Source: Vanrija pseudolonga
Taxonomy: Eukaryota; Basidiomycota; Tremellomycetes; Trichosporonales; Trichosporonaceae
DNA length: 64,000 nt
Assembly: GCF_020906515.1 (NCBI RefSeq)
Contig: NC_085851.1
Location: 930,001-994,000, forward strand
Reading direction: 5' to 3'
Positions 1 to 64,000 of this stretch are shown here, in pieces. The translations under genes were made by a program, and so were the position numbers. The notes under the pieces are model-generated. The model was not told the DNA's origin. It ran no database searches and saw nothing but the letters and a program-made list of their open reading frames with translations. Position 1 is the stretch's first letter, and each line of letters opens with the position of its first letter.

Positions 1-510
1 AACTTCATCTTCTGGGGCACACTTGGTCCTCACCGCCTGTTCGGCAAGGGCGGCCGCTTCACCTGGCTGCTCATCGGTCTCCCGCTCGGTGTTATCTTCC
101 CCATCGTCATGTTCGTCCTCAAGAAGCGCTTCCCCCGCAACAAGGTCCTCCAGGCCAGCCACCCCCTGCTTCTCATCCTCTCGTTCGGCTGGGCGTCAGG
201 TGCGTCGTGGGGCTCGTACGTCCCCGGCCTGTTCATCAACTTGTTCTCTTGGAATTTCCTCAAGAAGCGCTACCTCGAGTTCTGGTCGCGCTACAACTAT
301 GTCACCCTCGCCGCGCTCGGCACTGCCATCTCCATCAACGCGTTCCTCGTCTTCTTCTGCCTTGTCTTCCCCGGTGTCGACTTCCCGACCTGGTGGGGCA
401 ATGGCGGTGGCACCCCAGGGTGCATTGGCAGCTGGACCAACGCCGACTGTGGACGGTACAAGATTGGAGCGAAGGGTTACTTTGGCCCCGACCCGGGCAA
501 CTACCACTAA
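1..510 (+). CDS. OPT-family oligopeptide transporter, C-terminal part (5' end outside window)
   Basis: The frame is open from base 1 to a stop at 508-510 and gives 169 residues. It shows alternating hydrophobic helices and basic loops (for example FTWLLIGLPLGVIFPIVMFV, then KKRFPRNK), a W-x-Y-N-Y-V-T segment and a tail with Cys and a PDPGNYH end. This is the usual C-terminus of fungal OPT proton-coupled oligopeptide transporters of the plasma membrane. The family is normally 750-900 residues, so most of the gene lies upstream. I see no intron in this part. Substrate cannot be read from this fragment; glutathione, peptides or siderophores are possible in this family. Confidence 0.85.
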   Translation, partial: NFIFWGTLGPHRLFGKGGRFTWLLIGLPLGVIFPIVMFVLKKRFPRNKVLQASHPLLLILSFGWASGASWGSYVPGLFINLFSWNFLKKRYLEFWSRYNYVTLAALGTAISINAFLVFFCLVFPGVDFPTWWGNGGGTPGCIGSWTNADCGRYKIGAKGYFGPDPGNYH

Positions 511-1071
511 GCGGTGGTGTGGCGTGTGCAGGTGGTGGAGTGACGACAAATCTACTGTATTGAAAGTTAGTCGATTGTAGCAAGGGTTGTGATGTGAGAA
601 TCTGCTTCCAACTGGGTTGAATGCTAGGGGCCAACATGAGGGCCCCCCTACCCTCCCTATTCCTTTGGCCTACAAACAGGTCAGATTAGGCTGTTGGGCG
701 GTGATGTGTTCTCTCTGGTCTTGACCAGAAGCGAAACTAGGGCACACGGCATGAGAGGAAGCGCACGTAGTCACGCCACAGTCACGCATCCACTGTGCCA
801 CGCCGCCACACCTCGTTCGCACCCGAGGTGACGTGACGTCAGTGTCCACCCGGCGATCACGTCTCGATGTATATTGTTCATTGTGTCTCGCACAACACGA
901 CCTGCTGTTATAAGCCTGCAGGAAGCCCCTTTCAACCAGCACCCTCGTTCCACCCCCATCATCCCATCCTTTCCCCAGTTCAGGCTCTTTCGACTCTACC
1001 TCGTACTTCTCAGCCCACCTGCTCATTGCCCACAGTTTCACCACTACCGCCGTATCTCCTCGCGGAGCCTG
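511..1071. other. Intergenic, 561 bp
   Basis: This lies between the OPT stop and the first BTB gene and carries the terminator of one and the promoter of the other. Open frames here are short and have no family signal. CT-rich tracts near 910-1040 are typical of a fungal 5' leader. Confidence 0.5.
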
Positions 1072-1967
1072 ATGAACACCGCTCTGGAGAATGGCGTAGC
1101 GACCCCTGAGTCTGGGATGTCCACTGCCAACGAAGGCGACCCCATTATCATCGACGACGGCAAGGTCAAAGCCGACAACTGTACGACCGCCTACCGCCAC
1201 AAGTCCGACAGGAGCGTCGACACATCCATGAACAACGACGAGGAGTCATTCGCCGACGACGAAGAATGGACCGAGGGTGATTTCACGCTCATCAGCTCCG
1301 ACAATGTCCGCTTTCAAGTTCCCTCGTACTACCTCTTCGCGGCAAGGTATGTAGGAGGCCAGCATGCGGCGCCGAGGCCTGCTAACACTGCAGTCCCGTC
1401 TTTCGCAACGCGGGCGAAGTGAGCAACCCCGGGACCAAGTTTGTAGCCTTCACCGACAGGTCTTGTGAGAGCGCTGTCACGCTTCGTGACTTTCTCTACC
1501 TCGTTAAAACCGGCATGATACCAGTTGCGTGGGACGAGCCCCCCGACGACAATGCCGAATTCATTGAGCGCATCGCCGGAATCGTCTTGTTCCTCAGGAA
1601 GTATGAGTGTGACGCGATACTCCATATCCTCAAGCTTGGCTTCAATGAGGACTTCATGATGAGCGGTTACTTTTCGACCGAGGGCATCATCCTTGGCGCC
1701 AATGCCGATGACGTCGAGTATTGCGTCAAGGCCATCAATGCCTCCGAATGGACGGAGGAGCTCATGGACCCCGACGCCGACAAGGACCCCATTTTCCTTA
1801 ACCGTAGTGGATCCTTCGAACTCCTGCCGTGCAACATGTCCTTCACGGCCATCCAGCACATCCCTGTCGAGTATTACTGGGCTCTGTCGCGTTCGTGGAA
1901 AGGTAACAAGGACGCATGGCCAGATGAGTTCCGCAGGCTTGTGAAGATGGCCAGGAGGCGCCGGTGA
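1072..1967 (+). CDS. BTB/POZ-like domain protein 1
   Basis: Two exons, 1072-1346 and 1394-1967, are joined across a 47-nt intron (GTATGT...GCTAACACTGCAG) and give 282 residues. After an acidic N-terminus comes the BTB start pattern, W-x-x-G-D-F-T-L-I-S-S-D-x-V-x-F-x-V-P-S; the splice completes A-A-S-P-V-F-R-N. Helices follow with LRDFLYLVKTG and LRKYECDAIL, as in the BTB fold. The ATG at 1072 is the last in-frame Met with an acidic, non-hydrophobic start; ATG at 874 would add an unlikely Pro/His-rich leader. It is the first of three tandem copies (2213, 5059) sharing the intron position. BTB proteins often recruit substrates to CUL3 ligases. That role is inferred, and no MATH, Kelch or zinc-finger partner domain is visible. 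Confidence 0.8.
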
Positions 1968-2212
1968 GGAGCAGGGTCTTGTATCAGAGATTGCATCAAT
2001 GTGCAAGCACCTGATGCCGAATGTCGAGCGCTCCCTCGTCCTTTGACCAGCTGTGACATGCATGACGCTGGCGTCGCCGCTCGCCGGAGGGTGGACCACC
2101 AAAGTGGAGGTTCTGTGCGGGGCTCCGAGCACCTGCTTCAACTCACGTCCCTCCAGCACAGATCATTGCAGTGCATCTGAAGTCTCAACTGGACTTCAAC
2201 TCACTGGCAATA

Positions 2213-3143
2213 ATGAGCGACAGGATGGAGAGGCCGAAACAGCAGCGCAAGAGGAAGGCGGACGAAACGATCACCATGGACGCAGTGTGGTCCACTGGAG
2301 ACTTTGTGTTGATCAGCGCCGATCGCGTCAAGTTTTTCGTCCCCTCACAATTTGTTTGGGCCAGCAGGTGAGGCATGACGGTATGGTCTCCCGGCTTAGT
2401 CCTGCAGCCAAGTGTTTGCCGCTGGCCACATAGAAGCCGCATCCTCCAAAGGCCTCTATCTCACCGACAATACCTGTGAAGAGGCTGCGACTATCCGCGA
2501 GTTCCTCTCCATCATCACGACAGGCGACTTGGCGGGCGACTGGCTCGAGGCGGGCGCCGATGAAGAGCTGCTGTGTCAGCACATCGCAGCCCTCACCGCA
2601 TTCCTCAAGAAGTACAAGTGCGAACAGGCGGTCCGTGGTCTCCAGAGAGCCTTCTCCACCCGGTACTCGAGGCAGCGCAGGCTTCCGCTGGCAGGGCTCG
2701 TGCTCGGCGCACTCACCGACGACCTCGACCTGTGCACCGAAGCCATGTCCATTGCCCGAGACGAGAGCGACATGGACCCGGAGGCGAACTTCCTGCTGCC
2801 CGCCAACATGAGCCTCAAGGTGCACTTGCTCATCCCGAACGGGTACCTCTGGGCGCTTGCGACCTCGTGGACGGGTGATTGGGACGACTGGCCGCTTCAA
2901 TTTAGGCAGGCTGCGGACAAGGTAAGCAGCGGCGGCGCTTCACGCAACCTGACGCTCCCGAAACAGATCAAGGGTTCGGCACCTGAGCCCAAGTTGAACC
3001 CCGTGAAGCGACAGCGCCGGCCCTTGAACACCAACCCGGGCACCAACCCCGACACCAGCCTCGACATTAACCTCGACACCCAACCTGACACGAACACGGA
3101 CACCAACACAGACATCAATACGGACATGGATGTGTCCATGTAG
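2213..3143 (+). CDS. BTB/POZ-like domain protein 2 with Asp/Thr/Asn repeat tail
   Basis: Exons 2213-2367 and 2408-3143 with a 40-nt intron give 296 residues. The N-terminus is basic (MERPKQQRKRK), a possible nuclear signal, followed by W-S-T-G-D-F-V-L-I-S-A-D and, across the junction, W-A-S-S-Q-V-F. The BTB-like core continues to about residue 220. The tail after it holds NLS-like PVKRQRRP and about 12 short repeats of the type (N/D)-T-(N/D)-x-D-T from roughly 3028 to 3130. A second intron may lie at 2922-2966 (GTAAGC...ACCTGACG...CAG): it is 45 nt and frame-neutral, so both the retained and spliced forms code, the spliced one giving 281 residues. Paralogue of the genes at 1072 and 5059. Confidence 0.78.
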
Positions 3144-3956
3144 ATGACTCGCGAGCTGACATGGGTTGTGTCGGTCTGTTGGACGTTAGGAGGATGGGGC
3201 TGGCTGGCCGTCAACGTCGTTGTACGCGGAGCAGCCGCTGTTGCCCCCCTTTCACATGATGCTGGATGAAATTGCCCGGTGCGCTCTCTCCTCTCCATCT
3301 ACCCGAGCCATCATCGCACTTACGCACAGGATAACAACCCCATTGGCTCGCCGGCCCGTCATCCACACTAAGATAGCGGCGCATTGTAGACGTCAACCTT
3401 CGCCGAGACGTCCAACCTCCGGCCGCACTCGAGCTTGCTTGGGTCCCCAGCGAGATCCCCGATGAGCCCCAGTCCCGCGTGCGTCATCGCACACCAAGCT
3501 CCAGCATCCGTGGTCCCAATGGTGCAGCGCTGCAGTGCTATGACGCCGAATGGCTTGTGAGATCGAACACTGACTGACGTTTATTTAGGTTGTTCTAATT
3601 TCTGACCCTGGCCTAACAGCCTTCCTCCAAGGCACACTTTGCACCCGGCTGACAGTCTACCGCCTAAACGAACAGACGGACCGTCGTCAACCGGAGCTAC
3701 CGAAAGCTAATCGCCTCGATCCAACCCACGAGATGATGCATTGACTTTAGCAACACCCAACATGTGTTGCGCAACGCTAGACGACACTGGCTCCAACTTT
3801 GACAATGGCCCGCTCACATCAAGCGCACGGCGAGCTCGCCGCTTGCCCCAATCGGACGACGCTGCGCCGCTGAGATGTCGTGCAGCGAGCAGTACTTAAG
3901 CCGGCGCGAGGAGGTGCTGTTTGCTCACTCCCCAACCCCCAACAGCCTCAGCCACA
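3144..3956. other. Intergenic, 813 bp, upstream of the GH18 gene
   Basis: No coding signal is convincing here. The last 80 bases contain TACTTAAG (about 3892-3899) and a CT/CA-rich leader just before the GH18 ATG, which could serve as its core promoter. The rest shows nothing recognisable. Confidence 0.4.
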
Positions 3957-4901
3957 ATGGTCTCCCTCGTCAAGCTCTTCTCAGTCATCGTCACCCTCGC
4001 TGCCAGCGTTTCGGCTGCTCCAGCCGTCGAGCCGCAGATCGCCAAGCGCGCTGTCGGCCTCCAGACCTCGTGCCCTGGTGGGCCAGTCTACGCCGGCTAC
4101 TTCCGCTCGTGGCGCGACGTTGCTGCCGACTCGACCAACCCTCAGGTCAAGATGTCCGACCTGCCCGCCGGCACGGACATTGCGTTCGTCTTCCCGATGG
4201 GCTCCGAGGACCCGGGATTCTGGACGACGTTGCGCGACTCGTACGTCCCCGCACTGCACGCCAGGGGCACCAAGCTTGTTCGCACCGTCTTCATCGACCG
4301 CCTCCTCAAGGTCGCCGTCCCCGCCGACGGCAACTACGACGCTATTGCCCAGCAGCTCATCGGCGAGTTTGTCACGCCCTGGGGACTCGACGGCATCGAC
4401 ATCGACATGGAGCAGAGCCTGACCTCGGCCCAGGCGACGCACAGCGCCAACATCATCATCGCACTCAGCAAGTACCTCGGCCCTCGTAGCAGCAAGCCTG
4501 GCACGTACCTCATCTACGACACCAACGAGGACGTTCATGAGCTCGCGATCAAGGTCGCCCCGTACGTCAACTACATCCAGATCCAGGCGTACGGTCGCAA
4601 TGGGCCCTCGCTCCAGTCGACGTGGAACGGGTACGCGCCGTACTACTCGTCGTGTCAGTTCTCCATCGGCTTCTCGTTCTACGAGGAACGTGGGGCCTAC
4701 TGGGGTGATTCGTCCCAGCCCTTCTGGGCGAGCAACGCCGCAAACTACGCCCAGTGGAACCCTGCCGGTGGCAAGAAGGGTGGTCTCTTCAGCTATGCCA
4801 TCGACCGCGACTGGAAGGACTATGGAGACGACACGCTCACCGTCCCCACCTACGAGTACAGCAAGCAGCTCATCCCCCTCAACAAGCAGTACTCGACGTA
4901 G
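3957..4901 (+). CDS. Secreted GH18 glycoside hydrolase (EndoF/H-like or chitinase)
   Basis: A single exon encodes 314 residues. Residues 1-20 (MVSLVKLFSVIVTLAASVSA) form a signal peptide and a KR at about 26-27 could be a Kex2 site. The GH18 catalytic motif D-G-I-D-I-D-M-E lies near residue 145, with the last Glu as proton donor. Beta-strand motifs YAGYFRSWRD, DIAFVFP and NYIQIQAYGR fit the TIM barrel, as in the endo-beta-N-acetylglucosaminidase (F1/H) branch. The enzyme would act outside the cell on chitin or N-glycans; I favour the endoglycosidase branch because the protein is short and lacks a chitin-binding module. It sits between BTB genes 2 and 3, so the tandem array was interrupted or rearranged. 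Confidence 0.85.
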   Translation: MVSLVKLFSVIVTLAASVSAAPAVEPQIAKRAVGLQTSCPGGPVYAGYFRSWRDVAADSTNPQVKMSDLPAGTDIAFVFPMGSEDPGFWTTLRDSYVPALHARGTKLVRTVFIDRLLKVAVPADGNYDAIAQQLIGEFVTPWGLDGIDIDMEQSLTSAQATHSANIIIALSKYLGPRSSKPGTYLIYDTNEDVHELAIKVAPYVNYIQIQAYGRNGPSLQSTWNGYAPYYSSCQFSIGFSFYEERGAYWGDSSQPFWASNAANYAQWNPAGGKKGGLFSYAIDRDWKDYGDDTLTVPTYEYSKQLIPLNKQYST

Positions 4902-5058
4902 TGAAAGTAGAAGACCCAGAGATAGAGATCAGAAGTCAAGTTATTATTGTGCTGGTCCAAGTTGAGCCCGTCGGAGCCCCAGACGCCCACTGCCAATGTT
5001 AAAGGACGCCCTTGGGCTAGTTTGTTCTCTGTCTCTCACACACTCTCTCATCATCAAC

Positions 5059-5843
5059 ATGGGCGACAACAAGGGAATACACATTCTGCAGGCTACCACC
5101 GCGACCCAGGAGTATATCTCGGATGACCCCACATGGGCTAGCGGCGACTTTACGCTCATCAGCACCGACGGCATCCGCTTCCGCGTGCCCTCGTGGTTCA
5201 TCCTGGCAGCGAGGTGACCCGGAGGTGCCTTCGGCACCATGGAGTCAGCTCACGCGCCGTCAGCCCCGTGTTCCGCGATGCTGATGGCTCGGGCACCACC
5301 TCCGGCGACAAACAGCTCGACTTCACCGACAGCCACTGCGAAACGGCCAGCACCCTGTGCGACTTCCTCGCCCTCGTGACGACCTCTAAGCTGCATACTC
5401 TGTGGGTGTCGTACGGCGTCGTCGAGCTGTGCGAGCACATCTCCAACCTCGTCACCTTCCTCCGCAAGTACGACTGCGAGGGACCTCTGCACAGCCTCAT
5501 CCTCGCCTTCCACTATGCGTTCCTCCTCCGCGACGACAGGGACTCGTCGCTCGAGGCGTTGCTCCTTGGCGCGATGGCCGACAACGTCGACTACTGTAAG
5601 AAGGCGATCCGTGCCAGCAAGTGGGAATATGTCGTAGATACGTCGCCGACCAACCCCCTCGCCGAAGCCCGCCGCGGGTGCTTTACGCTCCTGCCTTGCA
5701 ACATGCCCCTCATTGTCTACGAGCTCTTCCCGACCAAGTACAGCTGGGCTCTGGGTCGTTCTTGGCCCGATGCTGCGGACGACCGGGGCAGATGGGTGGA
5801 GCTCTTTGCTGGGCTGGTGGAGAAGGCGAGCGCGTCCCGCTAG
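5059..5843 (+). CDS. BTB/POZ-like domain protein 3
   Basis: Exons 5059-5213 and 5264-5843 (50-nt intron, GTGACC...CGTCAG) give 244 residues. The intron again falls inside the codon between A-A and P-V-F, exactly as in the two upstream copies. W-A-S-G-D-F-T-L-I-S-T-D opens the BTB-like domain; LRKYDCEGPLHSLILAFHYAF and LLLGAMADNVDYCKKAI match the copy at 1072 closely, as does the LLPCNMPL segment. There is no extended tail. The leader is CT-rich (TCTCTCACACACTCTCTCATC) just before the ATG. Function is unknown; a cullin-3 adaptor role is inferred from the fold only. Confidence 0.8.
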
Positions 5844-6031
5844 GCTATGTGCTGTGGCCCAATGTTGTCATTCATCAGCCCAGCGCATATTGAGACTTGT
5901 GGCTGCGAGTTCGAGTACATGTACCATGCCATCCTGTTCCCTCAACCTCTTCCCCAGGCTGCTGCTTGCCACACAGCTTCATACGTACACGATACGACTC
6001 GTAACTACTGCCTACACATGGTCAGGACAAA

Positions 6032-7327
6032 CTAAGTGCGCAAGGTCCACTTCCCCCCGCACAGTATCCACTCCTCGAGCAGGTTCGACGCACTCGGCAC
6101 AAGCTCGATCAGTCGCTGCTTCTCAGTCAACGTCGCGGCGTACTCTTCAAGGGAGAGGTTGGTGATGCGGCCAGTCTCCATGAGGTTGGCAAGATAGGGA
6201 ATAGCCCGTTTACAGATGGGGCCGCGATCGCCTTGCTTGTCATCTGGGCGATCGTAGGGATACCAATCACCGGCAACTCGCAACCTGTCGATGATGTTTG
6301 GAGCGGCGAGGCTGTGGTCAAACCTCTTGGTGCGATCAGAGCGAAGGCCATTGGAGGTGTTGCTGCCCGAGGGGGTGCCGTCCGATGAGTCGCCGTTAGG
6401 GGTATCGTCCTCCTCAAGAAAAGCCTCGAGTCCGACGAACGTGATGCTTGTGGGCGAGCAACCAGCGGCTTTGGCTGCTTCAAGGACGTAATAGATGTTG
6501 GCGAAAACGACGGTTTTGCACTCAGGGTCGTCCAGAGAGTCCAGAGCGGGGAAGACCAGGACGAGAGCCGTATGCGCTCCCCAGCGCGGAGGTTGGCGCT
6601 TGGCGTAGAGGATGGGACCGTCGAGGCATTCCATATCGCCTGAGCGGGGTAGGAAGTGGTACACAGCCTTTCGCGGCTGGTTCCTATCCGCCGCTCGACA
6701 ACAACTGAATGGATCGGAGATGTGAAGCTGGCCGAAGACGACGGCCGTCGACTCAACCGGAAGACCGAGGTCGTATGTGAATGCTGGCTTCGCAAAGCGG
6801 TTGAGGTCTCGAGGAAATTGCTCGTACCAGATACGGCAGGCCGTCACATGTGGAAACGGCGTGGCTGGCGGGTTATCGCCGGCAAACGTTGTTGCCCACG
6901 CTAGCGGACAATCAAGGATCCTGACGTGTCGCCCAAGCCTAATCTGGGTGAGAGCGAATATCACCTGGGGCGAACTCGAGCGGACGTCACGAATGAAGAC
7001 CACCGCCTCTCGCCATCCAGGCAGTGAACGCCCCATTGGGTCGACTAAATCGAAGGTTGAAACATTGGGGTCACCGGTTGTGTATGTGCGGCATTGGAAC
7101 ACAACATGGCGCGCGAGAATGGAGTCGGCCTCGTTCTGGAAACGGCTGTTGACTTGGCGCCAGGCGAAGAGCGTCGAACGGTCGCAGAAGCGAAGGATGT
7201 TGTCCATGACATGGTGATTGCCGTTGCCATCGAGAATGATCTTGAGGCCGGTGTTCTCGGGGGTTGGGAGGGGGAGGGGTATCGCTGGGGTGGGATGGGT
7301 GTCCAACGTCGGAAGTGACTCAGACAT
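6032..7327 (-). CDS. Family 1 F-box-like protein, member 1
   Basis: An intronless gene of 431 residues. An F-box-like segment lies at about residues 35-75 (VMDNILRFCDRSTLFAWRQV followed by NSRFQNEAD). Long beta/alpha stretches without clear repeats follow, then an acidic, Ser/Asn-rich insert around residues 300-340. The C-terminus carries the family motif N-L-S-L-E-E-Y and ends in a helix. Six relatives occur in this window, all on the minus strand (10896, 12590, 22836, 35927, 38958, 40531). F-box proteins usually deliver substrates to SCF ubiquitin ligases through Skp1; here the F-box is weak and the role is inferred. A TATA-like sequence lies about 140 bp upstream. Confidence 0.75.
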   Translation of the reverse strand: MSESLPTLDTHPTPAIPLPLPTPENTGLKIILDGNGNHHVMDNILRFCDRSTLFAWRQVNSRFQNEADSILARHVVFQCRTYTTGDPNVSTFDLVDPMGRSLPGWREAVVFIRDVRSSSPQVIFALTQIRLGRHVRILDCPLAWATTFAGDNPPATPFPHVTACRIWYEQFPRDLNRFAKPAFTYDLGLPVESTAVVFGQLHISDPFSCCRAADRNQPRKAVYHFLPRSGDMECLDGPILYAKRQPPRWGAHTALVLVFPALDSLDDPECKTVVFANIYYVLEAAKAAGCSPTSITFVGLEAFLEEDDTPNGDSSDGTPSGSNTSNGLRSDRTKRFDHSLAAPNIIDRLRVAGDWYPYDRPDDKQGDRGPICKRAIPYLANLMETGRITNLSLEEYAATLTEKQRLIELVPSASNLLEEWILCGGKWTLRT

Positions 7328-7466
7328 GGTCGGCCGGATGAACTTGGGGAGGAACAGAGAGTGAAGAGGGTTGGAGGGTGGGAGGAGAGAGGTAACAGCG
7401 AAGAGAGTGAGAAGAGTGAGAAGAGTGAGGAGTGAGAGTGAGTTGACGAAAGGAAGACGGGTGAAC

Positions 7467-7475
7467 GATATAAAT
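7467..7475 (-). promoter_or_regulatory. TATA-like box upstream of family 1 member 1
   Basis: The minus strand reads ATTTATATC here, about 140 bases before the ATG at 7327, with a CT-rich leader between them. This is a plausible core promoter, unsupported by any other signal. Confidence 0.3.
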
Positions 7476-7621
7476 GCAGACAGGCGGACCGGGGGCGAGG
7501 CGCATCAGTCAACTCGCACGCATTCTGCTCCCGTTGTCCTTGCGGTGAGTAAACCTTGCCCCCTCATACCTTGTGCTATGACTTCATCCAATGCTGCTGC
7601 TGATACCCAATGCTCTCACAC

Positions 7622-9318
7622 TTACGCGCCGAGGTGCTCGGCCGCCTTGACGAGGGTGCGCACGCCGAAACCAGTGCCCTCGGCCGTCGTGTAGCCGTAA
7701 GGCGCGCCAAAGTTGGCCGAGGGGCCAGCAATGTCGAGGTGAGCCCAGTTGTTCTTGTCGCCCGCAAACTGCTGGAGGAAGACACCAGCCTTGCACATGC
7801 CACCCCAGGGGATCGAGCCAATGTTCTTAAAGTCGGCAGTGGTCGACTTCAGGTCCTCGAGCATCTCCTCAGGCAGAGGCATGGCCCAGAAGTTCTCGCC
7901 AGCCTCGGCAGACGCCTTCTTGATGGCCTCGACAGCGGGGTCGTCGCCCATGACGGCGGCGGTGCGCATGCCGAGGGCGACGAGCTGGGCGCCGGTGAGG
8001 GTGGCAATGTTGAACAGGAGGTCGGGGTTGGACTCGACGGCGACCGAGAGACCATCAGCGAGGACGAGACGGCCCTCGGCGTCGGTGTTGTGGATCTCGG
8101 TGGTGAGGCCGTTGCGCTGGCGGATGACGTCGGCGTTCTTGAGGGCCGAGCCGCTGGGCATGTTCTCGGCGAGACACAGGTAGCCGGTGACGCGAACGGG
8201 GAGCTTGAGCTCCGCGGCGGCAAGGACGGCGTGGAGCGTAGCGGCGGCACCGCCCATGTCGCTCTTCATCTCGTGCATCTTGGCGCTGGGCTTGAGCGAA
8301 AGTCCTCCAGAGTCGAAGGTGACGCCTGGGAGGGTTAGCAACGGCTCAAGGCACTCGACTCACCCTTGCCGACAATGGCAACGCGCTTGGCGTTCTCGCC
8401 ACCAGCAGGAGTGTACGAGACGATGACGAAGCGGGGCTCCTTCTCGGAGCCCTTGCCGACACCGAGGATACCGCCCATGTTCTCCTTGCGGAGGCGCTCG
8501 ACGTCCCAGACCTCGACGTCGACACCGGCGACCTTCTTGCCAGCGGCAACAGCGACGTCGGCAAAGGTGGCAGGGAAGAGATCGTTGGGAGGCGTGTTGA
8601 CGAGGTCACGGGCGTGCTTGACGTGGCGAGCGACAATGTCGGCGCGCTTGATGGCGTCCTCGGCACCGGCGGCAGAAGTCACAACCTCGACGGCCTCGAT
8701 GGGCTTGCCCGAGTCCTTGGACTTGAACGCGGTCCAGGTGTATGAGCCGAGCGAAGCACCCTCAGCAATCGCCTGGACAGCCTCTGCGGAGGCTGCAGGG
8801 AGCGCGATAGCAACCGACTTGACGTTGCCGAGGCCGGCAGCGGCACGGACAGCAGCACCGGCGGCGCGGCGGAGCGACTCGTGCTTGGCACCCGACTCGG
8901 GGACCTTGCCGAGGCCGGCAAAGATGACGACCTTGCCGTCGATGGGCAGAGCAAGGGTAGCGTCCTGCTTGCCCTTGAAGCCGAGGGTGTTGAGGCTGTC
9001 GGCAACGGCGGCCGAGATGCCGGCCTCGTCAGCGCCAAGGACCTTGACGGTCTCGCCGTCAGCAGCGGCGCCGACGACCAGGACGTCGGCGGTAGGCTGG
9101 GCGACGGCCGAGAGCTTGAGCTCGGCGTGGGTGGGGAGCTCGGGGCGGCCCGAGACGTCGGCGGGGAGGATGGGCATGGTGGAGAAGCGGTGGAGGTGGA
9201 GCTGGTTGGGGCGGGGAGTGACAAGAACGGGGCGGGCGAGGCGCGCGATGGGCTTTGTAGTAGCGATGAGGGACGGTGCCGATCGAAGAAGAGTTGCGCG
9301 GGCGCGAGCGGTGAGCAT
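7622..9318 (-). CDS. M17 leucine aminopeptidase, spliced, with mitochondrial-type leader
   Basis: Exons 9318-8364 and 8325-7622 flank a 38-nt intron (GTGAGT...TTGCTAACCCTCCCAG); the product is 552 residues. The join rebuilds the metal site V-G-K-G-V-T-F-D-S-G-G. Other M17 signatures are S-D-M-G-G-A-A and N-T-D-A-E-G-R-L-V-L-A-D, so the two-zinc ligands and the catalytic Lys and Arg are present. The enzyme removes N-terminal hydrophobic residues from peptides. The first 47 residues are Arg/Ala-rich with no acidic residues, like a mitochondrial presequence, and a second Met begins the conserved N-domain (MPILPADVSGRPEL); alternative starts could give mitochondrial and cytosolic forms. Length fits the family plus leader. 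Confidence 0.92.
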
Positions 9319-9723
9319 CGAGTGGGCACACAGAACGCAGCACGTCTATGCGAGATATACAAAGGACTGAGAGCGAGAAACTCGGAGCGAGATGTGGGTC
9401 AGAATAGGTCAGAATGGGTCAGAAAAAGGAGGACCACGCCGGCCGGACCCTCGAGACGTCATGACACCGCGTGGTCGGAATTGCCAATGCAGCGTGGAGC
9501 CCCAGATAAATCGGTCATCTGCGACCTCGGCGAAGGTGCTCGGCGCGACGGCGACCAACAATGTGCAACGAGTTGCAGACGGGCAGGGGGCGAGCCTGAC
9601 GCGTCACGCATGTATGGGCGATCGAGGGGCTGCTTGACAGCGACGACCTCGCTCACCTCGGCACAGTTGCACTTCTTGACACTACTCTATCCATGCCAGC
9701 AGATTCACGCCCTACTACATCCT
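9319..9723. other. Intergenic, 405 bp
   Basis: Promoter side of the aminopeptidase gene and 3' side of the next minus-strand gene. It contains a short direct repeat, GGTCAGAAT, near 9397-9416. Nothing else is recognised. Confidence 0.4.
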
Positions 9724-10896
9724 TCACGCCCCCTTGCTATGGCAGTTGCAGTCGAAGCGCGGTGCCCAGGTCCACTGTAGGTGCCCCTTGGCCTCCTCAT
9801 GCGACATGGAAGCGGCGTACTGCTCAGCCGACACGAGCTTGATCTCCTCTCGGCCGATGAATCCCGCAAGGAGGCAAAGGGCCGCCCTCAAAAAGCGGGC
9901 GGTCCAGCCCCACTCCGTCGGGTCGAGGAGTTGGTCCAGCGTGAGGGCCTTGGTCATGAGCACGCCGTACTCGAGGTTGCGCTGGTAGGTGACTGCAAAT
10001 CCCAACGATAGGAGTCGCCGCAGTGCTTCCTCGAGGTCGACGACCGTGACATCGATCTCGCGGCCTCCGGCGCGCGCCGACTCGATCATCGCGACAGCGT
10101 TGGCAATGTTGCTCGCCGAGCCGTCGGCGACGGCCGCCAACGGACAGACCAGTTCTGCCAGTGAGGTGAAGACGATGACGAGCTTGGTGACGTTGTTCCA
10201 ATCGAACGAATTGATCAGCAGCTCCCCGTGCGTGTCGGCGGTCGGGTGGAGCACCACCGTGGTGACTTGGGGCGGTACACGGCTCGAAACCTCAAACAGG
10301 CCTGACGGGTTGCGCTCGACGGGTGGGCAGACCTGGCCCATGACGACGACGGTCGGTGCCAAGAACTCGTAGATGGGAGGGAGCAGCCGGCTGTCGATCG
10401 CGGTATTCGCTGTGGCGTGGCACTGGATGCGCACAATGTCGAGGTTGGGGAAGAACTTGGCCACCGCATTGGTGGGCATGGCCGTCGTGTCATACTCGAG
10501 TACCTTGGTGTTGGCGACATGGCCGTCCACTCGCGCGTCTTCCTTACGCGCCCAGGCGGACAACGGGTTGTACTGGGTGTACACGTTGTAAGGCGCAATC
10601 ATGTGCGGCAGCCTCCATCCGTCGCCCGAGTAGATCTGAATCACAGGCTCGAGGTGTGTGCAGGTCACGCGGCGCATGAGTGCGGTGGAGAAGAGCCGCT
10701 TGTCGGCGCGGGCGCGGAACTCGCGCGACGTCGCGCGCAGGGCGAGCAGGGATCGGCGGTCGGCATGCTCGACGATGGAGTCGATGATGTGCAGGAATGC
10801 CGTGTGGTCGATTGTGCTCTTGACGAGGGTTGGAAGCGGCGGCCCGCCCCAGACGTACGGGGGGTAGACTGGCGTCGTGGGCGGGTAGGACGACAT
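9724..10896 (-). CDS. Family 1 F-box-like protein, member 2
   Basis: An intronless gene of 390 residues. ATG at 10896 is used because the longer frame begins with GTG. An F-box-like helix pair lies at about residues 30-75 (FLHIIDSIVEHADRRSLLAL then RATSREFRARADKRLFS), the same arrangement as the other members (hydrophobic LLxLR followed by a charged R-x-R-A-D turn). The middle has NNVTKLVIVF, equivalent to the conserved strand in members 1 and 3. The C-terminal family motif reads L-V-S-A-E-Q-Y-A-A-S-M. The final residues are CNCHSKGA, a small Cys/His tail not shared by the others. SCF adaptor role is inferred only. Confidence 0.73.
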   Translation of the reverse strand: MSSYPPTTPVYPPYVWGGPPLPTLVKSTIDHTAFLHIIDSIVEHADRRSLLALRATSREFRARADKRLFSTALMRRVTCTHLEPVIQIYSGDGWRLPHMIAPYNVYTQYNPLSAWARKEDARVDGHVANTKVLEYDTTAMPTNAVAKFFPNLDIVRIQCHATANTAIDSRLLPPIYEFLAPTVVVMGQVCPPVERNPSGLFEVSSRVPPQVTTVVLHPTADTHGELLINSFDWNNVTKLVIVFTSLAELVCPLAAVADGSASNIANAVAMIESARAGGREIDVTVVDLEEALRRLLSLGFAVTYQRNLEYGVLMTKALTLDQLLDPTEWGWTARFLRAALCLLAGFIGREEIKLVSAEQYAASMSHEEAKGHLQWTWAPRFDCNCHSKGA

Positions 10897-11561
10897 GGTG
10901 GAGAGTGGAGTGAGAGGAAGGATGCGTGTCGCCACCCGCGACGCCGCCTTTTAGCCCGTCTCCACCCCCTCTCCAGCTGTGGGACGCGTCGCGTGTGAGT
11001 GGACGAATAGGTTGGCAGTGATGGGAGTGATTGGTGGGCGAAGGCAAAGTTGTAAGACAGTCGCACTGGGCGTTGTGCGGTGGAGGTGGTGTGTGGCAAA
11101 ACACAGATTGATGGCGGTGGGCGGGGCGAGTATGTGCATACGGCAGTGGCCACCGGTGCACGGGCGTCCTGATCGGCATGCCATGTATTGTCATGTACGT
11201 ATCTCATACACAACCCCATCCATGGTTCTGCAAGCGACCCCCACCGAATCACCGAGCGTCCACTCTCCTCACGAGAGCCGCGAGCAAACCACATCCAGGT
11301 GGCCAGGATCAGAAATCAGTGGGAGAATTGCCACAAAGTCGTCGTGCTGTCAATTTGGTAGCAAGACAAGGAAAAGGACTGGAGAGTCCTGATCAGTGAG
11401 CGATTACGTTCCACACAATGTCATCAGATATCTACGAACGTCTATGGGTATGATTTTTGTATTGGCCTTGTCTGGGAAAGAGATCACCTTTGTCTGCCAG
11501 ATAAACCGTGGCTTCCTGCAACAATGTGACAAAGTTGAGATGGAGGGTGTCCCGACATCCA
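10897..11561. other. Intergenic, 665 bp
   Basis: No gene is supported between these two tandem minus-strand family 1 genes. The half nearer 10896 is presumably the promoter of member 2. Short open frames in both strands lack family signals. Confidence 0.4.
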
Positions 11562-12590
11562 TCACGGCTTCCAATCGGCCTCAAGCACGGCGTTCATGTG
11601 ATCGATCGGAAGATTGAGCTTGCGCTTGTACTCATCGATGGTGAGGTACTTGACTCCCCACTCATTCAGCTGGCGCTTGATGAGAATGCAGAAGGCCTGA
11701 GACTCCTGGTGGGACTCGAAATCAAGGTCGTACTGCTCCGAGGCAAGAGGTGGACCTCCAATAGCCTTCATGCGGTCCACCTCCTTCTTGAAGCTGTCCT
11801 GGGTGGCGCCGAAGCCTACAAATGTAATGTCGACCGGGGCGGAGAGCTGGAGGTCACGAATAGTCTTGACAAGGACACAGAGCTGGGCGAAAACCGTCGG
11901 ACCCTGGCGCCAATAGTCGGGTGCGAAGACAATAGTGAGGTCCTTGACCTTCTCCCACGACTCCTGGTCGCTGTGGAGGGCACGGGGGGCCGGGTCCCAG
12001 ATCTCAAAGTGGTAGACAATGCTCTGCCTCCAGCTGGTCCGGGGCGTTCCCAGGATCTTGGGGAGGATGAAGCGCCCGAAAAGGACGACAGTGTGAGGGA
12101 AAATGGCAGAGACAGGTGCGTCGTTGTAGAAGTTGTTGACGAAGCGCACAATGTGGACCTTGGGGAACATGGTGCGGAAACGCCTAATGTCCTTCATCTC
12201 CAGCTCCGCCGAGTAGCCATCGTGGAGGTCGGGCTGCGTGAACTGGAGGATACGCGTGTGGATGAACTTGGGGAAGCCCAAGCGAGACCTCATCTTGTTC
12301 CGATGGGGGTAGGCAAGCTTGACGCCGTCGCGTCCCTTGAGGACGATGCGGCCGGGCTCGTAGCGTTCCGTCTGACGGTGCTCGACAATGATGGCGCGCT
12401 GGATGAGACGGACGGCCTCGTTCTTGAAACCGACGTTGAGGGGGAAGATCTTGGGAATGGTCTTGAGGATAGCCTCGGACGAGAAGTAGGGGAGAGCAAC
12501 GGTGAGGACCGAGACAGTGCGCTCCTCGGAGGTGGTGTCGTTGGTCGGAGGCTGGTGGGCGTGGGACATGGCAGCGCTCGTGGAGTCCAT
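11562..12590 (-). CDS. Family 1 F-box-like protein, member 3 (diverged N-terminus)
   Basis: An intronless gene of 342 residues starting at ATG 12590 (MDSTSAAMSHAHQPP). The F-box-like segment is poorly preserved: VLTVALPYFSSEAILKTIPK stands where the others have the LLxLR helices. The rest aligns in order with members 1 and 2: an H-T-V-V-L-F-G strand, EKVKDLTIVFAPDYW, a P-V-D-I-T-F-V-G strand (compare S-I-T-F-V-G in member 1) and the C-terminal Y-L-T-I-D-E-Y motif. This member may have lost Skp1 binding while keeping the rest of the fold. Assignment rests on order and spacing of motifs. Confidence 0.7.
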   Translation of the reverse strand: MDSTSAAMSHAHQPPTNDTTSEERTVSVLTVALPYFSSEAILKTIPKIFPLNVGFKNEAVRLIQRAIIVEHRQTERYEPGRIVLKGRDGVKLAYPHRNKMRSRLGFPKFIHTRILQFTQPDLHDGYSAELEMKDIRRFRTMFPKVHIVRFVNNFYNDAPVSAIFPHTVVLFGRFILPKILGTPRTSWRQSIVYHFEIWDPAPRALHSDQESWEKVKDLTIVFAPDYWRQGPTVFAQLCVLVKTIRDLQLSAPVDITFVGFGATQDSFKKEVDRMKAIGGPPLASEQYDLDFESHQESQAFCILIKRQLNEWGVKYLTIDEYKRKLNLPIDHMNAVLEADWKP

Positions 12591-13335
12591 GTTGTCTTGA
12601 GCTTCTGACGCAATGATGAGAGTATGGAGAAACAAGGAACTGTGGATGGGTGGTGTGAGTGGGAGAAGTTGGTAGTCGACCAACAATCGAGGGACGGGAT
12701 GGTTTGTGAGTGGAGAAGACAGGACAGCGGTGGGTGAGAGAAACTGTTCGGCGGCGACAACAAATATAGTCGGTGGAGCTGGGGCTCATGGGTCGCCGAG
12801 GGTGTGCGAGCCAGCGACAAACGAGTGATGAGTGATGTCCCAGCAGAGGTGATGAGGCACGCTGGTGAGTGTGGGCCGCACAGTCCTCCGCCGGAGCCAC
12901 AAGGGCGATGGTGCCACCTGAACAGGTTGTGTGCCACAAGAACTGCCATGACCTGGTGGGGTAGCTGCTCGTGACCGCAACAATGGTAGTCGTGTCCACT
13001 GATCCCGAAGTCGCCTAGAAGTGCAGCCAAGGGGTCAGGAAGTGCCTGGAAGAATGCTTGCTTGAGGCCGAACGATACCCAGAACGCACTCCCCGACGCA
13101 GTGTCGAGGGCAGCCCGCAAGCAGGGTCCACCCTTCTGGTCAAACATCACCCTTCTGGCTCTCATGGACCATCTACTTTGCCTCACTCCGTCGAGCAAGG
13201 CTCAGCCGAACAGGGCCCAGCCGAGCAACACCACATCCAACACTAGGCGCCTCGACCAAACTCTGTGCCCAGGAGCGCCCAGCTCCCGGACGGCAAGACG
13301 AAACAGCCCGGAGGGTCCAACGGTCTCAAACCCTT
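12591..13335. other. Intergenic or 5' part of the next gene, 745 bp
   Basis: A plus-strand frame is open from 13062 and two minus-strand frames cross the region, but none has recognisable protein character. It includes the promoter of the minus-strand gene at 12590. A GCTCAGCCGAACAGGGCCCAGCCGAG near-repeat lies at about 13199-13225. Confidence 0.35.
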
Positions 13336-14097
13336 ATGCAGAAGAAGAAACCGAAGCGAGATGCAGTCGAGCCCCAAGCCACCAACATGGTGACTGCCGT
13401 CCATGGGTTCAAGAACTCGGGAACCGATTGTTACGCCATCTCTGGAGTGGAGGGGGTGGGTGTCTTCTTTCACTCCCACGCTTGCCCTCGGATATCACCT
13501 CGGCCTTCGACCAACTCTTCGCAGCCACGAATGAGACTCCACCCTTTGCCTCGGCGCTGGTCAAGTTACGCTTCGGAACGACGCGGAACATCAAAGTCCT
13601 GATTCGTCTGATTGAACAGACATCGTGGATCGACTCGTGCCACACCCAGCACGACCCGACCGAAGTCATTTTGCCCCTGATCCGCGAAATTCACAGCGAA
13701 CTCATGCAGTCCCGGGGCGTCAAGTGGGAGCTGCGAGCCGCGTGCTTCAGGGTTGGCCTTGACAAGTCATGCGGCCGCTACATCTCGATCCGTCGCTTCC
13801 CGGAAGCACTGGGTGAAGGTGGATGACGACGACGTCGCCTCCCCAATCTCCAGCCCTTCAGAGCTCGTAGACGAGGATACGCTACCGTATGTACCTCATG
13901 TCCTACACCAAGGGCGAGAACGTGAATGGGGTCAAGGCTGTGGTAGAGAGTTTGTTGTGCATGAGCAGGATTCCCGGAGTGAACGATTTCTGTATGCATT
14001 CCTTCTTCCCCGCATCGACGGAGGCTTCACGTTTCTTGTGGTCGATACAGAGGAGACTAAGTACTTCCTGTGGGACAGCGCTCAGTATAGCCCATGA
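13336..14097 (+). CDS. Uncharacterised spliced gene, model uncertain
   Basis: The best-supported part is the frame from about 13500 to 13812, with protein-like text such as FDQLFAATNETPPFASALVK and IREIHSELMQSRGVKWELRA. A 49-nt intron at 13813-13861 (GTGAAG...CCCTTCAG) joins it to a frame ending at 14097 with FTFLVVDTEETKYFLWDSAQ. An upstream exon starting at ATG 13336 (MQKKKPKRDA) would need a 65-nt intron at 13460-13524; that link is weak. The stretch 13885-13990 could also hold a further intron. I recognise no family. The gene is converging with the MFS gene that ends at 14216. Confidence 0.4.
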
Positions 14098-14215
14098 AGA
14101 CAATGAGGCGTGTGGCATAGAGCATCGCACTAAAGAACAACGGCCACCTTTGCCCAAAGATATCCATCATTCACATATCTACAGTACAAGCTTCCCTCTC
14201 GCTTCCATCACACTC

Positions 14216-15925
14216 CTAAGCTGTCCTCGCAACACCCTTGTCACCAAAGCGCCACCTGGTGAACAGGACCATGACGACGAGGAAACCACACAGCGAGGTG
14301 GTGATGGCAAAGCCCTTGTGGTACCTCGGCGCGTCGCTGGAGGGCCAGAAGAAGGATCCGTAAATCGACGAAAGGTTGCCGAAGCCGTTGATCATCGCAA
14401 TGGAGATGGCGCGCTTCTCGCGGCCGTCGAACATGATGACCACCCAGGACAGGAAGACGGGGATACAGGTCCAGACGCCGCCGGCGCCAAAACAGATGAA
14501 CGCGTACTTGACCTTGGGGTTGGAGACGACCGTGCACACGACGTACGATGCGCACGCGAGCGCACCGGCACCGGCGATGGTGAACGCCTTGTGGCCGGTC
14601 CTGTCGGCGATGAAGCCGCCAGCGATCGAGAGCACGAGAGACACGGCGTAAATCGGCACAGTCATGAACTGGGACATGCGGCCGTGGTACCCCAGCGCGG
14701 CGGTAAGTGTCGGGATGAAGTACGAGATGGTGCCCGAGCAGTTGATGATGTTGTACGTGATGAGCATGCACCACATGATGGGGTCCTTGAACGCCTGCAT
14801 CATGGCCTTGAGGTGTCCGACGTGGGCTTCGCCGTCTGTGTCGGCGTCCTCGGAGAGTAGGCGGCGGACAGCGATGGAGCGCTCCTCGTCGGTGAGCCAG
14901 GAGGTTGTGGCGGGGTAGTCTGTGGTGTCAGTGCGGGTGTTTTGGTTTCCTCATTCCCGTTCTACTCACTGGGCAGGACGAAGACGGCAAACCCAGCCAC
15001 CGCAACAGTCGCGCATCCCTCAATAATAAAGAGCCACTTCCAGCCAGGGGTGCCACCGACACCCTCCATGCCCTGGATGATGCCGCCGGCAAGAAGACCT
15101 CCGAATGCTCCAGCCACCAGGGTAGCCGAGTAGAAGAGGGTCATGCGGCGCGAGAGCTCGTTGGGCTGCGAGCAGGTGTCAGCTGGTAGTGGTTTGTTGA
15201 CACGGAGCCGACGCCACCACACGGCGGAGCAACTTGGCTCCGCAGCTCGTGGCGGTGGGCGGAGTGTCGGCGCCTCTTAATCTCCGACGCGGCGACGTTG
15301 CTCACCTTGTACCAGCAGCTCATGAGGAGCATGACACCGGGGTAGAAGCCTGCCTCGACGAGTCCGAGGGCGACGCGGAAGACGGCCATGCCGGCGATCG
15401 AGTGGATGCCCTTGACCGCGCATGACATGGCGCCCTGGGCGTGTTAGCGAACAGCGGTCAGAGCTGGCAGGGGACTCACCCAGGCGATCATGAGGAACGG
15501 GAGGTAGTACCGCGGGTTGGTGCGCGCAAGGATCATGTTCGAAGGCACCTCGAACGCGAGGTAACCGGCGTAGAAGATGGACAGGACGAGCGAGTAGTCG
15601 GCCGACTTCATGTGCAGCTCGGCAGCCATGCCGCCGACTTTGGCGTTACCAATGTTGGTCCTGTCGATGTAGTTCATCCTGGGGGTGTCAGGAGGTGTAT
15701 AGGAGGGACTTGAGGCATCACTTACAGAAGCATGAGCCACAGCATCGGCATCATGTGCAGGTCGACCTTGCGCACCAGGGCGCGCTCCTTGGCGGGGTCG
15801 ATCTCGAACGGCGCGTCGCCATCAAGGTCCGCATTGAGCTTCTCGAGCTTGTCCTCCTTGTGCTCGTACTGAACCTTGACCTGCTCGACATCGGCGTCGT
15901 TTGGCGCGGCGTGGACTTTGGTCAT
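14216..15925 (-). CDS. MFS transporter, Dal5 (allantoate permease) type
   Basis: Five exons (15925-15726, 15678-15480, 15434-15306, 15165-14970, 14919-14216) give 475 residues; introns are 47, 45, 140 and 50 nt. After a charged cytosolic N-terminus with KVDLHMMPMLWLMLL come N-Y-I-D-R-T-N-I-G-N-A (the family signature after TM1), G-L-V-E-A-G-F-Y-P-G and the P-N-E-L-S-R-R loop, then L-P-N-Y-P-A-T-T-S-W-L-T before the second half. About 12 membrane helices are expected. The anion:cation symporter family moves carboxylates, vitamins, allantoate or amino-acid derivatives across the plasma membrane; the substrate is not readable. The third intron is three times longer than its neighbours. Confidence 0.88.
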
Positions 15926-17231
15926 GTTGCTCGAGGTGTCGGCGGTGCTCCTTGGGGGCCCTCGCACCTCCGTCTGGGGGCTTATGTATCGCTCATCGCG
16001 CAACTGGGTGCCCGCAACGATGGCGGGCTGACGCAAAAAAGAGTCACAACAGACTTTCCAGTTTCCGACACTGGGCGGCGCCACTCGACGGCGCGGCGGC
16101 GAGGGCGAGGTGGGCGCGACGGTGCCTGGTCGCATCGTCCATTTCTCCCGCCAACCCCGCCCGCCCACGGCACCGCCGGCAGCTGCACCAGCCCATAGCC
16201 GATCACGCCTGCTGACACCGGTCGGCCCTGGGAGTGTGTTTATCTGGGGGCAGCAGGGCGGCACCCAGCGGCCGGTAGCGGACACGGGGGCAAAAGGAAC
16301 AAAGGGCATGAACAATCAGAGTGGGGTTCGGCGGCGGTGGCGGCCGCACGACCCACTCGGGGCCTCAGTAATCGCTCTCTGTCGGCGCTCGCGCTCTGTC
16401 GTGTATGGTGGCTTCTTTTGCACCCCGTTCTTTGCGCCGCGCTCTTGCGCCGGCCGAGCACCCGATCAACGGAATGTCGGAGGACTGTACCAGGCCTGAG
16501 TCAGTGGGTGGGGTGCAGGCCGTCGTGTGACCGAGAGTCGCTCGGTGAACTGCCCCACCACACTGTGGCCCAGCGAACTGTCCACCACGGCGGGCCCCAA
16601 CCCACTCCGTTGATCAAACCCACGGCGATAGCATAGCGAGCCGCCGCCGTAGCGAGCCCGCTTACGACAGCAGCACAAACGTGGGCAGCAAACCCTAGCA
16701 AACCCGATCAATCACGCGCCGCTGCGCCGTCGATCCCCGCGACCCTCTCGCTCGGATTGTTGCCTTGCCCGTGCTCGGATTCTCTGTGCCAAGATTCCAT
16801 TCCATTCCAGCGTTCCTCATAGGCCGGAGGCAGTGGACACGCGGGCAGGACAAGGCACGCGACTGGTGAGGTTGACACTCATCCGTTGGACACAGGTCGG
16901 ACATGTCGGCCAATTGTCGCCCGTTTCCTCCCGCCGGTTGCCGCGTCGGACGGAAACCGGAATCACGCGTCCACCTGCCCTGTGGACGCGAAGCCGAGTG
17001 AGCACGCCGATGGACACATGTCGCCGTTGCCGCATTGCCGCACACACTCAGGCCGTGCCAAAGCAGACACGCAGGCCGTGGTCAGTGCGGCCGCCACACT
17101 TGCGCGTTCCGCTCTTGTCGTGCTGATGGGGGAGTTGGTCGGATTTGGTCACCCAAGTTTCCAGAGACCACCGTGGCGAACACCTTCAGGCACCATTGTC
17201 CATCGATGCGATTTTGGCTACAGTACAGATC
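15926..17231. other. Intergenic, 1.3 kb
   Basis: Upstream of the MFS gene and downstream of the multicopper oxidase. Several open frames of 60-130 codons occur on both strands, but their translations are Arg/Pro/Cys-rich and overlap each other, as expected from GC bias. I see no gene, repeat or RNA. Confidence 0.45.
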
Positions 17232-19743
17232 CTACTCGACCGAAGTGAGCCTCTCCTCGACGACCCTCTCCTCGACACGTCGCGCCATCCAACTATCAAA
17301 GAACGTCCCCCGCTCCTCCTCATTCTGCAGCGCCTGCGCATGCAGTGTGAGGTTGCCGTAAAGCCCCTTCATGAAGGCGACATGCTGCTCCCAGTGCCCT
17401 TCGCCAGCGTCGCGCTTGTCGTAGCCTTCCCAGTGGCTCCCGCGCGCCTGTGGCGGTGACCAGTTGTCGCGCCTCGCGGGACCGATCTCATTCTGGTCAA
17501 GCCCAGAACACAAGTCGCTCCAAGCCTGCGGGGGAGCCTGCTTCCGAATGTCATCTGGCCGGACGACGACCGCGGCGAGCTTGCCGACAGCCAAGTGCCA
17601 TCCGATATGGCAGTGCAGGGGCCACACGCCCGGGTCGTCGAGCGGCACCCGAATGACGGCCCAGGAGAAGTGCGGAATTGTGAGCACGTCTCGTCGGAGC
17701 GGGTTATTGGTGCTGAGCTTGGTGGAAGCCAGCGAGAACGAGCTGAGCGCACCGTCGCCACGAGCGAGGATGTAGAATGGCCGTCCGTGGAGGTGGAACG
17801 GGTGGGATAGGGGTGGCGGGTCAAGCACGTTGATCTGGGGTCAGCGAAGCACGAAGCGGTACTCACGATAAAGTCGACGGCCCCGGGTGAGTTGAAGGTC
17901 GCGGATGCCACATTCAAAGACGACAGGGTTCGTCCAGCCCGGATCTGCGCGAGGAGAGGGTTGTTGACTGCGGATCAAGTCAGTCACCGCCCACACCACC
18001 CGACCCACTGTAATTTGTGAACGCGACCGAGTTCATCCCAAAGCCGACATACGGCGTCCACCTCGCCCGGTCGATAAACACCCCGAACAGCGAGTTCCAC
18101 GTGAACGTGGTCGTCTTGGCCGGCGGGTTCTCGGGTACCAGGGGAACGAGTGGCACCTTGTCATCGAGGTCGCGGCATGCTCCTCGGTTGATGTTTTCGA
18201 GGTTGGGCCATGGGTTGGACGGTGGGACACCACTATCGGCGCCACCCCCGGCTGCATCCGTGTATCGAATCACACCGTACCCGATGACCGTGGCCAGCGG
18301 GTTGATGCAGAACATGGCGGCGCGGGCGCGGATCCAGAAGCTCGACCCCGCCTGGCCCTGGTTGAGCGTCACGACGACCGAGTACCGCTGCGCCGTGGCG
18401 ACCGGCACCTCGTTCACCTGTACCGGCTGGATCGCAGTGTCGTCCGCCTCGATGACGGTCAAGACGTGGTTGTCGATGGAGAAGCGGATCATGGCGTGCG
18501 AGCCAGTGTTGATGAGCCGGAAGCGGATACGCCTCCCCGCCGCACCGTACACCTCGCTCGCGCGCTTCTGGCCGCACTGCACCCCCTTTTGCACATAGCC
18601 GCAGTTGACCTGCCCCACACCGTTGACGAGTATCGCGTCCGGCGCGAGCACGATGGGCAGCCCGCGATACCCCGAGAAGAGGTTGGACACACCCTTGTCA
18701 ATCACCAGGCTCTGGTCGTCCATCCAGTCGGAGAGGTACAGGATCCTGTCCTCGTCGTACTGCTGTCCAAGCTTGAGCGGATCGTCGCGCGAATGCACGA
18801 TGAGCGCGCCGACGAGACCGTCAGCCATCGTGTTGCCATAGTGCGAGTGGTACCAGTACGTGCCGACCTCCGAGTCGAGCTTGAACGTGTAGGTGAAGCT
18901 GGCGCCTGGGCGGATAGGGCACTGGTGGATGCCTGGCGCACCGTCAAAGTGGTTACTCCCGTTCTGGCGCATGCCGTGCCAGTGGATCGACTGGGGGATG
19001 TCGAGTGTGTTGGTCACCTTGATGACGAGCGTGTCGCCCTGGTTTGCTTCAATCTTCGGCCCAGGAAACTGGTTGTTGATCGTGATGATGCGGCGGGAAA
19101 ACCCGTCCGGCGAGCCGCCAGAGTACTGGATCACAAAGTCGTAGTTGCGTACCTGGGGCGGCTGGTTGATGCTTGCGGCGTCGGCGCCGGTGCACGTGAA
19201 GCTTGCTGGGTCGGCGGATGCTGTCTGCGCTGGGATAGGAGGCTGCGAGTAGCTGAAGAAGGAGCCGATGGGCGGGATGGACAGCGGGCCGATAGGTGTC
19301 GGCAGGGCCGCGGAGTAGAACGTGCCCGAGGTCGGGACGGAGTTGACGCCGGCCACGAGGCCGGAGGCGGTGGGTGAGGGGGTGGTCGAGGGGGTGGGGG
19401 TCAACGAGGGTGGAGGGGATGAGGCCGATGAGGATGCCGAGACGGGTGCGGGGGGAGAGGGGGAGGAGGGCGCGGTCGCCAAGGCTGACGCCGAGATCGA
19501 GGTCGCCGAGGCTGACGACGTCGAGATCGAAGTCGCCGAGGTGGGCGGCATGGACAGCGAACTGGGTGCGACCGAGGTCGTAGCGGCCGGCGGCAGCGAC
19601 GACGACGTACTGCTGCTGCTAGCCCCGCACGTATCGCCAAAGATCCAGAGGAAGCACCACCGCTTGTCGACTACCGAGGCGGACGCTGGCGCGCCCGAGA
19701 GAAGCGCCAGCGCTGCCGCGAGCGCGAGACGAGTGGGCCGCAT
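17232..19743 (-). CDS. Secreted multicopper oxidase (laccase-like) with long Ser/Thr/Pro N-terminal region
   Basis: Exons 19743-18009, 17967-17867 and 17834-17232 (introns 41 and 32 nt) give 812 residues. A signal peptide (LALAAALALLSGAPASA) is followed by a low-complexity Ser/Thr/Pro stretch to about residue 165, probably O-glycosylated. Three cupredoxin domains carry all four copper motifs: H-W-H-G, Y-H-S-H-Y, H-P-F-H-L-H-G and H-C-H-I-G-W-H. The enzyme would oxidise phenols, amines or metal ions outside the cell and reduce O2 to water. The position ten residues after the T1 cysteine, normally Leu, Phe or Met, is Lys here (G-K-L). The N-terminal extension is unusually long for a laccase (usual total about 500-650). 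Confidence 0.9.
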
Positions 19744-21672
19744 GGTCGATCAATCTGGTGTCAGAGTGGTGTTGCGCGCTGGAGTCGTCGTCGTGCACAT
19801 GTATGTATGCGTGCGCCTTATACGTTGCTGCAGAGGCCGTTTCGAGAACCGCGTGCGCCAATTCTCAGCAGCCGCAACAAACAGCTCCCTCGCCCTTGCC
19901 CGGGTCGGGTACACGCCCTATCGCTCCCTCTCTCCGGCGGGTGTGGTCTTCTTCGCTGTTCTCCTTCACGTCACTGCGGCATCCCAGTGCTCTGCAGGCT
20001 GGCTGCTCGCATCCTCATGTTCGGCCCACAGCGCGCTGCGTGCGCGGCGCCTCAATTTATCGGCTTCGGCTGGCGACCTCCCGCGGCGCCACATTTACCC
20101 GGATACAAGTAGCGCCACTTACGACGCCCGCTGCCCATAGCCCATGGCCTGTGTCTTGGCGGATCTGACACTTGTGGGTTTGCCGACGCCGAGGGTCACG
20201 AGGTGGGCAGAGGTGCCGAGGCTACGTGCGTGTCGATCCGCGTCTCGTCTTCACGCTCGTGTCTCGTCTTCGCGCTTGACGCCATGTCTCACTACCGGGG
20301 CTGGAGTCGCATAGTGCGGGGCCGCGGCTGACATGCTCAAAGATGATACACACACCGTGTCCGATACGCCGTGCGCCGCGTGCGTCACCACGACCGCCGT
20401 CACCACCACGGCCGCTGTCACCACAACCGCTTGGCACCCACCCGTCGACAGCACCCCTCGCCCCAGAGTTTGCTTCCATCCTTGGATGCATGTCTGAATC
20501 AGGCCCCAACCACACTCACTATGGGAGAGGTGTCTGACTCAGGTCCCGCGGTCACGCGGTTCCGAAACAAACAGCCGACCCCAGTCGTAAATGCTCGGTC
20601 GAGCGAGTTGCAGCACGACCCGCACGAGCTAGGAAACAACATGCATAGAGTTTGGGGGCGGTATAGTGACTGACAAACGCGGTGGCCGGGCACCAGGAAA
20701 ACTACTCTTGGCTAGTGCGGAATGATAGTGAAGCCTATAAATCTCCGGCTGGGTGCGCCTTGTAGCAGCGATATTAGACAACGTAAAAGGTCGAGTGTAG
20801 ACAAGATAAAGTTACAATAAAGTGGTTGTCGAGAATGAAAGACATGACTGTAGGCACGCGCTGAGGCACAGTCGCGACGATGATACTGCCGAGGCCGCAG
20901 TGGTAGTGTGCTAATGATGCTGGCGGAGGAGTGGCAGGGCGCTGAAGGTGCTCCGCTGAAACGCCGCAGTTGCAAAGTCAGGCCCAAGGTCCCTCTTGAA
21001 CACTCTTGAGCACGGCCCCCCATGGACATCACATGCGAGACCCACACTGTCTCGCGTGGGTCGCCCGATTGAAGGCAACGAGCAGGGACGTAACGAAAGT
21101 GGTCGTGATCGCTGGCGGCAGGTCCTTGTCCGGGGATAAGTGTCGGAGATTGCGCACCCCCGAAAGGCTCCGAGGCACACCCACTCGATGTCCCAAAAAG
21201 CCAGCATGTCCCGCCCGCCCAGATCCATGGTCTCGGGCGTTGACAATCACTCGAGTTTCAGGTTCGTGGACGTGGTAGGTGACATGGGAGTCCCCATACC
21301 TTCCATTCCCCACGCCAACGGAACAGCAAGGAACCGGCCTAAGAAGGGCAGTGGGGAATGCGTTCTTCACGTCGTGGGCGCGGGGGGCAAGGTGACGATC
21401 TGGCTCAGCTGCAGGCGTCGTCAGCATCTACTCTGCCCGTAGACACCATGACGGTACTCACTACCCAAGCGGCATTGGACAAGGGGCGAAGAGTGGGGTC
21501 GGTCGATTGTTTTCGGGCGCCGGTGGATACAAACTTCCGACCGACACGGGCAAAGATATGGCGAGCGGGTGGGACGCAACGCATGTGACGCCCTCAGACG
21601 AGGTGATAATGGCCGGGGGAAGACCAGCCCAAGAGCGGCTGCCGAAGGAAGCGCCTTGCGACGGGCGGCGCC
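19744..21672. other. Intergenic, 1.9 kb
   Basis: The largest empty stretch in the window. It is the promoter side of the oxidase gene and the 3' side of family 1 member 4. A GTCACCAC/CCGCTGTCACCAC short repeat lies near 20385-20430. A minus-strand frame with protein-like text (DLGGRDMLAFWDIEWVCLGA) near 21130-21230 is the only hint of coding; it could be an exon of an unrecognised gene. Confidence 0.4.
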
Positions 21673-22836
21673 TCACACCGCCTTCTCCAGCCCATACTGC
21701 ATTTCGCCAACCTCTTGCCTGTACTCGGCGCAAGAGACAAACCGCATGCCTTGGACGTAATCGCGCACGTCCTCTTCGGCGACCTGCGGCGGGGCTTTGA
21801 CGCAGTTGCACTGGTAGCCGGCTTCCTCTTCTAGAAGTTGATCGACCCGGTCCACGACACCTCCACGGATGCTCTCCTCGAGCGTGGGGCCGTGCACTTC
21901 GCCGTAGGGGAGCCACAACCTGTGGTGATCTTGCACACCTACGAGCGTGATCCGCAGTGACGGTTTCGCCAATGCGTGAAGAGTGAGTGTCGCAAGGAGC
22001 TCGAGAAGCCACCCCGGCGGGCCAATGTCGCTGTCGGGCCGAGGGCAGGTCCCGCAAGTTCCCTTCTCGGCGCTGAAGAGTACGACGACCTGCTCCAGGC
22101 TATCGACGACAAAGAACCGCAGCATCGTCTGGTGATCGAGCCAAGGATGGTCGGGGTTGTAGCGAACATTAAGCGCGAAGCGCTTCACGCCCTCCTGCAC
22201 ACCTAGCGCAAAGGTGTTTGGTATCTCGGCTTCCCCGGCGCAGCAGCGGAGACAGCCCTCGACCGGCGTGAAGCTCACGACCTGGGTGGGTGGTGGAAGG
22301 CCCGGCGGCATGGCGAGTGCCACGATCCCGCGGCTTTTCCCACCGGGCAGAAAGCGAGCAGTGTGGACATGTTCGCCGAGGCTCGAGGCGTACTGCTTCA
22401 CGTTGGCCCGGAGCGGCAGGTGGAAGTCGACGACCTGGGCACGTGCCATCGCGTGGGCGGCGTTCGGGTCCCGGCAGATGCGCGACCACTTGGGCATGGC
22501 GAGGCCGAGCCGCGTGGCCGGATACGAGACGACAATGTCGGTGCCGGGGTTGGCGTCGGATACCACCAGGTGGAGGTATGCGTCGACGCGCGCCCGCAAG
22601 GCGCGGCACGTGCCCCTGAGTGCGATGAGCGCGTCGTACGGCGCATGGAAGAGGATCGCGTCCATGAGGTGTGGGAAGGCGCGGTGGTCGAGTATGTGTG
22701 CCGCCGGCGCGGATGTTGCCTCCGAGGCAAGCGGCTGTCGAGGCCTGGCGAGATCGTCGGCGCGGTCGTTATCTCGACGCGCTTTGGACGAAGGGCCGGC
22801 TTCGCACACTTCTTCGCGCGCGCGCTTTGCAGTCAT
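21673..22836 (-). CDS. Family 1 F-box-like protein, member 4
   Basis: An intronless gene of 387 residues. A basic N-terminus precedes the F-box-like segment at about residues 50-95 (FPHLMDAILFHAPYDALIAL then RGTCRALRARVDAYLHL). The middle keeps two family elements: A-Q-V-V-D-F-H-L-P-L and G-V-K-R-F-A-L-N-V-R-Y-N-P, the latter shared with members 5-7. The C-terminal motif reads F-V-S-C-A-E-Y-R-Q-E-V-G. A cluster C-G-T-C (about residue 265) and C-N-C (about residue 343) is specific to this copy. Probable substrate receptor of an SCF-type ligase by analogy; substrate unknown. Confidence 0.74.
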   Translation of the reverse strand: MTAKRAREEVCEAGPSSKARRDNDRADDLARPRQPLASEATSAPAAHILDHRAFPHLMDAILFHAPYDALIALRGTCRALRARVDAYLHLVVSDANPGTDIVVSYPATRLGLAMPKWSRICRDPNAAHAMARAQVVDFHLPLRANVKQYASSLGEHVHTARFLPGGKSRGIVALAMPPGLPPPTQVVSFTPVEGCLRCCAGEAEIPNTFALGVQEGVKRFALNVRYNPDHPWLDHQTMLRFFVVDSLEQVVVLFSAEKGTCGTCPRPDSDIGPPGWLLELLATLTLHALAKPSLRITLVGVQDHHRLWLPYGEVHGPTLEESIRGGVVDRVDQLLEEEAGYQCNCVKAPPQVAEEDVRDYVQGMRFVSCAEYRQEVGEMQYGLEKAV

Positions 22837-23825
22837 GCTGACGAGGAGTTATGGGTACGACGCCATGTGTCTTATCGTTGGGGCCTTAAGAGCGCGTCGG
22901 CGGTGGTGATAGTGGTGAGAGTCACCGTCGGTGTAATGTCAAAAGACGTTACGATCCGCCTCGGCAGTGGCTCGGGTATGAAATATGATGTTGATGAGAA
23001 GAGTGCAATGCCGAGAGTGGAGCGAGGAGAGTGTGGAGACGTGTGGAGGATGTGCAGGCAGAGCAGTGACGGATGGCGCGATGCGAGTTGCCAGTCAGCA
23101 GCCGATGGCAAAAGTGGAGGCACGGGTGGAGGTTTAGCCACCCAGCCCACGGCCCCGTCGGTCGGCTAGGGCCGGTCCGCGCGGCGTCGGCAGCGGCGAT
23201 GGCTCGGCGCTGGAGGGAGCTTGGCCGTCGGGGTCGCTTCGTCTTATCAGGGCGAGCGAGGTGGAGCTGTGCGTCAGGAAGGGAAGCGAGAGAGGGCGAG
23301 GGCGACAAAGACAGAGTGACGAGACAAAAGGCAAAGTGACTGTGTGCTCGGACACGGAAGTCGGCTTTGCAAAAATGGAAAAAAAAAGTGGAGGCCGTTG
23401 GACATGCCGCCATGCCGCAGTTCGCGGTTGGTCACGTGCGACTCCCTTTGACGACTTTGGGGGCATCACAGCTCCTATGCATGCAGGTCAAGCTGCGAGG
23501 GGGGCTGCGGTCATGCATGCGCTTGGTCGTGCCACCTTAGGATGCATGATTTGATAACGTCTTGGCGCTGTGAACGGACGACAGTGGCCCGCGGCCCGCC
23601 CGCCTCGGCTGCGGCCCGGCCCCGAGGTGGATGTGTGGAGGGATCTCTCGGATGTAGGCAGGAAAGGTCCTAACCTTCGTCATCACGGCTCAAAGCCACC
23701 TCCACTCCGCAGCTGAGCTCAGGCGAGGAACTGCAGAGGCAGCCACCCTCCAGTGGGGTCTGTGGAGGCAGCCTTGCCCAGTGCCATGCAATGCAATGCA
23801 AGTGTCTAGTATTGTCTCTTCTGAT
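22837..23825. other. Intergenic, 989 bp
   Basis: Upstream of family 1 member 4 and downstream of the mitochondrial carrier. It contains an A-run (GCAAAAATGGAAAAAAAAAGTGG, near 23369) and GC-rich tracts near 23580-23630. No coding or RNA signal is convincing. Confidence 0.4.
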
Positions 23826-25261
23826 CTACTTTGCGCCCGCGTAGCGCATCACTCCCTCCCATACCGCCAGCGCCGCCGCGTTGGTGGGGAACGCCCGCAG
23901 TGCGACCGGGACGAAGCCCTGCGCTGTCAGCTCCTGCCACGACCGCGGCTCCGACAGCACGTACCTTGTAAAAGTTCTTTATCCGAGTGCCAGAGTTCCA
24001 CCCCAGCCCGCGAGCTGGGTCGTACCCTTCCCTCCAAACCTGGCGGTAGGCGTCAAACACGCCCTTGTATCGTGGGTTCTTGATGTTGTCCGCCATGATT
24101 CGGTTTTTGATGTTGTCCATAGCTGCGGTGTGAGCAAAGCTCGTCGGAGCGGCAAACAGGCGACTCACGCAAAGCCATGAGCCAGTACATATTCGACGCC
24201 ATGCCGCCAGCGAAGAAGTTGGCAGCACCAGGGGACAGCTCCCACGAAGTCCCCTTCCAGGTCGCAAACCACCTGTTGAAGATCTCAAAGCCTGTGGCGT
24301 CAGCTATACCCACTTATCGTAGCTCACCTCCAAACATCGCTGCAAAACTAGACCGGTACATGAAGCTCGAACCCAGGCCGCGCCACATGCCCGTTATTCC
24401 CTGCGTCTGCACCGTCTGCTTGACGACGTCGATCGGGCCGCTGAACTGCCGCGGCGTGCCCTCGGGCTGCACGAGTTGGAGCTGGAGCTTGGCCTTGATC
24501 GTTTCTGTGGGGTGTGCGACGGATGCGCTGAGGGTGAGCGCTGTCTTGGCTGTCGATTGGGAGGACTGCACAGCTGACTCACTTGGTCCACCCAGCAAAC
24601 AGGCCCGCGATACTGTGTCCCAGCAATGACAGCCGCTCGTCCTCTGGCCCATCGCCGACCGTGCCGGGGATGCGCTCGGCAAACCCGTGGTCTTTCAAGA
24701 ATGCGCGGTAGTTGTGCAGACTGGTGGGTGAGCGAGATAAGAGTGGCTGCGACCCACCTGCCCATCAAGATCGAGTCGGTGATGCCCCACGAGATGGCGG
24801 GCACCGACGCGCCCTTGTACACTGCGAGCGGGCCTTCCTTGCTCACAGTCTTCTTCAGGCAGTCCCACGCGCCGTTGAAGGTGCCTTTTGGTGCGCATTG
24901 CAGGCGAGTCTGCGGTCAGGTCGTGTTGGGGCTGCCGTGCTCACTTTAATGGTATCGAACGGGTGGCCTGGGTGTGTCAGCTAAGGAAGCAGGGGCGCCC
25001 GCAAGCTGACTTACCAACTACCAACTGCACGGCGCGAGTGTCAGCTCCATTTACCAAAACGCAAGCTACGCTGCACGCACTTTTGTCCACCTGAGCCTGT
25101 CAGCACACGCCATCCACCACCACCCCAACCTACCCAGAAAGAATACCCGCCGCGAAGCCGATGAACGGCGCGTGCCCCTTCTCGGGCTTTTCGGGGAAGA
25201 TGCTCTCGCCCTCGGGGTCGAGAACGGCCTCGGGCACGATAGTGTCGGTGGGCTTCGACAT
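23826..25261 (-). CDS. Mitochondrial carrier (SLC25) with ten exons including two of 10 nt
   Basis: Exons: 25261-25134, 25090-25081, 25024-25015, 24967-24945, 24909-24758, 24720-24583, 24527-24328, 24291-24169, 24122-23965 and 23918-23826. All phases agree and give 344 residues. The three carrier signatures are P-F-D-T-I-K-T-R, P-T-E-T-I-K-A-K and P-M-D-N-I-K-N-R, one per repeat, so the protein has three repeats and six helices in the inner mitochondrial membrane. Exons 2 and 3 are 10 nt each and together encode the end of helix 1 (W-T-K-L-V-V-G). Nine introns (35-56 nt) occupy about 400 of 1436 bases. The substrate is unassigned; carnitine-, ornithine- or amino-acid-type carriers are all possible. 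Confidence 0.9.
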
Positions 25262-25646
25262 TGTAGGTGTCGGCGCCGGCGCGAGAGCACAAAAGTGGAA
25301 AAGATGGAGAGGTTGGAAGAAAGTGAGATGGGGGTGATTGCGACTTATCGTCGCGTCGGGTGGAGGTGGGGCACATTCGACTCACCTCACCCGTAAATCT
25401 CACCCGTCAAGTCACCATCACCTCACCAGTCTTCATCTCGTCCATTCGTCTCGTCCATTCGTTTGCATCGCTTGCATGTGCATGCTGTAGCTGGCAGACA
25501 CTCGGGTGTCTACTAACCACACGACATCGTACCACTGAGATAGAAGCCATGCCCGATAGCCGCTTGTAGCGCTGCATCCTGCCTCCCTCCTGATCTCCAT
25601 TCCCCGGTCCCGGAGCAGATGTGCATGCAATGTGTCCTAACTGCCC
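25262..25646. other. Intergenic, 385 bp
   Basis: Promoter side of the carrier gene and 3' side of the monooxygenase gene. Contains CTCGTCCATTCGT repeated in tandem near 25437-25463. Nothing else seen. Confidence 0.4.
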
Positions 25647-27213
25647 CTACAACGTCCGCTTCCCTTCGGACGGAGCGGAGTCGGCCTTTGACTCAGCCTT
25701 AGCCTTCCCCCGCGATGCCGCGCTCGCCTCTGCCCGCGCCTCGGCGTTGACCCTCGCCCACATGGCCTTCCTCCTCTGGTGGCCCTCCTCGAACGCGTCG
25801 GTCCACTCGGGGCGGAACTTGGGCAGCTTGCGCCCGACGCCAGGCGCGCCGTCGCCGGCGAGCTTGCGCACCGTCTCAAAGTACTCCTCAAAGTCGGGGA
25901 CGACGGCCATGAAGCGCGTGCCGTCGCCGTGCGTTGCAATCCGGGCCACCTCCCACGCGCGCTGCTCCTCGACGGGCGGGAGCGTACCCCTCCCAGCTAG
26001 CAGACGCGCGGCATACACCGCCTGCCACTCGTAGATCTTGAACGTGAGCCCCGCACCGACCTTGCCGACGAACAGCAGCGTCGGGTCGCGCTGCCACACT
26101 ACGTGCTGGTACAGCTCGATCACGCGGTTGTTGCGCACCGTCACCTGCGGCAGGAACGGCTGGCTGCTGCTGTACCCCGTGCCGAAGATGATGTGGTCGA
26201 CATTGTCGATATGCGTCCCGTCCACCAGGTGCGCGGTGCGTCCGCTGATATGGCTGATGGTCGGGTGGTTGTGGATCTTTGGGTGTTCGACCGCTATGCT
26301 GCCAAAGTAGCGGTTATAGTTGCGCCCGACGTTGATGGAGTGCACCTCTCCCGCGGTTTGCGTGAGGTCGACGGCGATGTCGGCTGCTGATACGGACGCA
26401 CCGACGACGACCACGCGCTGAAGTCAGCTACGGCCCTCCCATCCTCAACACCCACCTTTCCCCTGTACCCCTCCCGCCCACGATAGTGCTTGCTGTGAAT
26501 GACGCTGCGCGGCTGGTCCTGTTCCAACTCCTCCAAGCCGTCAATCTTGGGGATCCACGGGACCCAGAAGTGGCCAGCAGCGACGACGACGGCGTCGAAC
26601 CACTCGGCCCACCAGTAGTCGCCATCACCCTCCGGCCTCCGCAGTGTGATCTTCCACTGGTCGCCAATCTTCTCCACGCGCTCCACGGTGGTGTTGTACG
26701 ACACGAGGTCAGCGTACCCCTTCCGGTCGAACAGGCTGACAACATAGCCGCGCACCACGCGCCACGGGCGGAACGGCGTGTCCTCGCCGTGCATGCGGGC
26801 GGACCACGCGCTGTACTCGGTCGGGAACGGCTCCTGCGTAAACTCCATCGTGAGCCCGTGCACGTTCGTCTCGAGGTACGGGTAGATGGACGACTCGGAG
26901 TGGGCTGCCGGGCCGGCCGGTGGTGCGCGCGCCGGGAGCTCGGAGGGCACGGCTCGCGGCGGGTCGGCCGTGCGCGCCGCCAGGCTGTCAAAGTCTGACA
27001 GGGGCGTCGGTTCCCCGTCCTCGTCGATCCTGGAATGTCAGCGAGTAGAAAGGGTGTGGAGGGGCTCGCTCACCAGCACCCGCCTGGCGCTTCACGCCGC
27101 TCGAATACCCGGATCACGTCAAACGCCTGCTCCTGCGCCAGCGCATCGACCGTAATTGCCCCGGCGGGCCCAGCGCCGATGACAGCGACGCGCTTGACGG
27201 GCATGTCAGCCAT
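25647..27213 (-). CDS. Flavin-containing monooxygenase (FMO-like)
   Basis: Exons 27213-27074, 27029-26456 and 26417-25647 (introns 44 and 38 nt) give 494 residues. The FAD-binding G-x-G-x-x-G appears as V-I-G-A-G-P-A-G at residues 9-16, followed by E-R-R-E-A-P-G-G-C-W. An FMO-type H-S-K-H-Y-R precedes the second Rossmann motif V-V-V-G-A-S-V-S-A for NADPH. F-G-T-G-Y-S-S-S-Q matches the family's ATG-containing motif. Such enzymes oxygenate soft nucleophiles (N or S) or act as Baeyer-Villiger oxidases; the class here is N/S-type. The C-terminal 35 residues are Ala/Glu/Lys-rich and divergent. It lies head-to-tail with an MFS gene and near a TauD homologue. Confidence 0.88.
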
Positions 27214-27444
27214 GTGAGTGATGTTGAAACGACAAGATCAGTGCCAAGAGAGCAACACGTCGGGATGGTGGACTGTCTGCAGGAGGAGATCCGGCCAATC
27301 GGGTAACACATGTCGGGTCTCGGGTAACAAACATGTCTTATCTCGCCTTGCTCTCGGAACGAGGCTCCACATTGTGCATCTCCGACACTCGTCGCTCGTA
27401 CGCTCTACACTCGCACGAGCACCACAGCCAAAGACCGAACCTGA

Positions 27445-29457
27445 CTAGACCTTCAAGTCTTCGTTGACGCCGTCGCTGCTCTGCTCGTCGCGAGCGTCCG
27501 ATCCCTCGTCGTCCGCCCTCACCTTCAACCCCTTCAGCTTGTCCCTGCGAAGCAACCACAGCACGGCCGTCGTCCACGCCACTGATGTCAGCTTACCCAG
27601 CTCTCCCCACACTCACCAAGGACGCACTGCAGGCCGATCTGGCTCGCGTAGCCCTTCTTCGCCGCGGGAAAGTCGCTGTCGTCAGCTTGGCCCTTCACAC
27701 CTTCACGCACGTGGTCTTCCAGTAGAAGAGGGGACCGATACACTGCATGATGTACGCGAGGTCGTTGGCCCACGCGACGAGGATTGCGCGCGTCTCGGTG
27801 TCCTCGCTCGCCTCGTTGATCCACGCCAGAATGAGCGCGCCTGCGCCGCCCTAAGCGTCAGCTACGCCCAGACTCGACACTCACGCCGCTCTGCAGGAGC
27901 CAGTAGAGCGCGTAGTGCGTCTTGATGCTGCCGTACAGCGGGATCTGGCGCAGCGAGATGACCCACGCGAGCTGGGCATGTCAGTCCCCCACCACCTCGA
28001 AGAAGCATTTACGGTGATGAACGCGCCGATGTAGATGAACGGCCAGCGGCGGCCCTTGAAGGGCCCGTCGGACAGCCATGCGAACACGAGCCCGCCGGTG
28101 ATCCACAGCGCGGTCGTGATGGTCGGGTCTGGGGTCAGCGCCGCCCAGGTGCCCACTTACATGTGTTGATCTGCGGCACGGTGTACGTGCGCCCCGGGAC
28201 AGGCGGGTTGGTCTTGGAGTTGAAGCTCTGCATGTCAGCCTGCACTGAGACTCCAGCGCACCTTGAGCCAGAACCCCATCGGGTTCTGGCCGAACCCGTT
28301 GTTCCAGAGGACGTAGAGCATGGCTTTTGTCAGTGTCGCATTGGCGCTGAGACCCACGCATCATGTACGTCTTCCAAGACGTGAACAGAGTCACCAGCTT
28401 GGCCCTCGTCCAAGGCTCTTTGCCCTTGCGCCCCGCGCGCAGCATGCGCTCCTTGGCGAGCTCGTGTTCCTTCCATCAGCCCGGCAGCATACCCCACCCA
28501 CCTCTTCGGTCAACCACCAGTCCTTGGCGTCCTGCAACGGCAGACCAGGGAGGAAGAAGAAGCTCGCCACGGCCACAGGGAGGGTGACGATGGCGTCGAT
28601 GATGAACATCTGTCATCAGCCCTGCCCACCCTGCCCCACTCACCCATCGCCACCCCGCGAGCCCGTTCACCCCGTTGAGGTTCTTGAACGCCGCTGCCTG
28701 GAGATATCCGCTGAACATGGGCCCACTGCCGCCCGCCACCCAGAAGATGACGCTCCGCTTGCCGATCTCGCGCGAGGTGTACCATCCGCCAAGGATGTAG
28801 TGGATGCCGGGGTAGAAGCCCGACTCGAACAGGCCGATGAGGAAGCGGAGGGCGTAGAGGGCTTGGTGGCTGGGGTTAGGGTGCGCAAGTGGCTGTGACT
28901 CACTTTTTGATGGCGTAGCATGCGAGGGTGCACACTCCCCATCCGAGTTCCAGCTTTCGTCAGTGCCGCCCGCAGATGGCAGTAAGCTTACCGCTGGCAG
29001 GACGTAGCGCGCCGGTACGCGCGTGAGGAGCAGGTTACACGGGACCTGCCCGATCACATAGCCGACAGTGTACAGGGTATTGGCGGTGACGAGCTCGTTG
29101 CCCAGCATGCCGAGGTCCTCCTTCATGCCAGAGAGGAACGCGTTCGTCACATTGGCTGCGGGGGTGAGCGTGATTACAAGCATGGACTGACGCACCCTGG
29201 TCGAGATTTCTGAAGCAGAGTGTCAGGACTCGCAGCCATACAACGCATCTACGCACTTGAGAAAGTAGCCGACCTGTCCTAGTCAGTGCGCCGCCGGCCG
29301 AGGAACCCACCGAGGCCAGAGTGAGGATCACCGCGTCGACCTTGAACAGCAGCTTGCGCTCCTCGGGGGGCAGGTCGAACGTGTCCCAGATCTTGCCCTT
29401 CCATGTGCTGGTCGGGGGTGCCGGCTCGGCCTTGACGACGTCCAGCTCGGAGCCCAT
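27445..29457 (-). CDS. MFS transporter, Dal5 type, heavily fragmented by introns
   Basis: Starts at ATG 29457 and ends at TAG 27445-27447. Early exons are readable: after the first exon (ending T-L-A-S) come exons of 17 nt (29273-29257) and 14 nt (29209-29196), restoring V-G-Y-F-L-K-N-L-D-Q-A-N-V-T-N-A, the family signature. Then follow exons with K-E-D-L-G-M-L-G, G-L-F-E-S-G-F-Y-P-G, the W-W-L-T-E-E loop, Y-V-L-W-N-N-G-F-G-Q-N-P and further helices. I count at least a dozen exons; later junctions are approximate. Dal5 relatives include yeast Seo1/Soa1-type sulfur compound importers, which fits the divergent TauD homologue at 30041, but this is inference. The C-terminus is acidic and cytosolic. 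Confidence 0.85.
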
Positions 29458-30040
29458 CGCGGTGGTAGGTTGTAGACGTGCTGCTTTCGCTCCCCGTCGG
29501 TATTAATACTGTGCCACGGTCAGCTTGGCCTGCGCCGGGGGACTACTATCGTGCCACAAAGGGCATGTCGCCATTGTCTCATGCACTCACGTTGCACATC
29601 CAAGCTTCACCCGGAGACCCGTGTGTTCGCGACGACCACGGCAGCGGCAACGCGGAACGAGTCAACTCCGCCACATCCACGCCGACTGCCACTCAATCTG
29701 CGAGGCGGAGCAGCGCCCGCCCGGCGGATCACGCCATTGCCGCCCGCGCCAAGTTCATCGACATCCGGTATCAACCCCCGCCGAGCGGCATCCCGGCGCC
29801 ATTGGCTGGCGATAGGCTTGATCAGCCCGCCGGAGGGGGTGATGGCGCTGAACGTGGCCTTCGGGCGTGGCGGCTGGATTCGTGCGTCGTTGTGTCTGTG
29901 GCGACATGGCAGATGCGACTCGGAGATGGGCGCGCCGAGATACTGTGCCGCTGTGCGTGTGCTTGACATCCACGGAGCGGACAGTCGTGATGCATAAATG
30001 ACGACGCTGCAGCCTCACGACGGCCACCCCACTGACCACG
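29458..30040. promoter_or_regulatory. Divergent promoter region between MFS and TauD-like genes, 583 bp
   Basis: The two genes start back to back, so this stretch must contain both promoters and would allow co-regulation. The AT-rich GTATTAATACTG lies at about 29501-29512, some 45-55 bases before the MFS start. No specific factor-binding site can be named with confidence. Confidence 0.5.
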
Positions 30041-31295
30041 ATGACCGCCGCCACCACCCCCGAGAACAGGTCGTCCAACGGCAAGGAGTTCCGCATCTCG
30101 TCCCGCACGAGGGGTAAGTGAACCCTCGCGGCACGAGCTGACTCCAGACCGCCTCGTCGCGGCCGGCATCGACCTGTCGAACGGGTACCCCTACTACCCG
30201 ACCAAGCCCGCGTCTCTGAACGCAGCCAAAGCTTTCGCCCAGCCCTTCGAGTACGCGGACGCAGCGGCGCGCGCGAGTTCGCTGTCCCCGCTGGCCGAAG
30301 TCGCCGAGCTGGTCGACCTGACGCCACACATCGGGACCGAGATCCGCGGGCTCCAGCTCGCCAGCCTCACCGACGCGCAGAAGGACGCCCTCGCGCTCCT
30401 CGTCGCGCAGCGCGGCGTCGTCTTCCTCCGCGACCAGGAGATCACGCCGCAGGAGCAGCTCGCGCTCGGGGAGTACTGGGGCAAAGTACACCACCACCCC
30501 TCGGCCGGCGTGCTCCCCGGCCTGCCGGGGGTACAGACCATCTCGGACGAGCTGCTGCGCCAGCATGGCGAGCTCGTCGACTTTCGTAACCCGTGCAGCG
30601 AGCAGGAGTGGCACACGAGGTAGGCCCGCCGCGCTGTGGCATACCTGACGCTAGCCTCGCCCACGAGCCCCAGCCACCGGGATACACGCACCTGCACTAC
30701 GACTCGACGCCGCCCACGGGCGGCGACACGACCTTCTCGTCCGGCTACGTCGCGTACGACAAGCTCTCGCCCCCGCTCCAGGCGTTCGTCGACACACTCG
30801 AGGGACTGTACCGCTCCGCGCACGTGTACACGAACCCCGCCGACCCCGACGGGCTCAAGGTGCCCATCGTGACTGCGCACCCGCTGGTACGCACCCACCC
30901 CGTCACGGGGTGGAAGAGCCTGTTCGTCAACAGGCGGTACATGGTCGGCATCAAGGGCTTGACTGCTGCCGACTCGGACGCGTTGCTTGAGCATGTAAGT
31001 GGCCCGAGGGGGTGGCGCTGACCCCAAGCTCTGGAGGACGTATGAGACGGCGTTTGAAGGACAGGTGCGGTTCCGCTGGACTCCGGGCACGTCGGCCATC
31101 TGGGACGCGCGGTCCACCATCGACTCGACAGCGTCAGACACGGTCGACGACACGACCGGACAGCACCGCCACGCCACTCGCGTTACCACGCTCGCCGAGG
31201 TGCCTCTTCCTGCCTCAGCGGGGCAGAGCCGCCGCGTCGCGTTGGGGCTCGACCCGGGTGTGGTGCAGGAGCAGGGGCGGGTCAAGTACTACTAG
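30041..31295 (+). CDS. TauD/TfdA-family dioxygenase homologue lacking two Fe ligands
   Basis: Exons 30041-30113, 30148-30619, 30655-30994 and 31029-31295 (introns 34, 35, 34 nt) give 383 residues. Family features are clear: R-G-V-V-F-L-R-D-Q, L-G-E-Y-W-G, E-Q-E-W-H-T, E-P-Q-P-P-G-Y, P-P-T-G-G-D-T and the C-terminal W-D-A-R-S-T-I-D...H-R-H-A-T-R. In active members iron is held by H-x-D and a distal His in W-D-N-R-x-x-x-H. Here the first site is H-T-S (the Ser codon spans the second splice) and the distal site is Asp. The 2-oxoglutarate Arg remains. The protein may be catalytically dead or altered. It pairs divergently with a Dal5-type transporter. Confidence 0.85.
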
Positions 31296-31472
31296 GTTGT
31301 GTGAGCTGGGAATGCATAAGGGTTAACTGGCATCAGACATTTTCCGTGGTGTACATGTATCCTTTCCGTGGTGTATCCGCCCAAACACATGCATACTTCA
31401 CATTCGATACTAGCTTCTGACAACGCTCTCGTCTTCAAACCCACACCTCACCTGCTCCTAACTGGTTGACAC

Positions 31473-33556
31473 TTACGCACCCTCGACACGCTCGACACGC
31501 GACTGCACGCGCGAGGGAGCAGCCGAGGCCCTCCTAGACTGCGCTTCCTCCTCCCTGCGCACGACCGACACCAGCGGGCCAGTGTAGTGCTTGCGCGCGT
31601 TGACAAAATACCAGGTCGCGGCGATGACGGCGAAGGCGACGAACACGACCGACGCGTAGTTTGTCGTCTCGGCAGTGACGGGGATGGCCGTGGCTGGGAT
31701 GTGTCAGCTGCAGCCTCCAGGAGCCACTTACGCATGCAGAACAGGATAATGCTGAACGAGATCCACACCACGGCGACGATGTTGACCGTGTACCCGAGCG
31801 TGTTGCCAAGCGGGTACGCCGCGCGCGACATGTGCTCGCGGCGGGTGAGGAGCGAGCAGAGGATGGGGAAGGCGTACGAGCAGCCGAGGCAGATGGTCGC
31901 GACGCCCGTGAAGGCGTTGAAGGCGGCCGACGAGCCGAGGTACAGCAGGCCGAGGAGGCCGCACACGATGGTCGACAGCGTGAGCGACCAGACCGGCACG
32001 CCGCGGCGCGTGTTGACGCGCTTCCACCACTGCGAGCCGGGGATGCCGCCGTCGCGCGAGAAGGCCCACGTCGCGCGCGATGCGGTGGTCAGCGAGCCGA
32101 CGGACGCGAACGCCCAGATGCCGAGCACGAGGGAGAGGAGGCCCATTGCCGCCGGCGCAGAGTGGGTCACCATCTTGAAGAGGAGCGGCATCGGCTGGCC
32201 CGAGGGCACGGCGAGGAGCGCGTCAATGTCGTATGGGAGCGTGATGGCGAGCGGGATGAGAAGCACAATGCCCGTCACGAACGCCGCAGCGACAGAAAGT
32301 ACCATGGCGCGCGGCACCTCGCGCTCGGGGTTGTGTACCTCCTCGCACAGGGCCGAGACGGTGCCGTACCCCGTGAGGATGTACGCGGCGGACAGGAGAC
32401 CAACGAAGAAGGCCCAGCCGTCCGGCCAGCCAGAGTTGTTGGCGAACTGCGAGAAGACAAACTTGCCCGAGTGGTAGTGGTCCGACTTGACAAGAAGCGT
32501 GACGATAATGCTGGCGAGGTCAGATGCCACACACGGCACGGTGGCTCACATGATGGTCGACGCGCCGGTCCAGTACAGCACGAACGTGTTGAGGCGGTCA
32601 ATGTAGCTGCGGTCAGTGTGGCGCTGGGGTGTACACCCACTCGTTGCCGTAGAGGTTGATGACGAACTCGCAGGCCAGCGCGGCCCAGTACACCCTAGGC
32701 TTGTCAGTGGTATCCTGCTCAGTGGCGCCACTCACAGCAGCGTCTGCCACGCGGTCGGGACATAGTCCTCATGGAAGAGCGTCACGGCGGCGAGCACGAG
32801 CTGGCTCCCTCCGAACGCAATCGACCCGGCGAGGCTGGGGCTCAGCGGCGTCTCATACAGGTCACGTACGTCCAGTTTGACACCACAGCAAACCACCCCG
32901 TTAGGTAGGATGCGAAGCGGCTGAACTTTGGCGGCGAGAGCATGGCCGACCAGTCTGACGTGAGCCCAGCCCACGCGCCGCCACTTACAGTACACGCCGC
33001 CCGAGGTCGGGAAGACTGAGCAGCTGGGTGGTGTGGTTAGTCCTGTAGCCTCAGGCACGCCACAGGCCGCTCACATCTCGGCGAGGCTGCTCGCCATGCA
33101 CATTGACACGCCCGAGACAAATGTCCACTGCGGGGAAGTCGGGGTCAGCAACATTCCTCATCAGATACCCGTGATGGCCGCTATCGCGCCATCTGCCCGC
33201 CGCGATCCGCCGTCGCCATCGCGCGCCATACTCACGCCATACACCATCGTCACTGGCCCGCCACAGGTCAAGAATGTGCCCAGCATCAAGCTCACACCGA
33301 GGGGCACGGCCATGATGGCGAAGCTGAGGCCCAGCACGCCGATCATGGTCATGTTGCGCTTGACTTCCTGCTGGTATCCGAGCTCCTCGAGCTTGGCCGC
33401 CTCCCCTTGGTCATGGTACTTTTCCGTGATTTCGCGTACGTGGGCGGTGTACGCTGCCTTCTCTGTCTCGCTTGGCGTGTTGCTCGAGCCGCCGTACGGC
33501 GACGACGAGGGCAGCGGCGCGGCTTCGACGTGCGCGGTGGTCGGTTTGTCGGACAT
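31473..33556 (-). CDS. Amino-acid/GABA permease of the APC superfamily
   Basis: ATG at 33556; TAA at 31473-31475. The first exon (33556-33236) has a long hydrophilic N-terminus, then E-L-G-Y-Q-Q-E-V-K-R-N before TM1, typical of fungal GABA/choline-type permeases. Later exons encode W-T-F-V-S-G-V-S-M, S-V-F-P-T-S-G-G-V-Y, Y-L-T-G-W-F-A-V-V-S-N-W and a large exon with the E-E-V-x-N-P-E-R-E-V-P motif and S-R-A-x-W-A-F-S-R-D-G, diagnostic for the family. About 12 helices are expected in the plasma membrane. A last exon carries TM12 (A-S-V-V-F-V-A-F-A-V-I) and a basic tail. I count about eight or nine exons; not every junction was resolved. It imports amino acids or related amines. Confidence 0.85.
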
Positions 33557-34732
33557 TATTGTGGGGCTGGGGGGCCCACATCCCCAGACCAGTGAGCCCT
33601 TTTATCATCTCGCCTCTCCTTGCCTTTGCTTTAGCCAGACAGGGCCCAGCGGGCCGAATGAGGACGTAGTGCCTTGTCTCCTGGCACGGCGCCGTGTTCT
33701 GTTTGGCTATCGCCGTCGCTTGGGACACCCCATGCGCAGGGCTGACTCAGAGGAACGCGGACGGGCAGGTTAGCGCGAGGCAGCGAGCGAGCGAGCGAGC
33801 GAGCAGGCGCGCGCGCGCGGCGCCGGACGGCCACTTGCTTGTTGGCTCACTTGTTGGCGCCATTGACAACGAAGCGTGTTGACAATCGGCAACGAATCCA
33901 GCCCAGCCCGGCGTCGCTCGCTATCGGCGCCGTGTGCCGATTCCGGCCCACCGACAAGCAACGCCCTGCCCCCAGCGCGCCGTCGTCACTCGCGAGCGAG
34001 CCCGCAGGGGGCAGCCACGATCGCCAGCAGCCTCGCTTGAGCTCGCCGCTGGCCAGAGAAACGATGAGAAGCGCGCTTCAGTGGCATGGTTTGCCGAGCT
34101 TGGCGACGTTTATCCGTCCTTGCGAGCTGAGCGATTGGGCTCAGGCACGGCGAGGTCGCTGCCTGGTCGTTTATCAGCGCCGCTGGAATGACGGCGATGG
34201 CGGCTATGGGTATATGCACACGCCTTGGTGTAATTATACGCACGCCGCGGCGCAGGCGGGCAGGCAGGCAGGCGACGCCGTGCGCGCGCGGTGGGGAGCG
34301 GAACCGCCCCGTGACGCCGCGGCGCGTGAGATACCTCGGAAACCGGCATGACCACGACACGGGTAGATCTCGCTCTCGTCGCCTTTTGGCTGTCGTCGCT
34401 TGTCGGGCCTACTGCTGAGGCATCATCAGCACTGGCGAGCGTTATCACGGGTGTAAGTGTGCAAGTGGCTCCACACGGCAAGTGACGACACACAGGTGAT
34501 CGACAAACTCAGGCCGGCGCGTGCTGGAATCCGGAGGGCAGATTCCATCCGACCAGGAGGCGGTGGCACTTGGCTGATTTGATCGATCGAGCAAGCCATT
34601 GTCGCCGGTGCCCCATGGCGGCCGCCTCTTGTGATCCTCCCCACTGCGGCCGTCGTGCTACCCCGCGCAAGCCATGCAATGCAGGTGTGCCTAGTGTACA
34701 ACATTATCGTCGTGTCGTGTACCCGTTACCCC
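33557..34732. other. Intergenic, 1.2 kb, with (GAGC)n and CG-rich tracts
   Basis: Contains a GCGAGCGAGCGAGCGAGC tetranucleotide array at about 33778-33802, running into a (CG)n tract at about 33806-33819, and a GGCAGGCAGGCAGG array near 34258-34272. Promoter of the permease is on the low-coordinate side. No gene or RNA is supported. Confidence 0.5.
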
Positions 34733-35927
34733 CTACCCGACAATGAGCTCAAACACCTCGCTGCCGACCTCCTCCTCGTACTGCCCCGGGCTCCAGATAC
34801 GCATGTGCTCGAGCGGGAGGTTGTGGTGTTCTCTGAGCCTTGCGTCTCTCAGCGCCGTGTCGAGGGACTCTGCGTCCGAGAGCCAGAACGGCGCCTGGCC
34901 CTGGTCGCAGGCGTCAATGGCGTCGAGGTACGCTTCTTGGCACTGGGCGGGGCGTCAGCTTTTCTCCCTCCTCCAACTCTTCGTCCGCGCCTCACCAGCT
35001 CGGTCACCTGGTCCACCAGCTCGGCCTCGACCGTCCGCGTGGGGTCGAGCCGCGCGAGCCCGAGCACGGTCACCACCGTCTCCGCGCACAAGCGGGTCAC
35101 GATACCGTCGTACAGCCAGTGGGCGAGCACCCGCCGCCACGAGCGGTAGTACTCGCCCTGCACCGTCGTGATCCCGCCCGGCGAGTACCCCGGGGAGAGG
35201 TTGACGACGAGGTGGCCCAGCGCCGCGTCGACCGCCGGCGGGACCTGCACGGCGAGCATGCGCGCGAGCCACGGCGCGTCGTGCGCGTACGCCAGGTTGA
35301 GCGCGATGCCCGTCGTGCCCGGCGGCACGGTGTAGCTCGCCACGTTGGCCGCGCGCTCGTAGACTACCCTCTCGGACGCGGGGAACTGGGCCACGGGCAC
35401 ATGCCGCTGCGGCGTGCGCGGGAAGGCGACGTGCATGTCGGACGGGGGCTCGGCGAAGTGGAGGACCTGGGTTACGACTGGGCGTGTGGTCAGTGGGCGG
35501 CGCGGGGCGGGGGAGGCGAACGGGCACGAGAAGCAGCTCGACGTCACTGTTCTCACGAGCGAGAGCACGGCGCAGCTCACGACCCCGACAGCAACTCACC
35601 AGGCGTAACAGTCACCCTCGCCGCCTGCCCCCACTCGGTGTCGTCGAGCTCGGGCGCGCGGGCGACGTCGACGCGCGCCCAGCGCTGGGTATACGTGTCG
35701 ACTAGGTCGGCGTCGGTGAAGTGGTACGTGCGCGCCGGCGGCGGCGGCACGGTGGTCGTGAATGCTCGTCTTGTCGTCGCCGCCGTTGTCGAAATCTTTG
35801 GGGATGGGGACAGCGACCACAGCAGGCCCGAGCACGACGATGCCGCCGGGTGCTGTTGCTGTTGGCGGACTGTGGCCCGGGGAAGGGCGAGCCTCACTGC
35901 CGCTCCCGCCGTGATGGGGAGCCGCAT
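34733..35927 (-). CDS. Family 1 protein, member 5 (F-box region not preserved)
   Basis: Exons 35927-35600, 35477-34996 and 34942-34733 (introns 122 and 53 nt) give 339 residues. ATG at 35927 is the first in the frame; upstream codons are open but start with TTG. The N-terminal exon has a Gln run (RQQQQH) and no F-box helices. The middle has the family strand T-V-P-P-G-T-T-G-I-A-L-N-L-A-Y, equivalent to V-K-R-F-A-L-N-V-R-Y in member 4. The C-terminus reads I-W-S-P-G-Q-Y-E-E-E-V-G, the family end motif. This copy carries introns while members 1-4 do not. Function unknown. Confidence 0.68.
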
Positions 35928-36272
35928 GTCGTCTGTGTCGTCGCAGTCGTCTAGCGCACTCCCGCCCCGCGTAGAGAACAACAACAACAACAAGACCCAA
36001 ACAGCTGCATAGCATAAAAGTCGCGACGTGTCGGAATGATGCTTGTACAAAAGAGTAGAGCCGACTTTCGGCTTTGTTGTTGGCGTTGTTCCGCCCCGCT
36101 AAAGGGGATACGCGTGGGGCAGAGTGGGGCCAGCGGAGGGGGGTGGGCTGGGCGCTGGGCGTTGGCTGGGCTCACGCCGGGCCGGTGGCCGCCATGCGTC
36201 GGCTCTGCCCAATGACACTGGCCCTTGACATAATCAACACTCCTTTCGCCCAGCCAAAAGAGAGATCTCTCA
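35928..36272. other. Intergenic, 345 bp
   Basis: Between family 1 member 5 and the tRNA gene. Contains (AAC)n at about 35979-35992. The base run AAAAG at 36256-36260 gives a T-run on the minus strand after the tRNA, a likely Pol III terminator. Confidence 0.45.
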
Positions 36273-36353
36273 CGACAACGACATGATTCGAACATGTGCT
36301 CCCGAAGGAAGTTGATTTCGAGTCAACCGCGTTAACCACTCCGCCACGTTGCC
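36273..36353 (-). tRNA. tRNA-Ser(CGA)
   Basis: On the minus strand the seven-base acceptor arms GGCAACG and CGTTGTC pair with one G-U. The D arm contains TGGCGGAGTGG, the anticodon arm GTTGA/TCAAC encloses CTCGAAA with anticodon CGA, a long class II variable arm (CTTCCTTCGGGAGC) follows, and the T arm is ACATG-TTCGAAT-CATGT. No intron. It reads UCG serine codons, which are frequent in these GC-rich genes. A T-run follows within about 15 bases. Confidence 0.93.
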
Positions 36354-36746
36354 TGGGTGAAGAAGATCTGCAGGGCGGTGCGCCCTTGCGCCCAAGAGGA
36401 TGGCGGTCTGGAGATCGGAAGGCCTTCCTGTCCACGCCCCGCTATGCATGCAGCTCCCTCTGCTCTCATGCATCATGTGGCTCCTCATTGCTACCTTCCA
36501 AAACGTTTGCAGCGATGTCAAGGGTAGAAAAGTCGCCCTCAGGCGAGCGCGGCATCCGGCTCGGTAACCGGCTGCGTCGTTTCGGAGACGGGCGACGCCG
36601 CATGACGAGATCAGCCATGCCCAGCCAGCCAGCCAGCCAAGGCAAGCCGACTCGACGAGCAACACTCGCGACGTTGCTCTTCCATGATAACCCTCGCGCC
36701 GCGGGTCTTGACACTTATCCTCAACGCACGCCCACACGCCCGCACC
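36354..36746. other. Intergenic, 393 bp
   Basis: tRNA 5' flank and NUDIX promoter. Contains CCAGCCAGCCAGCCA at about 36619-36633. Nothing else is recognised. Confidence 0.4.
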
Positions 36747-37870
36747 ATGGCCAGCAAGCCGTCCTTCCTCCCCGTCCTGGCGGACGAGGACCGCCCGTTC
36801 CTGCGCAAGGCGGTCGCGAACCCGCCAGTGCCGCGGCCATCGTCCAGGTGAGTTGTCCCACCGCCGGGCTCGCTGACCCCAGCGTCATGCTCCTCTCGCC
36901 CACGAACCAGCTCCTCCTCCTCCACCGCGTCGGCACGTCGTCGGCCTTTGCCTCCGCGCACGTCTTCCCCGGCGGCACGCTGAGCTCGTTCCACGAGACG
37001 GTGCCGGCCGAGCACGACGCCGACAGGCACACCGACTCGCGCGCGTACCGCCTCGCAGCGGTGCGCGAGACGTTTGAGGAGAGCGGGATCCTGCTCGCGA
37101 AGCGGAGGGGCGAGGACGGCCTCGTGGAGCTTTCTGTGGCCGAGCGGACGGAGGGGAGGAAGGCGATTCACGGGGATAAGGTCAAGTTTCTCGACTTCCT
37201 CGCCGGCATCGGCGCCGAGCCGGACCTGGGTGAGCAGCGGCAACTCTCGACACCTTAAGCTGAGCCCCCAGACAACCTCATCCCCCTAACCCGCTGGATC
37301 ACGCCGCCGAACGCGCCAAAGCGCTTCTCGGCCCAGATGTACCTCTACCTCCTGTCGGCGGACGCCGACGCCGCCCACGACGGGGGGCTGGAGCACACGG
37401 ACGCCGAGTGGGCCGACGTGCGGGAGTGGGCTGAGCGCGCGCGGCGCGGAGATATCATCGTGTACGAGCCGCAGGCGTTTCTCCTCGCGCTGCTGGCCGA
37501 CTTCTTCCCCGGGCCTGGCGTGCTCGCGACGACGAACGAGCACGGGGGCAGCCACGAGGCGCAGCGACAGCGCTTGCTGGACTTTATCAAGGCTACGCCG
37601 ACCGGGCCGGGCGACGACCGCACGAACAACATCCTCTGGGCCGACAAGGTCATCTGCTCCTATGTCCTTCCTGTACGCCGGGACGACGGATACCTCGTCA
37701 TCGGGCTCGAGGAGGCCGGGCCCGAGCTCGAAGGCCAAGGCCGCGGCGGTGACTTTTCCCGCGTCGTGCTCGTCAACTCGGAGGCTGGCGGCCCGAGAGG
37801 GGCAGAGGTGCGCATGCGGCGCGACGTCGTCCCCGAGCAGGGGGCGGTCGGCGAGGCGTCCAAGTTGTAG
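36747..37870 (+). CDS. NUDIX hydrolase, NUDT19-like, with C-terminal SKL (peroxisomal)
   Basis: Exons 36747-36847, 36883-37229 and 37272-37870 (introns 35 and 42 nt) give 348 residues. The NUDIX box is recognisable as a variant with H-V-F-P-G-G and A-V-R-E-T-F-E-E-S-G-I-L-L, giving the R-E-x2-E-E-x-G core that binds Mg. The long insertion between the two parts is typical of the NUDT19/RP2 group, which hydrolyses CoA and acyl-CoA to 3',5'-ADP and phosphopantetheine. The last residues are E-A-S-K-L, a perfect PTS1 peroxisomal signal, matching that group. A paralogue at 47422 has the same two intron positions but a different N-terminus and C-terminus. Confidence 0.9.
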
Positions 37871-37986
37871 CGTAGCGGTGGGCAGGAGCAGATCTCTCAT
37901 TATGCATAGTGTACAACGGGCGTTTGTAGTTCGTACAACTTGGTCTTTCCTTTGGTTCTACTTGTCCCCTCGGCGTCCTCCGCCCC

Positions 37987-38958
37987 CTAGTTCTCCTGGA
38001 TCTCGAGCGCAAACTGCTCTGGACCAATTCGCTGGCAGTACTCCTCCGAGCTGAGGAACGCGAGGTTATTCCACGGCGCGAACGCGCGCGCGTGGGCGGT
38101 ATGTTCCTCCGGGGTATCCGGCGCCGCCTCTCCGCCTTCTCTCAGGCGCGCGGCGCGGCTCGGCAAGTCCTGGCACTCGTACTCCTCCGAGCACTGGGGC
38201 GTGAGCTCCCTCCCTTGCGCACGACGTACCCATCGCCACACCTCCTTCTTGATGCTCTCGTCGACGCCCTGCGCGTCGACAAGCGTGTACGCCACCTCGC
38301 GGTGCGTGAAGATGCCGCTCGTGAGCGCGCGCACCAGGTCCCACTGCCACTCTGCCATTGCGCGCTCGCGGGTATGGCTCGCGAGCTGCCCGTCGACTGA
38401 GAGCAGGAGCACGAGCTCCTTCACGCTCGCGGGCAGGCGGAAATACGCGAGGTACGCCATCCAGCTGCGCGCGGGGTCAAAGCGCAGGTTGAGCACCACC
38501 TTGTCCACTCCCTCCGGGAGGGGGTACTCCATCGGCGTGTGGCGCGCGCTGTGGTCCGCCACGGGGGTGTACGCGAGCATCTTGGTTGGCCGGAGGGCAG
38601 CGACGGGGGACTCGTACGACCCGTGCGGGGACGGCGCGGCAGCGCGCGTCATGACTGCGAGTTAGTGGAAGCCAAGGCCGCAGCACCACCCACACGGCGT
38701 CATGGTGATCTTGGCCGCGTGCGACTCGGGCCGGTGGTACTTCTTCGGCGCGTCCTCGACGACGATGCGCGTCACGAGCGACGCATACGGGATGGCCGTC
38801 ACCCCGGCCGCGTGCGACGCGGGGCGACGGGCGGGAATGATGCGGGGTAGGTGGTGTGGCACACGCGCCGTGCCGGCACGCGCGGTGCGAAGGAGGGTGG
38901 TGGGGAGCGCGGCGCGCGTGGGTGCGAGCGCTGCGAGGGCTGTTCTGGCTGGGTTCAT
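37987..38958 (-). CDS. Family 1 protein, member 6
   Basis: Exons 38958-38694 and 38654-37987 with a 39-nt intron (GTGGGT...CCACTAACTCGCAG) give 310 residues. The first 60 residues are rich in Arg and Ala with almost no acidic residues, which could be a mitochondrial-type leader or a degenerate F-box region. The core carries L-P-E-G-V-D-K-V-V-L-N-L-R-F-D-P and S-W-M-A-Y-L-A-Y-F, and the C-terminus F-L-S-S-E-E-Y-C-Q-R-I-G, clearly placing it in family 1. The gene lies 3' to 3' with the NUDIX gene, 116 bp apart. Confidence 0.7.
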
Positions 38959-39449
38959 GATTGTGGTTGTTGAGTGGAGTCGAGTGGCAAGACTTGCTCG
39001 CTCGACGTCACGCGTCCATGTGTCTTGTTGTCATGGACGTGCCGGTTAAATCGTTCCGTGATCGGGATGGGGCTGGTAACCGGTGGGCCGGGCGGGGTGG
39101 GTCGGTGGCGCAGGATCGGAACTGGCTCGACGACACCCACGCTCCTTCGCCTCTTGGCAATGTCAGTGCGACGACTACGCGAATGCATGGGCCGCTGGGG
39201 CTCGTATGGGGCCATGAGGTGCTCCGTTGCGCTCCGGTGGGGCAGGGTGGGGCGGGCCAGGCATGGGTCGTTTGCTGTGTCCAAGAGCGGACGGGTGGCT
39301 CAGACGCTGCGGCGACGCCGAATACAATATTGTGCATACAGGGTTACAAAACGGCGATGATGTCTGATGCCTCGTACCAGTTCAGCTGCCGCAGCATCAG
39401 GTCAGCGCGCAGCAGCCTATGGCCATGGCTAGCTACACGATCGCTTCGG
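38959..39449. other. Intergenic, 491 bp
   Basis: Promoter side of family 1 member 6 and 3' side of member 7. Open frames on both strands are unlike proteins. No repeat or RNA seen. Confidence 0.4.
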
Positions 39450-40531
39450 CTACCGGTGTCCCCTTCCATGACCCGGCGCCAGGGCATACTCCTTGCCTTC
39501 GAGAGCCCACTGCCGGAGCCCAATTGCCGCCTTGTACGCTTCCCTCGGGACAAACTCGATATCCGACACGGCCTGCACCAGCGCGTCGCGGTGCGCCTCC
39601 CACTGCTCGCGCGAGCTGTACCAGCCCTCCTCCGGAAGGGACCACTGCACGCGCTCCTCCACGGCGGCGCGGAGGCCCGCTTCGATGCCGTCCGTGGCAT
39701 CACTCGTCCCCAGGCCGGCCCACTCCGCCTCAATGCCCTCGAGCCCGACGATCGTGAGCCTGCGCGGCGGCTCAGCCTGGAGCACGGCGCGGGCCGGCCA
39801 CAGCGCCGTGACGAGCCACGAGGCCATGTCGGCCAGCCACGCGGGGTTGGGCACGAACCGCTCGATGTGGCTGCCCATTGGGGTGTGGAACCACGCTACA
39901 GCGGGGGACAGGATGACGGTGACGTCCTGGACCGACGCAGGGAGCGGGCCAGGCGCATAGTATCCGTCTCGCCAGTCAAACGCCTCGTTGAACCGAACAT
40001 GGAGGACGAAGCGCCGCACGCCGGGCGGCAGGTCAAAGCTGCGGCCGACGCTCAGGCGCGCATGCTGTGTGTTGGCGGCGAGGTACGGACTGAGCGTGTT
40101 GACGTCGGTGAGCGCGATGACCGTGTCTGCTGTCGGCAGTGTGTCCGGCGCGCGCAGGTCGAGCGTGCCTTCGTCGCGCGGGAGGAGGCGGAGGGTGCTA
40201 AGGTTCGAGCTCGTCACGCGAGGTCGAAGCTGTCGAGCGGGAGTCGCAGCGTCAGCGTGCGCGCGTACCGCAGAAGAAGAGAGTTCATGCGCGATACGAC
40301 CGCGCCGCGGACCCCGATCGGCTGGTTCGTGTAGGCCGAGAGCACGACGAGCGCGTTGGACGCATCGTCGTACAGCTCCAGATGGGAGAAGAGCAGGTTG
40401 CTGATGTACGTGTTTGCGCGGCGGCACGTCTGCCGCAGCACGAGGAGCACCCCGTGCTCGGCGTACGAGGCGACCGCCTCCAAGACGTGCGGGTATGTGT
40501 CGTAGTCGAGCGTGGGTGGGGGTTTAGGCAT
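39450..40531 (-). CDS. Family 1 F-box-like protein, member 7 (20-nt intron or frameshift)
   Basis: The N-terminal frame 40531-40218 has a clear F-box-like segment: YPHVLEAVASYAEHGVLLVL then R-Q-T-C-R-R-A-N-T-Y-I. It runs into a stop right after L-D-S-F-D-L-A. The C-terminal frame 40197-39450 resumes with T-L-R-L-L-P-R-D. The 20 bases between (GTGACG...CCTTAG) begin with GT and end with AG; removing them keeps phase and gives 353 residues. A 71-nt intron from a GTACGC donor also keeps phase but deletes A-R-T-L-T-L-R-L-P-L, which resembles A-R-A-Q-V-V-D-F-H-L-P-L of member 4. The core has L-P-P-G-V-R-R-F-V-L-H-V-R-F and the C-terminus F-V-P-R-E-A-Y. Confidence 0.68.
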
Positions 40532-41908
40532 GGTGAAGAAGTGGTCATGGGGTTGCCCGGTCTGACAATCTGAACTATATGCATCTCCTCCACATTGTTG
40601 TTAGGCGAGGTTAAGATGCGGGAGGCGGACTATTAGACAGATATTAGGCCGAGCAACAAATCCAAAATGCTATTAGGTTTATCCAGCAGGACGATAAACG
40701 TACGGCACGGGTGGAACTGGCCACGGACAGACCTCAAAGCACAGGTTGGGGTGGGACACGGTGTGGTTCGAACACACGAGTTGACGACAGGCAGCGGCCC
40801 TGGTACATACCTCCGGGTGAGGAGGACCAGCGATGCCATGAGCTCCGCGTCAACAGAGCCCGCGCAGAGACCGCCTAAGAGGCGTCCTGTCTCATCGTAC
40901 GGGCTTGTGTCTGACAAGCTCGGTGTCGCAATCACTCAGCGCGTGCGCCGTCTACCTTTGTAGAGAGTGTCGGTTGAGCACTATGCATTGTGTGGACTAT
41001 GGCGAGAAGAGGTGCGGCGAGGGAGGTGGGAGGAGCAGGGAAGACAGTCAGTCGCGTCCGCCTCTCTGCGCTTCCACATCCACTTCCAACAGCTTCTCCG
41101 AGATCGCTTCCACGAGACGAGGTTGCATGCATAGTCACAGCCGCAGCGGTGACGTCCGACGACGATCAGCCTGGCACCTCCCTGGCACACGCACCCTCGA
41201 TCTCCGCATGCTCGGCGCCACCAGTCCCTAGTCGCGGCGTCAGCGGCGTCTCGTCAAGGCGTCGTGTTATTGTATTGTCGGCGGCGTCGGGCATGCAGCA
41301 GCACTCTACTCGGCCCTGAGGCAGGCTTCACGTCGCCGGTCGCCGCCGCCGCAAGCACAGCGGCGACCAGACCCAACCCCATGCCATCATGCTGACGCGT
41401 CTCGCAGCACATGTGGTGCAGTCGATGGTGGTGGATGCCGGCACGCCTGTCACTTTTGGTCGCAACCGGCAGACTCCACGACCCAGACAAGGGATACGCT
41501 TTGCAGTTAGGGCTCTCTGGGGTGCGGTGTCCGCCCAGAAACATGCAGGACAATGCCCGCCTGCACTGTACAAGACACGGTTTAGGGGTCGGTCGAGCTC
41601 CCCGCTCCGTCGCGGGACGCGTCTATTCTGTACTCTGGGCGGCGGGGCGGCGTGGTGGCTGCCTGCCTGGGTGGGCCGAGTTGCGGCATCCCACCCCCAC
41701 CCAGGCACTCACTGTAGACCTTCATTTTTCCTTGGCGCGAGCTGGTGCTGGCTGGCCGACGCTAGTAAGGACGGAGACCACGAGCCACGCCGCGACGAGC
41801 CACGACATCGGCATACAGACCAGACTGCAGATCGACCTTTGCACTTTCTCACAAACACTCTACAGACAGGACACCGGCACGCACACGGCTACGCACAGCA
41901 CACACACA
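40532..41908. other. Intergenic, 1.4 kb
   Basis: Divergent spacer between family 1 member 7 and the glycosyltransferase gene. A 100-codon minus-strand frame (40935-40633) and short frames elsewhere lack conserved features. A perfect palindromic GTGTG-GTTCGAA-CACAC lies at about 40763-40779. CA-rich leader (ACACACACA) ends at the GT18 start codon. Confidence 0.4.
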
Positions 41909-43828
41909 ATGCTGCCCTCGGCGCGGTCACACCAGCGGCTCGGCGTCGCGGCCCTCGTGCTCGCGTCGCTGCTTTTTCTCTACACGTACCGCGCAAACCT
42001 GGACCCGTACGTGCCCGACGCGCTCCGGCCCACAGGGGAAGGCGACTACCGCGTGCAGTCGAGCTGGAAGCCCGGCGCGGTGAATGCGTCTGCACCCAAG
42101 CCGCACGCGTGGAGAGAAGGGTGGTTCAAGACCAAGCTGCCCTCCGCGCAGCTCGCCCTGCTCGACAAGCTCGCGTACCACCCCCAGGAGAGCTGGAAGG
42201 ACTGGCGCGACGAGACGGCAGACTACAAGTGGGTCGTGAATGCCCGGTTGACGCAGCTTGCTGCGTGTCTCGCCAGCGGAAGATGTCACAAGAATGCCGA
42301 CAAGGTGAGTTGGGCGATGTGTGGGGTGCGATGAGGGGTGGCGCGAGAGATGTCGCGCGAGCGCGCTCCAACTCTCTCTCTCCTCGTTCGCGACGCCGAC
42401 AGCTCGAACCGTGCACACGGCTGACACCCCCCAGATCATCGTCTTCAACCACAACTACTGCTACTGGGGCTTTGGGAACAAGGACCCGATCCCCGGCGGC
42501 GAGGAGGTGTACTGCAAGGCGATGCGCGAGTCGTTTGAGCGGTCGGGCTTCACGGTGCTGAATGCTGGGCCAGAGGACTTCAGTGAGTCGGCGAGGGGAG
42601 CTAGGCAATGTGCTCTACCCTCCAGCACACGCCGTGCTTACCCCGCTCAGACTTCCTGCAGGAAATATACAACCGCGTAGGCGACAACATTGTGCTCATC
42701 CTCACGGGCAACCCGGACAACCCGAAGCCCGAGTTTGGCAAGCTCGACGACGTGATCAAGACGGCGCAGCGACCACGGGGCATCCCCGCGTGGAAGGTGA
42801 GCTGGGTCGTCATCTGAGTTTGCGTCCAGCAGCTCACACACGCAGCTCTTCTACTTTACGTTCTGGGCCGACGGCGTCGAGACCCCCACTGGCCCGCTAT
42901 CATGGTGCATGCTCGCGGAATCAGGCGTGCCGAAGAACGTCTCCGTGTCGCTGTCGCGCGGCAAGGCGATCGTGCACACCGAGTTTGACGAGCTGCGCGT
43001 GTGGACGACGGAGGGTGACATGCCTGGTGGGTACACGGCCTGTGGGTCCGAAGGCCTAGCTGACTTGTCCCAGGCGCCCCTGTCCGCGTCGGCTGGCCGG
43101 CAGCCCGCGAAGGCACGTACGTAGGCTACGGCGACGGCGTGCCGGCCGACTGGGAGACGGTGCCGTTCGAGCGCCGCCCGAACCGCGTCTACATCCTCGC
43201 CAAGACGGCGCGCTACTTCAAGGACTCGTGGTTCCCCCTCGAGTACTTTGAGCGCGCGTACAAGGAGCTGCAGCCCGAGTTCCCGAGGCTCGAGTTTGTC
43301 GGCGGCTGGAAGACGGCCGGGCCGGACGCGTACGACAAGGTGCCCGCGTTCTTCAAGAACCTCGGGCCGATGACGCCCGACGCGTTCAACGAGCAGCTCA
43401 AGCTCGCCAAGGTGCTCGTTGGAATTGGAAACCCCAAGACTAGCCCCACGCCGTACCGCTCGCTCGCAATGGGAGTGCCGTTCTTGAATCCGGTGAGTGC
43501 GACACGGGAGCGCGGTAGGCCGCTCGCTGACCCTCGGCCGCAGCACCAGATCCACCCGCACAACGCCGCTCTCTGGGTCCCGCAGCACGACACGATGCAG
43601 GCCGTGCCCCCACCATACGTCTACAACGTCGACGTCAAGGTGTACGCCGAGTTTGTCAACGCGCTCCGCAAGGCGCTGAAAACGCCCATCGAGGAGACGC
43701 GCTTCGCCCGCGGCCTGCCACACGTGTACGACAAGCGGCTGAGCGACTTTGCGCTGCGGGACTGGGGAGCCGAGGCGCGGCATGCCGTGGACAAGGGACT
43801 GGGGGTGAAGAAGACGTTTGTTTTCTAG
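41909..43828 (+). CDS. GT18-like (MGAT5-related) glycosyltransferase, type II membrane protein
   Basis: Six exons: 41909-42304, 42435-42582, 42651-42796, 42846-43026, 43074-43492, 43544-43828; 524 residues. The short N-tail and one membrane helix (about residues 11-27, LGVAALVLASLLFLYTY) give Golgi type II topology. The C-terminal half has L-V-G-I-G-N-P-K-T-S-P-T-P-Y, M-G-V-P-F-L-N-P and P-P-Y-V-Y-N-V-D, an order resembling the donor-binding end of family GT18 (alpha-1,6-mannosyl beta-1,6-GlcNAc transferase V) and its fungal relatives. It probably glycosylates secretory or cell-wall material; donor and acceptor cannot be told. It ends 133 bp before the convergent family 2 gene. Confidence 0.78.
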
Positions 43829-43960
43829 GGCACGAGGAGGACCGCACGCACGAGGACTACTGCATAGCGCGGCTACGTAGCCGCTGAGAAAAATCTAGAA
43901 CTGTATTGCTGATAATGTTACATTAGCGTGGGCTTGGGTGATGGGACGTAGGGTGCGGGG

Positions 43961-45054
43961 CTATCGCTCCAAAGGGCCAGTGTACCACAGGCGGCCGGCA
44001 CGGAGCCAGTCGTCGCGAAGTGCGCGAGCTTCGGCGCCGTCGGCAGTGTTCCCAATGACGCCCGCGACGTGCGCCCACTCATCCTTACGCTCGGCGTGCT
44101 TGAGGAGCAGGTCGAACTGCTCGGCAGACAACACGTCGTCGTCGGCGCAGTAGTGCAGGATGCGCCTCAGTACAGGGGTAGGCAGTTTTAGCAGCGTGCT
44201 AGGGTGGCACCGCGTGCAGGTGCGGCACGGGCACGGCTGCTCGCCGCGCAGCGCGATGCGTGCGGGGACGAGCACGCGGAAGACGGCGCGGCGGGTCCGG
44301 CGTGCGAGCTGGTCGTTGCGGCGCAGGGTGTCGATGATGCCGCGGTGGGTTTGGTTGCCTGGCGGAGCGAGGCGCGTCAGCGCCGAAGCCGAGCCGAGCC
44401 CCGACTTCTCGTCCTCTCCCCAACACGCCACTCACCGAGGTCCAGCTCGCCGACATGGCTGAGCGTCTTGTGCCCCCTCACAGCCACCTCGACCGCGCGG
44501 AAGAAGTAGTCCCTGTCCGCTGCAAGCACACGGGGCAGCGCAAGCGCTTCGAGGCCGGCACAGCGGCGCAGCCAGCGCGCAAAGCTCGGTATGCTGTCGC
44601 GCGGCAGGTCGAGGTCGAGCTCTAGCGCCGCGGCGGAGACAGTGAGGCCGGCGAAGAGGTGCTCGAGGGTCAGGGGGTCGCCTGCACGCAGGGAGAGCTT
44701 GAGGCGCGGCAGCGGGGGGCAGCGCTTGAGGTGTTGCGTGATGTTGTCGACGTCTTCGACCTGACGCGGTCAGCGACAAGCACGGAGGGAGGAGGGGGCC
44801 GCAGTGGCCACTCACCGCACGCAACCTTGCACTGAACTGATACCCCCGATCATAGTAATCCCGCTCCGTAACAAACCCGTCGAGCAAGCTGCGCGCGAGC
44901 GGCCGCAGCGCCGCGAGGGGGTTGACCTCGGGGTCCGGCTGGCCGAGCCAGACGAGGCGCGGGGCCGCCGGCGGCGTCTTGATCCCCAGTATGGGGTCTG
45001 CGTGGTATCAGCGCTGTCGAGGACGATACACGTACGGGCGCTCGGGATGACCAT
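43961..45054 (-). CDS. Family 2 (LRR-like, Cys knuckle, F-box-like) protein, copy A
   Basis: Exons 45054-45036 (19 nt), 44997-44816, 44760-44436 and 44358-43961; 307 residues. The very short first exon and the intron before the LRR-like part match copies C, F and G. Order: P-I-L-G-I start, N-P-L-A-A-L-R-P-L, an LRR-like middle (L-P-R-L-K-L-S-L, L-E-L-D-L-D-L-P), then R-R-A-V-F-R-V-L-V-P-A-R-I, the Cys knuckle C-P-C-R-T-C-T-R-C-H, and the C-terminal domain L-P-T-P-V-L-R-R-I-L-H-Y-C-A-D-D-D with D-D-W-L-R-A-G. First of nine copies and one of two on the minus strand. No known function; the C-domain resembles an F-box helix set. Confidence 0.7.
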
Positions 45055-45764
45055 TAGGTGGGGTGGGTTGGAACGAGAGACAGAGACAGTGTTGTTGGTT
45101 CGTCCACAATGCTTGGCGGCATGTGCGAGTTCGACGACGCTCGGTGGCGTATTTCGGTGGAGGCGGTGCCCCGCGGCGATGGGGTGGTGGTGGCGACTGG
45201 GGGGGGGGGGGGCGGCGCGGAGCTCGGCGTGTAGTAGGCGTCGTCGGCGGCGGCGGCAGCGACACACAGGCAGTGCGGGCGGCAATACCGATACCGGCGC
45301 AGTGCTGTGGTACACGGACGTCCACGATCACGCCTGTGCTGTGAGGGCACTTAAAGGACAGCATGGCGCGCCTCGACCATTGTGCGCGATAACAATACGG
45401 TGCAAGCGGTGCTCGACGCCGGCCGCCGACAACGACGATGACGACGGCGGCGACAACAACAGTAGTAACAACAACAATAGCAGTAGCGACTTACTCGACG
45501 ACCTCAATACCCCATCCCCCTACACTCACACCTCCTTGCTCTCCCCCACTGGTACCATCTCCGAACCCGTCCCTCCCCCCCCCCCGTCAACGACCATCAC
45601 TCGGCCATCTCCACCACCTCCCACCCCGCACGTCTCGTGCGTCTGACCACCTTTCTTCCTTCCTTCCGTGACGCGCTCGTCTCAACTTGACCCCTCACCA
45701 CCCCATTAGCACCATACCACACCTATCGCCCCTCTCCCTCGCCCCCCTCTCCGCCGCACGCAGC
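45055..45764. promoter_or_regulatory. Divergent spacer between family 2 copies A and B, 710 bp
   Basis: Both copies start away from this region. It carries a run of about 14 G at roughly 45199-45212, (GGC/GTC)n triplets at about 45235-45262, ACAACAACAATAGCAG repeats near 45470-45485 and CT-rich tracts (45540-45760). A shared promoter is likely; no specific site is named. Confidence 0.5.
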
Positions 45765-47037
45765 ATGGACCAGCAGCAGCAGCGCGCGCAGGCCCCGCCG
45801 TGTGAGTTGCGCCGCGCAGGCGCGTTGCGTTCGGCCAAGCCGCCGCCAGGGCCGCTCATCCTCTTCCCCGGCGCCGCCGCTGACCCCGGAACTACTGTCT
45901 CTCTGTCGTCCGCTGTGCCCTCGGCCTCGTCGTTGGCTCTGACCCCCGCCTCGTCGCGCCCCACCACGCCCCTCCTCGCTCCCTCCTCGCCCCTCGCTAC
46001 CCCGCCCACGACGCCGCGCTCCCGCACGCCCCGGTCGTTCCGCTCACGCCGGACAGATCGCGACCTGCGCATCGCGGCGTTTGGTCGCGTGCCCGCGCTC
46101 GACTGGCCCCCTGTCGGCGAGCCGACGCCCCCGCCTAACCCGCTCCGCGCGCTCACCCCGCTCGCGGCGCGCCTCGGCGGGCTCACCGGCGCCGTGCCCG
46201 GCGACAAGGGCTTCTTCAGCTTTCATGCCCCGCTCCAAAGCGTGAGTTGGCTCTGCGCGAGGGAACGCTAACTCCCCAGCTCGCCGATATCCCTGCCATC
46301 CTCCACGTCCTCGCGGCCTGCCCCATCACGCAGGTCAGCATCACGCTCGTCGCGCAGGACCCTGGCGCCACGCAGCTCCTGTTCGACGAGCTCACGCTCC
46401 CCGTCGGCATAAGCTACGTCGACCTCAGCGCGATGAACCTCCCCCGCGCGGCGATACCCCAGTTTGCCGACTTTCTGCGCCGCTCGTACGCGTCCGGCGT
46501 CGAGACGATACTCGTCCCCAAGGCCGCGTTCGCGGACCGCGCGGCGCTCATGGCGGCTGTGAGCGGTGTCATCGAGGCACACCCCACGCTCGAGCACATC
46601 AGTGGGTATTGAGCGAGCTCTGCGAGCGGGTGCTCATGCCCGCAGACCTCGCGAGCGCCCATGTCCCCACGCAGCGCAACCTGGCCGCCAAGGCCGCCGC
46701 GCGTGTCGAGTTCAGATACCTCCTCGACATGGCGCGCACGCTCAGCCACGTCCGCTGCGACTGCAAGATCTGCACGCGCGCGCATGCGCTCGAGTTTGGC
46801 CGGTCCCACGCCAAGCGTCTCCCGCCGCGCGCGGTGCGTCGTATCCTCGAGTTTGCCGCGTACCGGTTCACGCCGGCGCAGGTGGGCCGCATCTGCGACT
46901 ATGCGCAGAACAAGGCCGAGTGGGCTGTCGTGGCCGCTGCGCTTGCCTCGCACCGTGACGTCGGACATCGTGAGCATGCGGCCGCCGCCGATGAGTGGAT
47001 ACGCAACGGGGGGTTCTTTGTTAGGCGCGGGATGTGA
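45765..47037 (+). CDS. Family 2 protein, copy B
   Basis: Exons 45765-46241, 46280-46601 and 46646-47037 (introns 38 and 44 nt) give 396 residues. It starts M-D-Q-Q-Q-Q with a long Ser/Thr/Pro-rich N-terminal region that replaces the micro first exon of other copies. P-N-P-L-R-A-L-T-P-L corresponds to N-P-L-A-A-L in copy A. The LRR-like middle includes I-S-Y-V-D-L-S-A-M-N-L-P. The Cys knuckle is C-D-C-K-I-C. The C-domain runs L-P-P-R-A-V-R-R-I-L-E-F-A-A-Y with the Q-x3-I-C-D-Y-A-Q-N-K-A-E-W helix and ends D-E-W-I-R-N-G-G-F-F. No W-W end. Confidence 0.68.
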
Positions 47038-47421
47038 GTTGCGAGGAGGCGTGGGGTGAGCGAGCGTGGAGCAAGTGGCATGAGTAGACGCCAAGGAGTG
47101 TAGACGCGTAGACGTCGTGACAAAACCCTGTGGACATTGTGAGCACGAAGTTGTTTGTAGCGTCGTGTGTGTGTGTGCAGCGTGTAAAGAGCCACATCTG
47201 CTGCGTTGGGTGACATTGAGCGAGGCAACAACACTGAACCCACTCACCAACTCACCACTGCAACCAACGGCCCACCGCCGAGATCCGAACCCCGAACAAC
47301 CCTTCACCCCAGTTGACCCGGCCGGGGCCCGCACTCGGCAACACCAATAAATCACAGCCGACCATCACAAGCCCTCGCTGACAACTAGTGTTGCCTCGTC
47401 GGCCATCCCCTCCACCAGCCC
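47038..47421. other. Intergenic, 384 bp
   Basis: Between family 2 copy B and the second NUDIX gene, same strand. Contains a GTGTGTGTGTG tract at about 47166-47176. Nothing else is recognised. Confidence 0.4.
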
Positions 47422-48637
47422 ATGCTCCTCCTCGCGCGCAGGCTAGTCGCCCAGCGCTCGTCGTCTTCGTCTCTTCTTCTCGCTCCAGCAATATCAGCAC
47501 GCAGCATGTCGACAAAGCCAGCAAAGCGCACGCCGCCCGAGGCGCGGCCCTCGTCGTCGTGAGTGGGGCGCCCACCTCTCTAGCCACAGCTAACCCTCCC
47601 CCAGCATCATGGTCGTCTCGCCGACCAACCAGCTCCTCCTCCTCCAGCGCGTCGCCGCGTCGTCGTCCTTCGCCTCGGCGCACGTCTTCCCAGGCGGCAA
47701 CCTGTCAGAGTACCACGAGACGGTGCCTGCTGTCGGCACGCCGGGGCGGCACGTCGACGGCGAAGCGTACCGTCTCGCTGCGATCCGCGAGACGTTCGAG
47801 GAGAGCGGCATCCTGCTCGCGCACGCCAAGGGCGGTGCGGCGGGCCAGTTGTTGCCTATCACTGAGGCGCAGCGCGACGAGGGGCGCGGGCTCGTGCATG
47901 GCGATAAGAAGCGGTTCACCGAGTGGCTTGACAGTGTCGGCGGTGTTGCTGATGTCGGTACGTAGCGGCGAGGGACGCAATGTTGCTCAATTACTCGCAA
48001 TCGCTCCCCCGCTGACACACCCCCAGACGGCCTCATCCCCTTCACGCGCTGGATCACGCCCGTCCAGGTCCCCAAGCGCTTCACGACGCAGATGTACGTC
48101 TACTTCCTGCCGCTGTCGACGCGCGTGTCCTCCAAGGAGATTGTGCACACGCCGACGCACGACGGGGGCAAGGAGCACACCGAGGCCGTGTTCGCCGACC
48201 CGGGGACGTGGATTCAAGCGGCCGGCAAGGGCGAGGTCATCCTCTTCCCGCCCCAGCTGTACCTGCTGCACCTGCTGTCCGACTTCCTCGGCCCGAACCA
48301 CGGCACAGACTATGCGGCACAGCGCGCGGCGCTCGTCGAGTTCCTGCACAAGGTGCCCACTGGCCCCTCGGACCACCCGCTCGGCCGCATCTCGTGGGCG
48401 GACAAGTGTATCTCGCCCGTCGGGCTGCCCATCACCCGCAAAGACGGCCGCGCGACCCTCAACCTCGAGGCGCCGGGCCTCGAGCTCAAGGGCTCCACCC
48501 GCGGAGGCGACCACGACCGCGTCGTGCTCGTCTCTCGCCTCACGGGCGGGCCGGGCACCCCGGGCCCGACGAACGTCGAGGTGCGGTGGAGGGACGAGGC
48601 GCTCAAGGAGGGCGTGCGGAACGAGGGCAAGTTGTAA
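47422..48637 (+). CDS. NUDIX hydrolase, NUDT19-like, with mitochondrial-type N-terminus
   Basis: Exons 47422-47558, 47605-47957 and 48027-48637 (introns 46 and 69 nt) give 366 residues. The core is a clear paralogue of the gene at 36747: both have S-P-T-N-Q-L-L-L-L, S-S-x-F-A-S-A-H-V-F-P-G-G and R-E-T-F-E-E-S-G-I-L-L, and both introns sit at the same codons. Differences are at the ends. The first 30 residues (MLLLARRLVAQRSSSSSLLL...) are Arg/Ser/Leu-rich without acidic residues, a likely mitochondrial presequence. The C-terminus is N-E-G-K-L, at best a weak peroxisomal signal. Probable acyl-CoA or CoA pyrophosphatase of mitochondria. It interrupts the family 2 array. Confidence 0.88.
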
Positions 48638-48998
48638 GGGGGCAGAAGGAGCAGAGTGACATGGAGCAACACGTGGATGCGCCGGGATTCCTACATGCAC
48701 ATAGCAGAAGACATAAGACATGTACGTTGTAGAAGACGACGAGGACGTTGTCGTTGTTGGGCCGTTGTTGTGGCCAGCGCGCCTTATCACGTCAGTGGCC
48801 ATCCCTTAGTGCCAAGTCGGTGGTGCCGATCGCTCGCCAGCGATTCCAGACAGTGCAGTGGCCGACTCGCCGCCCAGCGCACGACCTATCTTTCGTGATC
48901 TCGTCTCGTCACTTCTTCCCAACACCCACTCCACTCCACTCGCACCGCACACCTATGACAACGTTCAACATCCGCGAGCTCTCATCACACACATCACC
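48638..48998. other. Intergenic, 361 bp
   Basis: NUDIX 3' flank and promoter of family 2 copy C; CT/CA-rich near 48910-48998. Nothing else seen. Confidence 0.4.
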
Positions 48999-50364
48999 AT
49001 GAGGACAGAGGAGATTGAGCGCCGGCGCAGAGTCCAGGCCGAGCTGGACCGGCAGCGTGAGTCAGCGACGGCGCTGGGCGTTTGTTGACGATCGATAGCC
49101 CATGGCTTGTTTATCTCGGTCGTGCCGCGCGACCCGCGCCTCGAGTGGCTTTCGAATGGACGTGAGGGCGAGCGAGATGGCACCCCTCAGCCGGCCACAT
49201 CCCCCATCGCACCCCTCCTCGAACACTGGTCGCTCCACCCCGACCCCGCGCCCCCCGTCACGGCCGACTGGGCACCAGCGCTCGCGCCCATCAGGCTTGA
49301 AGGGCTGTGGCATACTGTGAGTTGTGTGGGGGCGTTCGTTGCGATGTGCCGAGTCCCGCGGCGTGCGAGGAGAGCAGGCTCCCGGAGCCCTCTGCCCGCG
49401 GCACCCTCGCTGACACTCTCCTCCTCGCCAGGTCGCCGACCTCGAAGCCCTACTCGCCTGCATCCCCCGCGCCCCCCTCGCCTCGCTCAAGATCCAGTAC
49501 TGCGACCAGCCCCACGTCGTCCTCCCGCGCTTCCTCTCCCTCCTCCAGCCAAACACGCTCCGCCTGCTCGAGCTCGAGCTCCACCTCCCGCCCAAGGCCG
49601 TCCCCGCCCTGCTCACCTACCTGTCCTCCCCGCGCTCCCTGGGGCTCGAGTACCTCCTCCTCACGAGCATGGAGTACATGTACGTCCTGGACGCTGGCGT
49701 CGGCAAGGACCCCGACGTGTGCAAGCAGGACGCGTGGGCCGCGGGCTGGGTCAAGTCGTCGGGCGCGCCGGGCATCACGGCGCTGCTGGCCGCCAACACG
49801 TCGCTGCGGGCCATCTGCCGCAACCAGTGCGGCAAGCCAAAGCACCCCTTCCCGCCAGAATGTACCTGCAAAGCCCAGCGGTACTTTGGCCCCAGGCCTG
49901 ACCCGGGCCGGTGGCACGCGCACGACGAGCTCTGGACAGGCTTGGATCGCAACGCGGAGTACGGGCAGCGAGCGCGCCGAGCCGCGCTCCGAGCGTTGGG
50001 CGTCGCGAGGGTGCTCGTCTCGGCTGTGAGGGACGACGCCGACCCGACGACGACGACGGCCGGCGCCGAACCCCCGCGGGGCTCGAAACACCTCCTCGAT
50101 CTCCCCCGCGAGGTCCTGTGCCATATTGTGCGCTTTGCGTCGGGCGACCCCGCGGCGCTGAGCTCGGGCCAGGTGAACCGGCTTATGAAGTACGCCGAGG
50201 ACCGCAGCGCATTGAAGCGCGTCGCCGAGGTGGTGGCGACTGAGGGGAGCGATGGCGTAGAAGAGCGAGTCAAGGAGGCGTGGTTGGCCGCCGGTGGGTT
50301 CTGGTGGGATGGCCCCCCAGAGCCGCCAGCTGCAATCGTGAGCACGCCAACGCCTGCGCAGTGA
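48999..50364 (+). CDS. Family 2 protein, copy C
   Basis: Exons 48999-49056 (58 nt), 49099-49316 and 49432-50364 (introns 42 and 115 nt) give 402 residues. Order: short charged N-terminus (R-T-E-E-I-E-R-R-R-R), G-L-F-I-S-V-V-P-R-D-P-R-L-E-W, an S-P-I-A-P-L-L segment, LRR-like L-L-E-L-E-L-H-L-P-P with R-S-L-G-L-E-Y-L-L-L, then the full knuckle C-R-N-Q-C...C-T-C. L-D-R-N-A-E-Y-G-Q-R-A-R-R-A-A and L-G-V-A-R-V-L-V lead to the C-domain L-P-R-E-V-L-C-H-I-V-R-F-A with L-S-S-G-Q-V-N-R-L-M-K-Y-A-E-D-R. It ends W-L-A-A-G-G-F-W-W plus a short tail. Confidence 0.72.
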
Positions 50365-50712
50365 CTCGCTCCTCCACCCCTCGCACCCGGCACACGCGCC
50401 GCCTTGTACTCGTAGCCGGTGGATGGATTGTCACGCTCAGGACCGATTCGGCGCGCTAGGCCGCAACGCGTCCTCGATCGCCCGCCTGGGGAAACGGACA
50501 AGAAGCAAGCAAGCATCAAGTAGCTCACCCCGCACTCACTGACGACGTCACGACCCACCTGGGCCTCTCACCGGCTACTCGCCGCTTGGGTGACGCTCGA
50601 GCACCAGCCCCTGCCCCACGCCACCTGGTGGTGGCCCCAGCCCATCCCTCCCCAAATCGTCTCATCGCACATCTACATACTCACAACAAACTGACTGACA
50701 ACGACGACGGCG
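50365..50712. other. Intergenic, 348 bp
   Basis: Between family 2 copies C and D. No gene, repeat or RNA recognised; the last 60 bases are a CA-rich leader. Confidence 0.4.
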
Positions 50713-52059
50713 ATGCGGCGAGGCAAAGGTGTGCGTGGCGGCGCGTCGGCGTCCCCGCTCGGGATGACCTCGGCGCGCGCAACGGCAGGATCTAACGGCA
50801 GCCCCCGCTCGCCACGGTCCCCGCGCAGTCCTCCACTAGCAGTGTCACCCTACTTGGCGCCGCATGACGACCACCCGGCAGGATACCTCCAGCTATCGTT
50901 TGCGACGGCGCAGCGCGGGCTCGGGTGGGACGACGACGACGACGAGAACGAAAACCTGCTCGCGCCGCTCATCGCCTTTGCGCAGGTGTACCGCCACGCC
51001 TTGAGAGAAGTTGACGTCGGCGGCGTGCTGGGTCACGAGGGCGAGCGCGTGCCCTGCTTCACAGTGACGTGGTATGATGTGAGCGGCGGCGGCGTGAGCT
51101 GGGTGGAGTGTGTCGTGTGTGGGTTTGGCTGACGTGCCGCAGCCAGTCGAGTTCCACAACCTCGTTGCGGCCATCAAGGCGGCCAAAATCACGGGCCTGA
51201 CTATCCGGCAAGCGGACACGCCGGCGTCGGTTGCGCAGCTGGTCGACCACCTCGATGTGCCGTTAATGAGCCTCGATATCCAGGACCTGGGGGACGACGC
51301 TGGGCCAATGGAACCGCTGTATACCTCACTCGCGAGGTTTCTCTCCACACCACGCTCGGCGGCACTGCATACGCTGGCATTCTGCCCAAAGCCTCACTTT
51401 CCCGTTGGCGACTTGTTGCATACGATCACGCCAGCAGTGGCACAACACAACGGATCACTACAGGTCGTCTGCCTGCGGGGCTGCCTCACCTCGTCCTTAC
51501 GGTGCAACTGCCTCTCGGTGCTGGCTCACGAGAGCCCCGTCGGCGAAGTGGTCGAGGACTATGACTACCTCGAGAGCCTACTACGACGAAATGCGGTCCG
51601 GACACAGCGCGTGCGCCGTGCCGCGCTCCAGGTCCTCTGTGCCGCCCGAATCGTCCTCAACGGCCGCCCGGCGCCACAGAGGACGGTACGCCGCCGTCAC
51701 TGCCGGCCGTCCACCCGCTCATGTGCCTGCCAGAACGCGTCGCGAGCCACATCCTCATGCACGTCATGGTGCCGGCGCTGCTCGACGCGCTGTGGTGGTA
51801 CCAGATTGACGCGGGCGTGCGGGCCGCGCCGTTCCGCATCCTGTCGCTGCCGCCCGAGCTCATTTGCCATGTGCTCGGGCTCGCGGCCGACGAGCCCCAC
51901 CTTCTCTCGGTGGACCAGGTGCGCCGCATTTGCCGCTACGTGATCAACGCGCGCGCCATGGCTGGCATGTCGGCGGCGCTGGCGGACGGCGTCGAGGACA
52001 GAGTGCGCGCCGAGTGGCTGGCCCGCGGGGGCATGTGGTGGAGTGCTGGGTGCGAGTAG
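50713..52059 (+). pseudogene. Family 2 protein, copy D, with an apparent frameshift
   Basis: Exon 1 is 50713-51078; a 64-nt intron (51079-51142) leads to a second frame with the LRR-like middle and the knuckle C-L-R-G-C...C-N-C, then L-R-R-N-A-V-R-T-Q-R-V-R-R-A-A-L and A-A-R-I-V-L-N-G. Near 51660-51690 the reading frame must shift, with no credible splice pair, to reach the frame with two L-P boxes (L-P-E-R-V-A-S-H-I-L and L-P-P-E-L-I-C-H-V-L-G-L-A) and the usual end W-L-A-R-G-G-M-W-W. Either the copy is decayed, the sequence has an error, or splicing is unusual. It also has an extra L-P helix box not present in other copies. The N-terminus is Arg/Ser-rich with an S-P-R repeat. Confidence 0.62.
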
Positions 52060-52308
52060 GGTCTGTCGTGCTGTGGCCGCTGCTGGTGGACTCTGCCATC
52101 TGTTGTATGTGTACCCTGTGATGCAATGTATCATGTCGTGTCGTGTGAGGGTGTGGTGTCGTCGGCGCGCACTGTGCGTGCGGCATTGTCATCCCTGTGG
52201 TGCGTGCAACAACAACAACAATCACCCACACCGTCGTCGGTCGCCACCGCGCACCGCCAACGACACAACACCTCTCTCAACTTGTGTCCACACTCCACAC
52301 CTCACTCA

Positions 52309-53667
52309 ATGCACTCGCTCAAGCTGGTCCTAGCGACCGTAGTGGGCGGGCTCGAGTGGTCGTCAGCGCCAGCACGTCCTAGCAGACCCCCACCCCCAGC
52401 GTCGCCCAGCACCCTCCCGGCCGTCTTCTTCGACCCCGCGACGGACGATAACCCGCTCGCGCCGCTCCTCTCGCTCCCAGAGCACAGCGACAACGTGCGC
52501 GTCAAACTCGGGGGCATGCAGCGCGTCCGCGGACTCGGGGGGCTCGCGCACCCCGTCCTCACGATCGAGTGGGAGTGGGACGTGAGTGACGCGTGCCTGG
52601 CACAGCTGACCCCCGCGCAGGACAACGAAGACCGCCGCGTGCACGCCGCGCTCAACGCGTCGCGTATCGCCGGCATGGTGCTTCTCTACGCCGACAGCGG
52701 TGAAACGTTGTTCAACTTTCTCGACGCGCTCGCCGTGCCGACGCTGCGGCACCTCGACCTCCGGCCGTGGCCTGACGCGTTGGCCGACGCCGGGGACATG
52801 ATCTACGTCTCCAAGCTGCTCACGTACCTGCGTATCGGGCGGGCAAGGTTGCACACGCTCGTCGTCCCGAGGCACCGCAAGCTCGTCCGCTACCTCGCAC
52901 TGGTGCTCGTGCAGCCGGCCGCAGGCTTCACGCTCGAGAACGTGTGCGCCGGCATGTGCGAGCTCGTCCGCGCGTACCCCAACGACCCCGAGGAAGTCGA
53001 GTGGCCCGCGCCGTCGACTTACCCGCTCGAGTGCTTTTGCGAGGTCACTCCCACACCCAGCGGCGAGCCGGTGCACATTCACCTCCGCACAATATCCCAG
53101 GTCATGCGGCGAAACGCTGGGCTGAATGCCCGTGCGAGGGCCGCGGCGCTCAGGATGCTCGTCGTCGGCCGGGTGCTGTTCCACGCCAGCCTGGCGTGCG
53201 AGGACGACTCCGAGGCGGACGAGGACGAGGAGATGGCCGCGACTACCGCGTCGTCGTCGGCATCACCGCGACACGCTGCAGACAGCGACGACGAGCCGCC
53301 GCACAAGCGCAGCAAGGCGACCCACGCCCCGACCCCCGACGCCGTGTCGCCCTCGCGCCTCGGCGAGCTCCTCCTCAGCCTCCCAGCCGAAGTCCTCGAG
53401 ATCGTCGTCTCCCACACGGCGCCAGACGACGCCCTGACCGACGAGCAGCGCCTCCGCGTGCTGGCGCACGCGCGCGATCGGCGCGACCTCGCGCGCGTGG
53501 CGGCGACCTTCGCCGCGGTGCGCCGTCACAGGCCAGAGAGCGAGCGTCGCGCGCGCGACGAGTGGCTCGCGAACGGCGGGGTCGGGTGGGATATCCGCAC
53601 GACGAAACAGCGCAAGCCGGACCGTCTGGTCATTGACAACGTCTTTGCGCTGAGACATGAGGACTAG
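52309..53667 (+). CDS. Family 2 protein, copy E, with acidic insert
   Basis: Start at ATG 52309 just after a CA-rich leader; upstream in-frame codons are open but unlike protein. A 39-nt intron (52582-52620; GTGAGT...GCTGACCCCCGCGCAG) is frame-neutral but falls after W-E-W-D, where copies D, F and G have their intron after W-x-x, so I model it as spliced (439 residues). N-P-L-A-P-L-L, LRR-like L-R-H-L-D-L-R-P-W, knuckle V-C-A-G-M-C...C-F-C and R-R-N-A-G-L-N-A-R follow. A linker with E-D-D-S-E-A-D-E-D-E-E and basic H-K-R-S-K precedes the C-domain L-P-A-E-V-L-E-I-V-V, which ends D-E-W-L-A-N-G-G. Confidence 0.7.
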   Translation: MHSLKLVLATVVGGLEWSSAPARPSRPPPPASPSTLPAVFFDPATDDNPLAPLLSLPEHSDNVRVKLGGMQRVRGLGGLAHPVLTIEWEWDVSDACLAQLTPAQDNEDRRVHAALNASRIAGMVLLYADSGETLFNFLDALAVPTLRHLDLRPWPDALADAGDMIYVSKLLTYLRIGRARLHTLVVPRHRKLVRYLALVLVQPAAGFTLENVCAGMCELVRAYPNDPEEVEWPAPSTYPLECFCEVTPTPSGEPVHIHLRTISQVMRRNAGLNARARAAALRMLVVGRVLFHASLACEDDSEADEDEEMAATTASSSASPRHAADSDDEPPHKRSKATHAPTPDAVSPSRLGELLLSLPAEVLEIVVSHTAPDDALTDEQRLRVLAHARDRRDLARVAATFAAVRRHRPESERRARDEWLANGGVGWDIRTTKQRKPDRLVIDNVFALRHED

Positions 53668-53881
53668 AGCAGAAGTGTACGAAGTGGATGTAGTTGTTGT
53701 CGATGGTCCTTGTCGCGTGGCATGACGTCGGCCATCCCCGTGACCTCCTTGTTGTGATTCGGATTTCCGGTTCGACCGGTGCCGGAATCCTTCGAGGCCG
53801 TTATCTGGAATTTTTGGCCACCCGGCGGATAACATTGACGACGACGATGCAGAGAAGCTTGAAACTACTCACACACTGACG

Positions 53882-54955
53882 ATGAGCGGTGTCGAGACAG
53901 GTGAGCTTGGGTTGGGTGGTGCATCGCTGACCCGCAGGCTCTATCACCGTCGCGCTCGTGCCCGCGCTCCCCGGCTTGGGGTGGGGAGACGACCTTGCCG
54001 CCGAGACCACCGATCCGTTCGGCGCGGTGCGCGCGCTCCCGCCGAACCTCGCGAAGGAGATCAAGGCTGCCCGAGCCGCAGGGCACGGCGCCGAGCTGTT
54101 CCCCTGCTTCGAACTCTCGTGGGCTAACGTGCGTACGCTGTCACGACCGAGCTAACCTCCTAGGCCAGCGGCCTCGCCACCGTAGCCAACGCGCTCGGCG
54201 CGACCCGCGTCTCCGCCCTGGCCGTCACCGCCGTGTCGTCCGAGGATGCCCTCACCGCCCTCCTCCCACGCCTGCACCTCCCGACGCTGCAGACGCTCGA
54301 GTTCCGCCTCCTCGCGTCCCCGAGCAGCGAGTACGTCGACTTTCCCTACCCGACCCTCCTGGACCCCAAGGCGCTCGGCATCCCGATCGCACCCCTCGCT
54401 GCCCTGCTGGCGGGCTCGCGGGCGCGCGCACTCGCCAACGTCGTCCTGCGGCCTATCGTGCCCAACATGCTCGCGAGCCAGAAACGCACCGCGGACGAGT
54501 TCCGCGCGCAGCTTGTACAGGCGCTGCCGCAGGGCCACGGCCTGGACGGGGTGTGCGTTGGCCTCTGTGCCCTCCGCTCCGCGGACAAGTGGGACGACCT
54601 TGCGGGGTGCAAGTGCGCCAAGGCGGTAGAGAAGCACTTCAGCGACGCCAGGCGCAGAGGGCGCGCGTCGGCCGCGAGAATCCACGCCGCGTCCGCGGTG
54701 CTCCTCCATGCGGAGCGGGACGACCCGGCCCGGGCGTGCCCGCTCTTCGAGCTCCCGTACGAGCTGCTCGAGAGCGTGCTGGCGTACACTGCGCAAGACG
54801 ACGTGCTCGACGAGCGGCAGGTGCGCGGGGTGATCAAGCAAGCCGGGGATCGAGATACGCTGCGCCGCACGCTCGGCGCGTTTGCGCGGCACGCCGCCGC
54901 CGGCGTGCCGAGGTCGCGTGCCATCACCGAGTGGTGCGTCAACGGCGGGTTGTAG
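53882..54955 (+). CDS. Family 2 protein, copy F
   Basis: Exons 53882-53900 (19 nt), 53938-54128 and 54164-54955 (introns 37 and 35 nt) give 333 residues. The 19-nt first exon equals that of copy A in size and phase. Order: S-I-T-V-A-L-V-P-A-L-P-G-L-G-W, F-E-L-S-W-A-N at the second splice, LRR-like L-P-T-L-Q-T-L-E-F-R-L-L, knuckle V-C-V-G-L-C...C-K-C, then A-A-R-I-H-A-A-S-A-V-L-L and the C-domain L-P-Y-E-L-L-E-S-V-L-A-Y-T-A-Q-D-D. It ends E-W-C-V-N-G-G-L without the aromatic pair and lacks the usual R-N-A motif, so it is the shortest intact plus-strand copy. Confidence 0.7.
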
Positions 54956-55211
54956 GTTCTTTTTCGTTGTAAATACCCATTGTATGCCACTGTTGCTGTG
55001 CTTCCGACGTCTCCTCTCTGCTCGCTGCTCTGTCGTCGTGGTCGTCGTCGTACATGCATACAGCGAGTACGCAGTGCAGAGGACACTGTTCGAGAAGGGT
55101 GCCACGTGCCCTCGGTTATTTGGTTCCGACGGCGCCAAGTAACGACGACACACCAGTGCACCAGGATGGATCGCATCTCCACATCGCATCTCCTCCCTAT
55201 TCCTCACCACC

Positions 55212-56575
55212 ATGGACGAGACAGAGAGTGAGTGCTTGCTGCACGGCCCCACTGACGCCAGCCACCAAGACGCTCTTCCTCGGCGTCGTGCCCCAGGCGC
55301 CAGAGGTCCAGTGGGGTGGCGAGGAGCCCTCGCTCGCCCCCCTATCCACCATCCTCACGCCGCTGCCCTCCATCTTCGTAGAGGACACGGACGCCGACTC
55401 GCCCCTCTCGCAGCCTTTCATCACGCTCTCAGGCGACTGGACCACCGTGAGCACGCCCTGTCCCTCTGTCAAGCTGACACCGCCAGACGGGCGACCTCGA
55501 CAACCTCGCGCGCGCGCTCTCAGCCACCCCGCTCGCAGGTCTCCGCTTCCAGGCCTGCGCCGGCGTGCATGCCGTCCTGGCGCACCTGTTCGCCTCGCCC
55601 CTCTTCGCGCCGCTCGCAGGCCTGCGCGTCCTCGAGCTCGACATGCACCTGCCCCCGTTCGTGTTCGACGCGCTCTTCGCCTTCGTGGGGTCGGAGCGCT
55701 GCGCGCTCGAGCACCTCATCCTCAACGCGTCGGCGTACGAGCTGCCCAAGCTCGCGGCTGCGATAGAGAAGGGCAACACGACCATCCGCACCGTGTGCGC
55801 GCACGGCGGGCTGCTCGGCGACGTCGACGTCTCGGGCGGCTCCAGGCCGAAATGTACCTGCGCCACCGACTGGTTTGAGCGCAAGCTCGTCAACGAGATG
55901 GCCGGCCCGTCGACGAGCCTCGGCATGAGCCGCCTCGAGCGCGTGCTCGCGCGGAACGCGTTCCTCGCGCTCCATGTCGTTCGGCCTGCTGCGATCGAGA
56001 CGCTCGTTGCGGCGCGCGTGCTCCTCAACGCCGCGGCGGGAGACGACCCCGACGATACAAAGGGCAAGCAACCCGCCTCGGCGCCGCCGATCCTCGAGCT
56101 CCCGCAAGAGCTCTTAACCCACATTGTTGGGCTGGTGCCGAACCCCGTTGCGCTCAGCGACACGCAGGTGCTGCGTATTATCCATGCCGCCCAAGGCAAG
56201 TTTGGCGCGCTGGCGCCGTATGCGCGCAACAAGCCGCGCGCAAAGGACGAGTACCTAGCCACCGGAGGCATGGTGTGGGACCGCGGCATACGCGCCGCGA
56301 ACGCGCTCGCGCACAAGGTCGACCTCGCGCCGCGCGACCGCGGCGCCATAGCGTTCGGGCTACGCGCGGCCGACCTGGCCGCGTTCGCCGACGCGGGCAT
56401 CGGCGGCGTCGGTAGCCCCGCGTACGATCCCTACGTCGCGCTCATGGACCTCGCGGGGGATAGCTGGGCCGACGACGGGCTCGAGGCACAGCTCGGCGCC
56501 ATGATTGACCAGTTTGTCGAGCCGCCGCCTGGCGACTGGGGCGAGGACTGGAATACCGGCGCGGTGGGCGCGTAG
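55212..56575 (+). CDS. Family 2 protein, copy G, with C-terminal extension
   Basis: Exons 55212-55227 (16 nt), 55262-55446 and 55487-56575 (introns 34 and 40 nt) give 429 residues. The start M-D-E-T-E-T-T joins L-F-L-G-V-V-P-Q-A-P-E-V-Q-W, matching copy C's V-V-P-R-D-P-R-L-E-W. The LRR-like part has L-R-V-L-E-L-D-M-H-L-P-P. The knuckle is reduced to V-C-A-H...C-T-C. L-A-R-N-A-F and A-A-R-V-L-L-N-A precede the C-domain L-P-Q-E-L-L-T-H-I-V-G-L-V and E-Y-L-A-T-G-G-M-V-W. About 100 further residues follow with acidic and Gly/Asp-rich text that no other copy has. Confidence 0.72.
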
Positions 56576-56820
56576 GGGGGTGGCAAGCCCGAATGCATGC
56601 TGAATGTGCCCGGCTTGACTGACTCGTACTTGCGCCACTGAACGGTGTCTGAGGTGCAGTGCCTCCTCTGACCATGATTGAAGCCCCACGACCTAGCGAT
56701 AACGAAACTGTTCATCTTTCAAGGTTATGGAACTGTACGAAGCGAATGTGTGTAACGAACGAATGTGGGGAAGGAACGACTGCGTGCCAGCACGCGGGCA
56801 GAAAAGAAGGTGGTGGGATT

Positions 56821-58857
56821 CTAAAGGCGGTAGTGGCGGCGGCGGTGCTTGGGGCGGCACCGGCCTGGCTTGGCAGCGGCCGTGGGCGAGGTGGTCGACG
56901 CGGTAGTGGGGACCGCCGGCTTGCCAGAGCCCACCGGCGTGCCAGAGTCTGACGGGGTGGCGGTTGGGCCGACGTCTGACGGCGGCGAGGCGACGGGAAC
57001 GTGCGAGCCCGAGCCGATGGGCGTGCCGACGGCCGACGGAGCAGCGGCACCGGACGACGACGACGACGAGGAGGAAGGGTCCGAGCCGAGGGGAGTGCCG
57101 ACCGCGGACGGGTTGGCCGACGCGGCGACGGGTTCGACGGACGGAGTGCCGGCCACACCACCGGTGGGGTGCGCGACGGCCGTGCCCGAGCCAGACGTGG
57201 TCGAGGCACTCGTGGCGCTCGGGCTGGCAGCTGCGTCGACGACGGACGGAGTGGCCATTGTCACAGCGGCATCGGCGGTGGCACTTGCCGAGCCAGACGG
57301 GTTCGCCGCGAGCACGTTCCCGCTCGGGAGGCCAGCCGACGACGTCGTCATGGGCGCCGCGGCTGCCTTGGCGCCACCTGCCGGCGGGGTCATCTGGTAC
57401 TCCCACTTTGTGAACGTGCCGACCTCCTTGGTCGTAGCCCACTGCTCCTGGCCGACGGGCGCAGTCGTCGGCAGGATGGCATCAAAGGCAGCCGAGTCGC
57501 CCATGTCAATGACCTTGGGTTGCTTGTTGACCGCGGTGTCCTGCACCTTGTTGGCGTCAATGTCCGCCTGCGTGCCGTTCCACCAGCGGTTGATCCACGG
57601 GTTGTTGTTGAACTCGTGGCGCACGTCGGTCACCGGCTGGAAAGTGTACACGTCCTTGTCCTTTGTGTACTGCATCAAGCTGTCGCGCGTGAGGTTGACG
57701 CCGGGCAAGTCGAGCGCGACGGGGTTCTGCCCGCCAGCAACCTTGATGACGGCGTTGGGCGGCGTCCATCCCGGCTCGTGCGTGAACCACGGGCACTCGC
57801 TCGGCTTGGTGTCGCCCTGCGAGAGGTCCCAGCGGGGGTTGCACCCGGGCAGCTGGTCGAGCGGGTTGATGTAGCCCAGGTCCTCGTCGGGCAGCATGCC
57901 CTGGAAGCGGCAGTTCTGCGTGAGGGTGATGTCCTTGAACTCGTTGGCGGCACAGTTGGCGTCCGAGCACCCCTTGGCCATCTTCTGGAACAGGTCCTGC
58001 GGCCACCCGAACACAAAGTCGGCGTGCAGCGTCGTGCCGTGCGTGTCGCCGTTCGCCCAGATAAAGTTGATCGCGTCGGGCCCGCTGCGCCACTGCGACA
58101 GCTGCGACTTGGTGAGGCGCCAGTACACCTCGAGGTTGAGCGTCGGGTACTTGACTGGGTGGGACGCGGGGCAGTCCTTGCCGCTGAACGGGTCGTAGTA
58201 CATGAGGCCGTCGCCCTGCGGCCCGTTGAGCGGGTACGTCATGTGCGACGAGTGGTCCCACGAGTCGAGCGACTGGTTGGCCCACCCGCATGAGGGGAAC
58301 GTGACGCGCGTCACCATGTCCTCGCAGCCGACGGACGTGAACATGCCGTTCGGGAGGTAGAGGTTGACCTTGGCCGGCCCGTTGGCGTGCTCGCTGCAGT
58401 GGTACCCGACGCCGGCCTTGCGCACGTCGTCGGCGGCGCGGTTGTTCGCCGTGCCGGCGACGACGCGGAAGCCGTCGGGGTACGCGACGTTCTTGTCCCC
58501 CCGGATGAGGTAGTATGCGCGCCCGCCATGCGCCTGCACGGGCTCGTACTTGCCGGCGCTGTTGATAAAGTACAGCGTCGGGATCCAGTAGTTGCTCTTG
58601 TCGACGCTGAAGCTCGCGCTCGTGCACCCCGCGTTGTGCTGCTCGGCGGGCGTGTTGAGCACGTTGCGGAAGTTGCTCGCGCCAAAGATTGTGTGCGCGT
58701 GCGCTGCAAACCGCCCCGGGTTGACGATCGGGTCGATCCGTCCCTGTGCCACGGGGCCCAGGTCGGCGTGGAACAGCCCGCCGTCATCTTGCGCTGACGA
58801 CGTGCCGAGGCCGAGCGCCAGCGCTGTGAGCAGGAAAAAGGTCGAGCCAGCGACCAT
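56821..58857 (-). CDS. Secreted DUF1996 protein with Ser/Thr/Pro stalk and basic tail
   Basis: A single exon encodes 678 residues. A signal peptide (FFLLTALALGLGTSSA) is followed by the DUF1996 domain (about residues 30-370): R-I-D-P-I-V-N-P-G, H-A-H-T-I-F-G-A-S-N-F, N-Y-W-I-P-T-L-Y and paired Cys (C-E-D-M-V, F-P-S-C-G-W, C-S-D-A-N-C). Biochemical role of DUF1996 is not known; many are secreted and some occur with WSC domains. Residues 470-660 are low-complexity Ser/Thr/Ala/Gly/Pro with V-G-T-P-x-G-S repeats, a likely O-mannosylated stalk. The last 16 residues are strongly basic, not a GPI signal. It interrupts the family 2 array on the opposite strand. Confidence 0.88.
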   Translation of the reverse strand: MVAGSTFFLLTALALGLGTSSAQDDGGLFHADLGPVAQGRIDPIVNPGRFAAHAHTIFGASNFRNVLNTPAEQHNAGCTSASFSVDKSNYWIPTLYFINSAGKYEPVQAHGGRAYYLIRGDKNVAYPDGFRVVAGTANNRAADDVRKAGVGYHCSEHANGPAKVNLYLPNGMFTSVGCEDMVTRVTFPSCGWANQSLDSWDHSSHMTYPLNGPQGDGLMYYDPFSGKDCPASHPVKYPTLNLEVYWRLTKSQLSQWRSGPDAINFIWANGDTHGTTLHADFVFGWPQDLFQKMAKGCSDANCAANEFKDITLTQNCRFQGMLPDEDLGYINPLDQLPGCNPRWDLSQGDTKPSECPWFTHEPGWTPPNAVIKVAGGQNPVALDLPGVNLTRDSLMQYTKDKDVYTFQPVTDVRHEFNNNPWINRWWNGTQADIDANKVQDTAVNKQPKVIDMGDSAAFDAILPTTAPVGQEQWATTKEVGTFTKWEYQMTPPAGGAKAAAAPMTTSSAGLPSGNVLAANPSGSASATADAAVTMATPSVVDAAASPSATSASTTSGSGTAVAHPTGGVAGTPSVEPVAASANPSAVGTPLGSDPSSSSSSSSGAAAPSAVGTPIGSGSHVPVASPPSDVGPTATPSDSGTPVGSGKPAVPTTASTTSPTAAAKPGRCRPKHRRRHYRL

Positions 58858-60528
58858 GGTGTGTTGAAGGATGGGGAAGAGACGTTGGACGCCGTGTCCT
58901 TCTTATGGCCTCGAGCGCATGGCTGTTTTGTGCGTTCTGCCCACCAGCAGCAAACACCACGGCGAGGGGAAGGGGTAAGGTGCTGCCCAGCACCTTGGCA
59001 TGACTGCGGGGGTTGTCACCAGCTTCCGAGGTGCCACCTCCTCCTGGCCGTGCCGGGGCCGAATCGCGCCTGAAACTGCCGCGACCAAGGGTATGGATAC
59101 TGTGCGCCTAGGCCCGGAGCGAATGCCTCGGGGTTGAGGGTTGCACGCTTGACTTGGCTGCATCCGACGCGTCAGTTGGGCCGCCGACGCCGTAATGGGG
59201 ATCGGGATCGAGGGTGAAACGCGCCGGCGTCGCACGCGTGCTTGAGTAGACGTTTTCGAAGCTGGCCAGCACACCTTGTTCCGCGTGCCTGCAGCTCTCA
59301 GACCGATCCACCAACCCCTCGGATCTCGTCATCAGCTGTAACTTGACGACCGGCGGCAAGGGGGCAGAGTGAGACACGGCGAGGTGATGCCGCCGGCGAC
59401 GCATACACGGCGAGTTGAGAGCGTGTGGCGCGTGTGTCGACATGTGGTGTCGACGTCTTGTTCCATTTTCGTGTCAGTTGTCGGTCAGTCTCGAGCGCGT
59501 CTGGCTCGTCGTGTTGTGTGTAGACAAGTCAGCGTGCAGTATGCAGGGGTGAAGAGGATGGGAGATTGGCGGCGTGCTGGGATCGGCGGGCCGCGGCGTC
59601 TGTCGAGTGAGAGATGGTGACCCGTTCCTCGATGTCAAGACAACAACACCACCTCCATCTCTTCACTTGCGCACTTTGCGATGCAGCTCAAGGTCCAGAC
59701 TTGATCGTATCAGCGCAACGTGCACCCCCCGCAGCGCACAGCGCTCGCCCCACAGTGCCCCGCCAACGCCGCACAGCTCGCTGCGCTCAGCCCCACCGCC
59801 CCACATGCTTCGTCGTCCTCGTCCTCGTCCTCGTCGACGCCAGCTGACTTCCTGTCCTCTTCGCCTACTTTACCGGCCTCTGTGAAAATCATTTGGCAAC
59901 TCCGGCTCACAATTTTCGAATGCGGATGGTGTCCGCCGCTACCGCCGTCATCGTCGTCGTCGACGCCGCCATGATAATCGGTGGTGGCGAGGTCGCGCTC
60001 GTCGCCATCACTACCAACTCACACTAACGACTCACACCACACATTACACCACTACCGCGCAGAGCGACGGCCCCCTCCCACAGCCTCACTCTCATTCTAC
60101 TTATGGGCCTCACACCCCCCTGCTCGTCCCCCAACCTCGGCGTCCTTCGATCCAGCGCTTCCCTCCTCGCCACAACAGCAGTGAGGGGCAGCTGGCTGCC
60201 TCCTGTCGCTGCGAGCGTCCTCCCACGACCTGTAACACACCGCACCCCGCGCCTTCTCCGGCCCCCGACAAGCCCACACTCGGCATTCTTCACGCCCAAC
60301 GCGCCGAAACACCCGGCCCTCGTACGCGCGAGCGCTGGAACGCTCGGGCTCGGCATCGCGTCAACGCGTGGCCTGTCGTCGCAGGCCCTCGTCCCCGTTC
60401 CCATCACAGCTCCGCCACCACTCCTTCCAGTGCCAGTGGCAGATCCCGAGCCTCAGACGACCACCCCAACACCCACCTCACTTCCCATCTATCACCCTGC
60501 GATCCCAAGAGTCGGCCTTCCACCCACC
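58858..60528. other. Divergent intergenic region, 1.7 kb
   Basis: Separates the DUF1996 gene (minus) from the Ser/Gly-repeat gene (plus), so it holds both promoters. The part from 59640 is C/CT-rich with TCGTCGTCCTCGTCC-type triplets near 59811-59840. A plus-strand frame is open upstream to 60103, but I do not use it because a signal peptide starts at 60529. Confidence 0.45.
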
Positions 60529-61785
60529 ATGCGCCCCGCGACTTTCCTCGCCGCCCTCGCCGGCACCGCTGCCATTCCGCTCCACCTAGCTCCACTCCCG
60601 CGCCTGTTTGTTCAGCGCGCAGAGGTCTCGCCGCCCCCGTTTGAGCTACCCGTCGAGCTTGCCGCGGCGAACAGTGGTGCCGTCATCACACCCAAGCCTG
60701 AGATAGCGGACTCGGGCGCACACGACAAGGCTGTCACCAACGCCACGGCAGCCCCTGCCGCTGTCTACGCCGCGACAACCGGCGGCGCGGGATTCACTGG
60801 TTCTCACAACCCCGCCAAGGCGCACCAGTCCGGTGCACCCCACCATTCCAAGGGCGGCAGTGGCGGCGCGCCGCCAGCGTCCGTTGTCCCCAACGCCACT
60901 GGCCCCGGTCTCCTCACCAAGTCGTCGTCAAAATCGTCGACCTTCAACGCTACGGACCGCAAAGGCAAGGGCAAGGGCAAGAAGGGTAAGGGCAAGGGTC
61001 ACTCTGGCTCTGGCTCTGGCTCTGGCTCTGGAGGCAGCTCGGGCAGCAGCTCAAGCTCAGGCTCAGGTGCAGGCTCCTCAGGCTCTGGATCCTCTGGTTC
61101 TGAATCCTCTGGCTCGGGCTCCTCGGGCTCCTCGGGCTCCTCTGGCTCCTCTGGCTCCTCTGGCTCCTCTGGCTCCTCTGGCTCCTCTGGCTCCTCTGGC
61201 TCCTCTGGATCCTCTGGCTCCTCCGGGTCTGGATCGTCCGGCTCAGGCTCCTCTAACTCGGGCTCCTCTGGCTCCTCTGGATCGTCCGGCTCAGGATCCT
61301 CTGGTTTGGGCTCCGGCTCCGGCTCTGGCTCGGGCAGCGGCCCAAGCGGCGGCTCCAACGACTTCGCCACGGGCGTCGCGACCGGCGTTGCTACGGGCGC
61401 GGCAGCGATCGGGACGACGGCCGGCATCACAGCGGCGACTGGCCAGGCGACGAGCCTCGCGGCCAACGTGGACGCCGCTACGGGCGGTGGGTGCGCCCCC
61501 ACTGGCGGTGTCGCTGCTGCCACTGGCGGCGCGACTGGCGGCGGCGCGACTGGCGGCGGAGCTACTGGCGGCGGCCTCACTGGGGCCGTCGCTGCCGCTA
61601 CTGGAGGTGGAGCGACCGGCGGAGGCGCGACGGGTGGAGGAGCGACTGGCGGCGGCGCTACTGGCGGCGGAGCGACAGGTGGAGGTGCCACTGGCGGCGG
61701 AGCAACGGGTGGCGGAGCGACCGGCGGAGCCACTGGCGGCGGCGACACCGCTGCTGCCACCGCCGCCGCGACTGGCTCAGGCTAA
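60529..61785 (+). CDS. Secreted Ser/Gly- and Gly/Ala/Thr-repeat protein
   Basis: A single exon encodes 418 residues, starting at ATG 60529 where a signal peptide begins (M-R-P-A-T-F-L-A-A-L-A-G-T-A-A). Residues about 30-145 are a Pro/Ala/Thr region with N-A-T and N-A-T-like glycosylation sites, followed by a Lys-Gly track (KGKGKGKKGKGKG). From about residue 161 come roughly 35 S-S-G or S-G-S units, then a hydrophobic Ala/Thr/Gly stretch, then about 15 units of G-G-G-A-T. No known domain. It may be a wall or capsule-associated structural protein; that is a guess from composition. Confidence 0.72.
   Translation: MRPATFLAALAGTAAIPLHLAPLPRLFVQRAEVSPPPFELPVELAAANSGAVITPKPEIADSGAHDKAVTNATAAPAAVYAATTGGAGFTGSHNPAKAHQSGAPHHSKGGSGGAPPASVVPNATGPGLLTKSSSKSSTFNATDRKGKGKGKKGKGKGHSGSGSGSGSGGSSGSSSSSGSGAGSSGSGSSGSESSGSGSSGSSGSSGSSGSSGSSGSSGSSGSSGSSGSSGSSGSGSSGSGSSNSGSSGSSGSSGSGSSGLGSGSGSGSGSGPSGGSNDFATGVATGVATGAAAIGTTAGITAATGQATSLAANVDAATGGGCAPTGGVAAATGGATGGGATGGGATGGGLTGAVAAATGGGATGGGATGGGATGGGATGGGATGGGATGGGATGGGATGGATGGGDTAAATAAATGSG
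61014..61340 (+). repeat. Coding minisatellite of the 9-bp unit GGCTCCTCT (Ser-Gly)
   Basis: Near-perfect tandem copies of GGCTCCTCT or GGCTCTGGC encode S-S-G and S-G units. The central block 61128-61206 is almost identical copy to copy, so length variation between strains is likely. The opposite strand is open over the whole block only because the repeat has no stop in that frame. Confidence 0.9.
61524..61750 (+). repeat. Coding repeat of 12-15 bp units encoding G-G-G-A-T
   Basis: Units such as GGCGGCGGAGCGACT recur about 15 times with silent variation (GCG/GCT/GCC; GGC/GGA/GGT), so the protein repeat is better kept than the DNA repeat. Lies in the same exon as the Ser-Gly block. Confidence 0.85.
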
Positions 61786-62302
61786 GCACTATAACTAGCA
61801 CACACCGCGCTGGCCGCGAGCAACCCCGCTGGACGGGCAGTATGAAAGTATCCGCATGCATTGATTGCAGCATGGTTGCCGGTTGTTTGCCGGTGTGCGT
61901 TGGTGCCCGGCGTCGCGCCTGATTTCTCGGCCACGTCGTGTCGTGGTGGAGGTGGTCGGATAGTTGGACGAGACGGGCCGTCGCGCCGCGCCTCTCGTAC
62001 TCTTACTTTCATCATCAGAGGTATGTGCATGCTGATGCTGCAAACCAACACCCCCGTCCCCTCGCACCCACCCGCGTGCCGCTGACGATCCGAGCGTGCA
62101 GCGCTGTCACGGGCGGCCGGGACGTGTCAGCCCGCGTCGCCACGTCAGAGCACCGCAACGCCACGGGCATGCTCGACCGCAACGCGCGGCGGGTATTGCC
62201 GTCCATCATGTTGCCGCTGCTCTGTGTTCTGCATTTATCTTTCTTTGCTTCAACTCACATCTCACCACACCCACCCACCCACTCACGCACACTCTCTAAC
62301 CC
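61786..62302. other. Intergenic, 517 bp
   Basis: Between the repeat protein and family 2 copy H, same strand. CA/CT-rich leader at 62250-62302. Nothing else seen. Confidence 0.4.
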
Positions 62303-63551
62303 ATGGCCTCACCCCACGCCCAACTCTCCGACCCTCTTTCGTCCCCCCTCAACCCCATATTCGTCGCGCTCGGCCTGCGCGGCCGCGCGCCAGAGAGCAT
62401 CGCCGCGCGCGCCATGCTCCTCGCGGCGGGGCTGTACGCTATCCGCTACGTCCTCGGCGGCATCGTCACGGCGCTGGCGGCTATCGCGCTGGCGAACCTC
62501 TTCCTCGCGGCTCGGGACGACTCCAAGAAGACTGGTGAGCTAGACGTCGTGTTCGAGCTGACCCCAGACACCTTCGACATCGGCACCCCCCTCACGGCCT
62601 TTAGCAGACCCAGTACCCCTTGTACGTTGTCCCTTCTCGACCCCGCTGACGAAAGACACGATCGTACTCACCACCGCGGGCGACTGGCGCCCACCGTCCC
62701 CCCTCGCGGCGCTCGCCGCCGCCTCATCGCCCCTCGTCACGCGCACCCCCAACCCCACCCGGCACCGACTCTGGCTCCGGGAAGTGATCACCGAGACCGA
62801 GCCGCACATCGCCCACGGAAAACAGACGTACCTCATCAACGGCGACTTCGAGCTCACTCCCTGCTTCCCCGATAGCGAGGAGACCATGAAGGCGATCAAC
62901 GCGTCGCCCATCTCGTCCATGGCGGTGCTCACGACGTCCAACATCCCCGCGTTCTTCAAGCAGCTCGACCTGCCCTCCCTGCGCACCCTCGACCTGTCGG
63001 AATGCGGTAACAAGCTCGCTGGGTCGAGCGCGGAGATCGCAGAGTATCTCGCCTCCCCCCGCTCCCACGGCCTCGAAACCCTCATCCTATCGCCCATCCT
63101 CCACCCCGCCGACCATGAGCACGTCCTCCGCGGCGTGTCGGCCAACGCGACCCTCACGCGCGTCTGCTTCCTCATGTGTGGGCAGTCCAAGTGCTCCCCG
63201 TGTCCGTTTGGCCTGGGCGAGCAGTATCGCTCGACACTGGAGCGCAACGCTGGCCTGACGCACCGTGTCCGCCTCGCCGGCATCCAGACTCTTGTGCCCG
63301 CGCGTGTCCTCCTCAACGCGCACGCCATCACCCCGGCTTCGGTCCCCTTTGCCCGTCTCCCCCTCGAGATTGTCCTCAACATCGTCAAGCAGTGCGCCGA
63401 CGAGCCGGACGCGCTCACCCCTGCCCAGTTCGCCAAGCTGCGCCTGTTCGCCACCGACCGGGCAAAACAGACCCTCGTCCGTGGTGGCGGAGCAAGCGAG
63501 CTCGAGTACCGGTCCCGAGTCGCCGGCTTCTACTGGGACTGGGGCGTGTAG
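62303..63551 (+). CDS. Family 2 protein, copy H, with N-terminal membrane segment
   Basis: Exons 62303-62534, 62568-62621 and 62656-63551 (introns 33 and 34 nt) give 393 residues. Unlike the other copies, exon 1 encodes about 77 residues with one or two hydrophobic helices (A-M-L-L-A-A-G-L-Y-A-I-R and V-L-G-G-I-V-T-A-L-A-A-I-A-L-A) ending R-D-D-S-K-K-T. The remainder is standard: T-A-G-D-W-R-P, LRR-like L-P-S-L-R-T-L-D-L-S-E-C, knuckle V-C-F-L-M-C-G-Q-S-K-C-S-P-C, L-E-R-N-A-G-L-T-H-R-V-R, A-R-V-L-L-N-A, and C-domain L-P-L-E-I-V-L-N-I-V-K-Q-C-A-D-E-P. The membrane part could be a fused upstream gene, but the 33-nt intron has good signals. Confidence 0.7.
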
Positions 63552-63597
63552 TAGTAGTAACAGTATCACCACATAGACAGACATTGCATTCGTAGCG

Positions 63598-64000
63598 CTA
63601 GCGAGGGATGCCCTGCTCCCACACGAACCCACCGGTGTCGAGCCAACGGCTCATGAGTCTTGCAAACGAGGGGCGGTTGGCGGCGGCGATGGCATTGGTG
63701 GTGTTGGCGGCTGTAGCAAGTTGCGCCAGACTGGAGCGGTCCGCAGCATGCTCGAACAGGCGGCCCCACTGGGCTGGGCTCAGTGCCATGGGGTCATCCG
63801 AGACGTATTGCAGGATGAGGTGGACGACCTCGGGAGGAAGGGAGAGGAACGTCGTCGTCGCTGGGGGTTGACGGGCCGGGGGCGTAGGTGACCACTCTGG
63901 CGAGAGGTGGGGCGTGTGTGTCGTCGTCGCGACGCGCAGCAGTGGCCCACGTCTTCTCGAACGACTGCGACTGCGCGACGCGAGACGGACCTTGGCGGCT
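63598..64000 (-). CDS. Family 2 protein, copy I, C-terminal part (5' end outside window)
   Basis: The frame is open from the window edge to TAG at 63598-63600, giving 133 visible residues. A basic Arg/Ser stretch and a Thr/Pro-rich linker lead into the C-domain L-P-P-E-V-V-H-L-I-L-Q-Y-V-S-D-D-P with L-S-P-A-Q-W-G-R-L-F-E-H-A-A-D-R and the end W-L-D-T-G-G-F-V-W. It converges on copy H with 46 bp between the stops. The rest of the gene, including the knuckle, lies beyond position 64000. Confidence 0.72.
   Translation of the reverse strand, partial: AAKVRLASRSRSRSRRRGPLLRVATTTHTPHLSPEWSPTPPARQPPATTTFLSLPPEVVHLILQYVSDDPMALSPAQWGRLFEHAADRSSLAQLATAANTTNAIAAANRPSFARLMSRWLDTGGFVWEQGIPR

What the first reader, a model, noticed from the sequence alone, without database searches (positions are those of the whole stretch)
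43961..64000. Tandem array of nine paralogues of an apparently undescribed LRR-like/Cys-knuckle/F-box-like family
Nine genes (A, B, C, D, E, F, G, H, I) share one architecture: very short first exon or N-terminus, a segment like V-V-P-x-x-P-x-x-x-W followed by an N-P-L-x-x-L box, LRR-like strands, a Cys knuckle, an R-N-A...R-R-A-A-L...A-R-V-L-L-N stretch, and a C-terminal domain L-P-x-E-[VL]-L-x-x-I-V...Q...A-x-D-R...W-L-x-x-G-G-x-W-W. Intron positions are shared. Copies are strongly diverged, so this is an old, actively diversifying array. I know no named family with this order; F-box proteins usually carry the box at the N-terminus.
Basis: partly seen in the sequence, partly recalled or inferred. 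Interest (0 to 1): 0.85.

Follow-up and report, generated by a model that had tools for sequence, protein, structure and literature searches.

The report
Yeast LRR / F-box-like gene array
A yeast carries a row of old, very different copies of one gene whose protein joins a curved binding surface to a small end piece that faintly resembles the part by which some proteins attach to the cell's protein-destruction machinery; dozens more copies sit elsewhere in the same genome, and I found no description of the family.

Summary
A C-domain profile built only from 41 family members outside the window picks out exactly the nine among 781 window frames, and one phase-0 intron sits at the same place in eight of nine. 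The array is larger than reported: 12 members in 27.7 kb, and at least 62 loci genome-wide, 45 on one contig. The genome is Vanrija pseudolonga. Named relatives found were all Vanrija, plus eight unnamed metagenome proteins. The middle is a ribonuclease-inhibitor-type LRR, degenerate in window members. The C-domain (LPxEVLxxI...Q...A.DR...EWL..GG) is predicted as four helices and resembles F-boxes weakly: better than 200 of 200 shuffles, but mainly through LPxE, and below Pfam cut-offs. The copies are old; 'actively diversifying' is not supported by the few orthologues found (7 of 50 genes). Best reading: an undescribed family of 'reversed FBXL' proteins, perhaps SCF substrate receptors. Family and architecture are shown; Skp1 binding is inferred.

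The parts
43961..45020 (-). Member A: LRR + hinge + C-domain (C-domain 43976-44194); N-terminal exon(s) not resolved; phase-0 intron 44761-44815
45765..47037 (+). Member B (C-domain 46813-47034); introns 45802-46056 (phase 1) and 46242-46279 (phase 0); a further frame change near 46600
48999..50364 (+). Member C, clearest gene model: introns 49057-49098 (phase 1) and 49317-49431 (phase 0); C-domain 50092-50313
   Evidence: agrees with V. albida P0001 and metagenome P0002
50713..52059 (+). Member D (C-domain 51838-52050); start uncertain; phase-0 intron 51079-51142; reading frame changes after about 51640
   Evidence: orthologue in second half of P0001
52309..53667 (+). Member E, one open frame; in-frame 39-nt phase-0 intron candidate 52582-52620; acidic linker; C-domain 53371-53595
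53882..54955 (+). Member F; introns 53901-53937 (phase 1) and 54129-54163 (phase 0); C-domain 54743-54952
55212..56575 (+). Member G; introns 55228-55261 (phase 1) and 55447-55486 (phase 0); C-domain 56090-56284, followed by a tail of about 95 aa
62562..63551 (+). Member H (open frame given; N-terminus unresolved); lacks the shared phase-0 intron by eye; C-domain 63348-63548
63598..64000 (-). Member I, C-terminal part (C-domain 63613-63849); gene continues past the window end, first ATG read at about C3:994742 (L019)

Best explanation
The nine genes belong to a large, old, apparently undescribed protein family of Vanrija yeasts (at least 62 loci in this V. pseudolonga genome; 12 in this array). 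Shown: common descent, shared gene structure, and the order ribonuclease-inhibitor-type LRR - long hinge helix - short linker - small helical C-domain starting LPxE[VL]LxxI, with a short N-terminal piece in those members whose 5' exons were read. Inferred: the LRR is the variable surface that binds a target; the C-domain is a derived F-box placed at the C-terminus whose first helix and preceding loop dock on Skp1, so that the proteins act as substrate receptors of SCF (cullin-1) ubiquitin ligases, an FBXL with its order reversed. Each copy would then have its own target.
Against: Without the LPxE columns the profile match to F-boxes falls to 14.4, reached by 1 of 200 shuffles and below an LRR-against-F-box control of 15.1, though it stays in register; true F-boxes, four against four, give 97.6. 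No C-domain passes a Pfam F-box cut-off (for 23 and 72 inferred from the best E-values), and none of the 23 PF00646 and 51 PF12937 matches of the genome at E up to 0.001 lies in a family locus (compared by eye). The domain has an extra helix ending EWLxxGGFWW. The C-domain fold was never compared alone; Foldseek with the whole C model gave 0 matches at E up to 0.001 (best 0.26), and VIA-align covered only the LRR part. No Skp1-binding evidence exists. In 4 of 11 orthologue comparisons the C-domain is less conserved than the rest (D 74% against 90%; C 88.6 against 89.0 and 94.3 against 96.3; L027 86 against 89), more conserved in 7, so the adaptor model gets mixed support there.
Confidence: 0.48

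Rival explanations
1. LRR proteins whose C-domain is a separate small helical domain, not an F-box: it mediates dimerisation or binds some other partner, and LPxE is a coincidental helix cap. The proteins are scaffolds or regulators outside the ubiquitin system.
For: F-box similarity is lost almost wholly when LPxE is removed; no Pfam F-box hit above cut-off; extra helix and EWLxxGG motif.
Against: The residual match stays in F-box register, and F-box models are the only recurrent Pfam hits, 10, 7 and 3 of 45 C-domains against 0 of 22 shuffled.
Confidence: 0.33
2. Receptors for self/non-self or parasite recognition (NLR-like LRR sensors), the C-domain being the signalling end.
For: Many clustered copies with variable LRRs; LRR part matches NLR LRRs in sequence and structure.
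Against: No nucleotide-binding or effector domain was listed for the members scanned; the orthologues found are conserved rather than turning over (7 of 50 genes only); no young copies among the 50.
Confidence: 0.1
3. A relic: the array is decaying, many copies are pseudogenes.
For: D changes frame relative to V. albida; H lacks the shared intron and its N-terminus is unclear.
Against: Long open frames, and no stop inside any of the listed matches; C and D are conserved in V. albida.
Confidence: 0.07

Closest known systems
FBXL (F-box plus LRR) proteins, SCF substrate receptors
   Different: Order reversed (LRR first, F-box-like domain last); C-domain below every Pfam F-box cut-off; extra helix and EWLxxGG motif
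Poxviral ankyrin/PRANC proteins with C-terminal F-box (PMC4353913, passages read)
   Same: Layout only: repeat domain, linker, reduced F-box-like domain at the C-terminus; multi-copy family
   Different: Ankyrin, not LRR; viral; no sequence relation was tested
Ribonuclease inhibitor / NLRP LRR domains
   Same: Same LRR type by profile and structure
   Different: Different attached domains; window members have short, degenerate LRRs
Pfam PF27087.1, precomputed on P0005 and P0006
   Same: Covers some part of two canonical-LRR members from V. albida and V. humicola
   Different: Not in the local Pfam copy; its extent, name and function are unknown to me; not shown for the other 13 proteins found

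Membership tests
F-box domain (Pfam F-box clan) | Score above a curated F-box model cut-off | tested here: not met
   Best E-values 0.0012 (PF12937), 0.0011 (PF13013), 0.083 (PF00646) among 45 C-domains (below cut-off inferred from E). Bits shown are all below cut-off; closest is metagenome P0007, PF13013 at 20.7 against 21.6. None of 74 genome F-box matches lies in a family locus.
F-box domain (Pfam F-box clan) | Homology to F-boxes at profile level | tested here: inconclusive
   prob 82 and 0 of 200 shuffles as good, but near noise without LPxE. Positive control, four F-boxes against four: prob 97.6. The F-box profile holds 8 of the 23 PF00646 matches (those with loci).
F-box domain (Pfam F-box clan) | Three-helix bundle | tested here: inconclusive
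   Four helices predicted at 226-236, 245-256, 258-271, 276-286 of the C exon; not superposed alone; fold searches tested only the LRR part.
F-box domain (Pfam F-box clan) | Binds Skp1 within an SCF ligase | not testable with these tools
   No interaction data
FBXL proteins | F-box N-terminal to the LRR | tested here: not met
   C-domain follows the LRR in both predicted models and lies at the C-terminal side of the exons aligned in A1
Ribonuclease-inhibitor-type LRR proteins | Repeated beta/alpha LRR units of the RI type | tested here: met
Poxviral PRANC proteins | Ankyrin repeats plus PRANC domain | tested here: not met
   No ankyrin or PRANC model listed for the members scanned at the E-value limits used

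The most novel reading that the evidence does not exclude
The C-domain is a new cullin-adaptor (Skp1-binding) module derived from, or convergent on, the F-box first helix, moved behind an LRR; Vanrija has built a private repertoire of some 60 'reversed FBXL' receptors with separate, long-conserved targets, beside its ordinary F-box genes.
Probability: 0.28. Interest if true: 0.68.

Novelty: new variant of a known kind. Interest (0 to 1): 0.44.

Why it matters
If the proteins are SCF receptors, a basidiomycete yeast holds a private set of ubiquitin-ligase receptors (at least 62 loci) about as large as its recognised F-box-like set (51 PF12937 matches at E up to 0.001; both lower bounds), missed because the F-box models fall just short. 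It would be a natural test of how little of an F-box is needed for Skp1 docking, and whether a receptor works with its order reversed. It is also a case of a gene family that expanded early in a genus and, as far as the orthologues found show, was then kept.

Tried and rejected
Rejected: 'actively diversifying' (the orthologues found are conserved; no young copies among the 50 exons). A single local origin of the array by tandem duplication is not supported: the 12 array genes need 12 changes on the tree (shuffled mean 11.1; well-supported branches force at least 3), though long branches leave this open. Transposon-borne copies: no shared DNA repeats were seen between family genes in the fetched loci (between loci, matches under 100 bp or at 99.5% identity and more were not printed, because some loci overlap). 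Fold searches were filled by the LRR part and no F-box domain match appeared for the C-domain; this is no evidence either way. PDB profile search with the C-domain alone gave nothing credible (best 0.03, HeliScrew4). Three protein searches found named hits only in Vanrija, but each scored only about 8,000 word-sharing candidates and missed many certain paralogues, so 'Vanrija only' is a statement about what was found; P0007, P0009 and P0015 have no close partner among the 50 tree genes and may come from other species. dN/dS was not done: no relative's DNA was at hand and the paralogues are too diverged. Literature: searches listed no paper that by title or abstract start describes the family (listings only); (PF27087) gave no paper. 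PMC12820176 and PMC7026411 were searched for terms inside the main text: no 'F-box', and no 'leucine-rich' or 'leucine'. Census rows left out for E above 0.001: 21 of 57, 5 of 62, 7 of 31; some are true members and came back through the local profile, others may be. One tree only, quick method, 34 of 61 inner branches under 80 support, 50 of the 62 loci.

Full report
What is there. The window is C3:930001-994000 of a 24.87-Mb, nine-contig genome. Fetched loci encode stretches identical to annotated Vanrija pseudolonga proteins: 248 of 305 aa of P0003 (LOC62_04G006222) in L029 and 399 of 417 aa of P0012 (LOC62_04G006109) in L025 (the rest lies in other exons or outside the frame). The genome is therefore V. 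pseudolonga (Trichosporonaceae, Tremellomycetes).

The nine genes. Six-frame reading shows nine copies, A to I. An HMM seeded with their C-domains and iterated over all fetched frames gathers 50 exons, the nine included, window E-values 3e-25 to 5.6e-11. As that is partly circular, I rebuilt the HMM from the 41 exons outside the window: it ranks exactly the nine first among 781 window frames, 1.9e-23 to 4e-6 (G weakest), the next frame at 0.26. The nine C-domains align with invariant L, P and Q and 27-41% identity to member C. An intron of phase 0 lies immediately before the first LRR helix in A, B, C, D, E, F, G and I, with GT at one end and CAG or TAG at the other; H lacks it by eye. A phase-1 intron lies shortly before the VVP-like strand in B, C, F, G. 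These models come from sequence alone; no transcript was seen. The V. albida protein P0001, a fusion of the C and D orthologues in one gene model, agrees with both introns of C and the phase-0 intron of D, and suggests that C and D are neighbours in that species too.

Beyond the window. Single-protein searches of the own genome and the local profile scan merge to 62 loci (whole-genome rows above E 0.001 and profile rows above 1e-5 were left out): 12 in this array (C3:973976-1001649, three of them in L019 past the window end), 45 on C4 in several clusters (9 at 307-328 kb, 7 at 2406-2425 kb, 11 at 2927-2950 kb and smaller ones), and one each on C1, C2, C6, C7 and C8. The tool calls such counts lower bounds. 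Other genes interrupt the array: NUDIX between B and C, DUF1996 and a Gly/Ser-rich ORF between G and H.

Relatives. Three protein searches returned 15 different proteins: V. pseudolonga (P0003, P0012), V. albida (P0001, P0005, P0013, P0014), V. humicola (P0006) and eight unnamed metagenome proteins. UniRef names P0001, P0006 and P0014 'F-box domain-containing protein' and P0013 'RNI-like protein'; I take these as automatic names. In the tree (66 rows, 50 own genes, quick method) P0001-C and P0002 join member C (100), P0001-D joins D (99), P0008 joins an L027 gene (99), P0011 joins L028 (100), P0014 joins L025 (100), P0010 and P0013 join another L027 gene (91), and P0004-P0006 join L033 (100): orthologues for 7 of 50 genes. 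P0007, P0009 and P0015 have no close partner among the 50. End branches have a median of 0.97 changes per column, and the highest paralogue identity is 52% over 103 aligned residues. The duplications behind these seven are therefore older than the split of the sampled Vanrija species. Identity before and in the C-domain: C against V. albida 89/89%, C against P0002 96/94%, L033 against V. albida 84/96%, V. humicola 81/88% and P0004 90/98%, L027 against P0013 89/86% and P0010 95/100%, L025 against P0014 65/76%, L028 against P0011 78/87%, L027 against P0008 74/88%, D against P0001 90/74% (49 and 66 residues only). In the array's DNA the only match between family genes is a 41-bp stretch. This is an old family; 'actively diversifying' is not what these data show, though they sample few orthologues and no selection test was run.

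Is the C-domain an F-box? For: hhalign against eight F-boxes found in this genome with PF00646 (L001-L008, 8 of 23 matches) gives probability 82 and score 27.4-27.8, with 0 of 200 column shuffles as high; and at E up to 1 only F-box-like (10 of 45), F-box-like_2 (7) and F-box (3) recur among Pfam families, against 0 of 22 shuffled domains. Against: with the LPxE columns removed the score falls to 14.4, reached by 1 of 200 shuffles, though in the right register, and an LRR segment of the same family scores 15.1; four true F-boxes against four others give 97.6. No Pfam cut-off is passed, and none of the 23 PF00646 and 51 PF12937 matches of the genome is a family locus. So the domain is F-box-like in its first helix, and membership is not established. 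That need not exclude Skp1 binding: in poxviral ankyrin proteins, which have the same reversed layout, a truncated F-box, in one case reduced to the first helix, still binds Skp1, and most contacts come from helix 1 and the preceding loop (PMC4353913, passages read).

Mechanism. Shown: a variable LRR joined by a conserved hinge to a better conserved C-domain (mean pairwise identity of 36 paralogues 24%, 32% and 31%, C-domain core 35%). Between orthologues the C-domain is the better conserved part in 7 of 11 comparisons and the worse in 4. Inferred: the LRR binds a client and the C-domain docks on Skp1, making SCF receptors. I give this 0.48, a non-F-box scaffold 0.33, immune-like receptors 0.10, and decay 0.07.

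Verdict. A real, larger than reported and apparently undescribed family; ordinary in kind (lineage-specific repeat-protein expansion), unusual in layout (LRR first, F-box-like last). Interest 0.44.

Noticed in passing
window 51560-51840 (member D): Reading frame changes between VLNGRPAP and PLMCLPERV although V. albida P0001 reads through; intron, sequence error or frameshift.
   Followed up: partly
window 53551-53591 and L019 about 6169-6209: A 41-bp stretch 95% identical between member E and an L019 member near the ...DEWLANGG end, although the genes show no other DNA match; conserved motif or small gene conversion.
   Followed up: no
G000 C3:4129877-4197174, C5:1573333-1586330, C7:2191725-2206353: Clusters of ordinary F-box-like (PF12937) matches, 10, 6 and 4 in number: separate F-box arrays in this genome.
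   Followed up: no
L024 9209-9479, L032 5058-5258, L034 1587-1857: Dispersed DNA repeats, 82-85% alike over 223-274 bp, near but outside the C-domain exons; possibly a transposon remnant.
   Followed up: no
window 62300-62575: Short hydrophobic ORF directly upstream of member H, no Pfam match; separate small membrane protein or first exon of H.
   Followed up: partly
window 60028-61785: Long Gly/Ser/Ala-rich low-complexity ORF inside the array, no Pfam match.
   Followed up: no
P0005, P0006: Precomputed Pfam PF27087.1 on two Vanrija relatives, newer than the local Pfam copy; may already model part of this family.
   Followed up: partly
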